The notes under the pieces are model-generated. The model saw only the letters and a list, made by a program, of their open reading frames with translations. It made no database searches and was not told the DNA's origin. From positions 1,612,001-1,676,000 of the forward strand of contig NZ_CP068564.1 of NCBI RefSeq assembly GCF_016767175.1: DNA of 64,000 nucleotides, read 5' to 3'. Position numbers and translations under genes: made by a program. Shown piece by piece: positions 1-64,000 of this stretch (positions within the stretch are counted from its first letter, which is position 1; each line of letters starts with the position of its first letter). This DNA is from Keratinibaculum paraultunense (GTDB taxonomy: Bacteria > Bacillota > Clostridia > Tissierellales > Tepidimicrobiaceae).

Positions 1-9
1 TTTTTCCTC

Positions 10-201
10 CTATGATTCTTCTGGTATTATTATACAAGCTATTATATATGCAATAATTCCACCAAATATAGCTGTAAATACAGAAAACAATACCCATATT
101 AACCTTACAACTGTAGGATCCACATTTAAATACTCTGCTATGCCTCCACATACACCACATATCATCCTATTTTCTTTGGAACGATATAATTTTTTACTCA
201 T
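10..201 (-). CDS. PspC-domain small membrane protein
   Basis: The 63-residue product is essentially one PspC domain: a charged N-terminus (KLYRSKENRMICGVCGGIAEYL), then one hydrophobic segment at about residues 33-60. PspC domains occur in envelope-stress regulators and in many stand-alone Gram-positive proteins whose role is not settled, so no specific job is assigned. The start overlaps the uvrC stop by four bases (ATGA type), which implies translational coupling to uvrC. The conserved CGVCGG stretch is present. It is probably an inner-membrane protein. Confidence 0.85.
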   Translation of the reverse strand: MSKKLYRSKENRMICGVCGGIAEYLNVDPTVVRLIWVLFSVFTAIFGGIIAYIIACIIIPEES

Positions 202-2078
202 TTTTTTGCCCCCTTATTTTTAAAATATTCATATAAATTCTTGGCTGCTTTTTTATTCATACCCTTTACACTAGCTAATTCCTCTATAGATGCTTTTTTC
301 ATATTATCAATAGTATGAAAATATTTAAATAATTCCTTCTTCCTTTTTTCACCGATACCCTTTACATCATCTAGTTCTGATTTAAACATCTTTTTACTTC
401 TTAAACTTCTATGATAGGATATAGCAAATCTATGAGCTTCTTCTTGTATCCTATATATTAGTTTAAACTCCATACTATCTTCATCTAAAGTTATTTCTTC
501 ATTTTTATATATAATACCTCTAGTAGTATGAGAATCATCCTTAACTAATCCACATACAGGAATATCTAAACCTAATTCATCTAATACAGATAATGCTACA
601 TTTACTTGCCCTTTGCCTCCATCTACCATTATTAAATCAGGAAAAGTAGAAAAACCTTTTACCTTTATTTTATTTTCCTTTATCATTTCCCTTTCTTTTA
701 ATCCTCTCAAAAATCTTCTATTAAGAATTTCTGCCATACTTTTATAATCATCAGGACCATCTACAGATTGTATTTTAAATCTTCTATAATCACTCTTCTT
801 TGGCTCTCCTTGTTCAAACACAACCATAGAGCCAACGGGGGACACTCCTGCTATATTAGATATATCATATGCTTCTATTCTATATGGTATTTTTTCTAAT
901 CCTAAAATTTTCTGTAATTTTTCCAATACTTTTTGATTTTCTCTCTGCTTTATTAAAATTTTATCACCATATTGATTTAACATATCCAAAGCATTTTTTT
1001 TAACCATATCCATAAGCTGAGATTTTTCTCCTCGTTTAGGAACCTTAATTATAACCTTTGAACCTCTTTTTCCCGATAGCCATTTGGATATGGCTTCTAT
1101 ATCGTCTATTTCTTCTTCTATATATATTTCTTTTGGTACATAAGCTGTTCCTAAATAAAATTGCTTTATAAAAGAGCTCAAAATTTCTTTTCTATCTTCA
1201 TCAAAGGTATCAGATAATATAAAGTGTTCTCGCCCTACAACTTTCCCACTTCTTATAAAAAATACTTGAACACAAACTTCATCTATACCCTTAGCCATAC
1301 CTATTATATCTTGATCTATCAAATTAGCAGTTACCACTTTTTGCTTTTCTAACACAGTTTTTAATGAATTTATCTGATCTCTGTATTTTGCTGCACTTTC
1401 AAAATCCAAATTTTTAGAAGCTTCGTACATCTTTTGTTCAATTATCTGTATTAGTTTATCCTCTTTCCCATTTAAAAACATAATTATTTCATCTATCATG
1501 GAATTATATAATTTTTCATCTACATTTCCTTGACAAGGACCTACACATTTATCTATATAATAATTTAAACAGGGTCTGGTTCTTCCTTGGTTTTTTTCTA
1601 AATTTTGATTACAAGTCCTTATAGGATATAAGTTTCTTATTATATCTATAGTATCATTAACTGCATAAGCACTAGGATAAGGTCCAAAATATTTGGCACC
1701 ATCTTTTAGCACCCTCCTAGTCTTTAACACTCTAGGATATTTTTCATTAGTAGTTACTTTTATATAAGGATATTGTTTGTCATCCCTTAAAAGTATATTG
1801 TATTTAGGCTTATGTTTCTTTATTAAATTAGCCTCTAATATTAAAGCTTCTACTTCATTATCCACTATAATATATTCAAACTCATAAATGTGTTTTACCA
1901 TCACCTTTACTTTAGGTGGATGATTTTCAGAAGCTCTAAAATATTGTCTAACCCTATTTTTAAGGGAGATAGCTTTACCTACATATATAATCTCCCCATA
2001 TTTATCCTTCATTATATATACACCTGGTTTATCTGGTAGCTTTTGTAATTCTTCATCTATATTAAACAATTTAATCAC
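198..2078 (-). CDS. uvrC: Excinuclease ABC subunit C
   Basis: UvrC makes the two incisions around a DNA lesion in nucleotide excision repair, together with UvrA and UvrB. The 626 residues are full length for the family. In order, one sees the GIY-YIG nuclease domain (PGVYIMKDKYGEIIYVGKA, about 18-36), the cysteine-containing stretch near residues 155-185, the UVR domain that binds UvrB (about 205-240), the RNase H-like endonuclease domain (YDISNIAG and the VDGGKGQ motif), and C-terminal helix-hairpin-helix motifs (VKGIGEKRKKEL, VKGMNKKAAKNL). It is the first gene after the thiC-derived repeat, so its original upstream neighbour was probably thiC, now separated from it by the R-M insertion. 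Identification is secure. Confidence 0.97.
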   Translation of the reverse strand: MIKLFNIDEELQKLPDKPGVYIMKDKYGEIIYVGKAISLKNRVRQYFRASENHPPKVKVMVKHIYEFEYIIVDNEVEALILEANLIKKHKPKYNILLRDDKQYPYIKVTTNEKYPRVLKTRRVLKDGAKYFGPYPSAYAVNDTIDIIRNLYPIRTCNQNLEKNQGRTRPCLNYYIDKCVGPCQGNVDEKLYNSMIDEIIMFLNGKEDKLIQIIEQKMYEASKNLDFESAAKYRDQINSLKTVLEKQKVVTANLIDQDIIGMAKGIDEVCVQVFFIRSGKVVGREHFILSDTFDEDRKEILSSFIKQFYLGTAYVPKEIYIEEEIDDIEAISKWLSGKRGSKVIIKVPKRGEKSQLMDMVKKNALDMLNQYGDKILIKQRENQKVLEKLQKILGLEKIPYRIEAYDISNIAGVSPVGSMVVFEQGEPKKSDYRRFKIQSVDGPDDYKSMAEILNRRFLRGLKEREMIKENKIKVKGFSTFPDLIMVDGGKGQVNVALSVLDELGLDIPVCGLVKDDSHTTRGIIYKNEEITLDEDSMEFKLIYRIQEEAHRFAISYHRSLRSKKMFKSELDDVKGIGEKRKKELFKYFHTIDNMKKASIEELASVKGMNKKAAKNLYEYFKNKGAKK

Positions 2079-2121
2079 CTTTCAAATAAATATATTCTAA
2101 TGATATATTATCAAAATATAT

Positions 2122-2172
2122 AAAAAAAAGCACCCTCACATTATTTTAAATTAGTGAGAGATGCTTTTCATA
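2122..2172 (-). terminator. Duplicated thiC terminator (copy A)
   Basis: Read on the minus strand, a stem AAAGCATCTCTCAC / GTGAGGGTGCTTT with a 14-base AT-rich loop is followed by a run of T. The same hairpin occurs at 5425-5475 directly after intact thiC. This copy follows the orphan thiC 3' fragment and now ends transcription coming from the restriction gene. Confidence 0.8.
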
Positions 2173-2422
2173 TAAATCGCCTCTCATTATTCTTTTAAAA
2201 TACTTACATCCTTTCCTTCCATAACTCTATTCATATTTCTAACAGAACACATCTTTCCACACATAGTACAACTATCATGAAGTTCTGGAGTAGATTCTTC
2301 CCTGTATTTAATTGCTTTTTCTTTATCTATGGCTAGTTCAAACATTTTTTCCCAGTCCAATTTCCTTCTTGCTTTGCTCATATCATAGTCCCAATCCTTT
2401 GCCCCTGGAATTCCCTTTCCTA
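2125..2422. repeat. 298-bp direct repeat flanking the R-M operon, copy A
   Basis: Positions 2125-2422 match 5428-5725 base for base at a constant offset of 3303 with three mismatches and no gaps. The repeat holds the thiC terminator and the last codons of thiC. The sequences diverge immediately outside it (after 2422 versus 5725, and before 2125 versus 5428). The copies bracket the R-M operon (2423-5427) in direct orientation, as expected for an insertion that duplicated a long target. Confidence 0.95.
2187..2422 (-). pseudogene. Orphan 3' fragment of thiC
   Basis: This segment encodes the last residues of ThiC, including the iron-sulfur motif CTMCGKMC, and stops at the end of the duplicated block. 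The readable protein from its first internal Met has 64 residues and is identical to the C-terminus of the intact ThiC at 5490-6797. It lacks the whole TIM-barrel catalytic domain, so it cannot be an enzyme. It is the duplicated target left behind when the R-M operon inserted. The three differences from intact thiC are all synonymous. Confidence 0.93.
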
Positions 2423-2470
2423 AATAAAAAATAGATTAGAATTTAAAATAGATATAAATTAATATTAAAT

Positions 2471-3754
2471 CTATTTTATTATCAACTCTAATATCCAATT
2501 TATCCAACTTTTAATAGTTTGAGCTCTCCTATAAAACGTACTATTGGAACTAACTCTATAAAGATCAGATTCTTTCATTATTTCAACAATACTATCTTTA
2601 CTAGGTATTTGTCCCAATCTAAAATATTCTTTTAAAGCTTTATTAAAAACATTATGCCTAAGAATCAACTCAACAAATTTAAGTTGTCTTTTCTTTAGAT
2701 TAACTTTGAAAAGCTCTTTTCCCTCATTAGTTAAAAAATAAACAATATCCCCATCTTCTTTCTTTTTATCTATAATCCCTAAATACCTACCAGCATCAGC
2801 ATAATAATTTGTCTGTCTGGAATCAAAGTCATAAGTAGTAGCAATTTCATCTCTTGTCATTTCTTTGTTATATAATAACTCACATAAATTTATAATCCTT
2901 TTCATATTATCTGCTTGTGGAAATGGAATTTTTGGTTCTTCAACGATATTTATATTATATAAAATATCTTTTATATCATTTAAATTAATATCATCTTGTA
3001 TTAAAGTATAATTTTTTTGTTTTACTAGAACCAATGAATTATAATTTTGAGGATCTTCAAAAACATACTCATATAAAGTAAATACACCATTAGAGTATAC
3101 CATAAATATAGGGATAACCCTTTTAACTATTTTATCATTCCATAGCCTAAAGGGATAATATAGTTGTCTGATCAAAAAATCCTTAGATATTGAATTTTTA
3201 GCCTCTATTAAAGCTAAACTATCTATCCCTTCATATCCTCCATCTATTTCAATTTGGGAATTAGATACTGTGACCATTACATCTCTATTTATGTTGGTAC
3301 TATTTATATAAAAAGAAAATTCATTTGAACTCATCCTGCCGCTAACTGTAGGTAATAATTTATCATCTTGAATAAAATCTGATAGTATCCCAGAGATAAA
3401 AGCACAATTTATTGCAATAGATTCAGAAGTTATATTTTCATAATCAATACTTTCTATATAATAGGGAAATGAAATTCTTATAATTTCTGTATTCAATTCA
3501 CTAAATTCCTTATATGCTTCAAATGAAGAAATTATGTAACTACCTCTAGTTATTGGTAAAATTGATAAATTATTATCTTTAAATAATTTTGGTAAATTAC
3601 TTTTATGATCAAATTTAGTGGCTAATCTAGCTTCTCTAAACTCATTTATATCTTTAGATTCAATTTGGAAAAAGCCTTTGTTTTCTATCTCATGCATGAT
3701 ATTATATTTATCAAAAAGTTTTTCCCAAGCTAAATCATTTTTTGTTTTATTCAT
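2471..3754 (-). CDS. Type II restriction endonuclease (PD-(D/E)XK candidate)
   Basis: The 427-residue protein is the last gene of the operon and overlaps the preceding Dam-type methyltransferase gene by eight bases. A plausible PD-(D/E)XK active site lies at D178-x5-E184-A-K186 (in GYEGIDSLALIEAKNS), followed by a conserved-looking FLIRQLYYPFR stretch near residues 193-203. Residues from about 288 to 350 look like a winged helix (MTRDEIATTYDF, then YFLTNEGKELF), which could read DNA sequence. The role as the cognate nuclease comes from the motif and the position beside two methyltransferases. I do not recognise its specificity. It does not look like the shorter DpnII nuclease. Confidence 0.78.
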   Translation of the reverse strand: MNKTKNDLAWEKLFDKYNIMHEIENKGFFQIESKDINEFREARLATKFDHKSNLPKLFKDNNLSILPITRGSYIISSFEAYKEFSELNTEIIRISFPYYIESIDYENITSESIAINCAFISGILSDFIQDDKLLPTVSGRMSSNEFSFYINSTNINRDVMVTVSNSQIEIDGGYEGIDSLALIEAKNSISKDFLIRQLYYPFRLWNDKIVKRVIPIFMVYSNGVFTLYEYVFEDPQNYNSLVLVKQKNYTLIQDDINLNDIKDILYNINIVEEPKIPFPQADNMKRIINLCELLYNKEMTRDEIATTYDFDSRQTNYYADAGRYLGIIDKKKEDGDIVYFLTNEGKELFKVNLKKRQLKFVELILRHNVFNKALKEYFRLGQIPSKDSIVEIMKESDLYRVSSNSTFYRRAQTIKSWINWILELIIK

Positions 3755-4583
3755 AATTCATCACCAATACTTCGTCAACTGCTCCTCGTTTGTTCCCTTT
3801 GGAATTAATAACTCTATTAGCTTGTACTATTTTTATTCTATAGTCTTTATAAAGTTCCAAAATAAATTCAGTTTTTGAATTAGAAAGTAAAAACTTAATT
3901 CCCTCTTCATTCAATTTATCACATAACCTTTTAAGCCTTTTTTGTTCTTCTCTATCAAAGCCACCTTTATCATAACCTGTAAAACTACTTGTATCATTTA
4001 TTGGATCGTAGGGCGGATCAAAATAAACAAAACTATCTTTTTCAGCTCCCTTAACCGCTTCTTCAAAATCACAACATTTAAAAGTGATATCAGCACTATT
4101 AAAGTATTTGCTTACTGCCCTTAACGTCTCTTCATTTACAATGTTTGGATTCTTATATCTACCAAATGGAGTATTAAATTGACCTTGAGAATTAACTCTA
4201 AATAGCCCATTATAACAAGTTTTATTTAAGTAATGTATCCTTGATGCTCTTTCAATAGGGCTTAAACTTTTATATTTTTTTATATCCCTATCCAATTCAC
4301 GAATTTTATAATAATACCCTTCCTCATTCTTGTGTCTTTTTAAATCCTCTATCAGTTCATCTACATTATCTTTTATTACTTGATATAGATTCATTAATTC
4401 TTCATTAATATCATTAATAACAGCTTTTCTAGGTTGGAGATGAAACAAAACCGCTCCTCCTCCAACAAAAGGCTCATAATATGTTGAATAATAAGAAGGT
4501 ATGTATTTTTCTATTTCAGGTAGAAGTTGCCTCTTTCCTCCTACCCACTTAACAACTGGCATTACTAGATCATTTTTTTTCAA
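3747..4583 (-). CDS. Dam-type adenine-N6 DNA methyltransferase
   Basis: The 278-residue protein is a D12-class (Dam/DpnM family) adenine methyltransferase. Motifs visible in order are the SAM-binding FVGGGAV (about residue 40; the family has F-x-G-x-G), VINDINEELMNLY, and the catalytic DPPY (in FVYFDPPYDPIND, about residue 190). The N-terminal VVKWVGGKRQLLPEI is typical of the family. It modifies adenine in host DNA to block the partner nuclease. It is the middle gene of the operon, and its stop overlaps the start of the nuclease gene, so the nuclease is translated after protection is made. GATC-like specificity is possible by family but cannot be shown from sequence alone. Confidence 0.92.
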   Translation of the reverse strand: MKKNDLVMPVVKWVGGKRQLLPEIEKYIPSYYSTYYEPFVGGGAVLFHLQPRKAVINDINEELMNLYQVIKDNVDELIEDLKRHKNEEGYYYKIRELDRDIKKYKSLSPIERASRIHYLNKTCYNGLFRVNSQGQFNTPFGRYKNPNIVNEETLRAVSKYFNSADITFKCCDFEEAVKGAEKDSFVYFDPPYDPINDTSSFTGYDKGGFDREEQKRLKRLCDKLNEEGIKFLLSNSKTEFILELYKDYRIKIVQANRVINSKGNKRGAVDEVLVMNYE

Positions 4584-4610
4584 TTAAATCCTCTCCTAAT
4601 TAATAAAATA

Positions 4611-5348
4611 TTATATTTTTGGCTTCCTAAATATAAATAAATATTCATGAGCTATTAAAAGAAAATTGTATTGAATACTCTTTTTATACCAAAAATTTGT
4701 ACTTTTGCAATTATGTTGTTCTTTAATAACTATTTCTTTTAATATAAACCCCGTTTCTAGATATTTTTCCATAGTTTTAAATCCAAGAGGAATTATATGT
4801 TTTGATTTTCTTATATCTCCTATTAATATTGCACAATACTTATCATCTTTTAATACCCTAAAAGACTCCTTGGCAACAAATCCCATTTGAATTATAAATT
4901 CATCAATATCATAATTTGATAAATCTCCTCTTATGCCATTGCTATATCTAATTATATTTGCATAAGGCGGATGTGTACAAATTAAATCAATACTATTATT
5001 AGGTATGAAGTTTAGTTTTCTTGCATCTCCATTATAAATCCTAGGTTCATATTCTCTATTTTTGTCAAAATCTAAATTCTTTTTTGCTATTTTAATAGCA
5101 TTTGGGTTGATTTCAACTCCAATACCTCTTCTCTCTAGTAATTTTGTTTCAATTAATGTAGTTCCGCTTCCCATAAATTGATCTAAAACTATATCATTCT
5201 TTTTTGAGTATCTGAATATAACATTTCTAGGTATATATGGCGACCAATTCCCTCTATATTCGCTGTTATGAGTAGCCCAATTTCCTCTTTCAGGGAAGCT
5301 CCATAATGTACTCACTTCCATTTTGTAATTTTTAGGTTCCCATTGCAT
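4611..5348 (-). CDS. DNA methyltransferase, N4/N6 amino type
   Basis: This 245-residue methyltransferase is the first gene of the R-M operon. It shows FMGSGTT (SAM binding), a VEINPNAIKIAKKN acidic strand, and THPPY as catalytic motif IV in place of the more common D/S-PPY. The motif order suggests an amino-methyltransferase (N4-cytosine or N6-adenine). The start is set at the ATG of MQWEPKNY, which has a GGTG Shine-Dalgarno at a good distance; an upstream TTG is less likely. Two methyltransferases in one system are expected when the recognition site is asymmetric, or when one enzyme protects single-stranded DNA as in DpnII systems. Which applies here is unknown. Confidence 0.85.
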   Translation of the reverse strand: MQWEPKNYKMEVSTLWSFPERGNWATHNSEYRGNWSPYIPRNVIFRYSKKNDIVLDQFMGSGTTLIETKLLERRGIGVEINPNAIKIAKKNLDFDKNREYEPRIYNGDARKLNFIPNNSIDLICTHPPYANIIRYSNGIRGDLSNYDIDEFIIQMGFVAKESFRVLKDDKYCAILIGDIRKSKHIIPLGFKTMEKYLETGFILKEIVIKEQHNCKSTNFWYKKSIQYNFLLIAHEYLFIFRKPKI

Positions 5349-5385
5349 ATTTTTCACCAAACTTTTTAAATATAATATTGTCTTT

Positions 5386-5414
5386 ATTATATATGATTAG
5401 AACACAAGTTTCAA
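5386..5414 (-). promoter_or_regulatory. Sigma-A promoter of the R-M operon
   Basis: On the minus strand TTGAAA (5409-5414) and TATAAT (5386-5391) are separated by exactly 17 bases, upstream of the first methyltransferase gene. The promoter lies inside the inserted segment, outside the direct repeat, so the R-M operon carries its own transcription start. Confidence 0.75.
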
Positions 5415-5424
5415 GAGTAAAAAA

Positions 5425-5475
5425 AATAAAAAGCACCCTCACATTATTTTAAATTAGTGAGAGATGCTTTTCATA
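5425..5475 (-). terminator. thiC terminator (copy B)
   Basis: This is the same hairpin as at 2122-2172. It follows the thiC stop codon and has an A/T-rich tail read as T on the minus strand. It separates thiC transcription from the R-M operon. Confidence 0.82.
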
Positions 5476-5725
5476 TAAATCGCCTCTCATTATTCTTTTA
5501 AAATACTTACATCCTTTCCTTCCATAACTCTATTCATATTTCTAACAGAACACATCTTTCCACACATAGTACAACTATCATGAAGTTCTGGTGTAGATTC
5601 TTCCCTGTATTTAATTGCTTTTTCTTTATCTATGGCTAGTTCAAACATTTTTTCCCAATCCAATTTCCTTCTTGCTTTGCTCATATCATAGTCCCAATCC
5701 TTTGCCCCTGGGATTCCCTTTCCTA
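5428..5725. repeat. 298-bp direct repeat flanking the R-M operon, copy B
   Basis: This copy is continuous with the intact thiC gene, so it marks the original chromosomal context on the thiC side. It is 295/298 identical to copy A at 2125-2422. Confidence 0.95.
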
Positions 5726-6797
5726 TATCTCCTGCATGAGCTGCAATTTTAGCTGCAATAATTCCCTCTTTCATATCATCCAATGTGGGCAATCTTAAAT
5801 GTTCTGCAGGAGTAACATAACATAGAAAATCTGCTCCTACACTTGCAGCTATTGCTCCTCCTATGGCACTAGTTATATGATCATATCCTGGTGCTATATC
5901 TGTAACAATTGGTCCTAATACATAAAAAGGAGCATTGTGACATAATTTTTTCTCTAACAATACATTTGCTTCTATTTCATTTATAGCTATATGCCCAGGT
6001 CCTTCTATCATAACTTGTACATTTCTTTCCCAAGCTCTTTTAGTCAATTCTCCTAAAACAATAAGCTCTTCTATTTGTGGTGCATCCGTTCCATCCTCTA
6101 TACAGCCTGGTCTTAAGGAATCTCCTAAACTTAAGGTTACATCATATTCTTCACATATATCTAATAATTCGTCATAGTATTCATAGAAAGGATTTTCCTT
6201 ATTGTTTAATTCCATCCATGCATATAATAAGGAACCACCCCTAGATACTATATTCATAACTCTTTCATTCTTTTTGAAGACCTCTATTGTTCTTTTATTT
6301 ATTCCTGCATGAACTGTTAAAAAATCTACACCATCTTCTGCATGTTTCCTTGCTACATCTAAAAACTCCTTAGAGGTTATATCCTTTAACTCTTTATCAT
6401 AAAATCCAACTGCATCATATACTGGAACTGTACCTATTATAGTAGGAGACATATCTATAAGTTTTCTCCTAAATTCTTCAGTCTTACCAAAGGAACTTAA
6501 ATCCATTATTGCTTCTGCTTTCATATCTATTGCTACCTTTACCTTCTCAAGTTCTACATCCACATTGGGACAATCTCTAGAAATGCCTAAATTTACATTT
6601 ATCTTTGTTTTAAGTCCTTCTCCTATTCCTTCTGGACTTAATGCTTTATGATTTTTATTTGCTGGTATGACTATTTTCCCTTCAGCTACCCCTTTTCTTA
6701 AAATTTCTACCTCTATGTTTTCTTTTTTGGCTACAGCTTTCATTTCATCCGTTATGATGCCTTTTTTAGCTGCATCCATTTGTGTTGTATAATTCAA
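5490..6797 (-). CDS. thiC: Phosphomethylpyrimidine synthase
   Basis: ThiC is a radical-SAM enzyme that converts aminoimidazole ribotide to hydroxymethylpyrimidine phosphate in thiamine synthesis. The 435-residue protein is full length for the clostridial type. Visible family features are [26 protein letters not shown], the GDSLRPGC motif, MIEGPGHI, and the C-terminal cluster motif C-x2-C-x3-C (CTMCGKMC). The most upstream start is a TTG with a GGGGG Shine-Dalgarno eight bases away; an ATG six codons later is possible. Expression is controlled by the TPP riboswitch at 6832-6966. Its 3' end was duplicated by the R-M insertion, but the gene is intact. Confidence 0.97.
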
Positions 6798-6831
6798 ATA
6801 AATTTCCCCCTTTAAAATATATTTTTAAACT

Positions 6832-6866
6832 AAAAAAACTGTATACTCCAACAGAAGTATACAGTT
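6832..6866 (-). terminator. Riboswitch-controlled terminator of thiC
   Basis: An 11-bp perfect stem (AACTGTATACT / AGTATACAGTT) is followed by a T run on the minus strand. It lies between the TPP aptamer and thiC and is the expected OFF structure when thiamine pyrophosphate is bound. Confidence 0.88.
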
Positions 6867-6881
6867 AATCGACTAAATTAA

Positions 6882-6966
6882 ATCCCTCCGTTGGAATTAC
6901 CCAAATCAGGTTCATAGGGTCAGGAATAACATTCCTATCTCAGCCTATCAATATAAGCCCCCCTTA
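6882..6966 (-). promoter_or_regulatory. TPP riboswitch (THI element)
   Basis: Read on the minus strand the sequence contains the conserved aptamer blocks GGGG, GGCTGAGA, GACCC, TGAACCTGAT, GGGTAAT and the closing AGGGA. It binds thiamine pyrophosphate. The adjoining terminator indicates control by premature termination of thiC transcription. Confidence 0.95.
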
Positions 6967-7013
6967 CAAGTATTAAATTTTGTCATAAAGTATTTATTAA
7001 ATACCTTATGTAC

Positions 7014-7042
7014 ATGATATTATATCACATATATATTGTCAA
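7014..7042 (-). promoter_or_regulatory. Candidate promoter of the thiC leader
   Basis: TTGACA (7037-7042) and TATCAT (7014-7019) are spaced by 17 bases on the minus strand, upstream of the TPP aptamer and overlapping the end of the D-aminopeptidase gene. The -35 is perfect and the -10 imperfect. Confidence 0.5.
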
Positions 7043-7839
7043 ACTAAAAATGATGTAGCTCTCATTATTTCAAAATAATCGTCTGTTTCAAATATTATGC
7101 TCTTTTCTCCCTTTTGAACAGCACCAGGATAAAAAGAGTTTTTATAAGCATCTCCATGAAAATTATATCCTATTTCCAAACTAAATTTATCTGGTAGATT
7201 TATATTGTTTTTAGACAAATCTTTTTTTAATGCTTTTTTCATACCTTCTTTAATCTTTTCTATTGCTTTATTAGGATGAATGCTTATAGATGAAGCACCC
7301 TTGCCTTCACTTACAGCTACTGTAACAATATTTTTATTTAAATTTTTAGCATCTTCACAAAGTCCCTTATCGCCACTTAAAAATACAACAGGTACTCCTA
7401 AATATGCTGCTAAATAAGAATGCATTAAAAATTCACTTAAATATTCTCCATTTAATTTTATATAATTAATTACAGAGCTATTCATAGTATGAGCTAATGG
7501 ATTGGCATTAGAACCTCCATGGGAATGATACCCTACAAAAGCTACCCCATCGAAAGTTTCATCTATACCTTGAAGCATCTTGTATGGATGCCCACTCCAT
7601 CCCCTAATAATTTTAGCATTTTCAGTTAATTTAGATGGATCAATATTTCTTCCAGTACCATGGGCATCTTTTACTAAAATCTCTGTAGCTCCTGCAATAG
7701 TAGCACCTTCACAAGCTGCTGCTACCTCTTTAGACATTTGTTCTGCAAAATATGAATAGGCATTAGAACTTTTTCTTGCTTCTTCCCAATTAGCAATTCC
7801 AGCTACCCCTTCAATATCTGCACTAATAAAAATCTTCAT
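7039..7839 (-). CDS. D-aminopeptidase, M55 (DppA) family
   Basis: The 266-residue product matches the DppA family of zinc peptidases that release N-terminal D-amino acids from small peptides, probably cell-wall derived. The metal-binding residues of the family are visible: D and E in ISADIEGVAG near the N-terminus, H in VKDAHGTG, H in YHSHGGSN, and a downstream acidic residue. The start is set at MKIFISADIEG, which has GAGGTG seven to nine bases upstream. A longer frame starting 29 codons earlier has no such signal and no homology-like sequence. No transporter or dpp operon is adjacent, so the physiological substrate is unknown. Confidence 0.88.
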   Translation of the reverse strand: MKIFISADIEGVAGIANWEEARKSSNAYSYFAEQMSKEVAAACEGATIAGATEILVKDAHGTGRNIDPSKLTENAKIIRGWSGHPYKMLQGIDETFDGVAFVGYHSHGGSNANPLAHTMNSSVINYIKLNGEYLSEFLMHSYLAAYLGVPVVFLSGDKGLCEDAKNLNKNIVTVAVSEGKGASSISIHPNKAIEKIKEGMKKALKKDLSKNNINLPDKFSLEIGYNFHGDAYKNSFYPGAVQKGEKSIIFETDDYFEIMRATSFLV

Positions 7840-7900
7840 TATATTATTCACCTCTCTATTAATTTGAAAAATATAAAAATATAATAACACGTTGCAAAAA

Positions 7901-7943
7901 TGCAAAAAGATCTGTCCCTGGTGCACTGGTGCACTCTGGTACC
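7901..7943. repeat. REP-like GGGACAG...TCTTTT sequence with CTGGTGCA repeats
   Basis: The minus strand carries GGGACAGATCTTTTT beside tandem octamers (CTGGTGCA twice on the plus strand). The core resembles the GGGACAGTTCTTTT palindrome at 48386-48406. Such motifs recur as short dispersed elements in Clostridia. No gene is involved. Confidence 0.4.
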
Positions 7944-7957
7944 ATAATTTGAAAAAT

Positions 7958-8641
7958 CTAATCAGATGTTGTTGGTATTATCTTAATTATTTGTCCAGCT
8001 AAATTTTGTATGGGCATAGTTTGGAGGTATATCTTCCCTGGTCCTGTTAATACTGTCAAAAACAATCCTTCTCCACCAAATAGCACATTTTTCATTCCCT
8101 TAACAGTTTCTATATCAAAACTTACCGATTGTTCAAACATCGCCACATGCCCTGTATCTACTTTAACTGTTTCTCCTGAGCTTAAATCATATTCTTCAAT
8201 ATATCCATCCATTTCAAGAAATACTATTCCTGGTCCAGTTATTTTTTGAAGTATAAATCCTTCTCCACCAAACAATCCTGCTGCAAATTTTTTCTTAAAA
8301 TACACTTCCAATGAAACTGACTCTTCGCTAGCTAAAAAAGCATCTTTTTGTGCAATAATACTTTCACCAGGTTTTAATTCCAATGCTAAAATTTTTCCAG
8401 GGAAAGAAGATGGAAAAGCTATAGTTCCAGATCCACCACTACATGTAAAAATATTCAAAAACAATGATTCACCTGAAAACATTCGACCTATTCCACCCAT
8501 TAAACCACCTTTCATATTAGTGTCCATTTTTATATTATCTGTCATCCATCCCATAGCTCCTGCTTGAGAAACTATCCTTTCACCTGAATTGAGTTTACAA
8601 ATTGCTACAGGTAGACTACCTCCTTTGATTTCATATTCCAT
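7958..8641 (-). CDS. AIM24 / TIGR00266 family protein
   Basis: The 227 residues form the glycine-rich beta-sheet repeat typical of the TIGR00266/AIM24 family, for example GGSLPVAICKLNSGERI, SQAGAMGWM, GGLMGGIGRMFSGESLF and the related FGGEGLFLTVLTGPGKIYLQT near the C-terminus. The fold is a trypsin-inhibitor-like double beta barrel. The yeast member is mitochondrial, but the bacterial role is not established. There are no membrane segments or signal peptide. It stands alone between dppA and a broken radical-SAM gene and has its own start region. Confidence 0.85.
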   Translation of the reverse strand: MEYEIKGGSLPVAICKLNSGERIVSQAGAMGWMTDNIKMDTNMKGGLMGGIGRMFSGESLFLNIFTCSGGSGTIAFPSSFPGKILALELKPGESIIAQKDAFLASEESVSLEVYFKKKFAAGLFGGEGFILQKITGPGIVFLEMDGYIEEYDLSSGETVKVDTGHVAMFEQSVSFDIETVKGMKNVLFGGEGLFLTVLTGPGKIYLQTMPIQNLAGQIIKIIPTTSD

Positions 8642-8720
8642 AGTATCTACGCCCCTTTATATTTAATTTTATATAATTTATTCTTATTTTATAATATCAT
8701 GTTTTTATGAGTTTTGAAAG

Positions 8721-9740
8721 TTATAGATATCTACCTTTAATAAATATATTTTTAATTAACAAATTTGATACTTCATTGGAAATATTATTTCCCCAAAAAA
8801 TCCCTTTGTTTGTTAAAAAGTATTTATCACTTTCCTTCTCAACAAAATTTTCTTTTACTAATTTCTCCATGAAATTCTTAACACATTCCTTGATTTTTTC
8901 ATCTTCTACAATATCTAAATCTATATTTGTCATCTGTACTTGACCTATTACTTTTTTTACTAAATCATAATAAGAATTTACTTTTATACCTCTTCTTTTT
9001 TCTGTGTTTTCTACTTCTTCACGAAAATCATCCATTTTTAGAGAATTCATTATAAGTGTATTTCCTATATAGCCTCCTGCACCTGCTCCTATCGGAAGTG
9101 TGTCTTCTCCATTATGTCTTCTAACTATATATTTGTATTTATCTCCATTTTGCTTAACTATCTTAGTTAACTCTAAAAATTCAAAACCATTATCTAGTGC
9201 TTTATTTGAAATTATATTAAAAAACATCTTTTCTCTTTCAAAATTTCTTTCATAAAAATCTTTAGAATCTTCAATTGTTTTAGCTAAAGTAGCCTTTTCA
9301 TTTATTATTAAAGAATAGAAAGAAAATCCTATTTCTTTAATTTGATTTAATTTTTCTATAACTATTTCTTGATTGCCAAGTCTACCTAGTGTAGCCCTGC
9401 CATTGTCTGAAAAAGTTTGAACTCCTATACTAAATCTATTTACTCCCTCATTATAAAACATTTCTATCTTTTCATCTGAAAGCTCTGAAATAGTAGTTTC
9501 AATAGTTATTTCACAGTCCTCAGTTAATGGTAAATAGTTCTTTAGGGCTCTAAGGATTTTTCTTAAACCCTCACTACCAAGGACAGTAGGAGTTCCACCT
9601 CCAAAATATATTGCACCATATTTACTATCATTAATATATTTAAATTTGCTGTAATTTTTAATTTGCTTTACTATTAAATCAGCATAATCTGACGGAGGCA
9701 TCATTAAACTTCTTCTCATATTACAAAATGATTCCTTCAA
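8721..9740 (-). pseudogene. 5'-truncated HemW/HutW-like radical-SAM gene
   Basis: The readable frame of 339 residues begins inside the radical-SAM cluster motif. The sequence SFCNMRRSLM follows the pattern in which C-x3-C-x2-C ends just before NxRRSL, but the first two cysteines and the preceding strand are missing. The upstream codons (LLFNILKE) do not resemble the family and are followed by an in-frame TAG. The rest is well preserved: YFGGGTPT (GGTP motif), IETT, GVNRFSIGVQTF, and a C-terminal winged-helix-like part (YFLTNKGIFWGN). Without the 4Fe-4S cysteines the protein cannot do radical-SAM chemistry. The break at about 9732 adjoins the orphan phage capsid gene, so a rearrangement there probably removed the 5' end. 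Confidence 0.8.
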
Positions 9741-9828
9741 AATGTTAAACAGTAGAATAGATAAAGTCTATCTAACAACAGGTACAACTTAGTAAGCCCT
9801 CAAATATATTTGATAAAATCAAAATAAC

Positions 9829-10797
9829 TTATAATAAATCTACTGCATTTACAAATATGAATCTTGTAGTATTGCATACGATTTTTTGATCATACCACAT
9901 TGATACTTCCACCATAGTAGCTCTTCTACCAGTTTCATACCAACTTCTTACTTGAACTGGACCTTCACCACCTTTATCCCACATAAAGCTATATGCTGTT
10001 GCAGGAGTATATTTTCCCGGTCTAGAAGGTACATAAGCTAATATAGCAGAATTACCCCAAATATAATTTAACGGTTCATTTTGTCTTGATTCAATCTGCT
10101 CTGGATTATTTGCATTTGTTGCAGAACCTACCAATACCTTATCTACTCCAAAAGCATCAGCCATTAAATCAATAGAAATAATATCTTTTTGAACATATCT
10201 TCCAAACTCATGCAATTTTGGATGTAATTCTAAAACATTTTTTACTAATTCAGATATAATTAATACATTAGGTCTCAGTCCTGATTTTCTATAGATAGCT
10301 TCTCTAGCTTTTTTAATATCTAAAATTGGATTTGAATTTTTATAATCTGACCATTTAGCAGATGTACCTGGAGATCCTAAAGTAACCCGTAAATCTTTAT
10401 GACACTTGTTAGCATCTAATAATTTATTAGCTGCATCTATCTCTTTACTAAATAAAATTTTTTCTGTCATTAATTCAGTTGCAGCCGCCTCAAGAACAAA
10501 TATATCATCAACATTTTGAACTTCTTCATCAGTAATTTCAACTCTAAATGCATGACACATTACATCATAAGAATCCTCTGAAAATATCCAATTAATTTCA
10601 TTAGCTTCAGTACCTGGTACTCTACGGTCATCATGCTGTATAAATCTTTCTATACCATGAACACAATATTTATCACTTTGTTTTTTAATTATTGACTTCT
10701 TAAAAATCTGATCAGCTATATATTTCTCATTTGAATAAGCTATTGATATATTTGTTAATGCTTTGTTTATACAACCCTCTTGATAAAATATTGACAT
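9829..10797 (-). CDS. Orphan phage major capsid protein
   Basis: The 322-residue product resembles HK97-fold major capsid proteins of tailed phages of the roughly 330-residue class. Family-like features in order are the N-terminal LTNISIAYSNEKYIADQIF, KQSDKYCVHG, an acidic VEITDEEVQNVDD stretch, ATELMTEKILF, WSDYKNSNPILDIKKA, RPNVLIISELVKNVLELHP, and the C-terminal AILAYVPSRPG ... MVEVSMWYDQKIV. The start is at MSIFYQEG with AAGGAGAG upstream; a 18-codon longer frame is unlikely. No portal, terminase, protease, scaffold or tail gene is present on either side. It is therefore a prophage relic or a domesticated shell protein. The frame is intact and has a good ribosome-binding site. Confidence 0.75.
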   Translation of the reverse strand: MSIFYQEGCINKALTNISIAYSNEKYIADQIFKKSIIKKQSDKYCVHGIERFIQHDDRRVPGTEANEINWIFSEDSYDVMCHAFRVEITDEEVQNVDDIFVLEAAATELMTEKILFSKEIDAANKLLDANKCHKDLRVTLGSPGTSAKWSDYKNSNPILDIKKAREAIYRKSGLRPNVLIISELVKNVLELHPKLHEFGRYVQKDIISIDLMADAFGVDKVLVGSATNANNPEQIESRQNEPLNYIWGNSAILAYVPSRPGKYTPATAYSFMWDKGGEGPVQVRSWYETGRRATMVEVSMWYDQKIVCNTTRFIFVNAVDLL

Positions 10798-11386
10798 ATT
10801 ATCGCTCTCTCCTTTCTTATGATTAATTAATAATATTTTGCATCTATCCATTCTACTCTAACTCCTTTTTTCTATCAGTCATAAACACCATAGCATTAAT
10901 ACACATTTGCCTTAAAAGGCAACTTTTTTAATTCACCCACTATATTTAGTTTGCATATTCCTAATATCAAATTTCTCATCCATACCATTCCCACCTCCCC
11001 TAATCCTTATTTAAGTTAAATTCATTAAAAATATACGCAAAGTTGTCTCATATGAATAATTTATTTTTTATTTAGTAAATTAACATAAAAATAAGCCCTG
11101 TCTGCTAAATAGTATAGGGTTTATTTATTTTTAGCTATCATTTATATTAATATAATAGTTAATATTTAATTTATAAATAACTTTAGGATATTTTAATTTC
11201 AAATATTATCCTATAACAAATACAATTGATATCTGTATACTTCCCCTTGAATAAGACTATATATGTATGTCAACCCTTTTTGGACAATTTTTTTACCGAA
11301 CAATTTATATCAATTCCTGTGAATTTATTTGCAATTATAATATTATTTATTTAATCCAGTTAAAAGGTAAATAAACTCTCTTTCGC
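10798..11386. other. Decayed intergenic DNA upstream of the capsid gene
   Basis: This stretch has no convincing gene. A possible 30-codon minus-strand frame at 10896-10988 (MVWMRNLILGICKLNIVGEL...) has a GGAGG upstream but no recognisable family. A hairpin lies at 11089-11127. Sequence at 11267-11285 (TGTCAACCCTTTTTGGACA) recalls insertion-sequence ends but has no partner in the window. Confidence 0.4.
11089..11127. terminator. Bidirectional terminator-like hairpin
   Basis: AAATAAGCCCT and AGGGTTTATTT can pair around a 16-base loop, with A/T-rich tracts on both sides. No intact gene ends here now, so it is likely a remnant of lost genes. Confidence 0.45.
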
Positions 11387-11410
11387 TTATATCATTGCAA
11401 ATTCACAGGA
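11315..11410. repeat. Imperfect inverted repeat
   Basis: TCCTGTGAATTTATTTGCAAT (21 bases, 11315-11335) and ATTGCAAATTCACAGGA (11394-11410) are reverse complements apart from a four-base gap. The right arm lies at the 3' end of a broken small gene, so the left arm is an inverted scrap of it. Confidence 0.5.
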
Positions 11411-11540
11411 AAATTTATGCTTGGATTCTTCAAAAGATAATCGTTTTCCCTTTGGTTCAATAAGTAATCTATTTGAATTAGCTTTGTTTAAAATAGTATT
11501 TTCTTGAATTAACTTTTTTAAAAATATTTTTATCAGACAT
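11387..11540 (-). pseudogene. Frameshifted small gene, unknown
   Basis: From an ATG at 11538-11540 with AAGGATGG upstream, the frame reads MSDKNIFKK and then shifts. A one-base change of frame continues as LIQENTILNKAN, NRLLIEPKGKRLSFEESK, HKFSCEFAMI and a stop at 11387. The joined product of about 50 residues looks like a genuine hydrophilic protein, but I do not recognise it. It lies in the decayed region and is presumably inactive. Confidence 0.45.
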
Positions 11541-11709
11541 ACTAACTACCATCCTTTTTTATTATTTAAATAAACATATTATCTATTAATCTTAGGAAGT
11601 ATATCTACAAAATTGTTTATGATATTATAAAAGTACCCCAAATTCTAATTGAAAATTCCTCTAGAGGAAATATATAATAACCCTATGACAATTCATAGGG
11701 AGGTTAGGG
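11541..11709. other. AT-rich spacer before the IS21-like fragment
   Basis: It contains an 8-bp inverted repeat with a four-base loop (CCCTATGA / TCATAGGG, about 11681-11700) followed by AGG-rich sequence that could be the ribosome-binding site of the transposase fragment. It may include the left end of the insertion sequence, but no end could be fixed. Confidence 0.3.
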
Positions 11710-11952
11710 GATGATAAGTTTAATAGATAAATAAAAAATAATAATAGATGGGCTTTTAGAAGAAAAATCTCAATGGGCAATCATAGAGAGACTGGATTTG
11801 ATAGGAAAACAATTAAAAAATATATCAGAGAATATGAAAAAAAAGAGTTATGCTATTGGATAGAACCACCAAAATATAATGCAAGTAATAGAACTAAAGT
11901 TAAATTAACAGATGAAATAATGGATAAAATAGATTTTTATCTAAGTGATTGA
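11710..11952 (+). pseudogene. IS21-family IstA-like transposase fragment
   Basis: In the frame 11743-11952 the plus strand reads FRRKISMGNHRETGFDRKTI, KKYIREYEKKE, then WIEPPKYNASNRTKVKLTDE and a stop after FYLSD. The helix-turn-helix ending in DRKTIKKYI and the EPPKY-SNR-KLT-EI spacing resemble the N-terminus of IstA-type transposases. The putative ATG at 11711 is out of frame with it and the DDE domain and IstB are absent. It is a dead fragment, among the few plus-strand remnants here. Confidence 0.55.
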
Positions 11953-12090
11953 ATTAAAGATAATAAAGTTATACAATTTCATATCCTTCATAACCTTCAA
12001 CAAATTTCCTCCTAAAATAATGTTTTAAATTTTCCATTCATAACACTTCCTTGTTATAAGTTATAATAATTTAGCTAACTACTATTATTA
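11953..12090. other. Short remnant with a possible 22-codon minus-strand frame
   Basis: A minus-strand frame at 11969-12037 (MENLKHYFRRKFVEGYEGYE and two more residues) has AAGGAAG eight bases before its ATG. It has no recognisable family and is too short to call a gene. The remainder is AT-rich. Confidence 0.25.
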
Positions 12091-12121
12091 TACTATATAA
12101 ATGCTGAGCATTTATATAGTA
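12091..12121. repeat. Perfect 15-bp inverted repeat, 1-base spacer
   Basis: TACTATATAAATGCT, a single G, then AGCATTTATATAGTA form a perfect palindrome of 31 bases. There is no T run on either side, so it is not a classical terminator. It could be an operator or the stem of a small mobile element. Confidence 0.75.
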
Positions 12122-12143
12122 ATTATACATGAGATATAATAAA

Positions 12144-12413
12144 TTATAGAGAATAATTAGTTGGAATAATTAAGTAATCTTTTTCTCTTATAAAATTAAT
12201 TACTAAATAATGACTATTTTCCCAAAAATATAATAAATTTCCATGATTTTCTGCAAAATCTCTAAGCTCCATATAAAATATTATATCTTCATCATTCGTC
12301 TCATCAAATTGTTTATTATGGTAATTAAAAAGTGCTAAAATTTTGTCATCTACTAAATCATCACACCGACTATCATCCTCCTTTACATAACAATAATTTT
12401 TATATACTATATA
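12144..12413 (-). pseudogene. Small gene remnant lacking a start codon
   Basis: An open frame of about 86 codons reads ...DDLVDDKILALFNYHN, KQFDETNDEDIIFYMELRDF, AENHGNLLYFWENSHYLVIN, FIREKDYLIIPTNYSL and stop. Its composition is protein-like, but no ATG, GTG or TTG is in frame before residue ~50, and an in-frame TAG lies at the upstream end. It is probably the 3' part of a lost small gene. The family is not recognised. Confidence 0.4.
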
Positions 12414-12531
12414 ATTCTAAACTAGTAAATAAAAGTTTATTTAATTCCTATTTTTAATAATATATATTGCTCTTATTTCAGACTTCCTCTTTCTATATAT
12501 TTTCGTTTATACTATTCTTCTATATTAAATT

Positions 12532-13188
12532 TTATTTATCTTTTTCCAATTTTTCATTCCACCATAATTCTGACAAACGAACAATAATATCTAAAATAAA
12601 TCCCGTAATCAGTATTATATATAAAATGTTAATTTTACCCAATAATAAAAATATAGTCACTAAAATATCAACAGTCCCTAAATCCATTCCTATAATAAAT
12701 CCTCTATCCATAAAATACTTTTTTACACCATGTCTTTCGACTGTTTCCAATTTTCTTAGCCTTGGTACTATATAAAAAGTTGCTAGTATAGCATATAAAT
12801 TAATTAAGAATATTACAGAAATAATTAAATACAATGGTACTTCTCCAATACCAATAAAAATAAATATTAAGGTATAAAAAATCCTATCATTTATACTGTC
12901 TAATTTTGCACCTAAATCACTTTTCATATTTTTATATCTAGCTAAATTGCCATCTAATATATCTAAAAACAAATAACATTGTATTAATATTGCTACCCAA
13001 ATATATCTTTGATTATATGCTAAATAAAATATAAACATTGCAAGAAATGAATTAAATATTGTTACCATATTAGGGGTTATGAAAGTTTTTGATATAACAG
13101 GTAGTAACGGTTCAACAACCTTTGTCGTATAAAAATATTCAGCTATATGCATAGTCTTATCTTTTCTTTTATATTGTTTACTTTCCAA
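12532..13188 (-). CDS. CDP-alcohol phosphotransferase, membrane
   Basis: The 218-residue protein has the full CDP-alcohol phosphatidyltransferase signature D-x2-D-G-x2-A-R-x8-G-x3-D-x3-D (from DILDGNLARY to LDSINDR, about residues 77-105) and about six hydrophobic segments. Such enzymes displace CMP from a CDP-alcohol with another alcohol at the membrane. It is the last gene of the island and follows tarI and tarJ, which make CDP-ribitol, so CDP-ribitol is a plausible donor; this is inference. CDP-diacylglycerol is the other family donor. The start chosen is TTG after GAAGTG; an ATG 12 codons later is possible. Confidence 0.8.
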   Translation of the reverse strand: MESKQYKRKDKTMHIAEYFYTTKVVEPLLPVISKTFITPNMVTIFNSFLAMFIFYLAYNQRYIWVAILIQCYLFLDILDGNLARYKNMKSDLGAKLDSINDRIFYTLIFIFIGIGEVPLYLIISVIFLINLYAILATFYIVPRLRKLETVERHGVKKYFMDRGFIIGMDLGTVDILVTIFLLLGKINILYIILITGFILDIIVRLSELWWNEKLEKDK

Positions 13189-13212
13189 AACTTATCACTT
13201 CTCTTTTCCAAT

Positions 13213-14259
13213 TCATAAATTAAATTTTAGAATATATTTTCCTAACTTAAAATTTTTTAACTCCATTTCAAACACATTGTAATAATCAACTATATTATTA
13301 ATATATATTTCATCTAATATCAATTTTGATATCCAATCTTCAAACCTTTTCCTTTCAAATAATAATATTGCTTTTTGAAAATCAGAAACACTACTTCTTG
13401 TAACACCATATAATGATATACCTTTTTCAAGTATCTTTCTGGTATTAATTCCAACATAATCCTCAGCAACACCTGTTAAAATAATCTTACCGCCAACATT
13501 AATTATATCAATACTTTCATTAATAGCATTTCCAGATGAATTTCCACCAACACATTCATAAGCTATATCAATATTTTCTTTATTTATACTATCATCGCCA
13601 ATTAAATAATATTTATCAGCAGGAAACTGTTTGATTTTATTTTCATGTTTACCTACAGCTATTATTTTCCCATCTTTATGAATAACTTTCAATACACAAC
13701 ATAATATGTAACCTAATATCCCATCTCCCCAAATTGCAATCGTTTCATCCCCATTTAATTGAACTCGCCTATATGCAGCTATTGTCACAGAAATTAATTC
13801 TAAAAAAACAGCTATTTTAGATTCTACATTATCAGGAATTTTAATTAAATTAGTAACGGGATAATTTACATACTCTCTCCCAAATCCATTGTAATTACTA
13901 GATGAAAATTTTGCATTAGGACAATAATTTTCTCCTAACTCTGGAATATTACAAACACAATTTAGACATTTGTTGTTATTTTTCGGTACTATATTAGGCA
14001 CCAAAACAACTCTATCACCAACTTTAAATTTATTAGTTTTATCTAATACGATAGTTCCAATAGCTTCATGTAAAAGACTCATAGGATATTTAAATCCTAA
14101 TGTTCTTTCATCCCTAGCTCCTAAATAATATCTTAAATCAGCCTTGCATATAGCTCCATACTCTATTCTAACTATTGCCTCATCTTCTCCACAAATGATA
14201 TCTTCTATATATAAATCAAATCTTTTGGGCTCAACGATTTTAAAGCTTCTGCTTAACAT
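13213..14259 (-). CDS. tarJ: Ribulose-5-phosphate reductase (ribitol-5-P forming), TarJ-type
   Basis: The 348-residue zinc-dependent dehydrogenase resembles TarJ, which reduces D-ribulose 5-phosphate to ribitol 5-phosphate with NADPH. Matching blocks include YGAICKADLRYYLGARDE, PMSLLHEAIGTIV, VGDRVVLVPN, IWGDGILGYILC (nucleotide-binding), and AYECVGGNSSGNAINE. It carries a structural-zinc-like cysteine set (CLNCVCNIPELGENYC). The start overlaps the tarI stop in TAATG. Together with TarI it supplies CDP-ribitol. Confidence 0.9.
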   Translation of the reverse strand: MLSRSFKIVEPKRFDLYIEDIICGEDEAIVRIEYGAICKADLRYYLGARDERTLGFKYPMSLLHEAIGTIVLDKTNKFKVGDRVVLVPNIVPKNNNKCLNCVCNIPELGENYCPNAKFSSSNYNGFGREYVNYPVTNLIKIPDNVESKIAVFLELISVTIAAYRRVQLNGDETIAIWGDGILGYILCCVLKVIHKDGKIIAVGKHENKIKQFPADKYYLIGDDSINKENIDIAYECVGGNSSGNAINESIDIINVGGKIILTGVAEDYVGINTRKILEKGISLYGVTRSSVSDFQKAILLFERKRFEDWISKLILDEIYINNIVDYYNVFEMELKNFKLGKYILKFNL

Positions 14260-14969
14260 TATACCATCTCCGTTTTGCCAAGTTTAATAATTGCCTTTAA
14301 TAAAAGTAAATCATCAAAAGAAGTAATCTTAAAATTTAGTTTATCACCCATAACTAATTTAACTTTTTCTCCTAAATCTAAAACTAATTGACAATCATCC
14401 GTTGAATTTAATTTATTACTTTCTATGGCTGTTTCGTGAGCTCTTTTTATAAGTTCAAATTTAAAACTTTGTGGCGTTTGACCAATATATAACTCGCTTC
14501 TATTTGGAACTTCATGAATTTGTAATCCATCAAGACTTTTTATAATAGTATCTGTACTAGGAATTACTGTATCTGTAGCACCAAATTGTTTTGCACTAGA
14601 GATATTATTACTAATTATTTTATGGCTTACTAATGGTCTTACAGAATCATGTATTACTAAAATATCATCATCATTAACATCTTTTGAAATAGCAATTATT
14701 GCATTATATACAGATTCTTGTCTAGACATTCCTCCCTTTATTAACCACTTAACTTTGTTTATTTCATATTTTCTCAATAGAATTTTCAAATCATCCATCC
14801 ATTCATCTAAACACACTACACCTATATAATCAATTTCTGGATGATTGTCAAAAGTCTCTAATGTATAAACTATAATAGGTTTCCCATAAATATCAATAAA
14901 TTGTTTAGGTTTGTCCACTATTCCCATTCTACTACCGATACCACCAGCTAATATAATTCCTATGTTCAT
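14259..14969 (-). CDS. tarI: Ribitol-5-phosphate cytidylyltransferase, TarI-type
   Basis: This 236-residue protein is a member of the IspD/TarI cytidylyltransferase family. It has the CTP-binding LAGGIGSRMG and PKQF motifs at the N-terminus, GGMSRQESVYNAI, IHDSVRP, and a C-terminal STDDCQLV stretch. IspD has the same fold, but the overlap with a TarJ gene makes ribitol 5-phosphate the likely substrate. The product would be CDP-ribitol, as used for ribitol teichoic acids. It is cytosolic. Confidence 0.88.
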   Translation of the reverse strand: MNIGIILAGGIGSRMGIVDKPKQFIDIYGKPIIVYTLETFDNHPEIDYIGVVCLDEWMDDLKILLRKYEINKVKWLIKGGMSRQESVYNAIIAISKDVNDDDILVIHDSVRPLVSHKIISNNISSAKQFGATDTVIPSTDTIIKSLDGLQIHEVPNRSELYIGQTPQSFKFELIKRAHETAIESNKLNSTDDCQLVLDLGEKVKLVMGDKLNFKITSFDDLLLLKAIIKLGKTEMV

Positions 14970-14986
14970 ATAGTTCCACCCACCTT

Positions 14987-16174
14987 CTAAAATTTACCTT
15001 CCTCTTCAAATAATACTTCTTTAATAAATCTATCCGTAGCTTTCCCATCAAAATGTTCATTAAATCTGATAGCAAACTTCTTAATTATTTCAAAGTCCCA
15101 TTCATTTTTATTTATCAATTCAACTACTTCTTCAGTAGTATAGGCTATAGGACCTGGTACAAAATCAGTATAATTATAATAGAAACCTCTAATTTCATTT
15201 TCATATTTCTCTAAATCATATGCAAAAAATATCATAGGTCTTTGTAAAATAGCATATTCAAATATTATTGAAGAATAATCTGTTATTAATATATCTGCAA
15301 TTATCAAAAGATCATTAATTTCTTCATGAGATAAATCAAATACTTTAGATGATAAACTTTTGTCAATTTTTATTTTTCCCCTCTCAAATGGATGCATTTT
15401 AAAAACAAAAACATAATTATCGGAAATCCTCTCCATTAGATATTCTAAATTTAAAGCTAACGATTCATTATATCTACTGTCATCCCTATAAGTTGGGGCA
15501 TACAATATTATTTTTTTGTCTAATAAATAGGGGTATTTATCTAATAAGCTAGTTTTTATCTTCTCCATTCTACTGCTATCAAAAAAAATATCCGCTCTAG
15601 GTATTCCAATAGGATAAATTTTTTTAATATCTACCCCAAAGGCATTTGCATATATAGGTGCAACTTCTTTTGAGCTAACTATCACTTTTGTATATTGCCC
15701 ATGTCCTCTCATATTTCTTTTCATGATTTCTGCACTAGCCATATTTTGCATAGAATCTTTACCAAATTTCTTAAACGCCCCTCCTCCATGCCAAACTTGT
15801 ATTAATTCTGTTCCTTTTCTAAGCTTGCACATAGAAAAAAGGGAATAATAATCATTGACTATAATATATTTTGCTGTGCATATATTATAATTAATTTTAA
15901 TTGTTGTAATAATCTTTTTTATTCTGAAAGTATATTCTCTTCTAATATCTGAATTACTAACCATTACATAATTTAAATTCCATTTTTGTTTAATCATTTC
16001 ATCATAAATAGCTTTATTGTTTCCAGTAAAGTTATCTGAATGAAAATTTAAAAAAACAATTTTTTTTGTATTAATAGGAAAAACTTTAAATATTGCAAAA
16101 GACAACCTATTTAATATTACTCTTAAAATGTATATAGGTTTTGAATCTAAAAATTTTTTCATTATAATATCCAT
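14987..16174 (-). CDS. TagF/TarF-like polyol-phosphate transferase
   Basis: The 395-residue protein belongs to the CDP-glycerol glycerophosphotransferase family. Visible features are VWHGGGAFKKFGKDS (the conserved H near the acceptor site), YPIGIPRADIFFD, KKIILYAPTYRDD, FVFKMHPFE and ADILITDYSSIIFEYA, the last two being the hallmark donor-binding motifs. It adds polyol phosphate units to an acceptor at the cytosolic face of the membrane. Its length fits TarF/TarB-type primases better than long polymerases. With tarI and tarJ downstream the donor is probably CDP-ribitol. The start is MDIIMKKF, with GGAGGA upstream. Confidence 0.85.
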   Translation of the reverse strand: MDIIMKKFLDSKPIYILRVILNRLSFAIFKVFPINTKKIVFLNFHSDNFTGNNKAIYDEMIKQKWNLNYVMVSNSDIRREYTFRIKKIITTIKINYNICTAKYIIVNDYYSLFSMCKLRKGTELIQVWHGGGAFKKFGKDSMQNMASAEIMKRNMRGHGQYTKVIVSSKEVAPIYANAFGVDIKKIYPIGIPRADIFFDSSRMEKIKTSLLDKYPYLLDKKIILYAPTYRDDSRYNESLALNLEYLMERISDNYVFVFKMHPFERGKIKIDKSLSSKVFDLSHEEINDLLIIADILITDYSSIIFEYAILQRPMIFFAYDLEKYENEIRGFYYNYTDFVPGPIAYTTEEVVELINKNEWDFEIIKKFAIRFNEHFDGKATDRFIKEVLFEEEGKF

Positions 16175-16330
16175 ATGATGTCTTCCTCCATAGTTTGTTA
16201 TATGTAGCATAGTAGGATATAAATATTGCTATGCTAAAGTAAAAGTAATAGTAGTTAATTATTCATTATTATTCATAGCGATTTGAAATTAAATATAGAA
16301 TACAATATTCCTCACTATATATAACCCACA

Positions 16331-17347
16331 TTATTTTGTAATAATAAGAGTCCCCCCAAAATCAGAAATGGGAACCTTCCTTAATTTCCCGAATTTTTGT
16401 TCGAAATTTTGTACCGCTTTCTTTACTCCTAAATAATTTCTCACATTATAATCATGTACAAAAATATATCCTCCTTTACTTAGCCTTGGATAAAAAAATT
16501 CCAATGCATTATATATAGGGTTGTATAAATCCACATCTATCGAAACAAAAGAAAAGCTTTCTTCTATTCCTATTGCTGTATCTGGAAAGAACCCTTTCTT
16601 TATTATACAATTATTTGGATAAGGCATTTTTTTCATTACAATATCTACATTTGTATTTTCAAAAAGATTTTCATGATGAACTAACCTCTCTCGTGTATTG
16701 TCTACAATTAGACCTTTCTCTAAATCATGCTTAATTTCATCGATATTAAAACCTTCAAACGTATCAAACAAGTATAACTTCTTATCTTTGAATAAAATAT
16801 TAATAATTTTGGAAAATTCTCCTCTGTAAACACCTACTTCTGCAACTGCACCTTTTATATCATTATCATAAATTTCATTTGAAACTAATTGCAAAGTTTT
16901 ATATCTAGTATAATCATATTTCTCTAAATACTCATCATCTAAATATTTATCTCTATAATAAGCTATTTCCCTTGTAATAACAAATTCCTCTGGTTGATAC
17001 ATATTAACTATTTGAGACATAATTTTATTATAAGCTTGAATATTCCTTTCCAATACATATTTATATTTTGATACCTCTCTAAATTTATTATCAAATATTA
17101 TTTTAGACTCATCAAAACCTAATTCTATCAAAAAATCGTATATCTCAACATATTCACTTGCTATCATTATATAATCAAAATTTGTTTGTTTAATAGTTTC
17201 TGGATAAAATATTTTGTTGTTTAAAAAAATACTTCCTTCTTTAGTTTTATCGCTATCTAAAAAGCCTAAAATTTCTACCCTGTCCTTCTTTAAACTATTG
17301 TAAAATTTAATTCCTCCACTTCCAGTTCCATAAATATATATCTTCAT
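16331..17347 (-). CDS. Rossmann-domain / TylF-type methyltransferase fusion
   Basis: The first 90 or so residues form a nucleotide-sugar-modifier-like Rossmann unit (MKIYIYGTGSGGIKFYNSLK, then GFLDSD). The rest, from about residue 145, is a TylF/MycF O-methyltransferase: GAVAEVGVYRGEFSKII, LFDTFEGF, SIDVDLYNPIYNALEFFYPRL and the HDYN motif. It probably methylates a sugar in the flagellar glycan. The start is MKIYIYG, with AAAGGA ten bases upstream; a GTG three codons earlier sits too close to the Shine-Dalgarno. The 150-bp gap to the next gene downstream may hold an internal promoter. Confidence 0.78.
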   Translation of the reverse strand: MKIYIYGTGSGGIKFYNSLKKDRVEILGFLDSDKTKEGSIFLNNKIFYPETIKQTNFDYIMIASEYVEIYDFLIELGFDESKIIFDNKFREVSKYKYVLERNIQAYNKIMSQIVNMYQPEEFVITREIAYYRDKYLDDEYLEKYDYTRYKTLQLVSNEIYDNDIKGAVAEVGVYRGEFSKIINILFKDKKLYLFDTFEGFNIDEIKHDLEKGLIVDNTRERLVHHENLFENTNVDIVMKKMPYPNNCIIKKGFFPDTAIGIEESFSFVSIDVDLYNPIYNALEFFYPRLSKGGYIFVHDYNVRNYLGVKKAVQNFEQKFGKLRKVPISDFGGTLIITK

Positions 17348-17379
17348 GTATTTCACGTCCTTTCATTTTATCAAATTTA

Positions 17380-18432
17380 TCACTCCACCAAATCCCACCT
17401 CATCGGTGTACCCTTCTTCACATCACATTTAGCCTTTTCCCCTAATATTTCATCAATATACTTTGTCTCCAAACCAAATCCTGGTCTTATACTTTTTACA
17501 TTTTCTTCTGTAAATACTTCTCCTTTTTTTACATCTTTCACTACAAATAATGATCTAGAATGTTCTCTACTATTTTTTTGTTTTTCCGTTAATTCATAAG
17601 TAACTTGTCCTAATGCTTTTTCTAAGTCTCTTATTCTATCTACCATTTCCTTAAATTCATCTGGTTCCATGGAAAATTTAGCATCTGGACCACCACTTGC
17701 TCTATCTAAAGTAAAATGTTTTTCTACTATTTTTGCTCCCAAGGCTACTGCTCCCAAGGCTACTGTATCGCCTAGAGTGTGGTCTGATAGTCCGACAATT
17801 GTCCTAAATGTGTCTTTCATGTTTGGGATTACTTTTAAGTTAATATCTTCCATGGGTGATGGATATGCTGATGTGCATTTTAAAAATGCTACCTGATCAT
17901 TCCCCATTCCTTTACATGCTGCTAAAGCTGCTTCTATATCTGCTAATGTTGCTATTCCTGTGGATATAATAATTGGCTTTCCTTTAGAGGCTATGTATTC
18001 AATAAACGGAATATCTGTTATTTCAAAAGAAGCTATTTTATAGGCCGGTACATTCATTTCTTCTAAAAAATCTACAGCAGTATTATCAAAAGGTGATGAA
18101 AAACATATCAATCCTTCTTCTTCAGCTATTTTCTTTAGTTTTGGCTGCCATTCCCATGGAGTATAGGCTTCTTCATATAGCTTGTACAAAGTAGTGCCAT
18201 CCCAGATGGTACCTTGTTTTATTTGAAAATATTCATTGTCACAATTTATGGTTATAGTATCAGGTGTATAGGTTTGAAGTTTTATTGCATCTGCTCCAGC
18301 CCATTTAGCTTTTTTTATAGTTTCTACTGCTCTATCATAATCTTGGAGATGATTTGCTGATAGTTCTGCTATTATGAACGCTGGATAATCTTCTCCTATT
18401 TTTATTCCTTCTATTTCTATATATTTATCCAT
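17380..18432 (-). CDS. pseI: Pseudaminic acid synthase
   Basis: The 350-residue NeuB-family enzyme condenses phosphoenolpyruvate with 2,4-diacetamido-2,4,6-trideoxy-L-altrose to give pseudaminic acid. The N-terminal TIM barrel (AFIIAELSANHLQDYDRAVE, DAIKLQTYTPDTIT, SSPFDNTAVDFLEE, YKIASFEITD, LSDHTLG, VEKHFTLDR) is followed by a C-terminal antifreeze/SAF domain (REHSRSLFVVKDVKKGE). Assignment to pseudaminic rather than legionaminic or neuraminic acid comes from pseB, pseC and pseG in the same run. Confidence 0.92.
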   Translation of the reverse strand: MDKYIEIEGIKIGEDYPAFIIAELSANHLQDYDRAVETIKKAKWAGADAIKLQTYTPDTITINCDNEYFQIKQGTIWDGTTLYKLYEEAYTPWEWQPKLKKIAEEEGLICFSSPFDNTAVDFLEEMNVPAYKIASFEITDIPFIEYIASKGKPIIISTGIATLADIEAALAACKGMGNDQVAFLKCTSAYPSPMEDINLKVIPNMKDTFRTIVGLSDHTLGDTVALGAVALGAKIVEKHFTLDRASGGPDAKFSMEPDEFKEMVDRIRDLEKALGQVTYELTEKQKNSREHSRSLFVVKDVKKGEVFTEENVKSIRPGFGLETKYIDEILGEKAKCDVKKGTPMRWDLVE

Positions 18433-18448
18433 ACCTTACCTCCAATCT

Positions 18449-19447
18449 TTAAATTAATGCCATAATCTCATCTACTATTCTTCTACTTCCATTCCCATCT
18501 ACTAAATTAAACATTTGCTTTGAAATTTTCTCCCTATACTTATAATTCTTAATATTCCTTTCAAAAATATCTAAAAAATTTTCTTTTTTAAATTTAAAAT
18601 TTTTCCCTTCTAAATCTATATAATCTATCCCTGTTTTTCTGTGTATTACTTGAACAAATTTTCTTTGATTATCTGCAATTATTATTGCTATGGTTGGTAT
18701 ACCACATGCACATAATTCATATAATGTATTTCCCCCTGCAGAAATGGCTAAGTCACTATTTAGCATTATTTCCGCCATGTTATTTGTATTTATATAAAAT
18801 TTAACTCTTTCATCTTCATAATTTTCTATCATAAAATCTTTATATCTATAAGAATTGCCTAAGATAACATTATATTCTATATCATAATAATTATCTAAAA
18901 GAAAATCTAAAATATCTTTTGTAATATTATACTCATCTCCACCACCTAATGTAATCATGACTTTTTCTACATTAGGTTTTGGTACTTTATATTTTTTATT
19001 TCTAAATTCATCTCTTAATATGGCATATTTAGGTCCTAGAAGTTTTTTTGCACATCCTTTATAATCTATACTTAATGCCTCTATACTAGAATTAACTAAA
19101 ATATCCATATTATATTCACTAAATTTAGCCAAGTCATCTATATATACTATCTTTTTAGCTATATTATAAAATTTATTTATTCCATGTTCATTAATACTAT
19201 AATCATCTACTATGGCTAAATCATATTTTGGTTTTTGATGACTTGATAAATAATCTAAAATGTTTTCTACAATTATTGTATGAAATCCATTATTTTGAAG
19301 CAGTTTTATAATACTGTTATCACTATTATCAATAATATATTCGACATAAATCTCTCTTTTTTTTAATTCTTTAGCTAAAGTTAATGCCCTCATTATATGT
19401 CCTATACCAATAGCTGATGAGCCATTGGCGTAAATTATTACTTTCAT
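18449..19447 (-). CDS. pseG: UDP-2,4-diacetamido-trideoxy-altrose hydrolase
   Basis: PseG removes UDP from the activated sugar just before PseI acts. The 332-residue protein has the GT-B-like layout of the family: N-terminal GSSAIGIGHIMRALTLAKEL with the catalytic His in GHIMR, VDDYSIN, MITLGGGDEYN, and SDLAISAGGNTLYELCACGIP in the donor-binding half. No acetyltransferase domain is fused to the C-terminus, although some PseG homologues carry PseH there. Confidence 0.9.
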   Translation of the reverse strand: MKVIIYANGSSAIGIGHIMRALTLAKELKKREIYVEYIIDNSDNSIIKLLQNNGFHTIIVENILDYLSSHQKPKYDLAIVDDYSINEHGINKFYNIAKKIVYIDDLAKFSEYNMDILVNSSIEALSIDYKGCAKKLLGPKYAILRDEFRNKKYKVPKPNVEKVMITLGGGDEYNITKDILDFLLDNYYDIEYNVILGNSYRYKDFMIENYEDERVKFYINTNNMAEIMLNSDLAISAGGNTLYELCACGIPTIAIIIADNQRKFVQVIHRKTGIDYIDLEGKNFKFKKENFLDIFERNIKNYKYREKISKQMFNLVDGNGSRRIVDEIMALI

Positions 19448-19454
19448 ATTATTC

Positions 19455-20189
19455 CTATGCCTTCTTCTGTTTTATGTTTTTATTTATACTAGCTATATTA
19501 GGATTTTCATCTAAAAATTTTACTACTTCCTTAGCTTCTATATATTCATCTTGAAAATGATTGAATATAGTTTCTACTAATTTAAAATCCTCTATAGTAT
19601 CCACAGATAATCTATAGTCTTTATTGTAAAATTCATTTCCTTTTACAATACCTATATTAAATTTATCTGGATTTTCATAAATATATAATGTAACATGCTC
19701 TTTATATCTATGAGAATTCCCTAAAGAAGAAACTTCCCCCCACACTTTCAACAATGTTTTGGATGAAAATACTTCTACATCAAAACCTCTTATAAAAGTC
19801 TCTGGTACATCTAATCTTACATAATCATAGTTATTAGCCATAAAATATGTAACTACATTGTCTACAATAAAAGGATCTATTAACGGACAATCTCCAGTAA
19901 TCCTAATTATAATATCTCCACCATATTTTTTATATGTATCTACATATCTTTTTAATACATTATCTTCCTCTCCTCTAAACACTTTATAACCTTTGTTTTT
20001 TACTATATCAACCAAGAAATCGTCTCTCTTTTCTATAGTCGTAGCTAAAACTAATTCATCTATATATTTAGATTTTCTAAGTCTTTTTAAAATGTAGATT
20101 ATCATAGGCTCATTTAAAATAGGCTTAATAACCTTTTTTGGTAATCGTTCAGAGCCTGTCCTAGCTTGTACTATGCACAGTACTGTCAT
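19455..20189 (-). CDS. pseF: CMP-pseudaminate synthetase-like cytidylyltransferase
   Basis: The 244-residue protein is of the SpsF/NeuA-type cytidylyltransferase family, with the N-terminal CTP-binding VQARTGSERLPKKV and RITGDCPLIDP blocks, and RLSVDTIEDFKLV towards the end. In this cluster it most likely activates pseudaminic acid to CMP-pseudaminic acid. The SpsF branch is less specific in annotation than true PseF, so the symbol is an inference from context. It overlaps the HAD gene by four bases. Confidence 0.75.
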   Translation of the reverse strand: MTVLCIVQARTGSERLPKKVIKPILNEPMIIYILKRLRKSKYIDELVLATTIEKRDDFLVDIVKNKGYKVFRGEEDNVLKRYVDTYKKYGGDIIIRITGDCPLIDPFIVDNVVTYFMANNYDYVRLDVPETFIRGFDVEVFSSKTLLKVWGEVSSLGNSHRYKEHVTLYIYENPDKFNIGIVKGNEFYNKDYRLSVDTIEDFKLVETIFNHFQDEYIEAKEVVKFLDENPNIASINKNIKQKKA

Positions 20190-20860
20190 TTTAATTCCTC
20201 CAGTATATTTTCTAATTCTAGTAGAGATTTTATATTATAATTTGCTTCATGTTTTTCATCTAAAAAAGTATTCATATGGTCCCCAATGGGACGAATTATT
20301 CTAATAGAATTAATCCCCAATTCCTTACAAGGTAAAAAATCCTTGTTTGGATTGTCCCCTATATATACAGCTTCTTCTGGTTTAATATTGAAATATTCTA
20401 GCATCATTTGAAATGGTCTTATACTAGGTTTCCAGTATTCTTTCCCATAATCATCTGTAACAATAATCTTATCCATGTATTTTTCAATATTTAAAGCTTT
20501 AATCTTATTCCACTGAGTATCTTTATAACCATCAGTTATAAGTCCTAATTTATATTTAGCTTTAAATTTTTCTAAAACTTCATAAGCATCATTATAAAGA
20601 AAAATTTTAGGCTTATGATGTCTGTATATTCTAACTAAGTTGCCAATATTCTCTTCAAAATGATATTTTTCGCATATATAGTCAAAAATTTTTCCCCTTC
20701 CTTGGGAATTTAAAATTTCAACCATGTCCTTAAATAATATATCTTTGTTTATTTCATATTTATTAGATAAAAATACAGCCACTTCCATAAATCCACCATA
20801 TACAAAGTCTATTTCATTATATAAAGTATCATCTAAATCAAATATAATTAATTTTATCAT
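20186..20860 (-). CDS. HAD-superfamily hydrolase
   Basis: The 224 residues show HAD motif I DLDDTLYNE, motif II LITDGYKDTQ, a Lys in KPSIRPF, and motif IV YIGDNPNKDF. It is a small C1-cap phosphatase. It sits between the ATP-grasp gene and pseF and overlaps pseF by four bases, so its substrate is probably a phosphorylated intermediate of the glycan pathway, but this is not proven. Confidence 0.85.
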   Translation of the reverse strand: MIKLIIFDLDDTLYNEIDFVYGGFMEVAVFLSNKYEINKDILFKDMVEILNSQGRGKIFDYICEKYHFEENIGNLVRIYRHHKPKIFLYNDAYEVLEKFKAKYKLGLITDGYKDTQWNKIKALNIEKYMDKIIVTDDYGKEYWKPSIRPFQMMLEYFNIKPEEAVYIGDNPNKDFLPCKELGINSIRIIRPIGDHMNTFLDEKHEANYNIKSLLELENILEELK

Positions 20861-20868
20861 CTTTCCCC

Positions 20869-21807
20869 CTAAATATAAATTGCTTCATCATATCTAAGCA
20901 TTATCATTTCTTTAAATTCTCCTATAATTGGTCTCACATTATACCCTTCAACCATTTTGCCTAAATATTTAGCATATGGTACTCCTGCTTCAAAGGTTAA
21001 AGGAACTCCACCACCAAATCTTGTATTTACTTCTATAAATTTTATATTATTATCCAAATCTACAATACATTGAATAGTCAATGGACCTATAGGTTTTGTG
21101 TTTTTATCTATTTTTAATTTATTGCATAGTTTTAAAGTTTTTTCAATTATATCTTTGTTTTTAACCGTTCTGCCTTTTGATACTTCCCCTGCTCTAACTT
21201 CTATTCTTTCTCTTGGGACTATGGAAATTACATTTCCTTTTAAATCACATAATACATCTATGGTATATTCCGTTCCTTTTATATATTCTTGAATAATTGG
21301 GTTTTCTATGTAATCTATAAAAAAACTTAATTCCTTTTTATTGTCTACTTTAAACACATTTTGACTACCTGCTCCATTTATTGGTTTAATAATTAGTGGG
21401 AAATTAAAATCTTTCACTCCCTGTTTCTTATAAGTCATAGGTGTATCTATACCATTCTCAATAAAAAATCTATAACTCTCCCATTTGTCATTAAATATTT
21501 CTATTATTTTTTTATCACTTAATATAAGTATCGTACCTGTTTTATTAAACTTTTCTCTATTTTCACATAATAATATAAATTCCTTTTCATATAAAGGAAT
21601 TAACATATCTACATTTTCTTTTTTACATATATTTAAAAGGGTGTTTACATATTCTTTATCATCCCACTTTGGAACTTTATAAAAAGAATCTACAAAATGC
21701 TTAGCTGGTGCTAGTTCTCCAGTATCTACCCCTATTACCTTATGATATTTTTTAAAATGATTTATTAATTGCACTCTTCTTCCTATAGCTGTAAACAATA
21801 CATTCAT
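20869..21807 (-). CDS. ATP-grasp ligase
   Basis: The 312-residue protein is an ATP-grasp enzyme of the carbamoyl-phosphate-synthase-like group: an N-terminal pre-ATP-grasp part (MNVLFTAIGRRVQLINHFKK), the ATP-binding IIKPINGAGSQNVF, the EYIKGTEYTIDVLCD region, and FIEVNTRFGGGVPLT with metal ligands. Such enzymes join a carboxylate to an amine or thiol. In this cluster it could acylate or aminoacylate an amino-sugar, the step for which no PseH is visible. The true substrate is unknown. Confidence 0.82.
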   Translation of the reverse strand: MNVLFTAIGRRVQLINHFKKYHKVIGVDTGELAPAKHFVDSFYKVPKWDDKEYVNTLLNICKKENVDMLIPLYEKEFILLCENREKFNKTGTILILSDKKIIEIFNDKWESYRFFIENGIDTPMTYKKQGVKDFNFPLIIKPINGAGSQNVFKVDNKKELSFFIDYIENPIIQEYIKGTEYTIDVLCDLKGNVISIVPRERIEVRAGEVSKGRTVKNKDIIEKTLKLCNKLKIDKNTKPIGPLTIQCIVDLDNNIKFIEVNTRFGGGVPLTFEAGVPYAKYLGKMVEGYNVRPIIGEFKEMIMLRYDEAIYI

Positions 21808-21818
21808 CCTTAATTCAA

Positions 21819-23012
21819 CTACCTTTTATAATATTTTAATACTTTATCCAATGCTTCTACCACATCTTTAACATCTTTATCAGTCATTTTAGGATATAAT
21901 GGTATAGTTATAATTCTTTCATACAATTTTTCTGCATTAGGACATAGTCCCTTTTTATATCCTAATTTTTGATAGTATGGATGATAATAAACTGGAATAT
22001 AATGAACATTTACTCCAATATTTTCAGCTTGTAAGGCTTCAAATATTTCACGTCTCCCCACTTTAAACTTTTCCAGTTCCAATTGAATAACATATAAATG
22101 CCAAGAAGATTTTATATATTCTTCTTGATAAGGCAATACAATTCCATCTATATCTTTTAAATATTCGTTGTACTTTTCTGCTATTTCTCTTCTTCTTCTT
22201 AGAAATTTATCTATTTTATTCAACTGACTTATGCCTAATGCACATTGAATATCTGTAATTCTATAATTATAGCCCAATTCTAATTGTTCGTAATACCAAG
22301 AACTTTCATTTTTATTATATAGGATTTCCTTATCCCTTGTTATTCCATGGGTTCTAAATAATTTTAATTTTTCATATAATTCTTTATTATTAGTAGTAAT
22401 CATACCACCTTCTCCAGTAGTAATATGTTTTACTGGATGAAAACTAAAAGTTGTCATATCCACTAATGAACCTATTCTTTTACCTTTATATTCTGCTCCT
22501 AAGGAATGAGCACCATCTTCTATAACTATTAAATTATATTTTTTAGCTATAGCATTAATCTCATCTATATTAACAGGTTGTCCTGTAAAATCTACTGGAA
22601 CAATAGCTTTAGTTTTACTGCTAATCTTTTCTTCTATATCTTTAGGATCTATATTATATGTACTAGAATCTATGTCTGCAAATACAGGCTTACCTCCTTG
22701 ATATAGTATGCAATTAGCAGATGCTGCAAAAGTTATGGGAGTTGTTATCACTTCATCTCCCTCTTTAATGCCTGCTGCAAATGAAGCTCCATGCAGTGCT
22801 GCTGTTCCATTAGATATAGCTACTGCATATTTTACCCCAACATATTTACCAAATTTTTCTTCAAACTCTTTTATTTTAGGTCCAGTGGTAAGGTAGTCAG
22901 ATTTTAGTGCCTTTACTACTTCTTCTATATCATCATCCTCTATCCACTGTTGCCCATAAGGTAAATAAGTATCTCTTACAGGCGTACCTCCATTTATGGC
23001 TAATTTAGTCAT
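21819..23012 (-). CDS. pseC: UDP-4-amino-4,6-dideoxy-AltNAc transaminase
   Basis: PseC is a PLP aminotransferase that acts on the 4-keto product of PseB. The 397-residue protein has GPKIKEFEEKFGKYVGVKYA, AISNGTAALHGA, VIEDGAHSLGAEYKG, and FHPVKHITTGEGGM with the PLP lysine. The start is MTKLAINGG, overlapping the pseB stop in ATGA; a longer frame of 31 residues only reads pseB in another frame. The gene belongs to the aminotransferase class used for nucleotide sugars. Confidence 0.92.
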   Translation of the reverse strand: MTKLAINGGTPVRDTYLPYGQQWIEDDDIEEVVKALKSDYLTTGPKIKEFEEKFGKYVGVKYAVAISNGTAALHGASFAAGIKEGDEVITTPITFAASANCILYQGGKPVFADIDSSTYNIDPKDIEEKISSKTKAIVPVDFTGQPVNIDEINAIAKKYNLIVIEDGAHSLGAEYKGKRIGSLVDMTTFSFHPVKHITTGEGGMITTNNKELYEKLKLFRTHGITRDKEILYNKNESSWYYEQLELGYNYRITDIQCALGISQLNKIDKFLRRRREIAEKYNEYLKDIDGIVLPYQEEYIKSSWHLYVIQLELEKFKVGRREIFEALQAENIGVNVHYIPVYYHPYYQKLGYKKGLCPNAEKLYERIITIPLYPKMTDKDVKDVVEALDKVLKYYKR

Positions 23013-24046
23013 TTTGTCACCGCCACTTCTCCAATATATTCTTGAACATTTGGCATCATATCCAATTCTGTTAATAATCTCCTCAAATCTTCCACATCTA
23101 ACCATTCACTATTAGTTCCTGAATTATATTCAAAACCTTCTTCAATTGGCTTTCCACCATTGGTAAAATACCTTTCTGAGCTCCACCAATCAAAATGAGG
23201 ATATATTATATAATGATTTTCATATTCATAGGTCATTCTAGAATCATCTTTAGTAATCATTACTTCATGGAGTTTTTCTCCTTCTCTAATTCCTACTTCT
23301 TCTAGTATAACTTTAGGGTTCATAGCTTTAGCCAAGTCTATAATCTTAAAAGAAGGTATTTTAGAAATATAAGTTTCTCCACCTTTGGATTCTTCTATTG
23401 CTTTAAAAACTAATTCTACACCTTGTTCTAATGTTATCCAAAACCTTGTCATACGGAAATCAGTTATTGGAAGTTTGTTTTTCCCCTTTTCAATTAATTC
23501 TTTAAAAAAAGGTATAACTGAACCTCTACTACCTGCTACATTTCCATATCTAACTACTGAAAACCTAGTACCTTCCCCACCAGAATATGCATTTGCAGAT
23601 ATAAATAATTTGTCTGAAACTAATTTTGTTCCTCCATATAAATTAATTGGATTTACAGCTTTATCAGTAGATAATGCAACTACCTTTTTAACTCCTCTAT
23701 CTAATGCTGCATCTATTACATTTTGAGCACCATGAATATTAGTTTTTATAGCTTCAAAGGGATTATATTCGCAAGCAGGTACTTGTTTCATAGCTGCAGC
23801 ATGAATTACATAATCTACTCCATTAAATGCCCTATATAATCTTTCTTTATCTCTTACATCTCCTATAAAAAACCTTATATTCTTTTTATAAGATGGAAAC
23901 TTTTGTTTCATTAAAAACTGTTTATATTCATCTCTAGAATATATAATAACTTTTTTTGGTTTATACCTTTTAAACACCATTTCAGTAAATTTTTGCCCAA
24001 AAGAGCCTGTCCCACCAGTTATAAGTATTGTTTTGTTGTTTAACAT
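23009..24046 (-). CDS. pseB: UDP-GlcNAc 4,6-dehydratase (inverting)
   Basis: PseB is the first enzyme of the pseudaminic acid pathway and gives UDP-2-acetamido-2,6-dideoxy-L-arabino-hexos-4-ulose. The 345 residues are the usual length. The NADP-binding ITGGTGSFGQKF, RDEYKQFLMKQKF, IHAAAMKQVP and the catalytic-type YGGTKLVSDK are all present. It opens the sugar-synthesis run directly after the Maf gene. Confidence 0.94.
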   Translation of the reverse strand: MLNNKTILITGGTGSFGQKFTEMVFKRYKPKKVIIYSRDEYKQFLMKQKFPSYKKNIRFFIGDVRDKERLYRAFNGVDYVIHAAAMKQVPACEYNPFEAIKTNIHGAQNVIDAALDRGVKKVVALSTDKAVNPINLYGGTKLVSDKLFISANAYSGGEGTRFSVVRYGNVAGSRGSVIPFFKELIEKGKNKLPITDFRMTRFWITLEQGVELVFKAIEESKGGETYISKIPSFKIIDLAKAMNPKVILEEVGIREGEKLHEVMITKDDSRMTYEYENHYIIYPHFDWWSSERYFTNGGKPIEEGFEYNSGTNSEWLDVEDLRRLLTELDMMPNVQEYIGEVAVTK

Positions 24047-24055
24047 ATTTATCCC

Positions 24056-25915
24056 TCACCTATTCTCTAAAAATACTTCTATATTTAATTTCATTTCATT
24101 GTAAACCTCTTCTATATTATCTATATCTTCTTTGCATAAATCCATAAAACCTTTAAAAGCATCTATTATCCTTTTGCCTTTTTTAACTGGATCTTTTTCT
24201 TCATTTAGACTATCTATACTATTAGCTAGTAATTCATACTGAACTCTATTCATAGGTAATATAAATACTTTGAAAAAATCATTATTTTCAATCTTTCTTA
24301 AAACCTTGTCCAACTTTATATAGGTTTTCTCTGCTTGATTAAAATTTTTATTTCTTATCAATCTCTCTATCTTATTTAAAGTATCATAATAATCATCTAT
24401 TAATTTTAATGCCCTTTTATAGGCTATATCCATTTTTTTAGATTGAGTCTCTAAATATTCTCTATCATATCTGGTTTTATTTCCCTCTAGCCAATTATGT
24501 TCCACTACCTTTTCTTTTAAATATTTATCAATTACAATTTTCAACTCTATAAAATCTGTTCCCTCTATATGAGCTCCACCTTTTGTTGTGTTTATTACCT
24601 TTACATTATGTAAAATCTTAATATATTGCTCCATTTGCTGCCTCATACTATCAAATCCCAAACTTGTTAATATTTTTTCCCCATATACATCTTTAACATA
24701 AATTCCATTTTCAATATCTTTATCTGTAATATCTCTACTATAATGAATACCTTCTGAATGTCGTTTTTTACCTTTGTATGCTAGATTTTGTCCTACCAAT
24801 ATTATTGGGTTAAACCCTAGTTCATATAATAATTGTAATGTTACGACTGCTATAGTTGGTGCATCATATACCATATCTATGGGCTTATTGTTTTCGTTTC
24901 TTAAATAGTAATTAGATACAGAATCTTGGCTAGTAATCATATGATATTTCTTTCCTGGATAATTTATTAATGTTTCGTATCCAACACTAGAGCCAAATAT
25001 CATAGGTATTTCTTTTATTCCTTTTTCCTTAATCTTTGTAAATACATTTTGATTAAATTTTCCAGGATCGTATGTACAAGCTACATCTGGATATATGTTA
25101 TAATGAACTAAAGTATTAACAGCAGAGCCTACACTAAATATATAGGCCAATCCATTATCCTTTATATATCTAATATTCTCTATTTCTTCATTCAATGATG
25201 GTCCTGCTGCTACAAGTATAGCAGGCTTGTCTTTAAATTCACCTTTCTTCTCTAATAGAATATTTGGAGTATTTAATACTTCTCCAAAGTTTTTCATACT
25301 ATTTAAAATCCATCTTTCTTGAAAAATTAGATTTGTTCCAATACTAGTTTTTTTATCTTTTAAAGTTTCTTTAAATAACTCTATAAATTGATTATACTTC
25401 TCAGCATATATGTTTTTATGGCTATTTAATGGTATACAGATAAAATTATCACTTGTTTTATTTATAATATTATCAAAAAATTTTATAGTTTCTAATTTAT
25501 TATCTGCTAATACAATATCCTTTAAATTTAATGAAGGTAGCTTTTTTAATGGTTTATAGGATAAATAAGCATATAGTATTTCTGGTATTGGTTCATATAT
25601 ATAATAATTTACATTGGGATGTTTTTTCAAAAATAAGTCTATATGATAGCCTAACCCTACTCCATAAAATATTATTGTTGTATTATCTTCGATATTACTG
25701 TATTGGTTTACTATAGTTTCTCCTTCTCGAATTGGATTATACTTACTATGAAGGTATACTTTTTTATTGTTTTTTTCTACCCATAAGGTTTTGTACCCCT
25801 TTTTAGTTTCTTCTATTTGAATTGAGTCCATATCTAAAGAATCTTCTAAAGATTTTAATTTCTGCCAAGTTCTAGGATATGTCAGCTTTAATATATTAAT
25901 ATTATCTGCCAGCAT
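24056..25915 (-). CDS. Maf-family flagellin glycosyltransferase (DUF115)
   Basis: The 619-residue protein has the DUF115/Maf core (PAILVAAGPSLNEEIENI, SVGSAVNTLVH, DVACTYDP, GFNPIILVGQNLAYKGKKRH, INTTKGGAHIEGT). Maf proteins transfer nonulosonic acids such as pseudaminic acid onto flagellin serines and threonines. A long helical C-terminal part (about 490-619) is present. The start lies within the last 14 bases of the upstream 208-residue gene, so the two are probably translated together. Confidence 0.87.
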   Translation of the reverse strand: MLADNINILKLTYPRTWQKLKSLEDSLDMDSIQIEETKKGYKTLWVEKNNKKVYLHSKYNPIREGETIVNQYSNIEDNTTIIFYGVGLGYHIDLFLKKHPNVNYYIYEPIPEILYAYLSYKPLKKLPSLNLKDIVLADNKLETIKFFDNIINKTSDNFICIPLNSHKNIYAEKYNQFIELFKETLKDKKTSIGTNLIFQERWILNSMKNFGEVLNTPNILLEKKGEFKDKPAILVAAGPSLNEEIENIRYIKDNGLAYIFSVGSAVNTLVHYNIYPDVACTYDPGKFNQNVFTKIKEKGIKEIPMIFGSSVGYETLINYPGKKYHMITSQDSVSNYYLRNENNKPIDMVYDAPTIAVVTLQLLYELGFNPIILVGQNLAYKGKKRHSEGIHYSRDITDKDIENGIYVKDVYGEKILTSLGFDSMRQQMEQYIKILHNVKVINTTKGGAHIEGTDFIELKIVIDKYLKEKVVEHNWLEGNKTRYDREYLETQSKKMDIAYKRALKLIDDYYDTLNKIERLIRNKNFNQAEKTYIKLDKVLRKIENNDFFKVFILPMNRVQYELLANSIDSLNEEKDPVKKGKRIIDAFKGFMDLCKEDIDNIEEVYNEMKLNIEVFLENR

Positions 25916-26528
25916 TCATATCAACCTTTTCTAATACTAATTTCCCCAATTTTTCTTTCATTTCTTTAAATAAAGGCGCTATTTCATAAGATAGTATGTC
26001 TGCTGTAGATACAAAATCACTATTTTCTAATATTTCTTCAAACTCTCTTATCAATCCACCTAATTCATGGATATCTTTTGCATATAGATTCCATTCTTCA
26101 TAACTATTCACTATGTCTTTTAATTCTGGATTTGAATCAATAATTACGAAGCTATCTATAATCCATTTAATTCCTTCTAAAAGCTGTATTAATTTATTCC
26201 ATGAACCCTGTAAAGGCTGTTTATAAAATTCATCTGCTAATATTTCTATTTCAGGTACGACTCTATCAATATAATCTATGGTACTTAAAATTATATCTTG
26301 AGATATTCCTTTGATAGTTTTAGTAACAACCCTTACTTCTTCAATATTTTTAATATTATCTAAAAAATAATCATAATAATTATCATATACATCAATTCCA
26401 TCTATTATTAAATGACTAAATACTAAATTTGTACTATTTATTATACTATCAATTTTATTAAATATCTCATCTATTATATCTTCGCTATTACAATACTCCA
26501 AAATTTTATCTAATATATATATTTTCAT
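25902..26528 (-). CDS. Conserved-looking helical protein, unknown
   Basis: The 208-residue acidic protein has no motif I recognise. It begins MKIYILDKILEYCNSEDIID and is predicted by eye to be mostly helical, without membrane segments or signal peptide. It is placed immediately before, and overlapping, a Maf glycosyltransferase gene, so a role with flagellin glycosylation or flagellin handling is plausible. A terminator at 26605-26640 separates it from the upstream coiled-coil gene, so it probably begins a transcript running into the pse genes. Confidence 0.72.
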   Translation of the reverse strand: MKIYILDKILEYCNSEDIIDEIFNKIDSIINSTNLVFSHLIIDGIDVYDNYYDYFLDNIKNIEEVRVVTKTIKGISQDIILSTIDYIDRVVPEIEILADEFYKQPLQGSWNKLIQLLEGIKWIIDSFVIIDSNPELKDIVNSYEEWNLYAKDIHELGGLIREFEEILENSDFVSTADILSYEIAPLFKEMKEKLGKLVLEKVDMNAGR

Positions 26529-26604
26529 TTAATTACCTCCAAACTTTAATCTATATATGTTATCGACAAGATTAGGAATTTTTTTATTATATATCACAAA
26601 AATA

Positions 26605-26640
26605 TCACAAAAGGTCTTTTGAAAAATTAAAGACCTTCTA
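26605..26640 (-). terminator. Terminator after the coiled-coil gene
   Basis: AAGGTCTTT and AAAGACCTT pair around an eight-base loop, followed by a T-rich tail on the minus strand. It lies 25 bases past the stop of the gene at 26664-27107. Confidence 0.75.
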
Positions 26641-26663
26641 TATAATATCATCATTATTCATAT

Positions 26664-27107
26664 TTATACATATTTTTTTCTAATTTTTCTTATTTCAACT
26701 TCATGTTCACCATACATTTCCATGATTAATTTATTTGTTTCCTCTAGGTTACATATTCTATTTTCCAAGTTTTTTATTTGTTTTTTCAATTCTCCTGCTT
26801 CTCTAGCTAAGATAATATTAAATTTATCCATTCCAGCTTTATGAACTTGACTACTATGTTGTAGAGCTTTTAATATTTGAGTATTTTCTTTAACTTGAAC
26901 TTCTATAATATCAGTCTTGTTTTGAACTCTTTCAAGGCTTTTATTCGTCTCTTTTTGCTCATTTTTCATTGCCTTCATATCGCTTTGCATTGCCTTCATA
27001 TCGCTTTGCATCGTATTCATATTACTTTGCATTGCCTTCATATCGCTTTGCATCGTATTCATATTACTTTGCAACACTTTTAAAATTTCTAAAATTTCAT
27101 TTTCCAT
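26664..27107 (-). CDS. Coiled-coil protein with heptad repeats, unknown
   Basis: The 147-residue protein is almost wholly coiled coil. Residues about 11-50 are five near-identical heptads of the types MQSDMKA and MQSNMNT, followed by less regular heptads (KNEQKETNKSLERV, QVKENTQILKALQ). It has no membrane segment. It lies between two Maf-type genes of the flagellin glycosylation island. The function is unknown. The 21-bp DNA repeats can expand or contract without shifting frame. Confidence 0.7.
   Translation of the reverse strand: MENEILEILKVLQSNMNTMQSDMKAMQSNMNTMQSDMKAMQSDMKAMKNEQKETNKSLERVQNKTDIIEVQVKENTQILKALQHSSQVHKAGMDKFNIILAREAGELKKQIKNLENRICNLEETNKLIMEMYGEHEVEIRKIRKKYV
26965..27075. 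repeat. Tandem 21-bp (7-codon) repeats in the coiled-coil gene
   Basis: Five units of 21 bases encode MQSDMKA or MQSNMNT heptads; two unit types alternate so that a 42-bp period is also visible. There are no spacers, so it is not a CRISPR array. Confidence 0.85.
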
Positions 27108-27174
27108 TTTCTCACCACCTTTTATTCATTATTATATCAAATATAAATTAATATTTATACAGTTTTTTAAAAAT

Positions 27175-28512
27175 TTAAATTAAATATCTGTCTATAGTTT
27201 CCTTTAAAGTTAATATTTCTGTTCCCTTTATTTTAGCTCCTCCTTCTGTTGCATCTATAAATTTTATTCCTTTTTCGTTTACTATTCTATTTTGAATCCA
27301 TCTTAAGTAACTATATAAATTTTTAGGAGAATAAACTGTATTTCCATATATATCTTCTACTCTTCTTAAATTTCTATATCCATTTACTTCTTTGGAATAA
27401 CTGAATTTAGAGTGAGTTTTTCCATCTGTGTATGCTAAATCTTGCCCTACAAATATTATTGGATTACAACCCATATTAATAGCAACATCTAAAGCTGTAG
27501 TGGCTACTGAACCTCCTGTTTGGACTAGCTTATGATTATGTTTCTTAGCATATTCTTCAGCTGGTGTATATCCTTCTTGTAATGCTATCAGCTTTTTCCC
27601 TTTATAATTTAGCATTACATTTTTATCACAGGTAGATAATACTATAAGGGGTATATCTATATCCAAGCCTTTTAATTGACTATTATATACAAATTTTTGA
27701 GGATCTGTAATAATAATAAAATCTGGCTCTATATTTTCTTTTAATAAGAATCTAACTGCTCTACCAACTGATAAGATTATACCCTTCCCTTTAGCTTTTT
27801 TAAGTTCTTTTATATTTTTATCTAAAGATGGTCCTGCAGATATAATGTATAAAGGTATATTATTATATTTATTAAATAATATATCTACATTATCATTATA
27901 ATTTTTAATATTAGATTTAAAATTTTCATTTAATGTTGGAGCAAATTTCTCTACTGAATCCTCTTTCATTTTAAATTCTTCTAATAAATATTTTAATTCT
28001 AATAAGTTTCCAGACATTGTTTTAAAGGATGGATTATGAAGGACTATTTTTATATCTTCTTTTATAAGTACCTCATTTAATATTTCATTAATCTCAACTA
28101 TATCATCTGTTACAAACAGTTTAGCTCTACTGTTTCTAATAATATTGCTTAAATCTACATTCTCTAATGCTAATCTAAATATTTCTTTATTAGTTTCAAT
28201 TATGTAAAAATTAGAATTAGGAGCCATAGACATCAATTCTTCTACATGATATCCAAATCCTAAACCAAATATTATATAATTTTGAATTGATATATCATAA
28301 TTCTCTTCTGCTATGCTTTTTGCTTCTCTATTTGGATTGTATTTACTATGCAAAAAATAAAACTTGCCCTCTTGATTGATTTTTACTGTGGATTGATTGG
28401 TCTTGGTTTTTGTTATTTCATATGTGTTTTTATTCGGTATTATTTTTATTATGTCTTTAAGGATATTTGGGTAATTTTTCTTCAGTAAGTTTATGTTGTT
28501 TTCATAATGCAT
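27175..28512 (-). CDS. Second Maf-like protein (DUF115), short form
   Basis: At 445 residues this is a shorter paralogue of the Maf protein at 24056-25915. Shared blocks are IIFGLGFGYHVEELM, PLYIISAGPSLDKNIKEL, ILSVGRAVRFLL, GCNPIIFVGQDLAYTDGKTHS and IDATEGGAKIKGTE. It ends soon after the core, without the long C-terminal helical part. It follows flagellin in the direction of transcription, after a terminator. Glycosyltransferase or glycan-related activity is likely. Confidence 0.82.
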   Translation of the reverse strand: MHYENNINLLKKNYPNILKDIIKIIPNKNTYEITKTKTNQSTVKINQEGKFYFLHSKYNPNREAKSIAEENYDISIQNYIIFGLGFGYHVEELMSMAPNSNFYIIETNKEIFRLALENVDLSNIIRNSRAKLFVTDDIVEINEILNEVLIKEDIKIVLHNPSFKTMSGNLLELKYLLEEFKMKEDSVEKFAPTLNENFKSNIKNYNDNVDILFNKYNNIPLYIISAGPSLDKNIKELKKAKGKGIILSVGRAVRFLLKENIEPDFIIITDPQKFVYNSQLKGLDIDIPLIVLSTCDKNVMLNYKGKKLIALQEGYTPAEEYAKKHNHKLVQTGGSVATTALDVAINMGCNPIIFVGQDLAYTDGKTHSKFSYSKEVNGYRNLRRVEDIYGNTVYSPKNLYSYLRWIQNRIVNEKGIKFIDATEGGAKIKGTEILTLKETIDRYLI

Positions 28513-28577
28513 ATTTATTCCTCCATTTTATAATGATAATATATATATATTATCATATGCATATAAAACTCTCTATA

Positions 28578-28613
28578 CTAAAAAGAGTCAGAGGAAAAAT
28601 CCCTGACTCTTTC
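28578..28613 (-). terminator. Flagellin gene terminator
   Basis: A 12-bp stem AAAGAGTCAG... / ...CTGACTCTTT with a short loop is followed by TTTTT on the minus strand, 19 bases after the hag stop. Confidence 0.9.
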
Positions 28614-28631
28614 TTTAAATTAGACATCTGC

Positions 28632-29489
28632 TTATCTTAATAACTGTAATACTGTTTGTGGTACTTGATTTGCTTGAGCAAGCATTGCAGTAGCTGCTTG
28701 TTGTAGTATAGTTTGTTTTGTGAATTCCATCATCTCTTTAGCCATATCTACATCTCTAATTCTACTTTCTGCAGCTTGTAAGTTTTCAGCTGAATTATCT
28801 AAGTTTTTAACTGTATGTTCTAGTCGATTTTGAATAGCTCCTAGCTCTGATCTCTGAGTAGAAACTTTATTTATTGCATCATTAATTGTTGTTATTGCTT
28901 TATCTGCATCTTCTTGAGTTAATATACCACCTGTAGTGGTCTCATCAACATCATCAATGTTTTCAACTTTAAGATTATCAATTTTTAATCCACTTGTAGT
29001 CATTGCTCCTATTGTAATCTTCATATTTTGTCCACTGTTTGCACCTATGTGGAATACTTTATCTTTAAAAGTTCCATCTAATAGTGTTTGAGTATTAAAT
29101 TGAGTTCTAGTAGATATACCGCTTATTTCTTCTAGTAATTGATTTATTTCTGTTTGCATAGCCTGTCTATCTACTGTTGTCATATTAGTGTCATTTGCTG
29201 ATTGTACTGCTAATTCTCTCATTCTTTGTAAAATTGAGTGTACTTCATCTAATGCTCCTTCTGCTGTTTGGATTAGTGATATACCATCTTGAGCATTTTT
29301 GGAAGCCATATTAAGTCCTCTTATTTGAGCTCTCATCTTTTCAGAAATAGATAGTCCTGCTGCATCATCTCCAGCACGATTAATTCTATAACCTGAGGAT
29401 AGCTTCTCTAAAGATTTAGAAACTGCAGTGTTGTTAATAGCTAATTGTCTGTTGGCATTCATAGCCATAATGTTGTTGTTAATTCTCAT
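28632..29489 (-). CDS. hag: Flagellin
   Basis: The 285-residue flagellin is short. It has the conserved N-terminal D0/D1 domain (MRINNNIMAMNANRQLAINN, KLSSGYRINRAGDDAAGLSI), a small variable centre at about residues 150-195, and the C-terminal D1/D0 (LEHTVKNLDNSAENLQAAES, ending in VPQTVLQLLR). Serines and threonines in D1 and the centre are likely glycosylation sites for the neighbouring Maf proteins. Translation is probably controlled by CsrA through the leader hairpin at 29518-29541, and the Shine-Dalgarno AAGGAGG is strong. Confidence 0.97.
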   Translation of the reverse strand: MRINNNIMAMNANRQLAINNTAVSKSLEKLSSGYRINRAGDDAAGLSISEKMRAQIRGLNMASKNAQDGISLIQTAEGALDEVHSILQRMRELAVQSANDTNMTTVDRQAMQTEINQLLEEISGISTRTQFNTQTLLDGTFKDKVFHIGANSGQNMKITIGAMTTSGLKIDNLKVENIDDVDETTTGGILTQEDADKAITTINDAINKVSTQRSELGAIQNRLEHTVKNLDNSAENLQAAESRIRDVDMAKEMMEFTKQTILQQAATAMLAQANQVPQTVLQLLR

Positions 29490-29517
29490 TATTCATTCCT
29501 CCTTGAATTTTTTATTT

Positions 29518-29541
29518 TTTGTGGGATTCCTTCCCCACAAA
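29518..29541 (-). promoter_or_regulatory. CsrA-type binding hairpin in the hag leader
   Basis: In the mRNA, UUUGUGGG and CCCACAAA form an eight-base-pair stem with loop GAAGGAAU, presenting AGGA as CsrA sites do. A second GGA lies in the AAGGAGG Shine-Dalgarno at 29498-29504. This is the layout of the Bacillus subtilis hag leader, where CsrA bound to two sites blocks translation and FliW relieves it. Confidence 0.72.
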
Positions 29542-29567
29542 TTTATCTATAACAAGCCTTTCGGCTT

Positions 29568-29602
29568 ATTATCGCTGTTAATCATTTTTTGTTTTTGATA
29601 TT
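29568..29602 (-). promoter_or_regulatory. Candidate sigma-D promoter of hag
   Basis: AGCGATAAT at about 29568-29576 resembles the flagellar sigma -10 (GCCGATAA), with an A-rich -35 region (TCAAAAAC) about 15-18 bases upstream. The match is weaker than at flgM. A small AAGCC-GAAA-GGCTT hairpin overlaps the expected transcription start. Confidence 0.45.
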
Positions 29603-29725
29603 TCTATCAAAAACATTTACTACAAAATTTTAAAATAAATCCTTATGGATAATATAATTACATTAATATAATATGTTCATTTATTAATAACAATCATTAT
29701 TTTTAATTAATATTTTTAAGATTTT

Positions 29726-31304
29726 TTACTTCTCAATATTATTATCGGATACCTTTTCAATAACTTTAATATTTTCATCAGAATATTTTTCTTTTATCTC
29801 TATAAATTCATCTAAATTGTCAAATAGTATATCCACCAAGTCTGGGTCAAAATGCTTACCCCTTTCTTCTTTAAAATAATTTAGTATATCATTCATCACC
29901 CATGCCTTTTTATATACCCTTGGAGAGCCTAATGCATCAAACACATCCGCTACTGCTACTATGCGACCAAATATGTGTATCTCATCTCCTTTTAATCCTC
30001 TTGGATAGCCTCCACCATCGTATCTTTCATGATGTTCATGGGCTATTATAGCTGCAGATTTTAGTAATTCCCTATCTGAGCCTTTTAGTAGATTGTAGCC
30101 TATGGTAGTATGAGTTTTTACTATATCAAATTCTTCTGGGGTAAGTTTTCCTGGCTTTAATAATATACTATCTGGAATAGCTACCTTACCTATATCATGA
30201 ATAGGAGATGCCATGGAAATTAGCATTATTTCTCTTTGGGATAATCCATATTTTTCTGCTAATATCTTACTATATTTGGAAACTCTTTTTACATGATTGC
30301 CTGTTTCCTCTGAACGTGCTTCTGTAACTTCTCCTAATAAATATAATATTTCTTTTTGAGTTTCTTCTATTTCTTTGTTAAGGCAAAGACTTTCAAAAGC
30401 AGCTAATATGTTCCTGTGAAATATATTTAAAATTTCCTTATCTAAATGATTTATTTGTTTTTTAGCTTCTATAAACACCATTCCTTCTATCCCACTAGAA
30501 CTATGATAATATGATACATATCTATTATCAGTTATTAAAGGTTTTCTCATCCTATAGGCTTTTTTTATCAATTCAAAATCTTCTTGGGATATAGAGTCCA
30601 TAATTTTTTTCCCTATACAGTCTTTATATTTACCATAGGCAGATGTTACTTTAAAAGCTTCATCATTAAAAAGTCTAAGAGCTGTCAATCCGTTTGCATT
30701 ACACTCTTTATCCTTCCTACAAAGATTTATCAAAGAATTAATGGAACAAAATGCAGTTTTTATAAAGTCCTGAATAGATACTTTTTCAAATAAATTACTA
30801 GATGAAGCAACTACTTCTTCCATTATTCTTTTATTATTATTTATATACATAATATCTTTATAAGCTCTAAGAGCAGCCACTACAACTGTACGTAATTTGT
30901 TAGTCAATAGCTGTATTTTTTCTTCATAGCCATTTATATCATAATTTAGTATAGCTTCTTCTTCTAATTTTTGGCTTTCTTTGCTGGTCATCAAAACTAT
31001 TCTAGTAGCTTTATTCTCTATAATTTCCCTTATATATCTAGATAATTTAAGTCCTGTGTTTTCCTCCTCAATAAAAATATCTAAGAGCACTAATGCGCAC
31101 TAATGCTATGTCATCATTCTTGTTTAATATATCTAGTGCTTTTATGCTAGAATGGGCACTTAATATTATAAGGGGTTTATCTTCAAATTTAAAATCTTTT
31201 AATATCTCTTTTATCATTATATGCACAAAATTATCATCATCTATTATTAATATTTTCCAATGATTTTCATCTTGAATTTTTTTCATGCAACACTCATTTT
31301 CCAT
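29726..31304 (-). pseudogene. Receiver / DUF3369 / HD-GYP response regulator, frameshifted
   Basis: The gene reads as two frames. The upstream part (78 codons from 31304) starts a receiver domain: KILIIDDDNFVHIMIKEI and IILSAHSSIKALDIL. The downstream part supplies LLDIFIEEENTG with the phospho-acceptor Asp, a DUF3369-like linker, and an HD-GYP phosphodiesterase (HDIGK about residue 298 of that frame, HHERYDGGGYPRGL). A perfect tandem duplication of a 10-base unit at 31087-31106 causes the shift. Removing one unit restores a 522-residue protein that would degrade c-di-GMP. As sequenced, the receiver lacks its Asp and the enzyme part has no proper start, although a GTG at the junction could allow some translation. 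Confidence 0.88.
31087..31106. repeat. Exact 10-bp tandem duplication causing a frameshift
   Basis: GCACTAATGC occurs twice head to tail, with no mismatch. It adds ten bases (frame +1) just before the receiver's phospho-acceptor codon. Confidence 0.95.
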
Positions 31305-31334
31305 CAGAATTCCCCCTACCCTATTTGTTTTTTA

Positions 31335-31559
31335 TTACCCATTAAATAGTTTACCCATTTTTTTAATATCTACACTAGTTTTAGCAGCTTGCATATTTTC
31401 TTCTTGTATGCTTTTGTATAATTCTTCTCGAAAAATATCAACTTCTTTAGGAGCATCTATTCCTAATCTTACCTTCCCTTCTTGGATTTCCAAAACCTTT
31501 ATTACTATATTTCCATCTATGATGATAGATTCTTCTTCTTTTCTTGAAAGTATTAGCAT
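31335..31559 (-). CDS. csrA: Carbon storage / flagellin translation regulator CsrA
   Basis: The 74-residue protein is a standard CsrA: MLILSRKEEESIIIDGNI at the N-terminus, VRLGIDAPKEVDIFREELY in the middle with the RNA-binding R in FREE. It represses translation by binding GGA motifs, here most likely in the hag leader. The gene is two bases from fliW, the antagonist. Confidence 0.96.
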   Translation of the reverse strand: MLILSRKEEESIIIDGNIVIKVLEIQEGKVRLGIDAPKEVDIFREELYKSIQEENMQAAKTSVDIKKMGKLFNG

Positions 31560-31561
31560 AT

Positions 31562-32011
31562 TTACACGCTCCTATCTTGAGATCTTTGCTTAAAAATGTA
31601 GTGCTTTGTAGTATATCTATCATCATCTAGTATTACCTGTTTGCCTAGTTTTTTATTTATATTTATAACTATAGGACCTAATAAATTTACTGTCATCTTT
31701 TCTATATCCTCTGGAACCACTACTATAGAATATACTGCTACATCCTTTTCATCTTCTATTTTTAATTTTTCTTGCACGGATTTAGATAATACTATATCAT
31801 AGTCAGGAAATACAAAAAAAGGATTTATTATTACAAAAGCTAATTCAGGATTTTGCACTGATTGAAGCCATTGAAATGGGTTTTGTTCATCTTCATCCTT
31901 TATTATTACAAATTGCTTTTCTTCTTCAAATCCTAATATTCCTTCTGGAAAATGAATTATATTTTCCTCATCAATTTCTATTTCTCCAAAATTTTTAGTT
32001 TTTAGTATCAT
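31562..32011 (-). CDS. fliW: Flagellar assembly factor FliW
   Basis: FliW binds CsrA and flagellin and so couples flagellin synthesis to its export. The 149-residue product shows IIHFPEGILGFEEEKQFVII, PFQWLQSVQNPELAFVIINP, and a C-terminal NLLGPIVININKKLGKQVI. The start is the ATG of MILKTKNFG, with GAGGG seven bases upstream; a GTG-type start five codons earlier lacks a signal. Confidence 0.95.
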   Translation of the reverse strand: MILKTKNFGEIEIDEENIIHFPEGILGFEEEKQFVIIKDEDEQNPFQWLQSVQNPELAFVIINPFFVFPDYDIVLSKSVQEKLKIEDEKDVAVYSIVVVPEDIEKMTVNLLGPIVININKKLGKQVILDDDRYTTKHYIFKQRSQDRSV

Positions 32012-32047
32012 ATATTTTACCCTCATTTCTTGCTTATATTAATAACT

Positions 32048-32989
32048 CTAAGTTAAAAATTGAACTAAAGTTGGCTGTATTATTTTAGCCCCTACCATAA
32101 GACTAGATATATATACATTTTCTGCCATAGCTATTTGTATAGATATCTCTGCTATATCCACATCTTCGTTAAAAGATAATAGTTCATTTACATTACCTAT
32201 TTGAGCATCTATCCTCTTTTCAGTTATCTCTAATCTATTCATTTTAGCACCAACTTCTGCTCTTACAGCTAAAACTTGTTCATGACAGTTTTGTAATTTT
32301 CCAATGGTTTCTTGAATTACATCAAGATTTTGCCCACTATCTAACTCTTCTGATAAAGCATCAAACACTGCTATTAAATAAGGTTTTTCATTTTCCGATA
32401 TATTAGAATTATAATCAGGTGTACTATTTACATCGCCTCTTCCAAATACCTTTCCACCAGGCGTATTTACCTTGACAGTTTCTGATATACCTACATTATA
32501 CTCAAATATTTCGTCCATATTTAAATCTATATTATAGGTTCCATCTTCCTTCAATAATGGTTTGTCTGTTTTAAACCCACTAAATATATGTCTGTCAGAA
32601 TAAGTAGTATTTCCAATTTGAATTAAATGCTCTCTTAACTGATCAATTTCTTCTTTTACCTTTTGTAAATCTTCAGGAGCTTTTTTGGTCCCATTGGCTA
32701 CATCTATTGTTAATTCATATGCTCTTTTCAATATTTCCCCTATTTCACCTAAAGCTAGTTCTGTATCCACCATCCAAGATGTTGCATCTTCTGCATTTCT
32801 CTTATATTGTTCTAACTTTGCTATATCTGTATTAAATTTTAAACTTTTACTAACACCTATTGGATCATCAGAAGGAACTCTAAATTTCTTTCCTGTAGCT
32901 TTTTGATACTGAAGCTTTTCCAAAGTTTTTAAATTTTGATTTAAATTGTATACCATATTATTTATAAGCATATTGTTAGTTATACGCAT
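32048..32989 (-). CDS. flgL: Hook-filament junction protein 2
   Basis: The 313 residues have the flagellin-like termini of FlgL (MRITNNMLINNMVYNLNQNL; C-terminal FNEDVDIAEISIQIAMAENV). FlgL joins the hook-associated FlgK to the filament. It lies between flgK and fliW in the usual Firmicute order. Confidence 0.93.
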   Translation of the reverse strand: MRITNNMLINNMVYNLNQNLKTLEKLQYQKATGKKFRVPSDDPIGVSKSLKFNTDIAKLEQYKRNAEDATSWMVDTELALGEIGEILKRAYELTIDVANGTKKAPEDLQKVKEEIDQLREHLIQIGNTTYSDRHIFSGFKTDKPLLKEDGTYNIDLNMDEIFEYNVGISETVKVNTPGGKVFGRGDVNSTPDYNSNISENEKPYLIAVFDALSEELDSGQNLDVIQETIGKLQNCHEQVLAVRAEVGAKMNRLEITEKRIDAQIGNVNELLSFNEDVDIAEISIQIAMAENVYISSLMVGAKIIQPTLVQFLT

Positions 32990-33001
32990 TTTATTTCACT
33001 C

Positions 33002-34420
33002 CTATCTTCCTACTAATCCCAATCTATTTATGGTTACATCCATAATTATATCTAATGTATTAATCATCCTTGCAGAAGCCATATAAGCATGTTGAAATTT
33101 TACCATATTTGCCATTTCTTCATCATAGGAAACTCCTGATACAGAATCTCTTTTAGTTTGAATATTTTTCAACATCATATTTTGAGAATTATACATCCTT
33201 TCACTTTGCATACTATCCACTGCTAAATTAGATACGATGGATTTTATAAAATCATCAGGAGTTCCTTGAGATGTCCCTTCACTAAAAAACTTTCTATCCT
33301 CTCTTAATCCAATTAACTCTAATAAATTTCTGTTATCTTCTGCATCGCCAGGGGCTTTCCCAGCAGCTATATTCTTTAAATCCTCTAATATTTCATCAGA
33401 TAAAGTTATAGTTGCAGCAGGTTTTTCTGCATCAAATTTAAAAAAGTCTATATTCGTATTCCCGTTTAATCCATAGCCTTCATTATGTTTTTTGTTAAAT
33501 TTATTTGCAAAACCTTCAGCAAATTCATTTAACCTATTCTGGTAATAAGGAATACCTCTATAAGTATTGTTTTCTCCATCTCCACTATAAAGGTCTAATA
33601 GTCCTTTTAATTCTCCAGACTTTAAATTTACTAAAGAACCATTTCCCCATTCTATGCGAATTTCATCACTATTTGGTATAGTTTTAAGCTTCACTTCCGA
33701 TACATTAATATGATCTACTAAGGATACACCGCTTATACTTACTCTAAATTTTCCATCATCAGACTCATGAACACTTACATTGACTACTTTGGATAACTCT
33801 TCTACCAACAAATCTCTTCTATCTCTTAAATCATTAGCTTTATATCCACTTATTTCATAAGAATATATTTGTCTATTTAATGAAGCTATTTGATTGGCAA
33901 TGCTATTTATCCTTTCAATATTGTTCTCCATAGATACTTTTGTTTCTCTTCTTAATTCATTTAGTCTTACAGCTACTTCATTTATATGTTTTGTAAAAGC
34001 CAGTGCATTTTCTCTAACTGGTTCTCTATAGGATGAATCTGAAGGGTTAGTACTCATATTAGTCAATGCTTTAAAAAAATCATCTAAATATTTTCTAAAA
34101 CTAGTATCAGATGGTTCTCCAAACAATTTTTCTATCTCTGAAAGATGATTCATCTTAGCTTCCCATTCTCCCATAGGAGCATTTTCGTTCCAATATTTAA
34201 AATCTAAGTAAGAGTCTCTAATCCTTGATACATCATATATTTCAGTTCCTGTGCCTAAAAAACCTATTCCTGGTAAAGCATAAGGAGTAGTAGCTCTTTG
34301 AGCTCCCTCTTGTCTTGTATATCCTCTAGTGTTTACATTACTTATATTATGATTAGTTATATATAAGGATCTTTGACTTGCCAACAATCCCTTTACTGCT
34401 GTATTAAAACCAAAATGCAT
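33002..34420 (-). CDS. flgK: Hook-filament junction protein 1 (copy 1)
   Basis: The 472-residue protein begins with the rod/hook-type motif (GFNTAVKGLLASQRSLYITN, HNISNVNTRGYTRQE) and ends with VKFQHAYMASARMINTLDII, DVTINRLGLVGR. Both termini fold together in the export-competent form. It lies next to flgL and is the more likely principal FlgK. The paralogue at 34448-35893 is immediately upstream. Confidence 0.92.
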   Translation of the reverse strand: MHFGFNTAVKGLLASQRSLYITNHNISNVNTRGYTRQEGAQRATTPYALPGIGFLGTGTEIYDVSRIRDSYLDFKYWNENAPMGEWEAKMNHLSEIEKLFGEPSDTSFRKYLDDFFKALTNMSTNPSDSSYREPVRENALAFTKHINEVAVRLNELRRETKVSMENNIERINSIANQIASLNRQIYSYEISGYKANDLRDRRDLLVEELSKVVNVSVHESDDGKFRVSISGVSLVDHINVSEVKLKTIPNSDEIRIEWGNGSLVNLKSGELKGLLDLYSGDGENNTYRGIPYYQNRLNEFAEGFANKFNKKHNEGYGLNGNTNIDFFKFDAEKPAATITLSDEILEDLKNIAAGKAPGDAEDNRNLLELIGLREDRKFFSEGTSQGTPDDFIKSIVSNLAVDSMQSERMYNSQNMMLKNIQTKRDSVSGVSYDEEMANMVKFQHAYMASARMINTLDIIMDVTINRLGLVGR

Positions 34421-34447
34421 ATCTATTCACCTCTTTATTTATAAACT

Positions 34448-35893
34448 TTATCTTCCTGCCATTCCCATCCTATTTATTATATTATCTATCATCTCATCTA
34501 TGGCATTTATAACCCTACTGTTAGCTATATAAGAATGCTGATACTTTAACATATCTGCCATCTCCTCATCTAAAGATACAGAGGATATCTCTTTTCTTCT
34601 TTCATCTATCTGTTGTAGTAATATAGTTTGATTAAGAGCCATCTCACGAGCCATTTCTCTATCTGTTCCTAATTTAAGTATCAAATCTCTATAAAAATCA
34701 TCTATATTTAAAGTCCCTGGTTCTATAAATTCTTCTGGATTTTCTGGATTATATTTTCCATATAAAGGTTTGTTTCTTATATTTGCTATTTCTTTGGCTA
34801 TATATCCATCCCCTCTTTCTCCTGATTTTGATACAGCTATCTTATTGAAATCTGCTAATTCTGGATTTATCTTTATAGTACTAGAAGGATCTTCTTCTTC
34901 AAATATAAAAAAGTTTATATTAGTACTTCCATCTAAACCTATTCCAAGTTTATGAACTTTATTTATTTCTTGTGCTATAGTTCCTACCAATAAATTTAAT
35001 CTATTCTTATATTCCACTACATCCTTGTCTCTAGCATCTATATAGCCTCCTAATTCTCCTTTGCTTTGCAAGTCTATCTTCTCCCCTGTATCAGACCAGT
35101 AAATTTCCCCATGCCCTTTTTCATTCAATCTAACCTCTACAGGATTAAAATAATCTCCATTAATTAAATCCCTACCATGTAAGCTTACTACTACTTCTCC
35201 ATGAGAATTTTCATAATAATTAATAGGTATTAACTCTGATAATCTATCTAATTTAGCATTGCGACTATCTCTTAAGTCATTAGCTCTTATGTGAGGGCCA
35301 TAGGCTTCTTGTGCTTTTATATTTTTATTCAAATTAGCAATCTCTCTTAATAAGGTATTAACTTCATTGGACTTATTTAACATCTCTTTATTTAAATTAA
35401 ATTGAAGATTATCCAATTGACTTCTTATATGATTAACAGTTGTAGTAAAAGCCACAGCATTTTCATGAAGAAGTCCCCTTATAGTTAAGCTTTCAGGATC
35501 CTTGTATAATTCCTCCCAACTATTCCAAAAGTTATCCATTACATCTTGTAATCCTCCATTGTTTAACTCTTCTGGTACCTTAATTTCTCTAAATATATAT
35601 TCTATTTCTTCTAATACTTCCGCTTTTGTATTATAATAACCAAAAGTAGCAATTTCCCTTCTTACTTTATAATCTAAAAACTCATCCCTAATCTGTGCTA
35701 TATTCTGAATATCTACCCCTGTCCCAGTTTGAAAATGCAAACCCATTTTCGAATATCTACTTTCTACATAATTTGTCCGTTGTCTTACATAATCAGGATT
35801 ATTTACATTAGCAATATTATGAGACAAGGTATCTAATGCTTTTTTATTTGCATTTATACCTGATATAGATATATATAATCCTCCAAAACCCAT
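34448..35893 (-). CDS. FlgK paralogue (copy 2)
   Basis: This 481-residue protein also has FlgK architecture: SISGINANKKALDTLSHNIA, NVNNPDYVRQ at the N-terminus, and EMADMLKYQHSYIANSRVIN, AIDEMIDNIINRMGMAGR at the C-terminus. The middle differs substantially from copy 1. Two adjacent flgK genes are unusual compared with the single gene in Bacillus subtilis. It may make an alternative junction or have a partial division of labour. Confidence 0.88.
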   Translation of the reverse strand: MGFGGLYISISGINANKKALDTLSHNIANVNNPDYVRQRTNYVESRYSKMGLHFQTGTGVDIQNIAQIRDEFLDYKVRREIATFGYYNTKAEVLEEIEYIFREIKVPEELNNGGLQDVMDNFWNSWEELYKDPESLTIRGLLHENAVAFTTTVNHIRSQLDNLQFNLNKEMLNKSNEVNTLLREIANLNKNIKAQEAYGPHIRANDLRDSRNAKLDRLSELIPINYYENSHGEVVVSLHGRDLINGDYFNPVEVRLNEKGHGEIYWSDTGEKIDLQSKGELGGYIDARDKDVVEYKNRLNLLVGTIAQEINKVHKLGIGLDGSTNINFFIFEEEDPSSTIKINPELADFNKIAVSKSGERGDGYIAKEIANIRNKPLYGKYNPENPEEFIEPGTLNIDDFYRDLILKLGTDREMAREMALNQTILLQQIDERRKEISSVSLDEEMADMLKYQHSYIANSRVINAIDEMIDNIINRMGMAGR

Positions 35894-35895
35894 AT

Positions 35896-36363
35896 TTACA
35901 CCTTCCTATCAAATATGCTATTATTAGATTGCTTTTTATCTCCCTTTCCATAAGTGGTAGGACCTTGTGCATTGGAAATTAAATTCATGTTAAAATCCAA
36001 CCATTGCAAGTTTTCCAAAATTAAATCATTATTTAGTGCATTTCTTGATTGAATATCCATCATCAGTTCTAATAATTCTTCTTTTAAAACTTCCAATTCA
36101 TTTCCCTCATCAGGAATATTTTCTATAACTTTATTTAATGTCATATTTATATCCAATCCCCAATTATACATAAGTTTAAGTCTTTCCTCTTCAAATGTTG
36201 CCATTTGATTTATAAGATTCTCTTCAAGTTTATTCACATTTTCTAGCTTTTCCACCTGATTCTCTACAAGTATATCCGTTTTTTCAAAAGTAATATCTTT
36301 TAATTCATATAATATATCTCGCTCTTTTTCTAATATGCTTATAAGTTCATCTTTAAAGGTCAT
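35896..36363 (-). CDS. flgN: FlgN-family export chaperone
   Basis: The 155-residue helical, acidic protein is in the flgN position between flgM and flgK and has the size of FlgN chaperones. It reads mostly as long coiled helices (MTFKDELISILEKERDILYE, NVNKLEENLINQMATFEEER). FlgN keeps FlgK and FlgL soluble and delivers them to the export gate. It is two bases from the flgK paralogue. Confidence 0.82.
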   Translation of the reverse strand: MTFKDELISILEKERDILYELKDITFEKTDILVENQVEKLENVNKLEENLINQMATFEEERLKLMYNWGLDINMTLNKVIENIPDEGNELEVLKEELLELMMDIQSRNALNNDLILENLQWLDFNMNLISNAQGPTTYGKGDKKQSNNSIFDRKV

Positions 36364-36375
36364 ATTTTCACCTCA

Positions 36376-36663
36376 TTATATTCTTTCGTCAATATGAATA
36401 TTTTCAAACATCTTTTCTACTATTTCTTTGCCATCTATATTATATTTGCCAGATTGTATTTTTTCTTTTAGATATTTTACTTTTTCCATTCTAATATCTG
36501 GCAGTTCCTTTATTTTTTCCACAGCAAATTGATAATCCTTTGCTCTTTCAGATAAATTTATGTTATCCTTTTCCAATTTGTTTTTATTAGAACTTACCTT
36601 ATTTGAATTCATGTTATTAATGTTATATATTTGCATTATATTATCCGTTTTGTTTATTTTCAT
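36376..36663 (-). CDS. flgM: Anti-sigma-D (anti-sigma-28) factor
   Basis: The 95-residue protein has a disordered N-terminus and a C-terminal FlgM helix pair (VSSNKNKLEKDNINLSERAK, KIKELPDIRMEKVKYLKEKI, QSGKYNIDGKEIVEKMFENI). It holds the flagellar sigma factor inactive until secreted through the finished hook. The start is ATG (MKINKTDN) with GGGGTG upstream; a GTG three codons earlier overlaps that signal. The sigma-D promoter at 36698-36724 gives autoregulation. Confidence 0.93.
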   Translation of the reverse strand: MKINKTDNIMQIYNINNMNSNKVSSNKNKLEKDNINLSERAKDYQFAVEKIKELPDIRMEKVKYLKEKIQSGKYNIDGKEIVEKMFENIHIDERI

Positions 36664-36697
36664 AAAAATCACCCCACTTAAACCATATTCAATACTA

Positions 36698-36724
36698 TTA
36701 TCGGTTAAATGGGGTAATACTTTA
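36698..36724 (-). promoter_or_regulatory. Sigma-D (flagellar) promoter of flgM
   Basis: On the minus strand TAAA (36721-36724), exactly 15 bases, then ACCGATAA (36698-36705). This fits the sigma-D consensus TAAA-N15-GCCGATAA with one mismatch. It lies about 35 bases upstream of the flgM start and inside the 3' end of the preceding gene's spacer. Confidence 0.85.
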
Positions 36725-36725
36725 A

Positions 36726-37148
36726 TTATTTTTTCCAGTTATCTTTATATTTTTCAGTTATCCTTATCTTTTCCTTAACTCTGCCATTAGTTAGATTCTT
36801 TGGGTCCTTACCTCCTCCAATTGACTGCTTAAATTCTCTTTCCATTTCCAAAATACAATTTTCACAAAATCTTCCTGTTTTAATGGAAGCTCCACATCTT
36901 TCACAGCTTAATATTAAATTAGCTTCATCTTCTATTTCTAATCTTCCCTGCCTTAAAAATTCTATTATTTTCTTAGAATCCACTCCTGTCTCTTCTGTTA
37001 CTTCATTTATAGTTGCCCCTGGGTTTTCATCTAAATATTCCTTTACTTTTTGAAAATCCTTTTCATCTTCTTCTCTACACTTCATACAAATATTAAAACC
37101 ATCATATGCATATATCTTTCCACAGCGGCTGCAATTTCTTATATCCAT
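36726..37148 (-). CDS. yvyF: YvyF-like flagellar operon protein (TIGR03826)
   Basis: The 140-residue protein has two zinc-ribbon-like cysteine pairs: C-x2-C ... C-x2-C at the N-terminus (CSRCGKIYAYDGFNICMKC) and another at the C-terminus (CERCGASIKTGRFCENC), with a short winged-helix-like part between (NPGATINEVTEETGVDSKKI). It is the gene between comF and flgM in Bacilli too. Function is unclear. The start is ATG with GAGGTG upstream. Confidence 0.88.
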   Translation of the reverse strand: MDIRNCSRCGKIYAYDGFNICMKCREEDEKDFQKVKEYLDENPGATINEVTEETGVDSKKIIEFLRQGRLEIEDEANLILSCERCGASIKTGRFCENCILEMEREFKQSIGGGKDPKNLTNGRVKEKIRITEKYKDNWKK

Positions 37149-37161
37149 TATTCTCACCTCA

Positions 37162-37827
37162 TTATATCTTTATGCTAGAAATAAGGGCTAATCCTATGAT
37201 GGATTTAGCGCCTCCTTCTAGTAAAACTTTTCCACATTCCTCCATAGTAGCTCCTGTAGTTATTATATCGTCAACTAATAAAATATCTTTACCTTTAAAA
37301 TCCTCATTGTTCATAGTATTAAATACATCTTTTAAATTATTTTTTCGCTTTAGCTTGTCCAATTTGTTTTGATCTATGGTCCATTTTGATTTAATTAGAT
37401 GCTTATTTAATAAAGGTATATTAAATTTAATTGATATATATTTTGCTAAAAGCTCTGAATGATTATAACCTATTTTAGCCTCTTTCCTTTTATGGATAGG
37501 TACAAATGTTATAAAATCCACAAATTTATGCAGTTCATTAATTTCTATGGTTTTTGCAAGTATTTCTCCAAATGGTTTGAATAAATAGCTATTTCCTTGA
37601 AATTTAAAGCTATAGATTTTTCCCTTTATAAATCTTGTATATAACATAGAATAGTAAGTAGCGTCTATATTATTTAAATTTAATACTACTTCCTTGTGAG
37701 TAAATTTTATTAATTGTTCACAATCTCTACATATATACTTTATATTATCCCAAGGATTTTCTCTACAAAATAAGCAAATATCCTCTGGAACAAACAATAA
37801 ATTACCTATAGTTTTAAATAGCCCCAT
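37162..37827 (-). CDS. comF: ComF-family phosphoribosyltransferase-like protein
   Basis: The 221 residues have an N-terminal zinc motif (CLFCRENPWDNIKYICRDC) and a phosphoribosyltransferase fold with the PRPP motif DILLVDDIITTGATMEEC near the C-terminus. ComF family proteins act in natural transformation and recombination. The start is MGLFKTIG with GGAGG; an upstream in-frame start lies in recD2. It lies directly after recD2. Confidence 0.9.
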   Translation of the reverse strand: MGLFKTIGNLLFVPEDICLFCRENPWDNIKYICRDCEQLIKFTHKEVVLNLNNIDATYYSMLYTRFIKGKIYSFKFQGNSYLFKPFGEILAKTIEINELHKFVDFITFVPIHKRKEAKIGYNHSELLAKYISIKFNIPLLNKHLIKSKWTIDQNKLDKLKRKNNLKDVFNTMNNEDFKGKDILLVDDIITTGATMEECGKVLLEGGAKSIIGLALISSIKI

Positions 37828-37837
37828 GGCTTTCCTC

Positions 37838-40051
37838 CTAGAACATAGTAAATACATTTCGTATCTTATAATCTAAACTAGAATACCTTTTAGCAATCCT
37901 ATTATTTTTTATCATGAATTTTAAATATTTTTCTTCCCCTACTAAAACAACCAACTTTTTAGCTCTAGTGATGGCAGTATAGAGAAGATTTCTAGTCATT
38001 AACATTGGCGGTCCCCAATGTATAGGCATCACCACTACTGGGAATTCACTCCCTTGACTTTTATGAACAGTGATAGCATAAGATAATTTTAATTCATCCA
38101 ATTGATTAAAGCTATATTCCACTTCCTTTTCTTCATCAAATAAAACCTTCATAATTCTATTATCTTCATCTATATCCAATATGAAACCTAAATCTCCGTT
38201 AAAAACCCCTTCTCCTTTTTCCTTAAGCTTTCCATCTTCTATTATTTCCCATTCAGTGGAATAATTATTTTTTATTTGCATTATCTTGTCCCCTACGCGA
38301 AATATTACATCTCCTATTTGCTTTTCCTTTTTACCAAAGGATTTAGGATTTAATGCTTCTTGAAGCCGTTGGTTTAATACATTTATACCCACTTCTCCCT
38401 TTTTCATAGGGGATAATATTTGTATATCCTTTAAGGGATCTATTCCATAATAATCTGGCAATCTATATTTACAAAGTTCCACAATAGTATCTACTATATG
38501 CTTAGGATTGGGCTCTTGAATGAAATAAAAATCTTTATCTTTCTCATTTAAATAAGGATACTCCCCTCTGTTAATTCTATGAGCATTAACAACTATCATA
38601 CTTTCCTCTGCCTGACGAAATATTTCATCTAATTTTACTACTTTAACTACCCCACTCTCTATTATATCCTTAAGTACATTTCCTGCTCCCACTGATGGCA
38701 ATTGGTCCACATCTCCTACCAATATTAATCTAGTACCAGGCATTATGGCTTTTAATAAGTTATTCATAAGTAGTATATCTATCATAGAAGCTTCATCTAT
38801 TATAAGTAAATCTGTATCCAATGGAGAATCTTCGTTTACTCCAAAAGGTATCTCCTCTTCCATAAAGGAGTATTCTAATAACCTATGAATAGTCTTTGCT
38901 TCTCTTCCAGTAGTTTCTGTCATCCTTTTAGCAGCCCTCCCTGTAGGAGCTGCTAAGTTAATCTTTAAACCTTCTTTTTCAAATATCTTTATTATAGCAT
39001 TTATAGTGGTAGTTTTCCCTGTTCCTGGTCCCCCTGTAATTACTACTAGTCCATTTTCCAAAGATTCCTTTATAGCTTCCACTTGCTTTTTTGCAAACTT
39101 AATACCATCTTCTTTTTCTATGATATTTATGGCTTTCTCTACATCTATATCTAAATCTTTAAGCTCTACTCTTGATAATTCCACGATCTTTTTACTTACA
39201 TTATTTTCTGCCACATGAAAGGGAGTATAGTACACAATAGCTTCTTCTTCAATATTTAATATATGTACAGTTCCCTTAATGGCTAAATTTCTTAAAGATT
39301 CCTCTATTAATTCTTCTTCTATTTCTAATAATTCACTTGTACCTTTAATCAATTCATTCTTAGGCACATAACTATGTCCTGCTCCTGCATATTTGATTAA
39401 TATATATCTAATGCCCCCTTCTACACGATAAGGAGATTTTTTATCTATTCCCATATTTTGAGCAATCTTGTCAGCTGTTTTAAATCCAATTCCAAATATA
39501 TCTTCAGAGAGCTTATATGGATTTTGAGATATTATCTTTATAGTATCCTTTCCGTACTTTTTATATATCCTTGTGCCATAATTAGGAGTTATACCATATT
39601 GTTGTAAGAATACCATTATATCCCTAAGCTCTCCTTGTTCTTCAAACGCCTTTACAATCTTTTCTAATTTTTTATCCCCTATGCCCTCTATTTCCTTAAG
39701 TTTTTCTGGATTATATTGAATTACATCTAAAGTATCTAGTCCAAATCTCTTTACAATCCTTTTAGCAGTCTTTGGTCCTATGTAGGGAATTAATCCTGAA
39801 GATAGATATTTTTCTATTCCATTTATAGTAGATGGAGTTACCGTCCATATATTTACAATTTCTAACTGTTCTCCATAATTTGGATGATATACCCAATTTC
39901 CTTCCACTTTTACTGTTTCTCCTGTGTTTATAAAAGGGACATATCCTACTATAGTAGCCTTCCCATCGGAAGTATCTAAAGTAGCCACAGTATAGGAATT
40001 AAGTTCATTTCTAAATATTATTTCTTCTACCATGCCTTCTAGTGTTAACAA
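37838..40051 (-). CDS. recD2: RecD2-type ATP-dependent DNA helicase
   Basis: The 737-residue protein is the stand-alone RecD/TraA helicase found in bacteria without RecBC. It has a helix-hairpin-helix-rich N-terminus (IPYIGPKTAKRIVKRFG, EGIGDKKLEKIV, FGIGFKTADKIA), Walker A TGGPGTGKTTT (about residue 345), LLIDEASMIDI (Walker B), LVGDVDQLPSVGAG, and a C-terminal SH3-like insertion and AITVHKSQGSEFPVV plus LYTAITRAKKLV motifs. It acts 5' to 3' in repair or recombination. Confidence 0.95.
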   Translation of the reverse strand: MLTLEGMVEEIIFRNELNSYTVATLDTSDGKATIVGYVPFINTGETVKVEGNWVYHPNYGEQLEIVNIWTVTPSTINGIEKYLSSGLIPYIGPKTAKRIVKRFGLDTLDVIQYNPEKLKEIEGIGDKKLEKIVKAFEEQGELRDIMVFLQQYGITPNYGTRIYKKYGKDTIKIISQNPYKLSEDIFGIGFKTADKIAQNMGIDKKSPYRVEGGIRYILIKYAGAGHSYVPKNELIKGTSELLEIEEELIEESLRNLAIKGTVHILNIEEEAIVYYTPFHVAENNVSKKIVELSRVELKDLDIDVEKAINIIEKEDGIKFAKKQVEAIKESLENGLVVITGGPGTGKTTTINAIIKIFEKEGLKINLAAPTGRAAKRMTETTGREAKTIHRLLEYSFMEEEIPFGVNEDSPLDTDLLIIDEASMIDILLMNNLLKAIMPGTRLILVGDVDQLPSVGAGNVLKDIIESGVVKVVKLDEIFRQAEESMIVVNAHRINRGEYPYLNEKDKDFYFIQEPNPKHIVDTIVELCKYRLPDYYGIDPLKDIQILSPMKKGEVGINVLNQRLQEALNPKSFGKKEKQIGDVIFRVGDKIMQIKNNYSTEWEIIEDGKLKEKGEGVFNGDLGFILDIDEDNRIMKVLFDEEKEVEYSFNQLDELKLSYAITVHKSQGSEFPVVVMPIHWGPPMLMTRNLLYTAITRAKKLVVLVGEEKYLKFMIKNNRIAKRYSSLDYKIRNVFTMF

Positions 40052-40101
40052 AGCTATTCTCCTTTTTTATTTATTATTAGATATTATTATACCACAGCAA
40101 A

Positions 40102-40680
40102 TTAATATAGTCCTTTTAATTTTAATATTTCCTGTCTTAACAAAGCAATATCTCCCTTTGTAGCTGGCTTATTGTATTCTTCGTAAAAATCATATTCTTT
40201 TATTATAATGCTTTTTTGCTTTTCTCCATAAAATTTCTTCACTATATGCCCATTTTTTATATGCTTATTTACTGTTTCCAAAGAACTTATACAGTTGATA
40301 TTCTCATCATTTTTTAGTTTAATTATAACTTTATCATTGGACTTTTCCACATTTTCAATATATTTTATATTTACAAAACCTGTAGCTCCATCATTTTTTC
40401 CTATAGGTTTTCTTACTTTAATAGGAATAAACACATCCTCCTCCGTCAAGGGAATGGGAATCAAATTCTTCATGGATAATAAATTACCATAATACTTTCT
40501 TACAGCTTGCAAATCCATTAAATAGTATTGACATAATAAATTTAAAAAGGTTTTAATACTCTTATCTATAGCATAAGTCCCTCCTTCTTTTGTATATATT
40601 TGAGTACAATTTCCCTCAAGTGGCATATAAACAGGAATAAATGCCATCAATTCTTTCAATACTATACTCTCTAAATCCAT
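40102..40680 (-). CDS. ComK-like or LytTR-like putative regulator, unknown
   Basis: The 192-residue protein has no certain family. The stretch LIPIPLTEEDVFIPIKVRKP followed by GATGFVNIKYIENVEKSNDK, VIIKLKNDENINCISSLETV has the spacing of a ComK-like DNA-binding domain (a proline-rich strand, an RP motif, GxxxxxxI, then an alternating strand and an S-xx-T-V turn); the last part also recalls LytTR domains. It sits downstream of recD2's reading direction neighbour comF. Its Shine-Dalgarno is embedded in a 15-bp hairpin (40683-40740). This makes a regulator plausible, but I could not establish it. Confidence 0.6.
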   Translation of the reverse strand: MDLESIVLKELMAFIPVYMPLEGNCTQIYTKEGGTYAIDKSIKTFLNLLCQYYLMDLQAVRKYYGNLLSMKNLIPIPLTEEDVFIPIKVRKPIGKNDGATGFVNIKYIENVEKSNDKVIIKLKNDENINCISSLETVNKHIKNGHIVKKFYGEKQKSIIIKEYDFYEEYNKPATKGDIALLRQEILKLKGLY

Positions 40681-40682
40681 AA

Positions 40683-40740
40683 AAATCCCCTCCTTGAATC
40701 ATTTTATCAGAACACTTGTTCCATGTCAAGAAGGGGATTT
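40683..40740 (-). terminator. Hairpin with T5 overlapping the next gene's Shine-Dalgarno
   Basis: On the minus strand AAATCCCCTTCTTGA (40726-40740) pairs over all 15 bases, one as a G-U pair, with TCAAGGAGGGGATTT (40683-40697). The tail is TTTTTATG. It could therefore act as a terminator of the YvrJ cassette. The right arm also contains the AAGGAGG ribosome-binding site for the gene at 40102-40680. An inner GAACA / TGTTC stem is also possible. Confidence 0.7.
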
Positions 40741-40746
40741 ACTTTT

Positions 40747-40890
40747 TTATTTCATACTCACTATAGCCCTTGATAGCTCATTTATGCTTTCTGTCAATTG
40801 ATCTAATTTGCCTTCTATCCTTACTAACAGGTAAACAGATATAACTATAGGAAAACCTAAATTGGCTATATGGGTTAGTATTCCTTCCAT
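40747..40890 (-). CDS. yvrJ: YvrJ-family small membrane protein
   Basis: A 47-residue reading frame starts at 40890: MEGILTHIANLGFPIVISVY, LLVRIEGKLDQLTESINELS, RAIVSMK. This is the YvrJ family (an N-terminal hydrophobic helix followed by an amphipathic helix). Its function is not known. In Bacillus subtilis the yvrJ gene also lies beside a non-canonical sigma factor pair. Here it ends the sigma / DUF1659 / DUF2922 cassette. Confidence 0.85.
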   Translation of the reverse strand: MEGILTHIANLGFPIVISVYLLVRIEGKLDQLTESINELSRAIVSMK

Positions 40891-40939
40891 AATTCAACTC
40901 CTTTCTTATAGATATAGGACGGTCATAGCCGTCCTATAT

Positions 40940-41158
40940 CTATATTTTAAGTTCTTTGATTGTGGTTGTAATCACTCTAGCTCCAGCTGTAGCTACTATA
41001 TTTCCACCATTAGTGAAAAATGCATTTTGTGCCAATATATTATCCATTGCAGCCTTTACTTCTATTTCAGTTAAATCATCTCTAGGTTCATCTAGAGATA
41101 AAATAAATTTTTTCCCTGCTTCATCTTTAAATTCTAATTCCAGTTTAGTTTTGTTCAC
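40940..41158 (-). CDS. DUF2922-family protein
   Basis: The 72-residue protein (MNKTKLELEFKDEAGKKFIL, SLDEPRDDLTEIEVKAAMDN, ILAQNAFFTN...) is a short beta-alpha protein of the DUF2922 type. The function is unknown. In Clostridia it is commonly next to DUF1659 and YvrJ genes, as here. Confidence 0.82.
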   Translation of the reverse strand: MNKTKLELEFKDEAGKKFILSLDEPRDDLTEIEVKAAMDNILAQNAFFTNGGNIVATAGARVITTTIKELKI

Positions 41159-41191
41159 CTACTCACCCCCTCACTAAATTATTCTCATAAA

Positions 41192-41413
41192 CTATTCTCT
41201 TACTAGATGGATCTCTTCCAACCTTTTAACCTTATATATAGGATAGGTTTGAAGATCAGCTAAGGATTCAGCTACTTCATATAAAGCTTCATTTTCTACT
41301 GTAGGCTTTATTTTAGAATAAGTTTTAGATTTTATAATTTGCTTATCGCCGTCCATTCCTCCATCTAATTCCAATTTTAACCTTACATTTTCCTTGACAT
41401 CCATTATTGCCAC
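41192..41413 (-). CDS. DUF1659-family protein
   Basis: The 73-residue protein fits DUF1659: KLELDGGMDGDKQIIKSKTY, SKIKPTVENEALYEVAESLA, DLQTYPIYKVKRLE. It has no signal peptide or membrane segment. A GTG start follows GGAGG at a good distance. The function is unknown. It follows the sigma factor gene by 38 bases. Confidence 0.82.
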   Translation of the reverse strand: MAIMDVKENVRLKLELDGGMDGDKQIIKSKTYSKIKPTVENEALYEVAESLADLQTYPIYKVKRLEEIHLVRE

Positions 41414-41451
41414 ATTATCACCTCCTCATCTTCTATATAGATAAGAAGGAC

Positions 41452-42012
41452 TTATTTTACTATTATATTTTTCAATACATCTATTGCATTGGTCTTTATA
41501 TTGACCACAGTTCTATAGGCTATGCCTAATTTTTTTCCTATATCTTTTATACTCATACCTTCTATATAATAAGCTATTATCACTTCTCGCTGTCTAGGGG
41601 TAAGGGATTTTATCCCTTCTTTTAATTTATTAATTTTCTCCTTTTGAATAATATTATCTAAAGGGCTAAAACCTTCATCTTCAATTAAATCTATAAGCTC
41701 CATATCTCCATCTTTCACAGGTTGATTTAAGGATGAAGTTTGTTTTTCTTTATGCTTATTTAGATAATGATATTTAAGTTTCAATTTTACAAAACCTAAA
41801 AAGTGGCATCCTTTATTAGGATTATATTCTTCTATAGCATTTAACACTATTTCATATCCTTCTTGAAGTAAATCTTCATACATATAAGGATTATAATAGT
41901 AACGTTTAATGGAACTTATTATAAGTGGTTCTAGTTTTAATATTAGCTTTTCTTTGGCATTTTTATCATTCTTTTTACTTAAAGATAATAATCTCTCTAT
42001 TTCCTTATACAC
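41452..42012 (-). CDS. Alternative sigma-70-family sigma factor
   Basis: The 186-residue protein has region 2 (YNPYMYEDLLQEGYEIVLNA, IEEYNPNKGCHFLGFVKLKL) and region 4 (LTPRQREVIIAYYIEGMSIK, DIGKKLGIAYRTVVNIKTNA). Regions 1 and 3 are reduced, as in small sigma factors. It is likely to direct transcription of its own cassette. The GTG start has GGGAGG upstream. A 14-bp palindrome lies just before it. No anti-sigma factor is visible, unless one of the small neighbours plays that role. Confidence 0.88.
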   Translation of the reverse strand: MYKEIERLLSLSKKNDKNAKEKLILKLEPLIISSIKRYYYNPYMYEDLLQEGYEIVLNAIEEYNPNKGCHFLGFVKLKLKYHYLNKHKEKQTSSLNQPVKDGDMELIDLIEDEGFSPLDNIIQKEKINKLKEGIKSLTPRQREVIIAYYIEGMSIKDIGKKLGIAYRTVVNIKTNAIDVLKNIIVK

Positions 42013-42027
42013 TTTATTCCTCCCATG

Positions 42028-42041
42028 GGAAGGTACCTTCC
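42028..42041. repeat. 14-bp perfect palindrome upstream of the sigma gene
   Basis: GGAAGGTACCTTCC lies between the presumed promoter region and the Shine-Dalgarno of the sigma gene. It could be an operator or a short RNA hairpin. Confidence 0.6.
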
Positions 42042-42144
42042 ATATTTCCTAGGTAAGTATATATTAAACCTTAAATAGTTAAATGTAAAAACACTAGTTC
42101 GAATAATTCTTCAAGTAGTTTTATTAAGTCATCAAATATAAATT

Positions 42145-42180
42145 AAAAAAGAGCCAAGAACAATTTCTTGACTCTTTTAA
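42145..42180 (-). terminator. metK terminator
   Basis: AAAAGAGTCAAGAA and TTCTTGGCTCTTTT form a 14-bp stem (one G-T pair) with a four-base loop and a T-rich tail on the minus strand. It is 44 bases past the metK stop. Confidence 0.88.
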
Positions 42181-42223
42181 TAATAAAAGATTTTAATAAA
42201 CTCTTTATAAGAATAAGCTCATA

Positions 42224-43408
42224 TCATTGAAAAGCTTCTTTTTTAAGTATTTCTGCTTTATCTGTTTTCTCCCATGGAAGATCTAAATCTTTCCTGCCAA
42301 AATGCCCATAAGCAGCTGTAGGTCTATATATTGGTCTTTTTAAATCCAAATCCTTAATTATAGCTGCTGGGCGTAAATCAAAATGCTTATGAACTAAGCT
42401 TTCTATTTTTTCATCAGATATTTTTCCAGTTCCAAAAGTCTCTACATATATAGATAAAGGTCTTGCTACTCCTATGGCATAAGCTAAACCTATTTCACAT
42501 TTATCTGCTAAACCTGCAGCTACTATATTTTTAGCCACATATCGTGCAGCATAACTAGCTGAACGGTCTACTTTAGTTGGATCCTTACCTGAAAAAGCTC
42601 CTCCTCCATGTCTTGCATATCCTCCGTAAGTATCCACTATTATTTTTCTTCCAGTTAAACCTGCATCTCCCATAGGACCTCCAATTACAAATCTACCAGT
42701 AGGATTAACATAATATTTAGTATCATCATCTATCATTTCAGGAGGTATTACCCTTAATATTACATGTTCTATAATATCTCTTTTTATAATATCTAAATCT
42801 ACATCAGGACTATGTTGAGTGGATACCACTATATTTTCTATCCTAACTGGTTTATCTCCATGATATTCAACTGTAACTTGAGTTTTACCATCAGGTCTTA
42901 AATAATCTAAAGCTCCACTTTTTCTTACATGGGCTAATCTCCTAGCCAATTCATGTGCTAATGAGATTGGCATAGGCATCAGTTCTTCTGTTTCATTACA
43001 AGCAAATCCAAACATCATGCCTTGGTCTCCTGCACCTATTTTGTCAAATTCATCTTCTCCATTGGTTCTATGTTCCAATGCTTTTTCCACTCCCATAGCT
43101 ATATCTGGAGATTGTTCATTAATAGATGTAAGCACAGCACAGGTATCAGCATCAAAACCATATTTAGCTCTGGTATATCCAATTTCCTCTACTGTATGCC
43201 TTACAATTTTAGGAATATCCACATAGCAATCTGTAGTAATCTCTCCTGTAACCAATACCAAACCTGTAGTTACAGCAGTTTCACACGCAACTCTAGCATC
43301 AGGATCCTTTTCTAGTATTGCATCCAATATGGCATCAGATACAGCATCACATACCTTATCTGGATGACCTTCCGTTACAGATTCAGATGTAAATAACCAT
43401 TTTTTCAT
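42224..43408 (-). CDS. metK: S-adenosylmethionine synthetase
   Basis: MetK makes SAM from methionine and ATP. The 394 residues are full length, with [68 protein letters not shown] and [17 protein letters not shown]. It is controlled by the SAM-I riboswitch upstream, so it is shut off when SAM is plentiful. Confidence 0.98.
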
Positions 43409-43491
43409 AAAATTACCTCCTTAAGTTTAAAACCGTTTTTTATTCATTTATCTTGAATTAATATAGTAGAGAATATAGTCTCTAGATAATC

Positions 43492-43519
43492 AAAAAGCCT
43501 CTTCCAAAAGGAAAAGGCT
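43492..43519 (-). terminator. SAM-riboswitch-controlled terminator
   Basis: AGCCTTTTCC and GGAAGAGGCT pair (one G-T pair) around a four-base loop and are followed by TTTTT on the minus strand. It lies directly after the SAM-I aptamer. Confidence 0.88.
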
Positions 43520-43521
43520 GT

Positions 43522-43640
43522 TATATCCACCTCATCTTTCAGAATCAAAATTCTGTGGGACTTAGCACCTTTGTATGAATACAGGTTGCCGGGTTTCAAC
43601 GGGCCCATTCCCTCCACCGCTCTTGATAAGGTATCAAGAT
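43522..43640 (-). promoter_or_regulatory. SAM-I riboswitch (S box)
   Basis: On the minus strand the conserved blocks CTTATCAAGAG, GGTGGAGGGA, TGGGCCC, TGAAACCCGGCAAC, GGTGCTAAGTCC and the closing AGATGAG occur in order. Binding of S-adenosylmethionine favours the adjoining terminator and stops metK transcription. Confidence 0.96.
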
Positions 43641-43666
43641 TTTTATTTACTTGTGTACTATCACCT

Positions 43667-43695
43667 ATATTAACACAGGTGTATATATATGTCAA
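43667..43695 (-). promoter_or_regulatory. Sigma-A promoter of the metK leader
   Basis: A perfect TTGACA (43690-43695) and TAATAT (43667-43672) are separated by 17 bases on the minus strand, just upstream of the SAM-I aptamer. Confidence 0.82.
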
Positions 43696-43759
43696 TTTTA
43701 ATTTTACTAAAAAAATTAACATTCCTCATGCAACACTACAAAAGAACTACCTCAGTATA

Positions 43760-44665
43760 TTATAGAGATTCAATTATTCTTTTAGTAGATACTACATGCT
43801 TAGGTATTACTGCTCTTACAGTCACTTTAGGATCTACAACTTGAGAAATCTTTAAATCCATAGTTAAACTTGCTAAGATATATGCTTCTTCCCATTTTAT
43901 ACCCAAACTATTTTTTGTATATTGTACTGCATAATTAGTTGCTTCATATACTGCATCTTCTAAACTATCTCCTGATGCAATTATCATAGTACTATCTTTT
44001 GTTTCCACTAAAGGCCATACTATAGTCTTATCCTTTATCAAATCTACCTTTATTGTAACTACTGCAGGTATTTCTAAACCAGTAAAACAGATTTCTCCAT
44101 CTCCCATAATTGCATGGCAATCTCCTAAGGCTAGTAAGGCACCTTTTTGTTTTACTGGTAAATATAATATGGAACCTTCTTTAATATCTGTAGTATCCAT
44201 ATTTCCTCCATGCTTCCAAGGACTATCTGTTGCCCATTCTCCATCTTCTTCAGCAGGAGCTACACCTATTACTCCAATCATAGGCTCTATAGGCAATTTA
44301 ATTCCATTATATATTGCATAGTCATCTTCAATGCTTATAATCTTCACTATTGGTTCTTTAACTTGATCCCCTAGTACTCCTTCACCAGGTACAGCTACAG
44401 CAGAACCTTTATCTTCAACATCTATTTCTATTATTTTTATCTGCAATATATCCCCAGTTTCCGCCCCCTCAATATAAATAGGACCTGTAGCTGGATTTAA
44501 TATGTCATAATTTATTTCTTCTATCACTTGTTCCTCGCTAGTAACTTGCTGAAACCAACAATCATTTGTTTCAACTTTTATTATTTCCCCAGGTAATATA
44601 GTATCCACATGTTTCATTTCATGTTTAAATTTATAAATAACTTTATCCCTTGAAATTACTTTCAT
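43760..44665 (-). CDS. Acetamidase/formamidase family protein
   Basis: The 301-residue product belongs to the FmdA/AmdA family, which hydrolyses short amides to acid and ammonia. Visible blocks are DILNPATGPIYIEGAETGDI, GVIGVAPAEEDGEWATDSPW, KHGGNMDTTDIKEGSILYLP, and ALGDCHAIMGDGEICFTGLE with the metal-ligand-like histidine and acidic residues. No amide transporter is adjacent. The substrate is not known. Confidence 0.88.
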   Translation of the reverse strand: MKVISRDKVIYKFKHEMKHVDTILPGEIIKVETNDCWFQQVTSEEQVIEEINYDILNPATGPIYIEGAETGDILQIKIIEIDVEDKGSAVAVPGEGVLGDQVKEPIVKIISIEDDYAIYNGIKLPIEPMIGVIGVAPAEEDGEWATDSPWKHGGNMDTTDIKEGSILYLPVKQKGALLALGDCHAIMGDGEICFTGLEIPAVVTIKVDLIKDKTIVWPLVETKDSTMIIASGDSLEDAVYEATNYAVQYTKNSLGIKWEEAYILASLTMDLKISQVVDPKVTVRAVIPKHVVSTKRIIESL

Positions 44666-44748
44666 TTCACTACACTCCTTTATAAATTTAGTATACTTTG
44701 CTTCTCAAATCAATAGATACCCTTTTAGTGTAATTAATAGTCAATAAT

Positions 44749-45099
44749 TTACTCTACTACATTATTATGTTCATCTACAAATACAATTTTAGGTTTAAAT
44801 TTTTTGGCTTCATATTCATCTAGGATACAATAAGACATTATGATTATTCTATCTTTTGGCTCAGCAAGTCTTGCAGCAGCTCCATTTAAACAAATATCCC
44901 CTTTACCATAAGGTCCTTTAATTACATAGGTTTCAAATCTTTCTCCATTATTTATATTGACCACTTGTACTTTTTCATTTTCCAAAATATTGGCTTCTTT
45001 CATTAGTTTCTCATCTATAGTTATACTTCCTACATAATTTAAATTAGCATCAGTTACTGTTGCTCTGTGGATTTTGGATTTTAACATAAATATTTTCAT
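44749..45099 (-). CDS. panD: Aspartate 1-decarboxylase
   Basis: PanD makes beta-alanine from aspartate. The 116-residue proenzyme has the autocleavage site G-S (in [12 protein letters not shown]), which forms the pyruvoyl group from Ser. The start [20 protein letters not shown] fits the family. It is the last gene of the pantothenate operon, ten bases after panC. Confidence 0.96.
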
Positions 45100-45108
45100 A
45101 TATGCCTC

Positions 45109-45963
45109 CTATATGCTTACAATCATATTATCTATAAGACGAGTATTTCCAACTTTTACTGCTATTGCTATTAGTACTTTATCTTCAATTTTTGAAACTG
45201 GATCTAATGTTTTTAAATCTACAAATTCAATATAGTCAATGGTATTGTTTTTTCCTGATAGAATAATATTCTCCATTTGTTCTTTTATTTTATGGATATT
45301 TGTTTCCCCTTTTTCAATTAAATTCTTTGCCAATACTAAGGATTTATATAAAAGTAATGCATCCTCTCTTTCTTCTGCACTTAAATAGGTATTTCTTGAG
45401 CTAATAGCTAATCCATTCTTTTCTCTTACTATAGGGCATCCTATTATCTCCACATCCATATTTAAATCTTCTACCATCTTTTTTACTATTACCAATTGTT
45501 GAGCATCTTTTTGTCCAAAATAAGCTCTATCAGGTTGAATTATATTAAAAAACTTAGTTAAAACGGTAGTGACTCCTCTAAAATGGGTAGGTCTAGATTT
45601 TCCACATAGTCTATCTCCTAGCTTTTCTACTTCCACAAATGTATAAAAATCTTCAGGATACATTTCCTCTTTTTGTGGCAAAAATACTATATCACTTCCA
45701 TTTTCTTCACATTTTTTTAAATCCCTTTTTTCATCTCTAGGGTATTTCTCAAAATCCTCATTAGGAGCAAATTGTGTGGGATTTACAAATATACTTGTTA
45801 CAACTAAGTCGTTTTCTAATTTAGCTCTCTTTATAAGGCTTATATGCCCTTCATGAAGATAACCCATTGTAGGGACAAATCCTATGGATAGATTCCCTTT
45901 TTTAGCTTTTTTTATTTCATCTTTCATTTTTTTTATAGAATCAATTACTTGCATATTATCCAC
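45109..45963 (-). CDS. panC: Pantothenate synthetase
   Basis: PanC joins pantoate and beta-alanine with ATP. The 284 residues show the nucleotidyltransferase motifs [20 protein letters not shown] (HxGH-type), [18 protein letters not shown], and [16 protein letters not shown], and the KMSK-like region ISSRNTYLS. It lies three bases after panB. Confidence 0.96.
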
Positions 45964-45966
45964 CTC

Positions 45967-46797
45967 TTATTTATTCAATTTATCTAATATTTGTTCATCT
46001 ATATTAAAGCTGTGTTTTTCTTCTGGAAAAGCACCTGTTTTTATATCCTTTATATAATTATTAATTGCTTCATTTATATCTTCTTTTAAATTTTTATATT
46101 GTTTTACGAATTTAGGTGTAAAATCCGAATACATCCCTAACATATCATTTATAACCAATATTTGACCATCACAGTATTTTCCAGCACCAATTCCAATTGT
46201 AGGAATTGATACACTTTCTGTAATTATTTTTGAAACTTTTTCAGGTATGCATTCTAATACTATTGCAAAAACCCCTGCTTCTTCCAAACATTTAGCATCA
46301 TCTATTAAGTTTTGAATTTGCTCTATAGTTTTCCCTTGAACCTTAAATCCACCAAACATATTTATAGATTGAGGTGTCAAACCAATATGCCCCATTACAG
46401 GTATTTGTGCTTTAACTATTCCTTCTACTTTATCTATTACATCCCGTCCTCCTTCTAGTTTAACAGCATGGGCATTTCCTTCCTTTATAAGCCTTCCAGC
46501 ATTCCTAATACTTTCTTCTATACTTATGTGATAGGATAAAAATGGCATATCTGCAACAACTAAAGCATTATTTGCTCCTCTGCTTACTGCTTTTGTATGA
46601 TGAATCATATCATCTATAGTTACAGCAAGGGTGTTTTCATACCCAAGAGTTACCATCCCTAAAGAATCTCCAACTAATATACCATCTATTCCTCCTTCAT
46701 CAACTATTTTTGCCATGGAATAATCATATGCAGTTACCATAGATAATTTTTCATTATTAATTTTAGCCTCCTTAAAAGTGGCTACAGTTTTTTTCAT
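45967..46797 (-). CDS. panB: Ketopantoate hydroxymethyltransferase
   Basis: PanB makes ketopantoate from ketoisovalerate and methylene-tetrahydrofolate. The 276-residue protein has [40 protein letters not shown], and the [20 protein letters not shown] block. The start is the ATG of MKKTVATF, with GAGGTG upstream; it overlaps the panG end by 26 bases, so the two are coupled. Confidence 0.96.
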
Positions 46798-47632
46798 TAT
46801 GATCACCTCGTAATATTTTATTTAACTCATTTATAGTATCTTCCGATAAATTAGATTTATCTTTAGCTATATCTAAAGCTATATTCCCCAATTTTCTATA
46901 AATGTCATTATATTTATCTAAATAACTTAAATGCTCTCTAACAGTATTTATATCCCCTCGTATTATTGGACCTGTTAATGCGTTATCTATTCCCATTTCC
47001 TTGATATTATTTAATGTACTTTCCATTAAAGGATATATACCTTTTACACATTGACTTTTATTTAATCCACAATCTAAAAGGAGATTTTCTGCAATTTTAG
47101 CCAAAGAAACTAAATAATTAGAAATAAACACTGCTGAAGCATGATAAATAGGTTTCTTTTCTTTGTCAATTATAAAATAGTCTATATTAGCTTTTTCAAG
47201 AAAATTCTTTATTTTTTCAATATTTTCACCTTCAACTGAAAAAATAACATCCTTTAAATCTGATGAATTTTTATCTGCAAAAGAATACAATGGATGAAGA
47301 GAATAGCAATTTGCTCCCTTGTCTTTATAACCTTTAAATACATCAGAGGATAAGCACCCACTCATATGGAATATAAATTTGTCTTTTAAATCATAATTAA
47401 ATATTTTTTCCCATACATTGCTTATCTCATCATCAGGTGTAGTTATAAAAATATAGTTGGATTGATTCACTAACTCATCTAAATTAAGAGGTGAACTTTT
47501 AGTTAGAACTGCAGCATAAGAAGCTGACGATTTACTCAGGCTATAATAGCCAACAATAGGTAAATCTTGCTGTTTGAGGTAGTGTCCGAAGGAACAGCCA
47601 ACCTTTCCGGCACCTATAAAGCCTATATTCAT
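46772..47632 (-). CDS. panG: Ketopantoate reductase, PanG type (DUF2520)
   Basis: The 286-residue protein has an N-terminal Rossmann motif ([18 protein letters not shown]) and a DUF2520 C-terminal helical domain ([40 protein letters not shown]). It is the first gene of the pan operon. It corresponds to the PanG-type ketopantoate reductase that replaces PanE in several bacteria. No panE is seen here. The start is the ATG of MNIGFIG with AAGGAG. Confidence 0.85.
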
Positions 47633-47777
47633 TTTTTTCACTCCTTATAATATAGTCTCATTCCCAAAGGATATGAGCTGTATAAATAATAACATAAAAA
47701 AGTAAAAAGAAGCAATAGAAAATTATAAATAATTATTTATAATAGCATCTTTAGAAAAATACTCATTAACTATCTTA

Positions 47778-48245
47778 TTACCCTAAAATTCCATAGCTTA
47801 TAGTTGAGACTATTATTCCAGCAGTAAATACCCCAGATAAAATTGAAATTAATGCTTTCTTAAAATCTAGCCTTAACAAAGAAGCAGCTATACAACCTGT
47901 CCATGCACCAGTAGTAGGTATGGGAATAGCTACTAATATAAAAAGACCTACTAAGCTATATTTTTTAATGGTTTTTCTAGTTTTATTCATAGTTCTACTT
48001 TTGACCCAACTGATAAATTTAGAAAACAGAGTAGTATTTTCTAGATAATTCATCACTGGATTTAATATTTTAAGTAGTATGGGTACTATCATCATATTAC
48101 CCAATATACTAATTACAGTACTATGTATAGGACTTAATCCTAAAGATATCCCCAAAGGAATAGCTCCTCGAAGTTCAGATAGAGGCATAGCTGCTACAAT
48201 TAATACAATTAATTCTGTTTTTATTTCCTCTAGCAATTCCCACAT
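47778..48245 (-). CDS. Small multi-drug export family membrane protein
   Basis: The 155-residue protein has four or so hydrophobic helices and the glycine- and proline-rich motifs of the Sm_multidrug_ex family (PLSELRGAIPLGISLGLSPI, VAIPIPTTGAWTGCIAASLL). The name is historical; the transported compound is not known. It stands alone. Confidence 0.82.
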   Translation of the reverse strand: MWELLEEIKTELIVLIVAAMPLSELRGAIPLGISLGLSPIHSTVISILGNMMIVPILLKILNPVMNYLENTTLFSKFISWVKSRTMNKTRKTIKKYSLVGLFILVAIPIPTTGAWTGCIAASLLRLDFKKALISILSGVFTAGIIVSTISYGILG

Positions 48246-48551
48246 AACAATATCTCCTTTTTATTATATTTAAATTTTTTAATTTATTTTTATTTCATTC
48301 TATCATTTATGTATAAAATTCTCTAGTTTATTTATTATATCATTTTTTACAAACATATTCAATTTCCATACTACATTATACATTATGGGACAAAAGAACT
48401 GTCCCACAAAGATGTTTCAATTAGAAAAAATGCGATTTATGAAGTGTTTTAAAGAAAAACTAAATATATTGTTATTTTTGATTATTTTTGATTGTTTTTC
48501 ATATGTTGCATTTATGATGATTTTACTCTATACTATAATAGTCAGTGGCTA
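48246..48551. other. Intergenic region before tRNA-Pro
   Basis: Between the membrane protein gene and tRNA-Pro there is no gene. It contains a REP-like palindrome at 48386-48406 and an AT-rich stretch with TATAAT-like sequence at about 48532-48539, probably the tRNA promoter. Confidence 0.6.
48386..48406. repeat. REP-like palindrome
   Basis: TGGGACA, AAAGAAC, TGTCCCA make a 7-bp stem with a seven-base loop. The same core, GGGACAG..TCTTTT, occurs on the minus strand at 7904-7918. Confidence 0.55.
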
Positions 48552-48628
48552 CGGGGTGTAGCGCAGTTTGGTAGCGCACGTGGTTTGGGACCATGGGGCC
48601 GGGGGTTCAAATCCCTCCACCCCGACCA
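48552..48628 (+). tRNA. tRNA-Pro (UGG)
   Basis: The acceptor arms CGGGGTG and CACCCCG pair fully. The anticodon loop reads TTTGGGA with anticodon TGG, the T-arm has GGTTCAAATCC, and CCA is encoded at the 3' end. The anticodon reads proline codons. Confidence 0.97.
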
Positions 48629-48632
48629 TCAT

Positions 48633-48667
48633 AAAAAAGAAGGATTGAATTCAATCCTTCTTTTTTT
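48633..48667 (+). terminator. tRNA-Pro terminator
   Basis: AAGAAGGATTG and CAATCCTTCTT are exact complements around AATT and are followed by TTTTTTT. Confidence 0.92.
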
Positions 48668-48784
48668 ATATCTAATATTGTCAATGTATTGTAATACTAC
48701 TGTAACAATATTGATATATTGAAACTATATAATTATATCATGAGCCTATATATAAATAGCTCTTCTTGTAGAAAGGTGGATATT

Positions 48785-49495
48785 GTGAAAAGAATATTAA
48801 GTCTTACTAGGCGATGTATTCAAGATTTTAATATGATTGATGATGGCGATAAAATAGGGGTTGGAGTATCTGGAGGTAAGGATAGTTTAGTTTTATTAAA
48901 AGCGTTAAAATTATATCAAAACTTCAGTCCAAAAAAATTTGAATTAGAAGCTTTTACAGTAGATTTAGGATTTGATAATTTTGATGTAAAAACTATTGAT
49001 AATTATTGTAAATCCATAAATGTACCTTTTAATTTAAAAAGGACTCATATAAAGAATATAGTTTTTGATATTCGCAAAGAAAAAAACCCCTGTTCCTTAT
49101 GTGCTAAAATGAGAAGAGGAGCCCTCCACAATGCTTTAAAAGAGAAAGGTTTCAATAAGTTGGCTTTAGGTCATCATGCTGATGATGCTATAGAAACTCT
49201 CTTTTTAAGTATGTTTTATGAGGGAAGATTAAAAACTCTCCCCCCTAAAACTTTTTTAACACGAAAAGAAATATATGTTATAAGACCTTTTTTGTACTTA
49301 GATGAAAAAGATATAAAGGGAATTGTAAACAAATATAAAATTCCTATAGTAAAAAACCCTTGCCCTGTAGACAAAAAAACTAAAAGAGAGGAAATTCACA
49401 ATATACTAATGGACATCTACAAGAAAATACCTGGTGCAAGGGATAATATTTTAACAGCTCTCAAAAACAAAGATGAACTTAGTTTATGGTTTTAA
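48785..49495 (+). CDS. TtcA-like tRNA thiolation PP-loop protein
   Basis: The 236-residue PP-loop ATPase has the signature SGGKDS (about residue 35), a C-x2-C pair (NPCSLCAKMRRG) and HHADDAIETLF, as in the TtcA/TtuA group that thiolates tRNA bases. The GTG start (VKRILSLTRRC) has AAAGGTGG upstream. The last cysteine needed for some family members (KNPCPVDKK) is also present. It overlaps no gene and lies after tRNA-Pro. The exact target base is unknown. Confidence 0.82.
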   Translation: MKRILSLTRRCIQDFNMIDDGDKIGVGVSGGKDSLVLLKALKLYQNFSPKKFELEAFTVDLGFDNFDVKTIDNYCKSINVPFNLKRTHIKNIVFDIRKEKNPCSLCAKMRRGALHNALKEKGFNKLALGHHADDAIETLFLSMFYEGRLKTLPPKTFLTRKEIYVIRPFLYLDEKDIKGIVNKYKIPIVKNPCPVDKKTKREEIHNILMDIYKKIPGARDNILTALKNKDELSLWF

Positions 49496-49515
49496 ATTTA
49501 GAAGAGGTGATGATT

Positions 49516-52350
49516 ATGAACAAACATTTTAAAAAATCTATTGTATTTTTACTACTCTTATGTACTATTATTTCTTTAGCTACACCATCTATCACTGCAG
49601 ATGCAGCTAAGATGCCCTATGTAATTCATGAAACAGTAGAATCTCAATATTTAGGATCAGGAATTAAATACGAAAATATAAAAAAGTTTACTTCTAAAGG
49701 ATGGTGGAATATAAATGTAGTTAGAGTGGATCTTACAGATGAATATGCTGAAGTAAAAGGTCTTATGAATGATAAGGGATTATCTAATACCACTACTGTT
49801 TCCAATATGGTAAATCAAAAAAAGGCAGTAGCAGGGGTCAATGGAGATTTCTTCAATTTTAGCCCTATGCCTCATCCAATGGGAACCTTTATAGAAGATG
49901 GAGAAGTAATATCATCTCCTATTGAATTAGCTTATGCACTTCCTACTTTTTATATAGACAAGGATAAAAAAGCAGATATTACCTTTTTCGATAGGAGAAT
50001 GAGTTTAACTAATGTAAATACAGGAAAAAATGTACTTATAAATTTAATCAATAAAGCTGCTGATATGAAAATGGTTACTTTATTAAATAAACACTGGGGA
50101 TATAAATCTTTTGGTAATAGATATAATAAGGATACTGTAGAACTAGTAGTAATAGATGATATAATTAAAGAAATAAGAATTGGACAACCTCCTATTGATA
50201 TACCGAAAGATGGATACATAATCACAGTAAGTGGAGATAGGAAAGAACCTTTACTTGAAAATTTCAATGTAGGAGATGAGGTTAAATTAGACATCAAAAC
50301 TACTCCAAATTTAGAAAATATTAAATTTGCCATTGGAGGAGGCAGTATAATCCTTAAAGATGGAAAAATAACTAATTCAAATATAAATATAAAAGGGGAT
50401 CATCCTAGGACAGGCATAGGTATTACAGAGGATGGAAAAGAACTTTTAATTGCCACTATAGATGGTAGACATACTTTATTCAAAGGAGTAAGTCAAGAAA
50501 TATTTGCACAAATTTTAAAAGATTTAGGTGCATATAATGCAATCAATTTAGACGGTGGTGGCTCCACTACAATGGCAGTAAAACCTATAGATGAACAGGT
50601 TGCTAAGGTAGTAAATAAACCTTCTGATGGAGCAGAACGTCGAGTACCTAATGGTGTAGGAGTATTCTCCAATGCACCTAAAGGAGAGCTTAGTTATATT
50701 AAAGTGGTAACTGATGATGATAAGATGTTTTTAAATACCTCTAGAAGATTTTCTATAAAGGGTTATGATCAGTATCACAATCCAATTGAAGTAAATCAAG
50801 CTGAAGCTCAATATAGCTTTGAAGGAATAGAAGGAGAAATGGAAGGAAATGTCCTAAAAGCAAGATCTAAAGGAAAGGCTACAGTTACTGCTAATTACAA
50901 TGGATTAACTGCTAGTATAGATATAAAAGTGTTAGATGAAGTAAAATCATTTACTCCAAGCATAGATAAATTTAATATAACAACAAATAGCCAAAGAAAC
51001 TTAGGAAGTTTGTCTGGCATAGATAAAAATGGATTTAAAGCTAAAATATATCCAGAAGATGTAGAATGGACTGTAACCAATGATATTGGCTATGTAAAAA
51101 ATGGTGTGTTTTATAGTGGAGAAAAATTAGGCTCAGGTGCCGTAACTGGAAGAATTGGTCAAGGAGTAAACAATATATTAATTTCCGTTGGTGGTAGTGG
51201 GGTATCAGTAGAAGGTTTCGAGGATGCAAACAACTTTAAATTTAGCTCTTACCCTGAATATGTAAGCGGAAGTGTAGGAATAAGTCCCGAAGCTAAACAA
51301 GGAAATAATAGTGCAGTCATAAAATATGACTTCTCTCAAGGTGATGGAACTAGAGCAGCATATCTAGATTTAACACCAGCTGGCAATAAGGGATTAACCC
51401 TTAATGGTGAACCTATCAGACTAGGTCTTTGGGTTAAAGGAGATGGACAAGGTAGTTGGCTCAGAGGAATTGTGAAGGATGCAAATAATAAGGAATATTA
51501 TATAGACTTTGCAAAAACATTGGATTCCACTGATTGGCAATATGTAGAAGCAAATATTCCTAATGTAAAATATCCTATTACGCTAGATAAAATATATGTG
51601 GTAGAAACAAATCCAGATAAAAAACATTCTGGTGAAGTATTAATAGATGGTCTTACAGCTATATATCCGCCAAAATATGATAGCAGTAATTTACCAAAGC
51701 CTACTAGCTTTAGTGATGATAGAAATACAAAAAGCGAAAAAACTCCAGAAGGATTTTCAATTATGGTGGCTAAATCTCAACCTGATATAGATAAAGTAGC
51801 TGGATTTAACGCTAGTAACACTATTAGAAATAGAGCTAATAATCATGATGTAAATATATTCATGGGAGGAGCTAGTACAGAATTTATAAAAAGTATACAA
51901 TCTAAATTAGTATTAAATACAGGTATAAATTATACAAAAAGAGATTATCGAAATGTATTATTTATAGATGCCAACAGTTCCAAAGGAAGTATAAGGCTTA
52001 CAAATCCAGATCAATGGATATGGCTTAAAAATGATTTAGCCACCACTGACAAGGATCATATAGTATTAATACTTAACACTCCTATATTTGGACAAAATGG
52101 CTTTAAAGATCCATTAGAAGCTCAACTACTTCATGATATACTAGTGGAAACAGGAGAAACTGGAAAAAGTATATGGGTTGTTCATGGTGGCAATGGTACC
52201 AATGTTAAAGTGGAAGATGGCATTAGATATATAGAATACAACAACAAGCCTAGTAATAATCCTAATGAAGTAAAAAATATGAAAGCAATAGAATTTGTAG
52301 TAAACGGTAAGGATATGACTTATCAAGTAAATCCAATGTTTGGAAAATAA
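49516..52350 (+). CDS. Secreted phosphodiester glycosidase with Ig-like and carbohydrate-binding modules
   Basis: The 944-residue protein begins with a signal peptide (KKSIVFLLLLCTIISLATPS, cleavage near ADAA). Residues of about 60-390 form a phosphodiester glycosidase (NAGPA) domain: AGVNGDFFNFSPMPHPMGTF, DHPRTGIGITEDGKELLIAT, NAINLDGGGSTTMAVKP. An Ig-like bacterial domain follows (about 395-480), then a carbohydrate-binding-like beta domain (about 560-720), and a C-terminal region of unknown fold. It is probably extracellular and acts on a phosphodiester-linked surface glycan. The start ATG (MNKHFKKS) has GAGGTG upstream. Confidence 0.85.
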   Translation: MNKHFKKSIVFLLLLCTIISLATPSITADAAKMPYVIHETVESQYLGSGIKYENIKKFTSKGWWNINVVRVDLTDEYAEVKGLMNDKGLSNTTTVSNMVNQKKAVAGVNGDFFNFSPMPHPMGTFIEDGEVISSPIELAYALPTFYIDKDKKADITFFDRRMSLTNVNTGKNVLINLINKAADMKMVTLLNKHWGYKSFGNRYNKDTVELVVIDDIIKEIRIGQPPIDIPKDGYIITVSGDRKEPLLENFNVGDEVKLDIKTTPNLENIKFAIGGGSIILKDGKITNSNINIKGDHPRTGIGITEDGKELLIATIDGRHTLFKGVSQEIFAQILKDLGAYNAINLDGGGSTTMAVKPIDEQVAKVVNKPSDGAERRVPNGVGVFSNAPKGELSYIKVVTDDDKMFLNTSRRFSIKGYDQYHNPIEVNQAEAQYSFEGIEGEMEGNVLKARSKGKATVTANYNGLTASIDIKVLDEVKSFTPSIDKFNITTNSQRNLGSLSGIDKNGFKAKIYPEDVEWTVTNDIGYVKNGVFYSGEKLGSGAVTGRIGQGVNNILISVGGSGVSVEGFEDANNFKFSSYPEYVSGSVGISPEAKQGNNSAVIKYDFSQGDGTRAAYLDLTPAGNKGLTLNGEPIRLGLWVKGDGQGSWLRGIVKDANNKEYYIDFAKTLDSTDWQYVEANIPNVKYPITLDKIYVVETNPDKKHSGEVLIDGLTAIYPPKYDSSNLPKPTSFSDDRNTKSEKTPEGFSIMVAKSQPDIDKVAGFNASNTIRNRANNHDVNIFMGGASTEFIKSIQSKLVLNTGINYTKRDYRNVLFIDANSSKGSIRLTNPDQWIWLKNDLATTDKDHIVLILNTPIFGQNGFKDPLEAQLLHDILVETGETGKSIWVVHGGNGTNVKVEDGIRYIEYNNKPSNNPNEVKNMKAIEFVVNGKDMTYQVNPMFGK

Positions 52351-52398
52351 ATTATATCATTAATTCCTTAATATACTAAAATAATTGAAAAAAGTATG

Positions 52399-52445
52399 AA
52401 AAACCTTCCTTTAGCTGTTAACAGCTGAAGGAAGGTTTGCTTTTT
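52399..52445. terminator. Bidirectional terminator between convergent genes
   Basis: AAACCTTCCTTTAGCTGTT pairs with AACAGCTGAAGGAAGGTTT over about 19 bases with one mismatch. It lies between the stop of the glycosidase gene and that of the transglycosylase gene, which converge. The T tail is clear on the plus strand. Confidence 0.88.
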
Positions 52446-53295
52446 AAGAATCATTTACTTTAGATATCCAATTTCCATAAACCCAACCAATATCTTTTTT
52501 CCCATCTACCTGAACCTTGTAAAAATAAAATCCATTATTTAAATTAGGTCCTTCTATTATAGTCATAGTAGAATCTTTTTTTACCCTTCCAATTTCTTTT
52601 CCATACGGTTTATCCAATAAGGATAAAAAGTTTTTACCATCTACTACTACCTTATCTTCTGGGCTATATTTTAATATATCTCCTTCATGATACACTTTAG
52701 GTGTGGGAATTTTTTTACCCTTTTTAGGTACTCCTTTTTTGGGTAAATATTTTCTATCAATAGGTGTAATCTTCTGCCCAAATTCCTTTAATGCTACTCT
52801 ATATATCTTATCTTGATAAGTTTTGTTATAGTTTGCATTAGGATTGTTTCTATCCAATAGCCCATTATATGCCCATAGGGCAAAATACCAATGTTCCAAT
52901 ATGTTAGGATCCATATTACCTATTTGAGGCATATTTTTATTTGCATATTCCCATTTGTCTAGCAAATGATCTGCTCCTGATTCAATATTATATAATGGAT
53001 CATTTCTTAGTTTAGTTGAATTATACTTCTTATTTTTTCCATTTACCTGCATTATACCAATATGTCCACCTCTGCTAACTTTTGGTCTTCCTCTTCTGTC
53101 AAATTGTTCAAGGGAAGATTCTACACTTGCTATTGATTTAAGTATAACACTAGGTATGCCTCTTTTAATTGCCACTTCTTCTATTAAAGATTCCACTTCT
53201 TTTCTAGATAAATTGTTCTTAGCACATAACCCTACATTTATAAAACTAAACAGGATTAGAAATACTAATAGAAAAGAAGCAGCTTTTTTACTCAT
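52444..53295 (-). CDS. Secreted lytic transglycosylase with SH3-like domain
   Basis: The 283-residue protein has a signal sequence (SFLLVFLILFSFINVGLC), an SLT-type domain at about residues 35-160 (catalytic Glu in KSIASVESSLEQF; GHIGIMQVNGKNKKY), and an SH3-like domain at the C-terminus (about 210-280). It cuts peptidoglycan strands. It lies after the rod-binding protein gene, as if it were the muramidase part of a split FlgJ. Confidence 0.87.
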   Translation of the reverse strand: MSKKAASFLLVFLILFSFINVGLCAKNNLSRKEVESLIEEVAIKRGIPSVILKSIASVESSLEQFDRRGRPKVSRGGHIGIMQVNGKNKKYNSTKLRNDPLYNIESGADHLLDKWEYANKNMPQIGNMDPNILEHWYFALWAYNGLLDRNNPNANYNKTYQDKIYRVALKEFGQKITPIDRKYLPKKGVPKKGKKIPTPKVYHEGDILKYSPEDKVVVDGKNFLSLLDKPYGKEIGRVKKDSTMTIIEGPNLNNGFYFYKVQVDGKKDIGWVYGNWISKVNDS

Positions 53296-53307
53296 TATAC
53301 TAACCTC

Positions 53308-53634
53308 CTACCAACTTACATAACCTTGTTTAAACTGTTGATATAACATTTCTTGTATACCTAATCCACCATCTCTTTTAGATATCTCTTTGGATATCTC
53401 TTCAATATACATATCTTCAAATATTTCACTGCCAAGGCTCTTTTCTATCAAACCTCCTTCTGGAATTGTTTTTTTCATTTGCTTAAAGATCATAGACAAA
53501 AATATTGCTTCAAAATCTTTACAAACTTTTTTTAAAGCTTCATCATCTTTTTTACTGTCTATTCTTTCCATTTTAGTATGTAATATGTTAGGCTCTTCCA
53601 AATCTCCTATTGAAATGTTATTAAATATTTCCAT
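53308..53634 (-). CDS. FlgJ-type rod-binding protein
   Basis: The 108-residue protein is the N-terminal rod-binding half of FlgJ (KVCKDFEAIFLSMIFKQMKK, then GGLIEKSLGSEIFEDMYIEE). It caps or positions the growing rod. There is no muramidase domain in it; the separate transglycosylase gene next door probably supplies one. Confidence 0.88.
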   Translation of the reverse strand: MEIFNNISIGDLEEPNILHTKMERIDSKKDDEALKKVCKDFEAIFLSMIFKQMKKTIPEGGLIEKSLGSEIFEDMYIEEISKEISKRDGGLGIQEMLYQQFKQGYVSW

Positions 53635-53646
53635 TTAAATCCCTTC

Positions 53647-54441
53647 CTATCTCTTCAAATTGTTAATAAGCTGAAGCATTTCATCAGATGTTTGTATAGC
53701 TTTAGAATTTATTTCATAAGCTCTTTGAGCTGTAATCATCTTTACCATTTCATCCACTACTTGAACATTAGAAGCTTCTAAATAGCCTTGCACTATTCTA
53801 CCTTGCATTTCATCAGGCTCTATGGGTATTTCCTCGCCAGAAGATGGAGTAACACTATATAAGTTTAGTCCTTCACTTTGAAGTCCTTCTGGATTTACAA
53901 ATTTAAATAAACCAATTCTTCCTAAATCCACTGTCTCCCCATATTCATCCACTGCTGTAATATATCCCAATTCATCAACAGATATATCCATTAATCCTGA
54001 ATCTATAGTTATCTCATCTCCATCCTCTGATAATACTATATAACCTTCAGAGTTTACAAGTGTTCCTTCGTCACCTTCTACGCTTAGTTTAAAACTTCCA
54101 TCTCTAGTAAATCTAGTATCTCCATTTGGTAATTGTACCATAAAAAAGCCTTCCCCATCTATAGCTAAATCTAAAGTACCATTAGTTTCAATAAAACTGC
54201 CATTTCTAAAATCCTTTTTAGTAGCTGCAGGCATAACCCCATGTCCCACTTCTAAATTTACTGGTCTACCTTCTTCATCTACTATGTTATTCCTCTTTAA
54301 ATTGGTATAGAACAGATCCTTAAATTCAGCCCTTGATGTTTTATAAGATGTGGTATTTACATTAGATAAATTGTTAGCAATCACATCTATATTTAATTGT
54401 TGGGCTCTCATCCCTGTAGCAGCAGTCCATAGTGCTCTCAT
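53647..54441 (-). CDS. flgG: Distal rod protein
   Basis: The 264-residue protein has the FlgG architecture: MRALWTAATGMRAQQLNIDV, IANNLSNVNTTSYKTSRAEF at the N-terminus and EMVKMITAQRAYEINSKAIQ, TSDEMLQLINNLKR at the end. It corresponds to FlhP in Bacillus. It is part of the rod that passes through the cell wall. Confidence 0.93.
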   Translation of the reverse strand: MRALWTAATGMRAQQLNIDVIANNLSNVNTTSYKTSRAEFKDLFYTNLKRNNIVDEEGRPVNLEVGHGVMPAATKKDFRNGSFIETNGTLDLAIDGEGFFMVQLPNGDTRFTRDGSFKLSVEGDEGTLVNSEGYIVLSEDGDEITIDSGLMDISVDELGYITAVDEYGETVDLGRIGLFKFVNPEGLQSEGLNLYSVTPSSGEEIPIEPDEMQGRIVQGYLEASNVQVVDEMVKMITAQRAYEINSKAIQTSDEMLQLINNLKR

Positions 54442-54461
54442 AGTAACCCCTCCTTATACTT

Positions 54462-55523
54462 TTATACTCTTCCTATTTCATTAGAAACTTTCTCCAGCAT
54501 CTCATCTTGGGCTCTAACAGCCCTCTGTGAAGCTTCAAAATCCCTTAAAAGAGTAATCATCTCCACCATCTCACTTATGGCATTTACATTGGAACCTTCT
54601 AAAAATCCTTGCAACACTTGCCCTTCAAAGGGCTCTTCTTCTGCTGGTATCTCTTCTCCATTTCTATCTAAAGCCATCCTATATAAATTATCGCCTATTT
54701 TTCTTAAAAATTCTTTATTGCCTATATTTACTACATTTATAGTACCTACTTCATCACCATCTACTCTAACTACTCCATTGCCATCTATTTCTACATCTTC
54801 TCCATCAATTTCTATTGGACCATTAGTCCCTATGACTATTTCCCCTTTTAATGTAGACAAATATCCATCTTCATTTACAATAAAGGAACCATCTCTAGTA
54901 TAATAGGTTGTCCCATCTTCTCCTTGAACTTGAAAAAACCCATCTCCTAATAAAGCTAAATCAAAAGTTCCTCCTGTTTCTATTAATTCTCCAGGAGAAT
55001 AATCAGTAACTATTCTTTTAAAATTAACTCCTGCATTCATAGTTCCTATAACATGGGAAGGGGGAAAATATACTATCTGTTCAAGTAATGCTTCCAAATT
55101 TCCAGTTCCTTGAACACGGTTTCCTGTCCTATCAATTATGTAATTTTCGTAATCAGTTTTATATTCTCCTCTATCGTCCCTATAGTATGTTTTTAAGTAT
55201 CCATCATCATCTATTGTAAATTGAATTTCTTTAACATAGCTCTTTTCTCCATATGGTGTTCTAACTACAAAATATCCTTTTTGAGTTCTAGCTCTATGCA
55301 CATCTCCATCTTGTTCATAATCTATTTCATTTTCGCCTATTCCTCTTATTTTAGGTCTTTTATCATTTATCCTGGATAATAATTTTTCTGGGAAAGTTTC
55401 CATCAAAGATATATCTTTTTTATATCCTGTAGTATTTACATTAGCTAAATTATTAGCTAAAACATCTAATCTCTTTTGATTAGCAACTAAAGATGTAGCA
55501 CTAATATAGAGTCCTCGATTCAT
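54462..55523 (-). CDS. flgF: FlgF/FlhO-type rod-hook protein
   Basis: The 353-residue protein is of the flagellar basal-body rod family (N-terminal SLVANQKRLDVLANNLANVN, C-terminal EMVEMITLLRDFEASQRAVR). It is longer than FlgG, with a large middle part at about 60-280. In Bacillus subtilis the corresponding gene is flhO, in the same place between mbl and flhP. It is therefore probably the FlgF-type proximal rod protein. Confidence 0.9.
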   Translation of the reverse strand: MNRGLYISATSLVANQKRLDVLANNLANVNTTGYKKDISLMETFPEKLLSRINDKRPKIRGIGENEIDYEQDGDVHRARTQKGYFVVRTPYGEKSYVKEIQFTIDDDGYLKTYYRDDRGEYKTDYENYIIDRTGNRVQGTGNLEALLEQIVYFPPSHVIGTMNAGVNFKRIVTDYSPGELIETGGTFDLALLGDGFFQVQGEDGTTYYTRDGSFIVNEDGYLSTLKGEIVIGTNGPIEIDGEDVEIDGNGVVRVDGDEVGTINVVNIGNKEFLRKIGDNLYRMALDRNGEEIPAEEEPFEGQVLQGFLEGSNVNAISEMVEMITLLRDFEASQRAVRAQDEMLEKVSNEIGRV

Positions 55524-55585
55524 TAAAATCTCCTTCCTAAGTTAATATTTGTTCATTTATAATTATCGTCAAAAAAATATAAACT

Positions 55586-56617
55586 TTAATAGTTATTTGT
55601 ACCTATAGAATCAGAATTTACTAAATCATTTTCCATTAAATCCACCCAATCTAAAGCTTTTCCTGTACCTATAGCTACAGCACTTATAGGATCATCTGCA
55701 ATATTTACTTCAATTTTTGTTTTAGAGGTAATTAATTTATCCATACCATGTAACAATGCTCCTCCTCCAGTCATAAGTATACCTTTATTCCCTATATCTG
55801 CTGCTAATTCTGGAGGAGTTCTTTCTAATACAAAGTGAATAGTTTCAACTATTTGATATAGGGGCTCTTCCATAGCTTCCAATAATTCATCTGAAGATAC
55901 AGTTATAGTCTTTGGTAAACCTGTTAATAAATTTCTTCCCCTTACTTCCATAAATACATCCTTTTCTCTAGGAAATGCTGTACCTATATTGATTTTTAAA
56001 TCCTCTGCTGTTCTTTCCCCTATCATCACATTATGTTTTTTTCTTATGTAGCGAATTATTGCTTCATCACAATCATCTCCTGCTATTTTTATGGAACGAG
56101 AAATCACTATACCTCCTAAAGATATTACAGCTACATCTGTAGTACCTCCACCTATATCTACAATCATATTCCCATTCGGTTCTGTTATATCTACTCCTGC
56201 ACCAATAGCAGCAGCAATAGGCTCTTCTATTAGAAAAGTTTTACTTGCTCCTGCATGGATACTAGCTTCCAATACTGCTCTTTTTTCCACTTCAGTTACT
56301 CCACTAGGCACGCATATTATAACTCTTGGTTTAAAAATAGATTTACCTACCGCCTTATTTATAAAATATTTCAACATCCTTTCAGTTATTTGATAATCAG
56401 ATATTACTCCATCTTTCATAGGTCTTAAAGCTATTATATTTCCCGGAGTTCGCCCCAACATTTTTCGTGCTTCTTCACCCACTGCTAAAAATTTACCACT
56501 AGCTTGATCTATAGCAACTACAGAGGGTTCATTCAAAACTATACCTTTATTTTTTGCATAGACTAATATACTTGCTGTTCCTAAATCTATGCCTAAATCA
56601 GTCCTAAAAAAAGCCAT
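55586..56617 (-). CDS. mbl: MreB/Mbl-type actin-like protein
   Basis: The 343-residue actin homologue guides cell-wall synthesis. Key blocks are LGIDLGTASILVYAKNKGIV, ICVPSGVTEVEKRAVLEAS, GNMIVDIGGGTTDVAVISLG and GILMTGGGALLHGMDKLI. The genomic position between spoIIID and the flgF-type gene matches mbl in Bacillus. The start is MAFFRTDLG with GGGGG upstream. Confidence 0.94.
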   Translation of the reverse strand: MAFFRTDLGIDLGTASILVYAKNKGIVLNEPSVVAIDQASGKFLAVGEEARKMLGRTPGNIIALRPMKDGVISDYQITERMLKYFINKAVGKSIFKPRVIICVPSGVTEVEKRAVLEASIHAGASKTFLIEEPIAAAIGAGVDITEPNGNMIVDIGGGTTDVAVISLGGIVISRSIKIAGDDCDEAIIRYIRKKHNVMIGERTAEDLKINIGTAFPREKDVFMEVRGRNLLTGLPKTITVSSDELLEAMEEPLYQIVETIHFVLERTPPELAADIGNKGILMTGGGALLHGMDKLITSKTKIEVNIADDPISAVAIGTGKALDWVDLMENDLVNSDSIGTNNY

Positions 56618-56749
56618 ATTTGTTTCCCCCTTTTTATCATCTACTACATAGTAATAGTATATCATAATATATTCTATATAATTAATATATCATAACATAT
56701 AAATATTTCTACAAAAATCCAAAATATCCTTCTTAAGTATATAAAATTT

Positions 56750-56792
56750 TCAAAAAATAAAAGGTCCCTAAGGGGTATACCCTTAAGAACCT
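56750..56792 (-). terminator. spoIIID terminator
   Basis: AGGTTCTTAAGGG and CCCCTTAGGGACCT pair around TATA with small mismatches; a T-rich tail follows on the minus strand. Confidence 0.72.
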
Positions 56793-56793
56793 A

Positions 56794-57048
56794 TTACTCG
56801 CTTGCAGCCTTATATTTTAATTTAGTTGCTTTACCACCTCTAATATGTCTCTCAGCTTTATTTTGTTCTAAAACCTGCTTTACCATAGAGGCTATAAGAG
56901 GGTTTATCTTTGGGAGCCTTTCAGTAACATCCTTGTGAACAGTGCTTTTAGATACACCAAATACACTTGCTGCTTGACGAACAGTAGCCTTTTCGCTTAT
57001 TATGTACTTTGCAATTTCTAGTGCCCTTTCTTCTATATAATCCTTCAC
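56794..57048 (-). CDS. spoIIID: Sporulation transcription regulator SpoIIID
   Basis: The 84-residue DNA-binding protein has the helix-turn-helix (SEKATVRQAASVFGVSKSTV, HKDVTERLPKINPLIASMVK) and the basic tail of SpoIIID. It adjusts mother-cell sigma-E transcription during sporulation. It lies next to mbl as in Bacillus subtilis. Confidence 0.96.
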   Translation of the reverse strand: MKDYIEERALEIAKYIISEKATVRQAASVFGVSKSTVHKDVTERLPKINPLIASMVKQVLEQNKAERHIRGGKATKLKYKAASE

Positions 57049-57139
57049 TTATAATTAACCCCCTTTAAACTTAATTTTGGGTTTTTTAATCTTTTATAAA
57101 TACTTATGCACATTGACTTTCTATTAGAACAAATATATG

Positions 57140-57931
57140 CTATTGAAATTGGCTAAATACTGGTAACACTTCCATTGGATCTATGTTTATACCATTTTCT
57201 ATAACTTCAAAATGTAAATGAGGTTCCATCATCATCTCAATAGCAGCTGTATTTCCCACTTTTGATATTGGTTCTCCTTTAGCAATTTTCTGCCCTTTTA
57301 CTACCATATCCTTCGTAGCTAAATTTGCATATTTAGTCATAAGCCCTTCTCCATGATCCATTATTATTACTATTCCCCAAAGTTTATCTTCATATACCTC
57401 CATTATGGTACCAGATAAAGCTGCTTTAACTTCTGCACCTTCTTCAGCTAATATATCTATGCCTTTATGACTGGTCCATTTTTCTAATGTTTCAGAATAA
57501 ATTAGGTTGTCAGTAGTAAATATAGTACTTATTTTTCCATCTACTGGGGGTGTCATAAGCATATCCTCTAAAGGTTCTTTTTCCTCTATTACAAGTTTTA
57601 GTTCTTCTTCTTGTTGCTCTTGTTGCTCTTGTTGCTCTTGTTGCTCTTGTTGTTCTTCTTCATTTTCTTCTTCTTTTTCCTCTTCTCTTTCCCCTAAAGT
57701 TTCTGTATATCTTCTTTTTAAATATTCCTCAGGGATAAACTCCTCCATATGGGTGCTTTCCATAGAAGGTTCTTTTTTTTCTTCATCTACTATAGTGAAT
57801 TCTTCTTTATGTGATATATTTTCTTTTTTATCTTTATTTTCTTTATTAATCCTAGCTGCTATTACAACTAAAATACCTATACAAATAAATAAAATAATAT
57901 GAAATCCATTTTTCTCCATAAACTTTTTCAT
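57140..57931 (-). CDS. spoIIQ: SpoIIQ-like M23 peptidase
   Basis: The 263-residue protein has an N-terminal membrane helix (NGFHIILFICIGILVVIAAR), a long acidic linker with five QEQ repeats, and a LytM/M23 domain at the C-terminus. The metal-binding residues H-x3-D (SHKGID) and HLHFEV are all present, so unlike Bacillus SpoIIQ it could be an active endopeptidase. It would form part of the channel between forespore and mother cell. The start is MKKFMEKNG with GGAGGTGGAG upstream. Confidence 0.88.
   Translation of the reverse strand: MKKFMEKNGFHIILFICIGILVVIAARINKENKDKKENISHKEEFTIVDEEKKEPSMESTHMEEFIPEEYLKRRYTETLGEREEEKEEENEEEQQEQQEQQEQQEQQEEELKLVIEEKEPLEDMLMTPPVDGKISTIFTTDNLIYSETLEKWTSHKGIDILAEEGAEVKAALSGTIMEVYEDKLWGIVIIMDHGEGLMTKYANLATKDMVVKGQKIAKGEPISKVGNTAAIEMMMEPHLHFEVIENGINIDPMEVLPVFSQFQ
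57611..57655. repeat. 9-bp tandem repeats in the spoIIQ linker
   Basis: Five units of the type TTGTTGCTC (encoding QEQ, the last with one substitution) lie head to tail. Changes in copy number keep the frame. Confidence 0.9.
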
Positions 57932-57986
57932 TTCTCCACCTCCACTAACTATTATTTCCACATATATCTATTTAATACATTTTACA

Positions 57987-58016
57987 TAAAAAAATCCTGG
58001 GTTTATAACCAGGACT
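57987..58016 (-). terminator. spoIID terminator
   Basis: TCCTGG and CCAGGA pair around an eight-base loop, followed by TTTTTTT on the minus strand, 30 bases past the spoIID stop. Confidence 0.8.
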
Positions 58017-58045
58017 AAAATAAGTGGAAAAGATTCACTATCACA

Positions 58046-59131
58046 CTAATTTTTATTTTCAGTTTTGTTTTCTCCTTTGTGTAATGTAAATTGCCCAATT
58101 TCCACTCCTGTATAAAAATGTTTTAATATTTCTTCATAATTACTGCCTTTTTTAGCCATTCCATTGGCTCCCCATTGGCTCATACCTACTCCATGACCAT
58201 ATCCAATGGTTTCTATTTCCACTATATTTGTCTTAGGATTATATGTTATGGTAAAATTGGTTGAATTTAATTCAAACAAATCTCTTATTTCTCGTCCATT
58301 TACTACTGTACCGTCTATGGCTATTTTTTTTATCCTACCTGATTTAGTCTTTTCTACTAATTTTATTTTTTCTCCTAAGTTCTCTTTGGTAATATTAGAA
58401 CCCGGATATTTCATTAGAAGCTTTTTTATAAATTCATCTCCTGTTAAAGTTACTATTGTTTTAAATTTAGGTGCTTCTTCTTCAAAGGGGCTCGGTACAG
58501 GTTTTAAATAAGGTCTGTCTATTTGGAATACATCCAAAGCATCCTCTGTCATTCCTCCACTTGTTGAATGATATAATGGTTCTATTAGATCTCCATCATA
58601 GTATAATACTTGCCCTTCTGTGGATTTTACTGCTTCTTCTATTTTAGGCCAATATTTTTTTTCCCAATCCTTAGGGTGCATTGATTTTAATTCCTCAAAA
58701 GTCAAATATGCCTGGCAATGGATACCAGTACAAATTGGAGCCTCTATATGATCAGGGTGCCCATCAGGGAAATTTAAACTTCTATGTAAAGCATAAGTTC
58801 TGCTAGCAACAGCTTGAGCTTTTAATGCTTCTATATGAAATTCTGCTGGCATCTCTGCTGCTACTACTCCTTTTACATATTCCTCTAAATTCATAGTATG
58901 AACTTTATTATTTCTAGTATCATATACTTTTATATTTCCATCTAATAATATTTCCTCAATCTCTCCTTTTGTCCACTTTTGTTGCTCCTTTTTTATTTCC
59001 TTTTCAAATTCATTAGAATCCATATTGATTTTATCTTCTATAGGTACAAATTTAAAGGTTTTAACTATGGCAGTTGGAAGAATTATGGTAACAATTAAAA
59101 ATATTACAGTATATATACCAAATTTTTTCAT
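58046..59131 (-). CDS. spoIID: Stage II sporulation protein D
   Basis: SpoIID is a membrane-anchored transglycosylase that dissolves septal peptidoglycan during engulfment. The 361-residue protein has an N-terminal membrane helix (FGIYTVIFLIVTIILPTAIV) and the SpoIID domain (MNLEEYVKGVVAAEMPAEFH with the catalytic Glu, ALKAQAVASRTYALHRS, YHSTSGGMTE, IGYGHGVGMSQWGANGMAKK). The start is MKKFGIYT with GGAAGGGGG; a 25-residue extension upstream is not used. Confidence 0.95.
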   Translation of the reverse strand: MKKFGIYTVIFLIVTIILPTAIVKTFKFVPIEDKINMDSNEFEKEIKKEQQKWTKGEIEEILLDGNIKVYDTRNNKVHTMNLEEYVKGVVAAEMPAEFHIEALKAQAVASRTYALHRSLNFPDGHPDHIEAPICTGIHCQAYLTFEELKSMHPKDWEKKYWPKIEEAVKSTEGQVLYYDGDLIEPLYHSTSGGMTEDALDVFQIDRPYLKPVPSPFEEEAPKFKTIVTLTGDEFIKKLLMKYPGSNITKENLGEKIKLVEKTKSGRIKKIAIDGTVVNGREIRDLFELNSTNFTITYNPKTNIVEIETIGYGHGVGMSQWGANGMAKKGSNYEEILKHFYTGVEIGQFTLHKGENKTENKN

Positions 59132-59193
59132 CGTTTCCCCCTTCCTTAACTTAAGTATAAAATATAATATGCCTGGAAGAGTAAAATTATAAC

Positions 59194-59220
59194 AAAAAAA
59201 GCGCATACGCGCTTTTTTAA
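59194..59220. terminator. murA terminator
   Basis: AAAAAAAGCGC, ATAC, GCGCTTTTTT form a symmetric hairpin that can end transcription from either direction. It lies between murA and spoIID. Confidence 0.85.
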
Positions 59221-59283
59221 CTAAATAGACTAATTTAAAATTTATAAGGCATCAAATTAAAATTAAATATTATGTATTAATGC

Positions 59284-60540
59284 CTATTTTTCAACTCTAT
59301 ATATATTCGCTCCTAATCTTTTAAATTTTTCCTCTATCTTTTCATAGCCTCTATCTATATGGTATACATCTCCTATTTCAGTTATTCCATCAGCAACTAA
59401 CCCTGCCAATACTAATGCTGCTCCTGCCCTTAAATCAGTAGCTTTAACTGGAGCTCCCATAAGGCTATCTACTCCTTGTATAATTGCAGATCTGCCATCT
59501 ATCTTTATATCTGCACCCATTCTTTTTAATTCGTCTACATGCATAAATCTATTCTCAAATACAGTCTCTATTACAACACTAGTCCCTTCACAAATGGTCA
59601 TCAATGCCATAAATTGAGCTTGCATGTCTGTAGGAAAACCTGGATAAGGCAATGTTTTAATATCTGTAGCCTTTAGTTTATCCGTTCCCACTACTCTTAT
59701 GCTATCTCCATTTTCATATACTTTACAACCTACTTCTCTTAATTTTGCAATCACTGGCTTAATATGGTTCGAAATTACATTTTCAACCACCACATCTCCC
59801 TTAGTTATAGCACCAGCTACCATAAAAGTTCCAGCTTCTATTCTATCAGGAATTACAGAATGAGTAGCTCCTCCTAATTTTTTTACTCCCTTTATTTTAA
59901 TAGTACTAGTACCAGCACCTTTAACATCTGCACCTAATTTATTTAAAAAATTAGATAAGTCCACTATTTCTGGTTCCATAGCAGCATTGTCTATTATAGT
60001 TTCCCCTTCAGCCATTACTGCTGCCATCATTATATTTTCTGTAGCCCCAACACTGGGAAAATCTAAATATATCCTATCTCCTACTAACCTTTTAGCATAA
60101 GCACCAATATTTCCATGATCCACATCTATCTCTGCTCCTAGAGCTTTAAAACCTTTTAAATGCAAATCTATCGGTCTAGTACCAATGGCACATCCTCCTG
60201 GTAGAGAAGTTTTAGTTTTTCCCAGGCGGGTCAATAAAGGCCCCATAACCAAAAAAGAAGCTCTCATTTTACTCATAAGTTCATAAGGAGTTTCATAATT
60301 ATCTATATTTTTTGAATTAATCTTAATTATTCCTTCATCCAAAAATTCTACTTTTGCTCCAAGACATGTCAATACTTCACATATTACATCTACATCCTTC
60401 AATCTTGGCACTTCTTCTAATATTATATCTTCTGTCCCCAATAGTGAGGCAGCTAAAATTGGCAATGCAGAATTTTTAGCACCACTTACTCTTACATTTC
60501 CTTTCAATGGAGGACTTTTTTCCACCATTATCTTATCCAA
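59284..60540 (-). CDS. murA: UDP-GlcNAc 1-carboxyvinyltransferase
   Basis: MurA makes the first committed intermediate of peptidoglycan by transfer of enolpyruvate to UDP-GlcNAc. The 418 residues include [16 protein letters not shown] with the conserved Lys, [13 protein letters not shown] with the catalytic Cys, and the [12 protein letters not shown] motif. It lies next to ywmB and spoIID as in Bacillus (murAA). Confidence 0.96.
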
Positions 60541-60558
60541 GCAAATCCCCTCCTACTT

Positions 60559-61317
60559 CTAATAGCCAATAGTAATTATAGGTGTTCCTATCCAAATATA
60601 ACTTTTACCTTCTTCTTCATCATATCTTATTGCAATATTTAAATTCATTTTGTTGCTACCTGTATATATATAATCTTCAATATAAGGAGTATATATTGAA
60701 AAACTTAGTATTTCTTGATCCTTATACTTTTCTATTATTTTTCCTTTATAATTTTTAACTCCTTTTAATATCATATTTTCTCTTTCATTTAATTTTAAAT
60801 TATCATTAAAAGTTCCAACTATACAAGTAGTAATACTTATAGGTTTATCATAGTTATAAAATATTTTTTCTATCTTTTCTATTATATCATTAATTTCAAC
60901 AAATTGCTCCCTTTTTATTAAATTAATAAATAAAGATGTTTCCTTTATATCTTCATCTTTGTAGGAGGATAATGTAAATGTCAGTTGATTTTTGTCATTA
61001 TCGTAACCTTGAACTATTAATTGAATAAATCCTTTTTCTTCTACCCATTCCTCCCAATAATTTTGTTCATCCAAATTATTAATCTCTAATTCTTCAATTA
61101 TTCCATCTCCAATATGTTTTAAATCCTCTTTCCCTACAAAATCCTCTATAATAACACCACCTATATCCACATCTCCTTCTACAAAATTTCCTCCTAAATC
61201 CCTAAGGATCTCCATTAATAGATTTTCTTCTTCTATATTTCCCTTAGATAGGCTAACTATTGGAATAGACAAAAAAATTACAATTCCCAACAATATCAAA
61301 CATTTAAACTTTTTCAT
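60559..61317 (-). CDS. ywmB: YwmB-family secreted protein
   Basis: The 252-residue protein has a signal peptide (FKCLILLGIVIFLSIPIVSL) and a YwmB-like domain. It is in the same place as ywmB in Bacillus, between the atp operon and murA. Function is unknown. Confidence 0.8.
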   Translation of the reverse strand: MKKFKCLILLGIVIFLSIPIVSLSKGNIEEENLLMEILRDLGGNFVEGDVDIGGVIIEDFVGKEDLKHIGDGIIEELEINNLDEQNYWEEWVEEKGFIQLIVQGYDNDKNQLTFTLSSYKDEDIKETSLFINLIKREQFVEINDIIEKIEKIFYNYDKPISITTCIVGTFNDNLKLNERENMILKGVKNYKGKIIEKYKDQEILSFSIYTPYIEDYIYTGSNKMNLNIAIRYDEEEGKSYIWIGTPIITIGY

Positions 61318-61374
61318 ACCCTTCCCTCCAACTTAAAATTTTTAAAATTGTTTATCATATCAAGGAAGGGCATT

Positions 61375-61413
61375 ATGATAAAAATGTAAAGGGGGACAAA
61401 ACATTTTTATCAT
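61375..61413. repeat. 13-bp inverted repeat upstream of ywmB
   Basis: ATGATAAAAATGT and ACATTTTTATCAT are perfect complements 13 bases apart. It lies between the atpC terminator and the ywmB start. Confidence 0.8.
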
Positions 61414-61467
61414 AAAAAAAGTACCCTTTCCTTATGATAAAAGTATTGCCAAGAAAGGGTACTTTTT
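61414..61467 (-). terminator. atp operon terminator
   Basis: AAAGTACCCTTTC and GAAAGGGTACTTT form a perfect 13-bp stem, followed by TTTTTTT on the minus strand. It ends the operon eight bases after the atpC stop. Confidence 0.92.
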
Positions 61468-61475
61468 ATACCTTA

Positions 61476-61898
61476 TTATTTAAATTTACCATCGTCAAAT
61501 TTTTTTAAATTTGCCACTTCTAACCTATTTAGTGCTCGCTTTAAAGCTAATTCAGCCCTAGCTATATCTAAACCTTCAGGCATTTCTTTTAACCGCTTTT
61601 CTGCTCTTAATTTTGCTTCTTTAGCTCTTTCTACATCTATCTCTTCAGGCCATTCAGCAGCATCAGTAATAATAGTAGTTTCTTCCTTAGTTACACTTAA
61701 ATACCCATTTGTAACTGCTGCAATTCTTTCTTTATCACCTTCAAGTATCCTAATTTTCCCAATGGCTAAAGGTGTAACAATTGGAGCTCTGTTTTTTAAT
61801 ACAGCCAAATCTCCTTCTATTCCCCGAACTATTACTCTATCCACTTCTCCAGAAAAAAATTCCCTATCAGGAGCTACTATCTTTAACATAAAACCCAT
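61476..61898 (-). CDS. atpC: ATP synthase epsilon subunit
   Basis: The 140-residue epsilon subunit (LKIVAPDREFFSGEVDRVIV, then the beta-sandwich and the C-terminal helical hairpin RAELALKRALNRLEVANL) couples rotor movement and inhibits ATPase. The start (MGFML) has GGAGGG seven bases upstream. It is the last gene of the atp operon. Confidence 0.95.
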   Translation of the reverse strand: MGFMLKIVAPDREFFSGEVDRVIVRGIEGDLAVLKNRAPIVTPLAIGKIRILEGDKERIAAVTNGYLSVTKEETTIITDAAEWPEEIDVERAKEAKLRAEKRLKEMPEGLDIARAELALKRALNRLEVANLKKFDDGKFK

Positions 61899-61901
61899 GA
61901 A

Positions 61902-64000
<2,099 letters not shown>

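Follow-up and report, generated by a model that had tools for sequence, protein, structure and literature searches.

Why should enzymes of the teichoic acid type be encoded beside a flagellin gene? Within the 64,000-nucleotide stretch of the Keratinibaculum paraultunense genome analyzed here (the window), hag is followed downstream by 16 genes, every one on the minus strand, of which mafA (28512) is the first and a CDP-alcohol phosphotransferase gene (12532) the last. Strand, NCBIfam and PDB evidence confirmed the original prediction that tarI, tarJ and a TagF-like gene share this one-direction run with pse and maf genes, and the phosphotransferase and methyltransferase predicted alongside them were likewise identified (Table 1). 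The arrangement suggests that the flagella bear an acidic sugar together with ribitol phosphate.

Table 1. Features of the hag-linked island, in window coordinates, with the match that supports each assignment.
Feature	Position	Strand	Evidence
hag, flagellin, 285 aa	28632..29489	-	Flagellin_N/C; flagellin Hag model 361 bits, cut-off 352
hag terminator-like hairpin	28513..28631	-	fold z -4.6; 0/200 shuffles equally stable
mafA, Maf-type flagellin glycosyltransferase, 445 aa	27175..28512	-	MptE-like + Maf_flag10_N
coiled-coil protein, 147 aa	26664..27107	-	weak coiled-coil matches
208-aa protein, upstream of mafB	25902..26528	-	relatives at same place in other genomes
mafB, Maf-type flagellin glycosyltransferase, 619 aa	24056..25915	-	MptE-like + Maf_flag10_N
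pseB	23009..24046	-	TIGR03589 563 bits, cut-off 408
pseC	21819..23012	-	TIGR03588 526 bits, cut-off 424
ATP-grasp ligase	20869..21807	-	ATP-grasp_3; PRK12767 476 bits
HAD phosphatase-like protein	20186..20860	-	HAD_2 5.7e-30
CMP-sugar synthase, PseF role by position	19455..20189	-	CTP_transf_3 5.3e-33
pseG	18449..19447	-	TIGR03590 216 bits, cut-off 154
pseI, pseudaminate synthase	17380..18432	-	TIGR03586 511 bits, cut-off 340
TylF-type methyltransferase	16331..17356	-	TylF 2.8e-18
TarL-like CDP-polyol phosphotransferase, ~395 aa, single catalytic domain	14987..16174	-	PF04464 7.2e-88
tarI, ribitol-5-phosphate cytidylyltransferase	14259..14969	-	NF001183 241 bits, cut-off 166; PDB 6xhp 3.7e-53
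tarJ, ribulose-5-phosphate reductase	13213..14259	-	PDB 6xh9 2.6e-59
CDP-alcohol phosphotransferase, membrane protein	12532..13188	-	PF01066 1.1e-18

The sugar-synthesis and maf genes adjoin flagellin and hook genes, as in a Maf/nonulosonate-type island, with FliW, a flagellin-domain (FlgL-type) protein, two copies of FlgK and FlgN encoded upstream. The hag flagellin is the probable protein carrier of the glycan. Because a strong terminator-like hairpin follows hag, with a long G+C-containing stem and a U run, hag probably forms largely its own transcript; the hairpin is absent from the list returned by a consensus terminator scan. A sigma-28-type pattern matched three sites in the window, at 36724 (minus, upstream of flgN), 29768 (minus, ~250 nt upstream of hag) and 32375 (plus), and none inside the island. 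MafA scored 79 bits against the PseD model, below its cut-off of 670. Pfam gave no family for the 147-aa protein, and neither Pfam nor NCBIfam matched the 208-aa protein, relatives of which (39-68% identical) lie upstream of a MafB-type gene in all 14 other opened genomes whose contig reaches that point; the contig of the same-genus genome G001 ends before it.

The predicted pseudaminate genes were confirmed in part. PseB, PseC, PseG and PseI exceed their model cut-offs, and pseC was taken to start at an ATG preceded by a ribosome-binding site, but the CMP-sugar synthase reached only 38 bits with the PseF model (cut-off 206) and is not named PseF, and PseH is absent from the island, with four weak matches in the genome all below the cut-off of 93 bits (best 52). 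The ATP-grasp ligase, or the ATP-grasp/HAD pair, may be a replacement for PseH. Together with the CMP transferase, PseB, PseC, PseG and PseI would produce a CMP-pseudaminic-acid derivative, from which the Maf proteins would attach the sugar derivative to serine or threonine residues of flagellin in the cytoplasm.

At the sequence level, tarI and tarJ form a predicted CDP-ribitol synthesis pair, in which TarJ would convert ribulose-5-phosphate to ribitol-5-phosphate and TarI would convert the latter to CDP-ribitol. The NCBIfam model matched by TarI is titled 'D-ribitol-5-phosphate cytidylyltransferase'; a mis-named IspD was rejected, since a stronger IspD match lies elsewhere in the genome and the ribitol model scores best. 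In the PDB ranking of TarJ, the runner-up to ribulose-5-phosphate reductase stands at 7e-19. The adjoining transferase matched PF04464 at 295 bits (cut-off 22) and retains both conserved histidine motifs (WHGGGAFK and KMHPF), whose histidines we take to be catalytic. Its best PDB match is TarL (8va1, 2.9e-58), and its model scores descend from TarL (248 bits) through TarF (168) to TarB (132), each below the respective cut-off of 1000, 550 or 500. The alignment covers only positions 185-560 of TarL; with the N-terminal region missing and the TarL score under its cut-off, the protein does not qualify as a TarL polymerase. Its gene probably starts at an ATG at 16174 with GGAGG ahead (the longest ORF runs to 16210); with this start, 156 nt without a terminator-like site separate it from the methyltransferase gene. 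Because a family search of the island genes found neither a GT1 nor a GT2 glycosyltransferase, the TarL-like protein would itself act on the nonulosonate, transferring ribitol phosphate from CDP-ribitol, and the TylF-type enzyme would methylate the sugar or the polyol. The gene of this methyltransferase appears to be part of the cassette; in G015, a 42% identical gene separates tagD from the TagF-like gene. The CDP-alcohol phosphotransferase contains a complete DxxDGxxAR(x8)GxxxDxxxD sequence, presumably the motif of its class; any role in the island is a guess.

Comparison across 61 genomes, own included, tied the cassette to such islands; other loci were labeled by similarity of their ORFs to 23 window proteins (E 1e-5) or by family search, and 49 stretches were fetched and annotated except L045, L070, L087, L091, L093, L096-L098 and L101-L103. 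MafB homologues (E <= 1e-30) occur in 22 of the 61, own included. PF04464 exceeds its cut-off in seven, own included, all of which also possess Maf (hypergeometric P 0.0004, treating as independent genomes that are not). In four of the seven (G000, G009, G015 and G043) the PF04464 gene is an island gene that shares its contig with Maf, in two it sits at a contig end compatible with an island, and in G030 its contig, 7.6 kb long, gave no Maf match. In G023 and G060 the PF04464 matches fall below the cut-off, and these genomes have Maf, but on other contigs. It is the relatives that make the association look more than chance.

The contents of the slot differ among relatives. G015, with a 91% identical PseI, has after pseI tagD, tylF and a different TagF-like gene, separated by 14-18 nt between longest ORFs. 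TagD (E <= 1e-20) was found in three of the 61 genomes (G009, G015 and G027, the G027 match being below the cut-off), each time near a Maf gene on the same contig, and the same-slot set of some relatives looks like a glycerol version. Within the genus, the MafB and PseB of G001 are 97% identical to those of the window, and its TagF-like protein shares 76% identity with the G015 protein and 32% (over 260 aa) with the one encoded in the window; TagD was not found in G001. In G043, tarI (78%) and tarJ (68%) lie within the hag-maf-pse island, and the TagF fusions are weak (36 and 42 bits), with no alignment at the first histidine motif. Such comparison supports well the part of the original prediction that links CDP-ribitol chemistry to the flagellin glycan. 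The link is wider than pseudaminate: PseI (E <= 1e-80) occurs in four of the seven TagF genomes (G000, G015, G027 and G043), and the island synthase of G009 is NeuB-type. The cassette therefore appears tied to nonulosonate islands, some of a non-Pse type.

Wider searches gave a mixed picture. A single-protein pattern scan for TarJ returned 94 pattern matches on genome contigs and no relative, and an alignment query found five loci. Close tarIJ relatives show tarI, tarJ and pseI adjoining in four named Bacillota MAGs, one of which (L079) continues with hag, FlaG, FliD and FliS; neither the short tarIJ-pseI contigs nor L079 showed a TagF-like gene. TarJ recurs at 38-41% in six genomes of one genus, in one of which the 18 kb opened held no hag, Maf or pse match. 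The TarL-like protein had 18 matches in 11 of 398 phylum genomes, own included, and beyond the order, members of the TagF family may well belong to conventional teichoic acid synthesis.

We favor, as reasonably probable, an island for flagellin glycosylation in which an exchangeable phospho-polyol cassette would decorate a nonulosonate flagellin glycan. Its observed basis is the gene content, homology, the single PF04464 gene and the differing CDP-polyol sets in the slot of relatives, from which we infer the substrates, acceptor, order of steps and product on flagellin. An unlikely alternative is that the tar genes only border the flagellin island and serve a reduced teichoic acid or another surface polymer, whose synthesis the TagA-type protein encoded elsewhere might begin. 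A TagA/WecG gene is indeed present, the sole one of its type (C1:327021), and in Lutispora thermophila related tarIJ genes (TarJ 57%) lie in a polysaccharide-type locus beside LicD and a flippase-like gene, with no hag, Maf or PseI match within 21 kb. However, the neighbors of the TagA-type gene are polysaccharide pyruvyl transferase and Wzy_C, none of the ten named proteins there is a polyol-phosphate gene product, and we read this region as a secondary cell-wall polymer locus. No second PF04464 protein that could fill a TagB/TagF role exists in the genome at E <= 0.001, PF04464 above its cut-off tracks Maf, and the three tagD matches also lie near Maf. The reading as a wall teichoic acid locus was rejected on the same TagA context and lone PF04464 gene; no TarB or TarF accompanies the TarL-like gene in the genome.

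It is improbable that CDP-ribitol mainly feeds the membrane CDP-alcohol phosphotransferase to give a lipid, or a product linked to a lipid, that carries phospho-ribitol. Only 24 nt separate the PF01066 gene from tarJ ahead of it, and its product carries the CDP-alcohol motif. Most NCBIfam models that it matched describe phospholipid-type synthases, although no match reached its cut-off (64 bits for the best, against 180), and a phospholipid-type modification was proposed for tagD and pgs of a Geobacillus island (PMC5109656). Yet this gene was the best match of no ORF in the other islands and loci compared (its own locus L060 apart), whereas the TagF-family gene recurs, and its PDB match AF2299 (4.2e-8) is titled just CDP-alcohol phosphotransferase, a name that does not point to one donor class. 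Just as doubtful is a TarL-like protein that uses another CDP-alcohol, or that adds ribitol phosphate to flagellin directly or to a soluble sugar nucleotide before Maf acts: TagF-like CD0244 of C. difficile is a proposed phosphothreonine mover (PMC10714395, in part), but here tarI and tarJ directly adjoin the gene, and the TarL score exceeds that of TarF by 80 bits, unlike those of the TagF-like proteins of G015 (+9), G009 (-10) and G027 (-20).

The island so interpreted is a variant of phosphodiester flagellin glycans and of printed ribitol or tagD islands. Both the C. difficile Type A glycan (cd0240-cd0244) and the b-type glycan of P. aeruginosa PAO1 have a phosphodiester-linked group on a flagellin sugar, added by a phosphotransferase, cytidylyltransferase and methyltransferase in the enzyme roles that the original authors proposed (PMC10714395, PMC11833859), and CD0244 is TagF-like as here; the accessible portions of these accounts differ in describing methylated threonine and a core of GlcNAc or a deoxyhexose, and mention no Pse/Maf set or TarI/TarJ. 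A Type A system is defined by a GlcNAc transferase, a phosphothreonine maker and a CDP-threonine synthase. Geobacillus Type II-IV islands share Pse genes without PseH, and one strain's flagellin island has tagD and pgs, but a phospholipid derivative was proposed, and ribitol, teichoic and glycerophosphotransferase are absent from the main text (PMC5109656). Two enterobacterial strains with flagellin island type 12 have ribitol-synthesis genes in it, but they are Gram-negative, and the portion available gives no Pse/Maf or transferase details (PMC4875605). Clostridium Pse/Leg flagellar loci combine nonulosonate and methyltransferase genes, in a main text without teichoic, ribitol, phosphotransferase or ATP-grasp (PMC13317340, seen in part). 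The wall teichoic module tarIJL has the same three enzyme types, here ordered TarL-like, tarI, tarJ and, unlike that module, without TarB/TarF or the N-terminal TarL region and in a flagellin island. The predicted novelty thus stands for the combination, no printed account of a tar plus pse/Maf flagellin island having been found in the open-access literature, and falls for ribitol or tagD genes of flagellin islands, already in print (PMC4875605, PMC5109656, as far as available).

Ribitol phosphate on a protein glycan is known from mammalian alpha-dystroglycan (PMC4873967, in part). If our reading is true, the island would provide a bacterial flagellin counterpart made by teichoic acid enzymes, joining two fields, and would account for the lone TagF-family gene kept in genomes without a second. 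The cassette view predicts increments on flagellin nonulosonate of +154.00 Da for tagD islands and +214.02 Da for tarIJ islands (computed masses). With Pse5Ac7Ac (316.13) as the sugar, the unit predicted here would weigh 530.15 Da, or 14 more when methylated, although a missing PseH may make the Pse part differ. More tentatively, relatives might swap CDP-ribitol and CDP-glycerol cassettes at this slot to make the filament O-antigen-like, perhaps with short poly(ribitol phosphate) chains, conceivable because the transferase is nearest TarL, a polymerase; such chains may amount to a teichoic acid built on flagellin. The cassette view would also add charge variation, which might help flagella against phages or immune systems that recognize them.

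All island genes behind hag lie on one strand, bearing out the original prediction of a same-direction run of tar, pse and Maf genes, and are preceded by hag, FliW, FlgL-type, FlgK, FlgK and FlgN genes. Their products include a pair of Maf-type proteins, PseB and PseC, an ATP-grasp and a HAD protein, and a CMP-sugar transferase, then PseG and PseI, a methyltransferase of TylF type, a TarL-like transferase (the TagF-like, PF04464 protein), TarI, TarJ and a PF01066 CDP-alcohol phosphotransferase, with two small proteins of no assigned role. Intergenic distances from the 208-aa gene through the PF01066 gene range from -14 to 24 nt; the one exception lies ahead of the TagF-like gene, whose longest ORF begins after 120 nt (after 156 nt with the ATG behind GGAGG as start). 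A consensus scan placed only three terminator-like sites on the island strand and missed a strong hairpin at the hag end. TAAA-N15/16-CCGATAA-type sites precede hag and flgN and resemble the flagellar sigma-28 promoter. The window's two FlgK-type genes (472 and 481 aa) stand in tandem, an arrangement that recurs in compared genomes G015, G027, G040 and G043. About 1.7 kb downstream of the last island gene has no minus-strand ORF of 100 aa and may be decayed sequence; a 340-aa protein nearby has no match in Pfam or NCBIfam.

Coordinates of features in the window and in compared stretches (L numbers)
Stretch	Coordinates	Feature
Window	28512-12532	island, minus strand
Window	20708 (within HAD gene); 11700; 10922	terminator-like sites
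Window	29768-29742	promoter-type site upstream of hag, minus strand
Window	36724-36698	promoter-type site upstream of flgN, minus strand
Window	33002-35893	tandem FlgK-type genes
Window	10852-12531	stretch downstream of last island gene
Window	9829-10851	340-aa protein
Window	20186-21807	ATP-grasp/HAD pair; PseH comparison
L051	15366-15890	PseH comparison
L050	6594-7064	PseH comparison
L046	14687-15226	PseH comparison
L085	5932-6465	PseH comparison
L075 (= L080)	244-3493	genes upstream of tarI-tarJ-pseI
L044	1387-3177; 7216-8994	two weak-PF04464 proteins
L041	2892-5071	genes between pseB and pseC
L059	13006-15152	genes between pseB and pseC

The best structure matches of TarJ and TarI are a solved ribulose-5-phosphate reductase and ribitol-5-phosphate cytidylyltransferase, which we take to be from S. 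aureus. The TagF-like protein best matches TarL; it reads WHGGGAFK, versus WNAVGAFK in the TarL entry and WHGTPLK in TagF, and scores 80 bits higher with the TarL than the TarF model. Its counterparts in tagD-bearing islands lack this preference (G015 +9, G009 -10, G027 -20); the difference is about 0 in G001 and -109 in G030.

A full wall teichoic acid locus elsewhere, which would have weakened the original prediction, was sought and not found: the island's TarL-like gene is the only PF04464 gene in the genome. Because the classical tagB-tagF or tarB-tarL pathway requires more than one PF04464 protein, none is encoded elsewhere; the context of the sole TagA-type gene, which is grouped with group 1 glycosyltransferase, Wzy_C and polysaccharide pyruvyl transferase genes, also speaks against it.

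Among 61 genomes (our own, G000, and 60 from its family and order), PF04464 exceeded the cut-off in seven, every one of which belongs to the 22 that carry a MafB homologue; two further sub-cut-off matches (G023, G060) lie on contigs other than their Maf matches. PF04464 and Maf share a contig, 3.3-16.3 kb apart, in G000, G009, G015 and G043. At the end of the G027 island contig are a TagD-like gene and a short ORF resembling C2185, and the TagF gene of G027 lies at the end of a second contig leading to pseI; the TagF genes of G001 and G030 are on short contigs, G001's at the contig end. TagD occurs in 3/61 genomes, each near Maf (the G027 match is below cut-off), and PseI (E <= 1e-80) in 9/61, including four of the seven TagF genomes; the G009 island synthase is NeuB-type. 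TarJ was found in 8/249 genomes of the order, namely G000, G043 (about 68-69%) and six of one genus (38-41%), and in 5/398 phylum-sample genomes (own included), three of which (65-67%) have tarI-tarJ beside pseI.

An alignment search for tarIJ relatives yielded five loci: four Bacillota MAGs (L079-L082; L080-L082 are contigs of G452, G080 and G348) and Lutispora thermophila. All four MAGs share the order tarI-tarJ-pseI, which L079 continues into hag, FlaG, FliD and FliS; no TagF-like gene was seen on these contigs (3.8-11 kb). The L. thermophila genes neighbour LicD and a flippase-like gene, with no flagellin match at the locus. In L075, the genes upstream of tarI encode an NTP transferase, a fusion of a cytidylyltransferase with PEP mutase, and an iron alcohol dehydrogenase, which hints at phosphonate in the same glycan.

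The core is conserved in G015 (PseI 91%, PseB 85%, PseC 81% and MafB 71% identical to the window), where pseI is followed by tagD, tylF and a different TagF-like gene (31%). MafB and PseB of G001, from the window's genus, are 97% identical; its TagF-like protein and the adjacent glycosyltransferase are nonetheless 76% and 71% identical to those of G015, and the search of 61 genomes found no TagD in G001. Such differences beside a shared core suggest that the cassette is exchanged between relatives. In G043, tarI (78%) and tarJ sit between the CMP transferase gene and pseI, and a fusion protein downstream has weak PF04464 similarity with no alignment at the first His motif. In one flagellin island (L044), two proteins have a methyltransferase/C2185-like N-terminal part fused to a region of weak PF04464 similarity. 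Formyltransferase-like and DUF4910/DUF2172 genes lie between pseB and pseC in G015 and, judged from size and place only, G043 (L041; L059), and are absent from the window island.

PseH is missing from the window island, and no GNAT lies between pseB and pseI in G000 and G015. The islands of G012, G019, G040 and G010 have a GNAT gene and no ATP-grasp match; the ATP-grasp/HAD pair recurs in G027 and G043, where only part of the genes were named. G010 PseI is just 35% identical, and the G023 ATP-grasp match 27%. The pair may take the place of PseH, with another acyl group.

In published work, TagF-like CD0244 is essential for the Type A glycan of C. difficile (PMC10714395), dimethylthreonine is attached via phosphodiester in the PAO1 b-type glycan (PMC11833859), a Geobacillus Pse island contains tagD and pgs (PMC5109656), and two enterobacterial islands contain ribitol genes (PMC4875605). 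The claim that the combination is undescribed therefore survives only in part: phosphodiester flagellin glycans, tagD/pgs in a Pse island and ribitol genes in flagellin islands are published. The words ribitol, teichoic and phosphotransferase are absent from the main text of a 2026 survey of Clostridium Pse flagellins (PMC13317340). A Campylobacter TagF-like gene belongs to a capsule locus rather than to a flagellin island (PMC8949473).

We propose that the island's Pse enzymes would synthesize a pseudaminic acid derivative, that Maf would transfer it, and that the TarL-like protein would then add ribitol phosphate from CDP-ribitol. Family membership predicts CDP-ribitol synthesis and four of the Pse steps. 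Since a family search found no GT1 or GT2 member in the island, the simplest acceptor would be the nonulosonate itself, and we infer that the TarL-like protein acts on it to give a glycan bearing ribitol phosphate.
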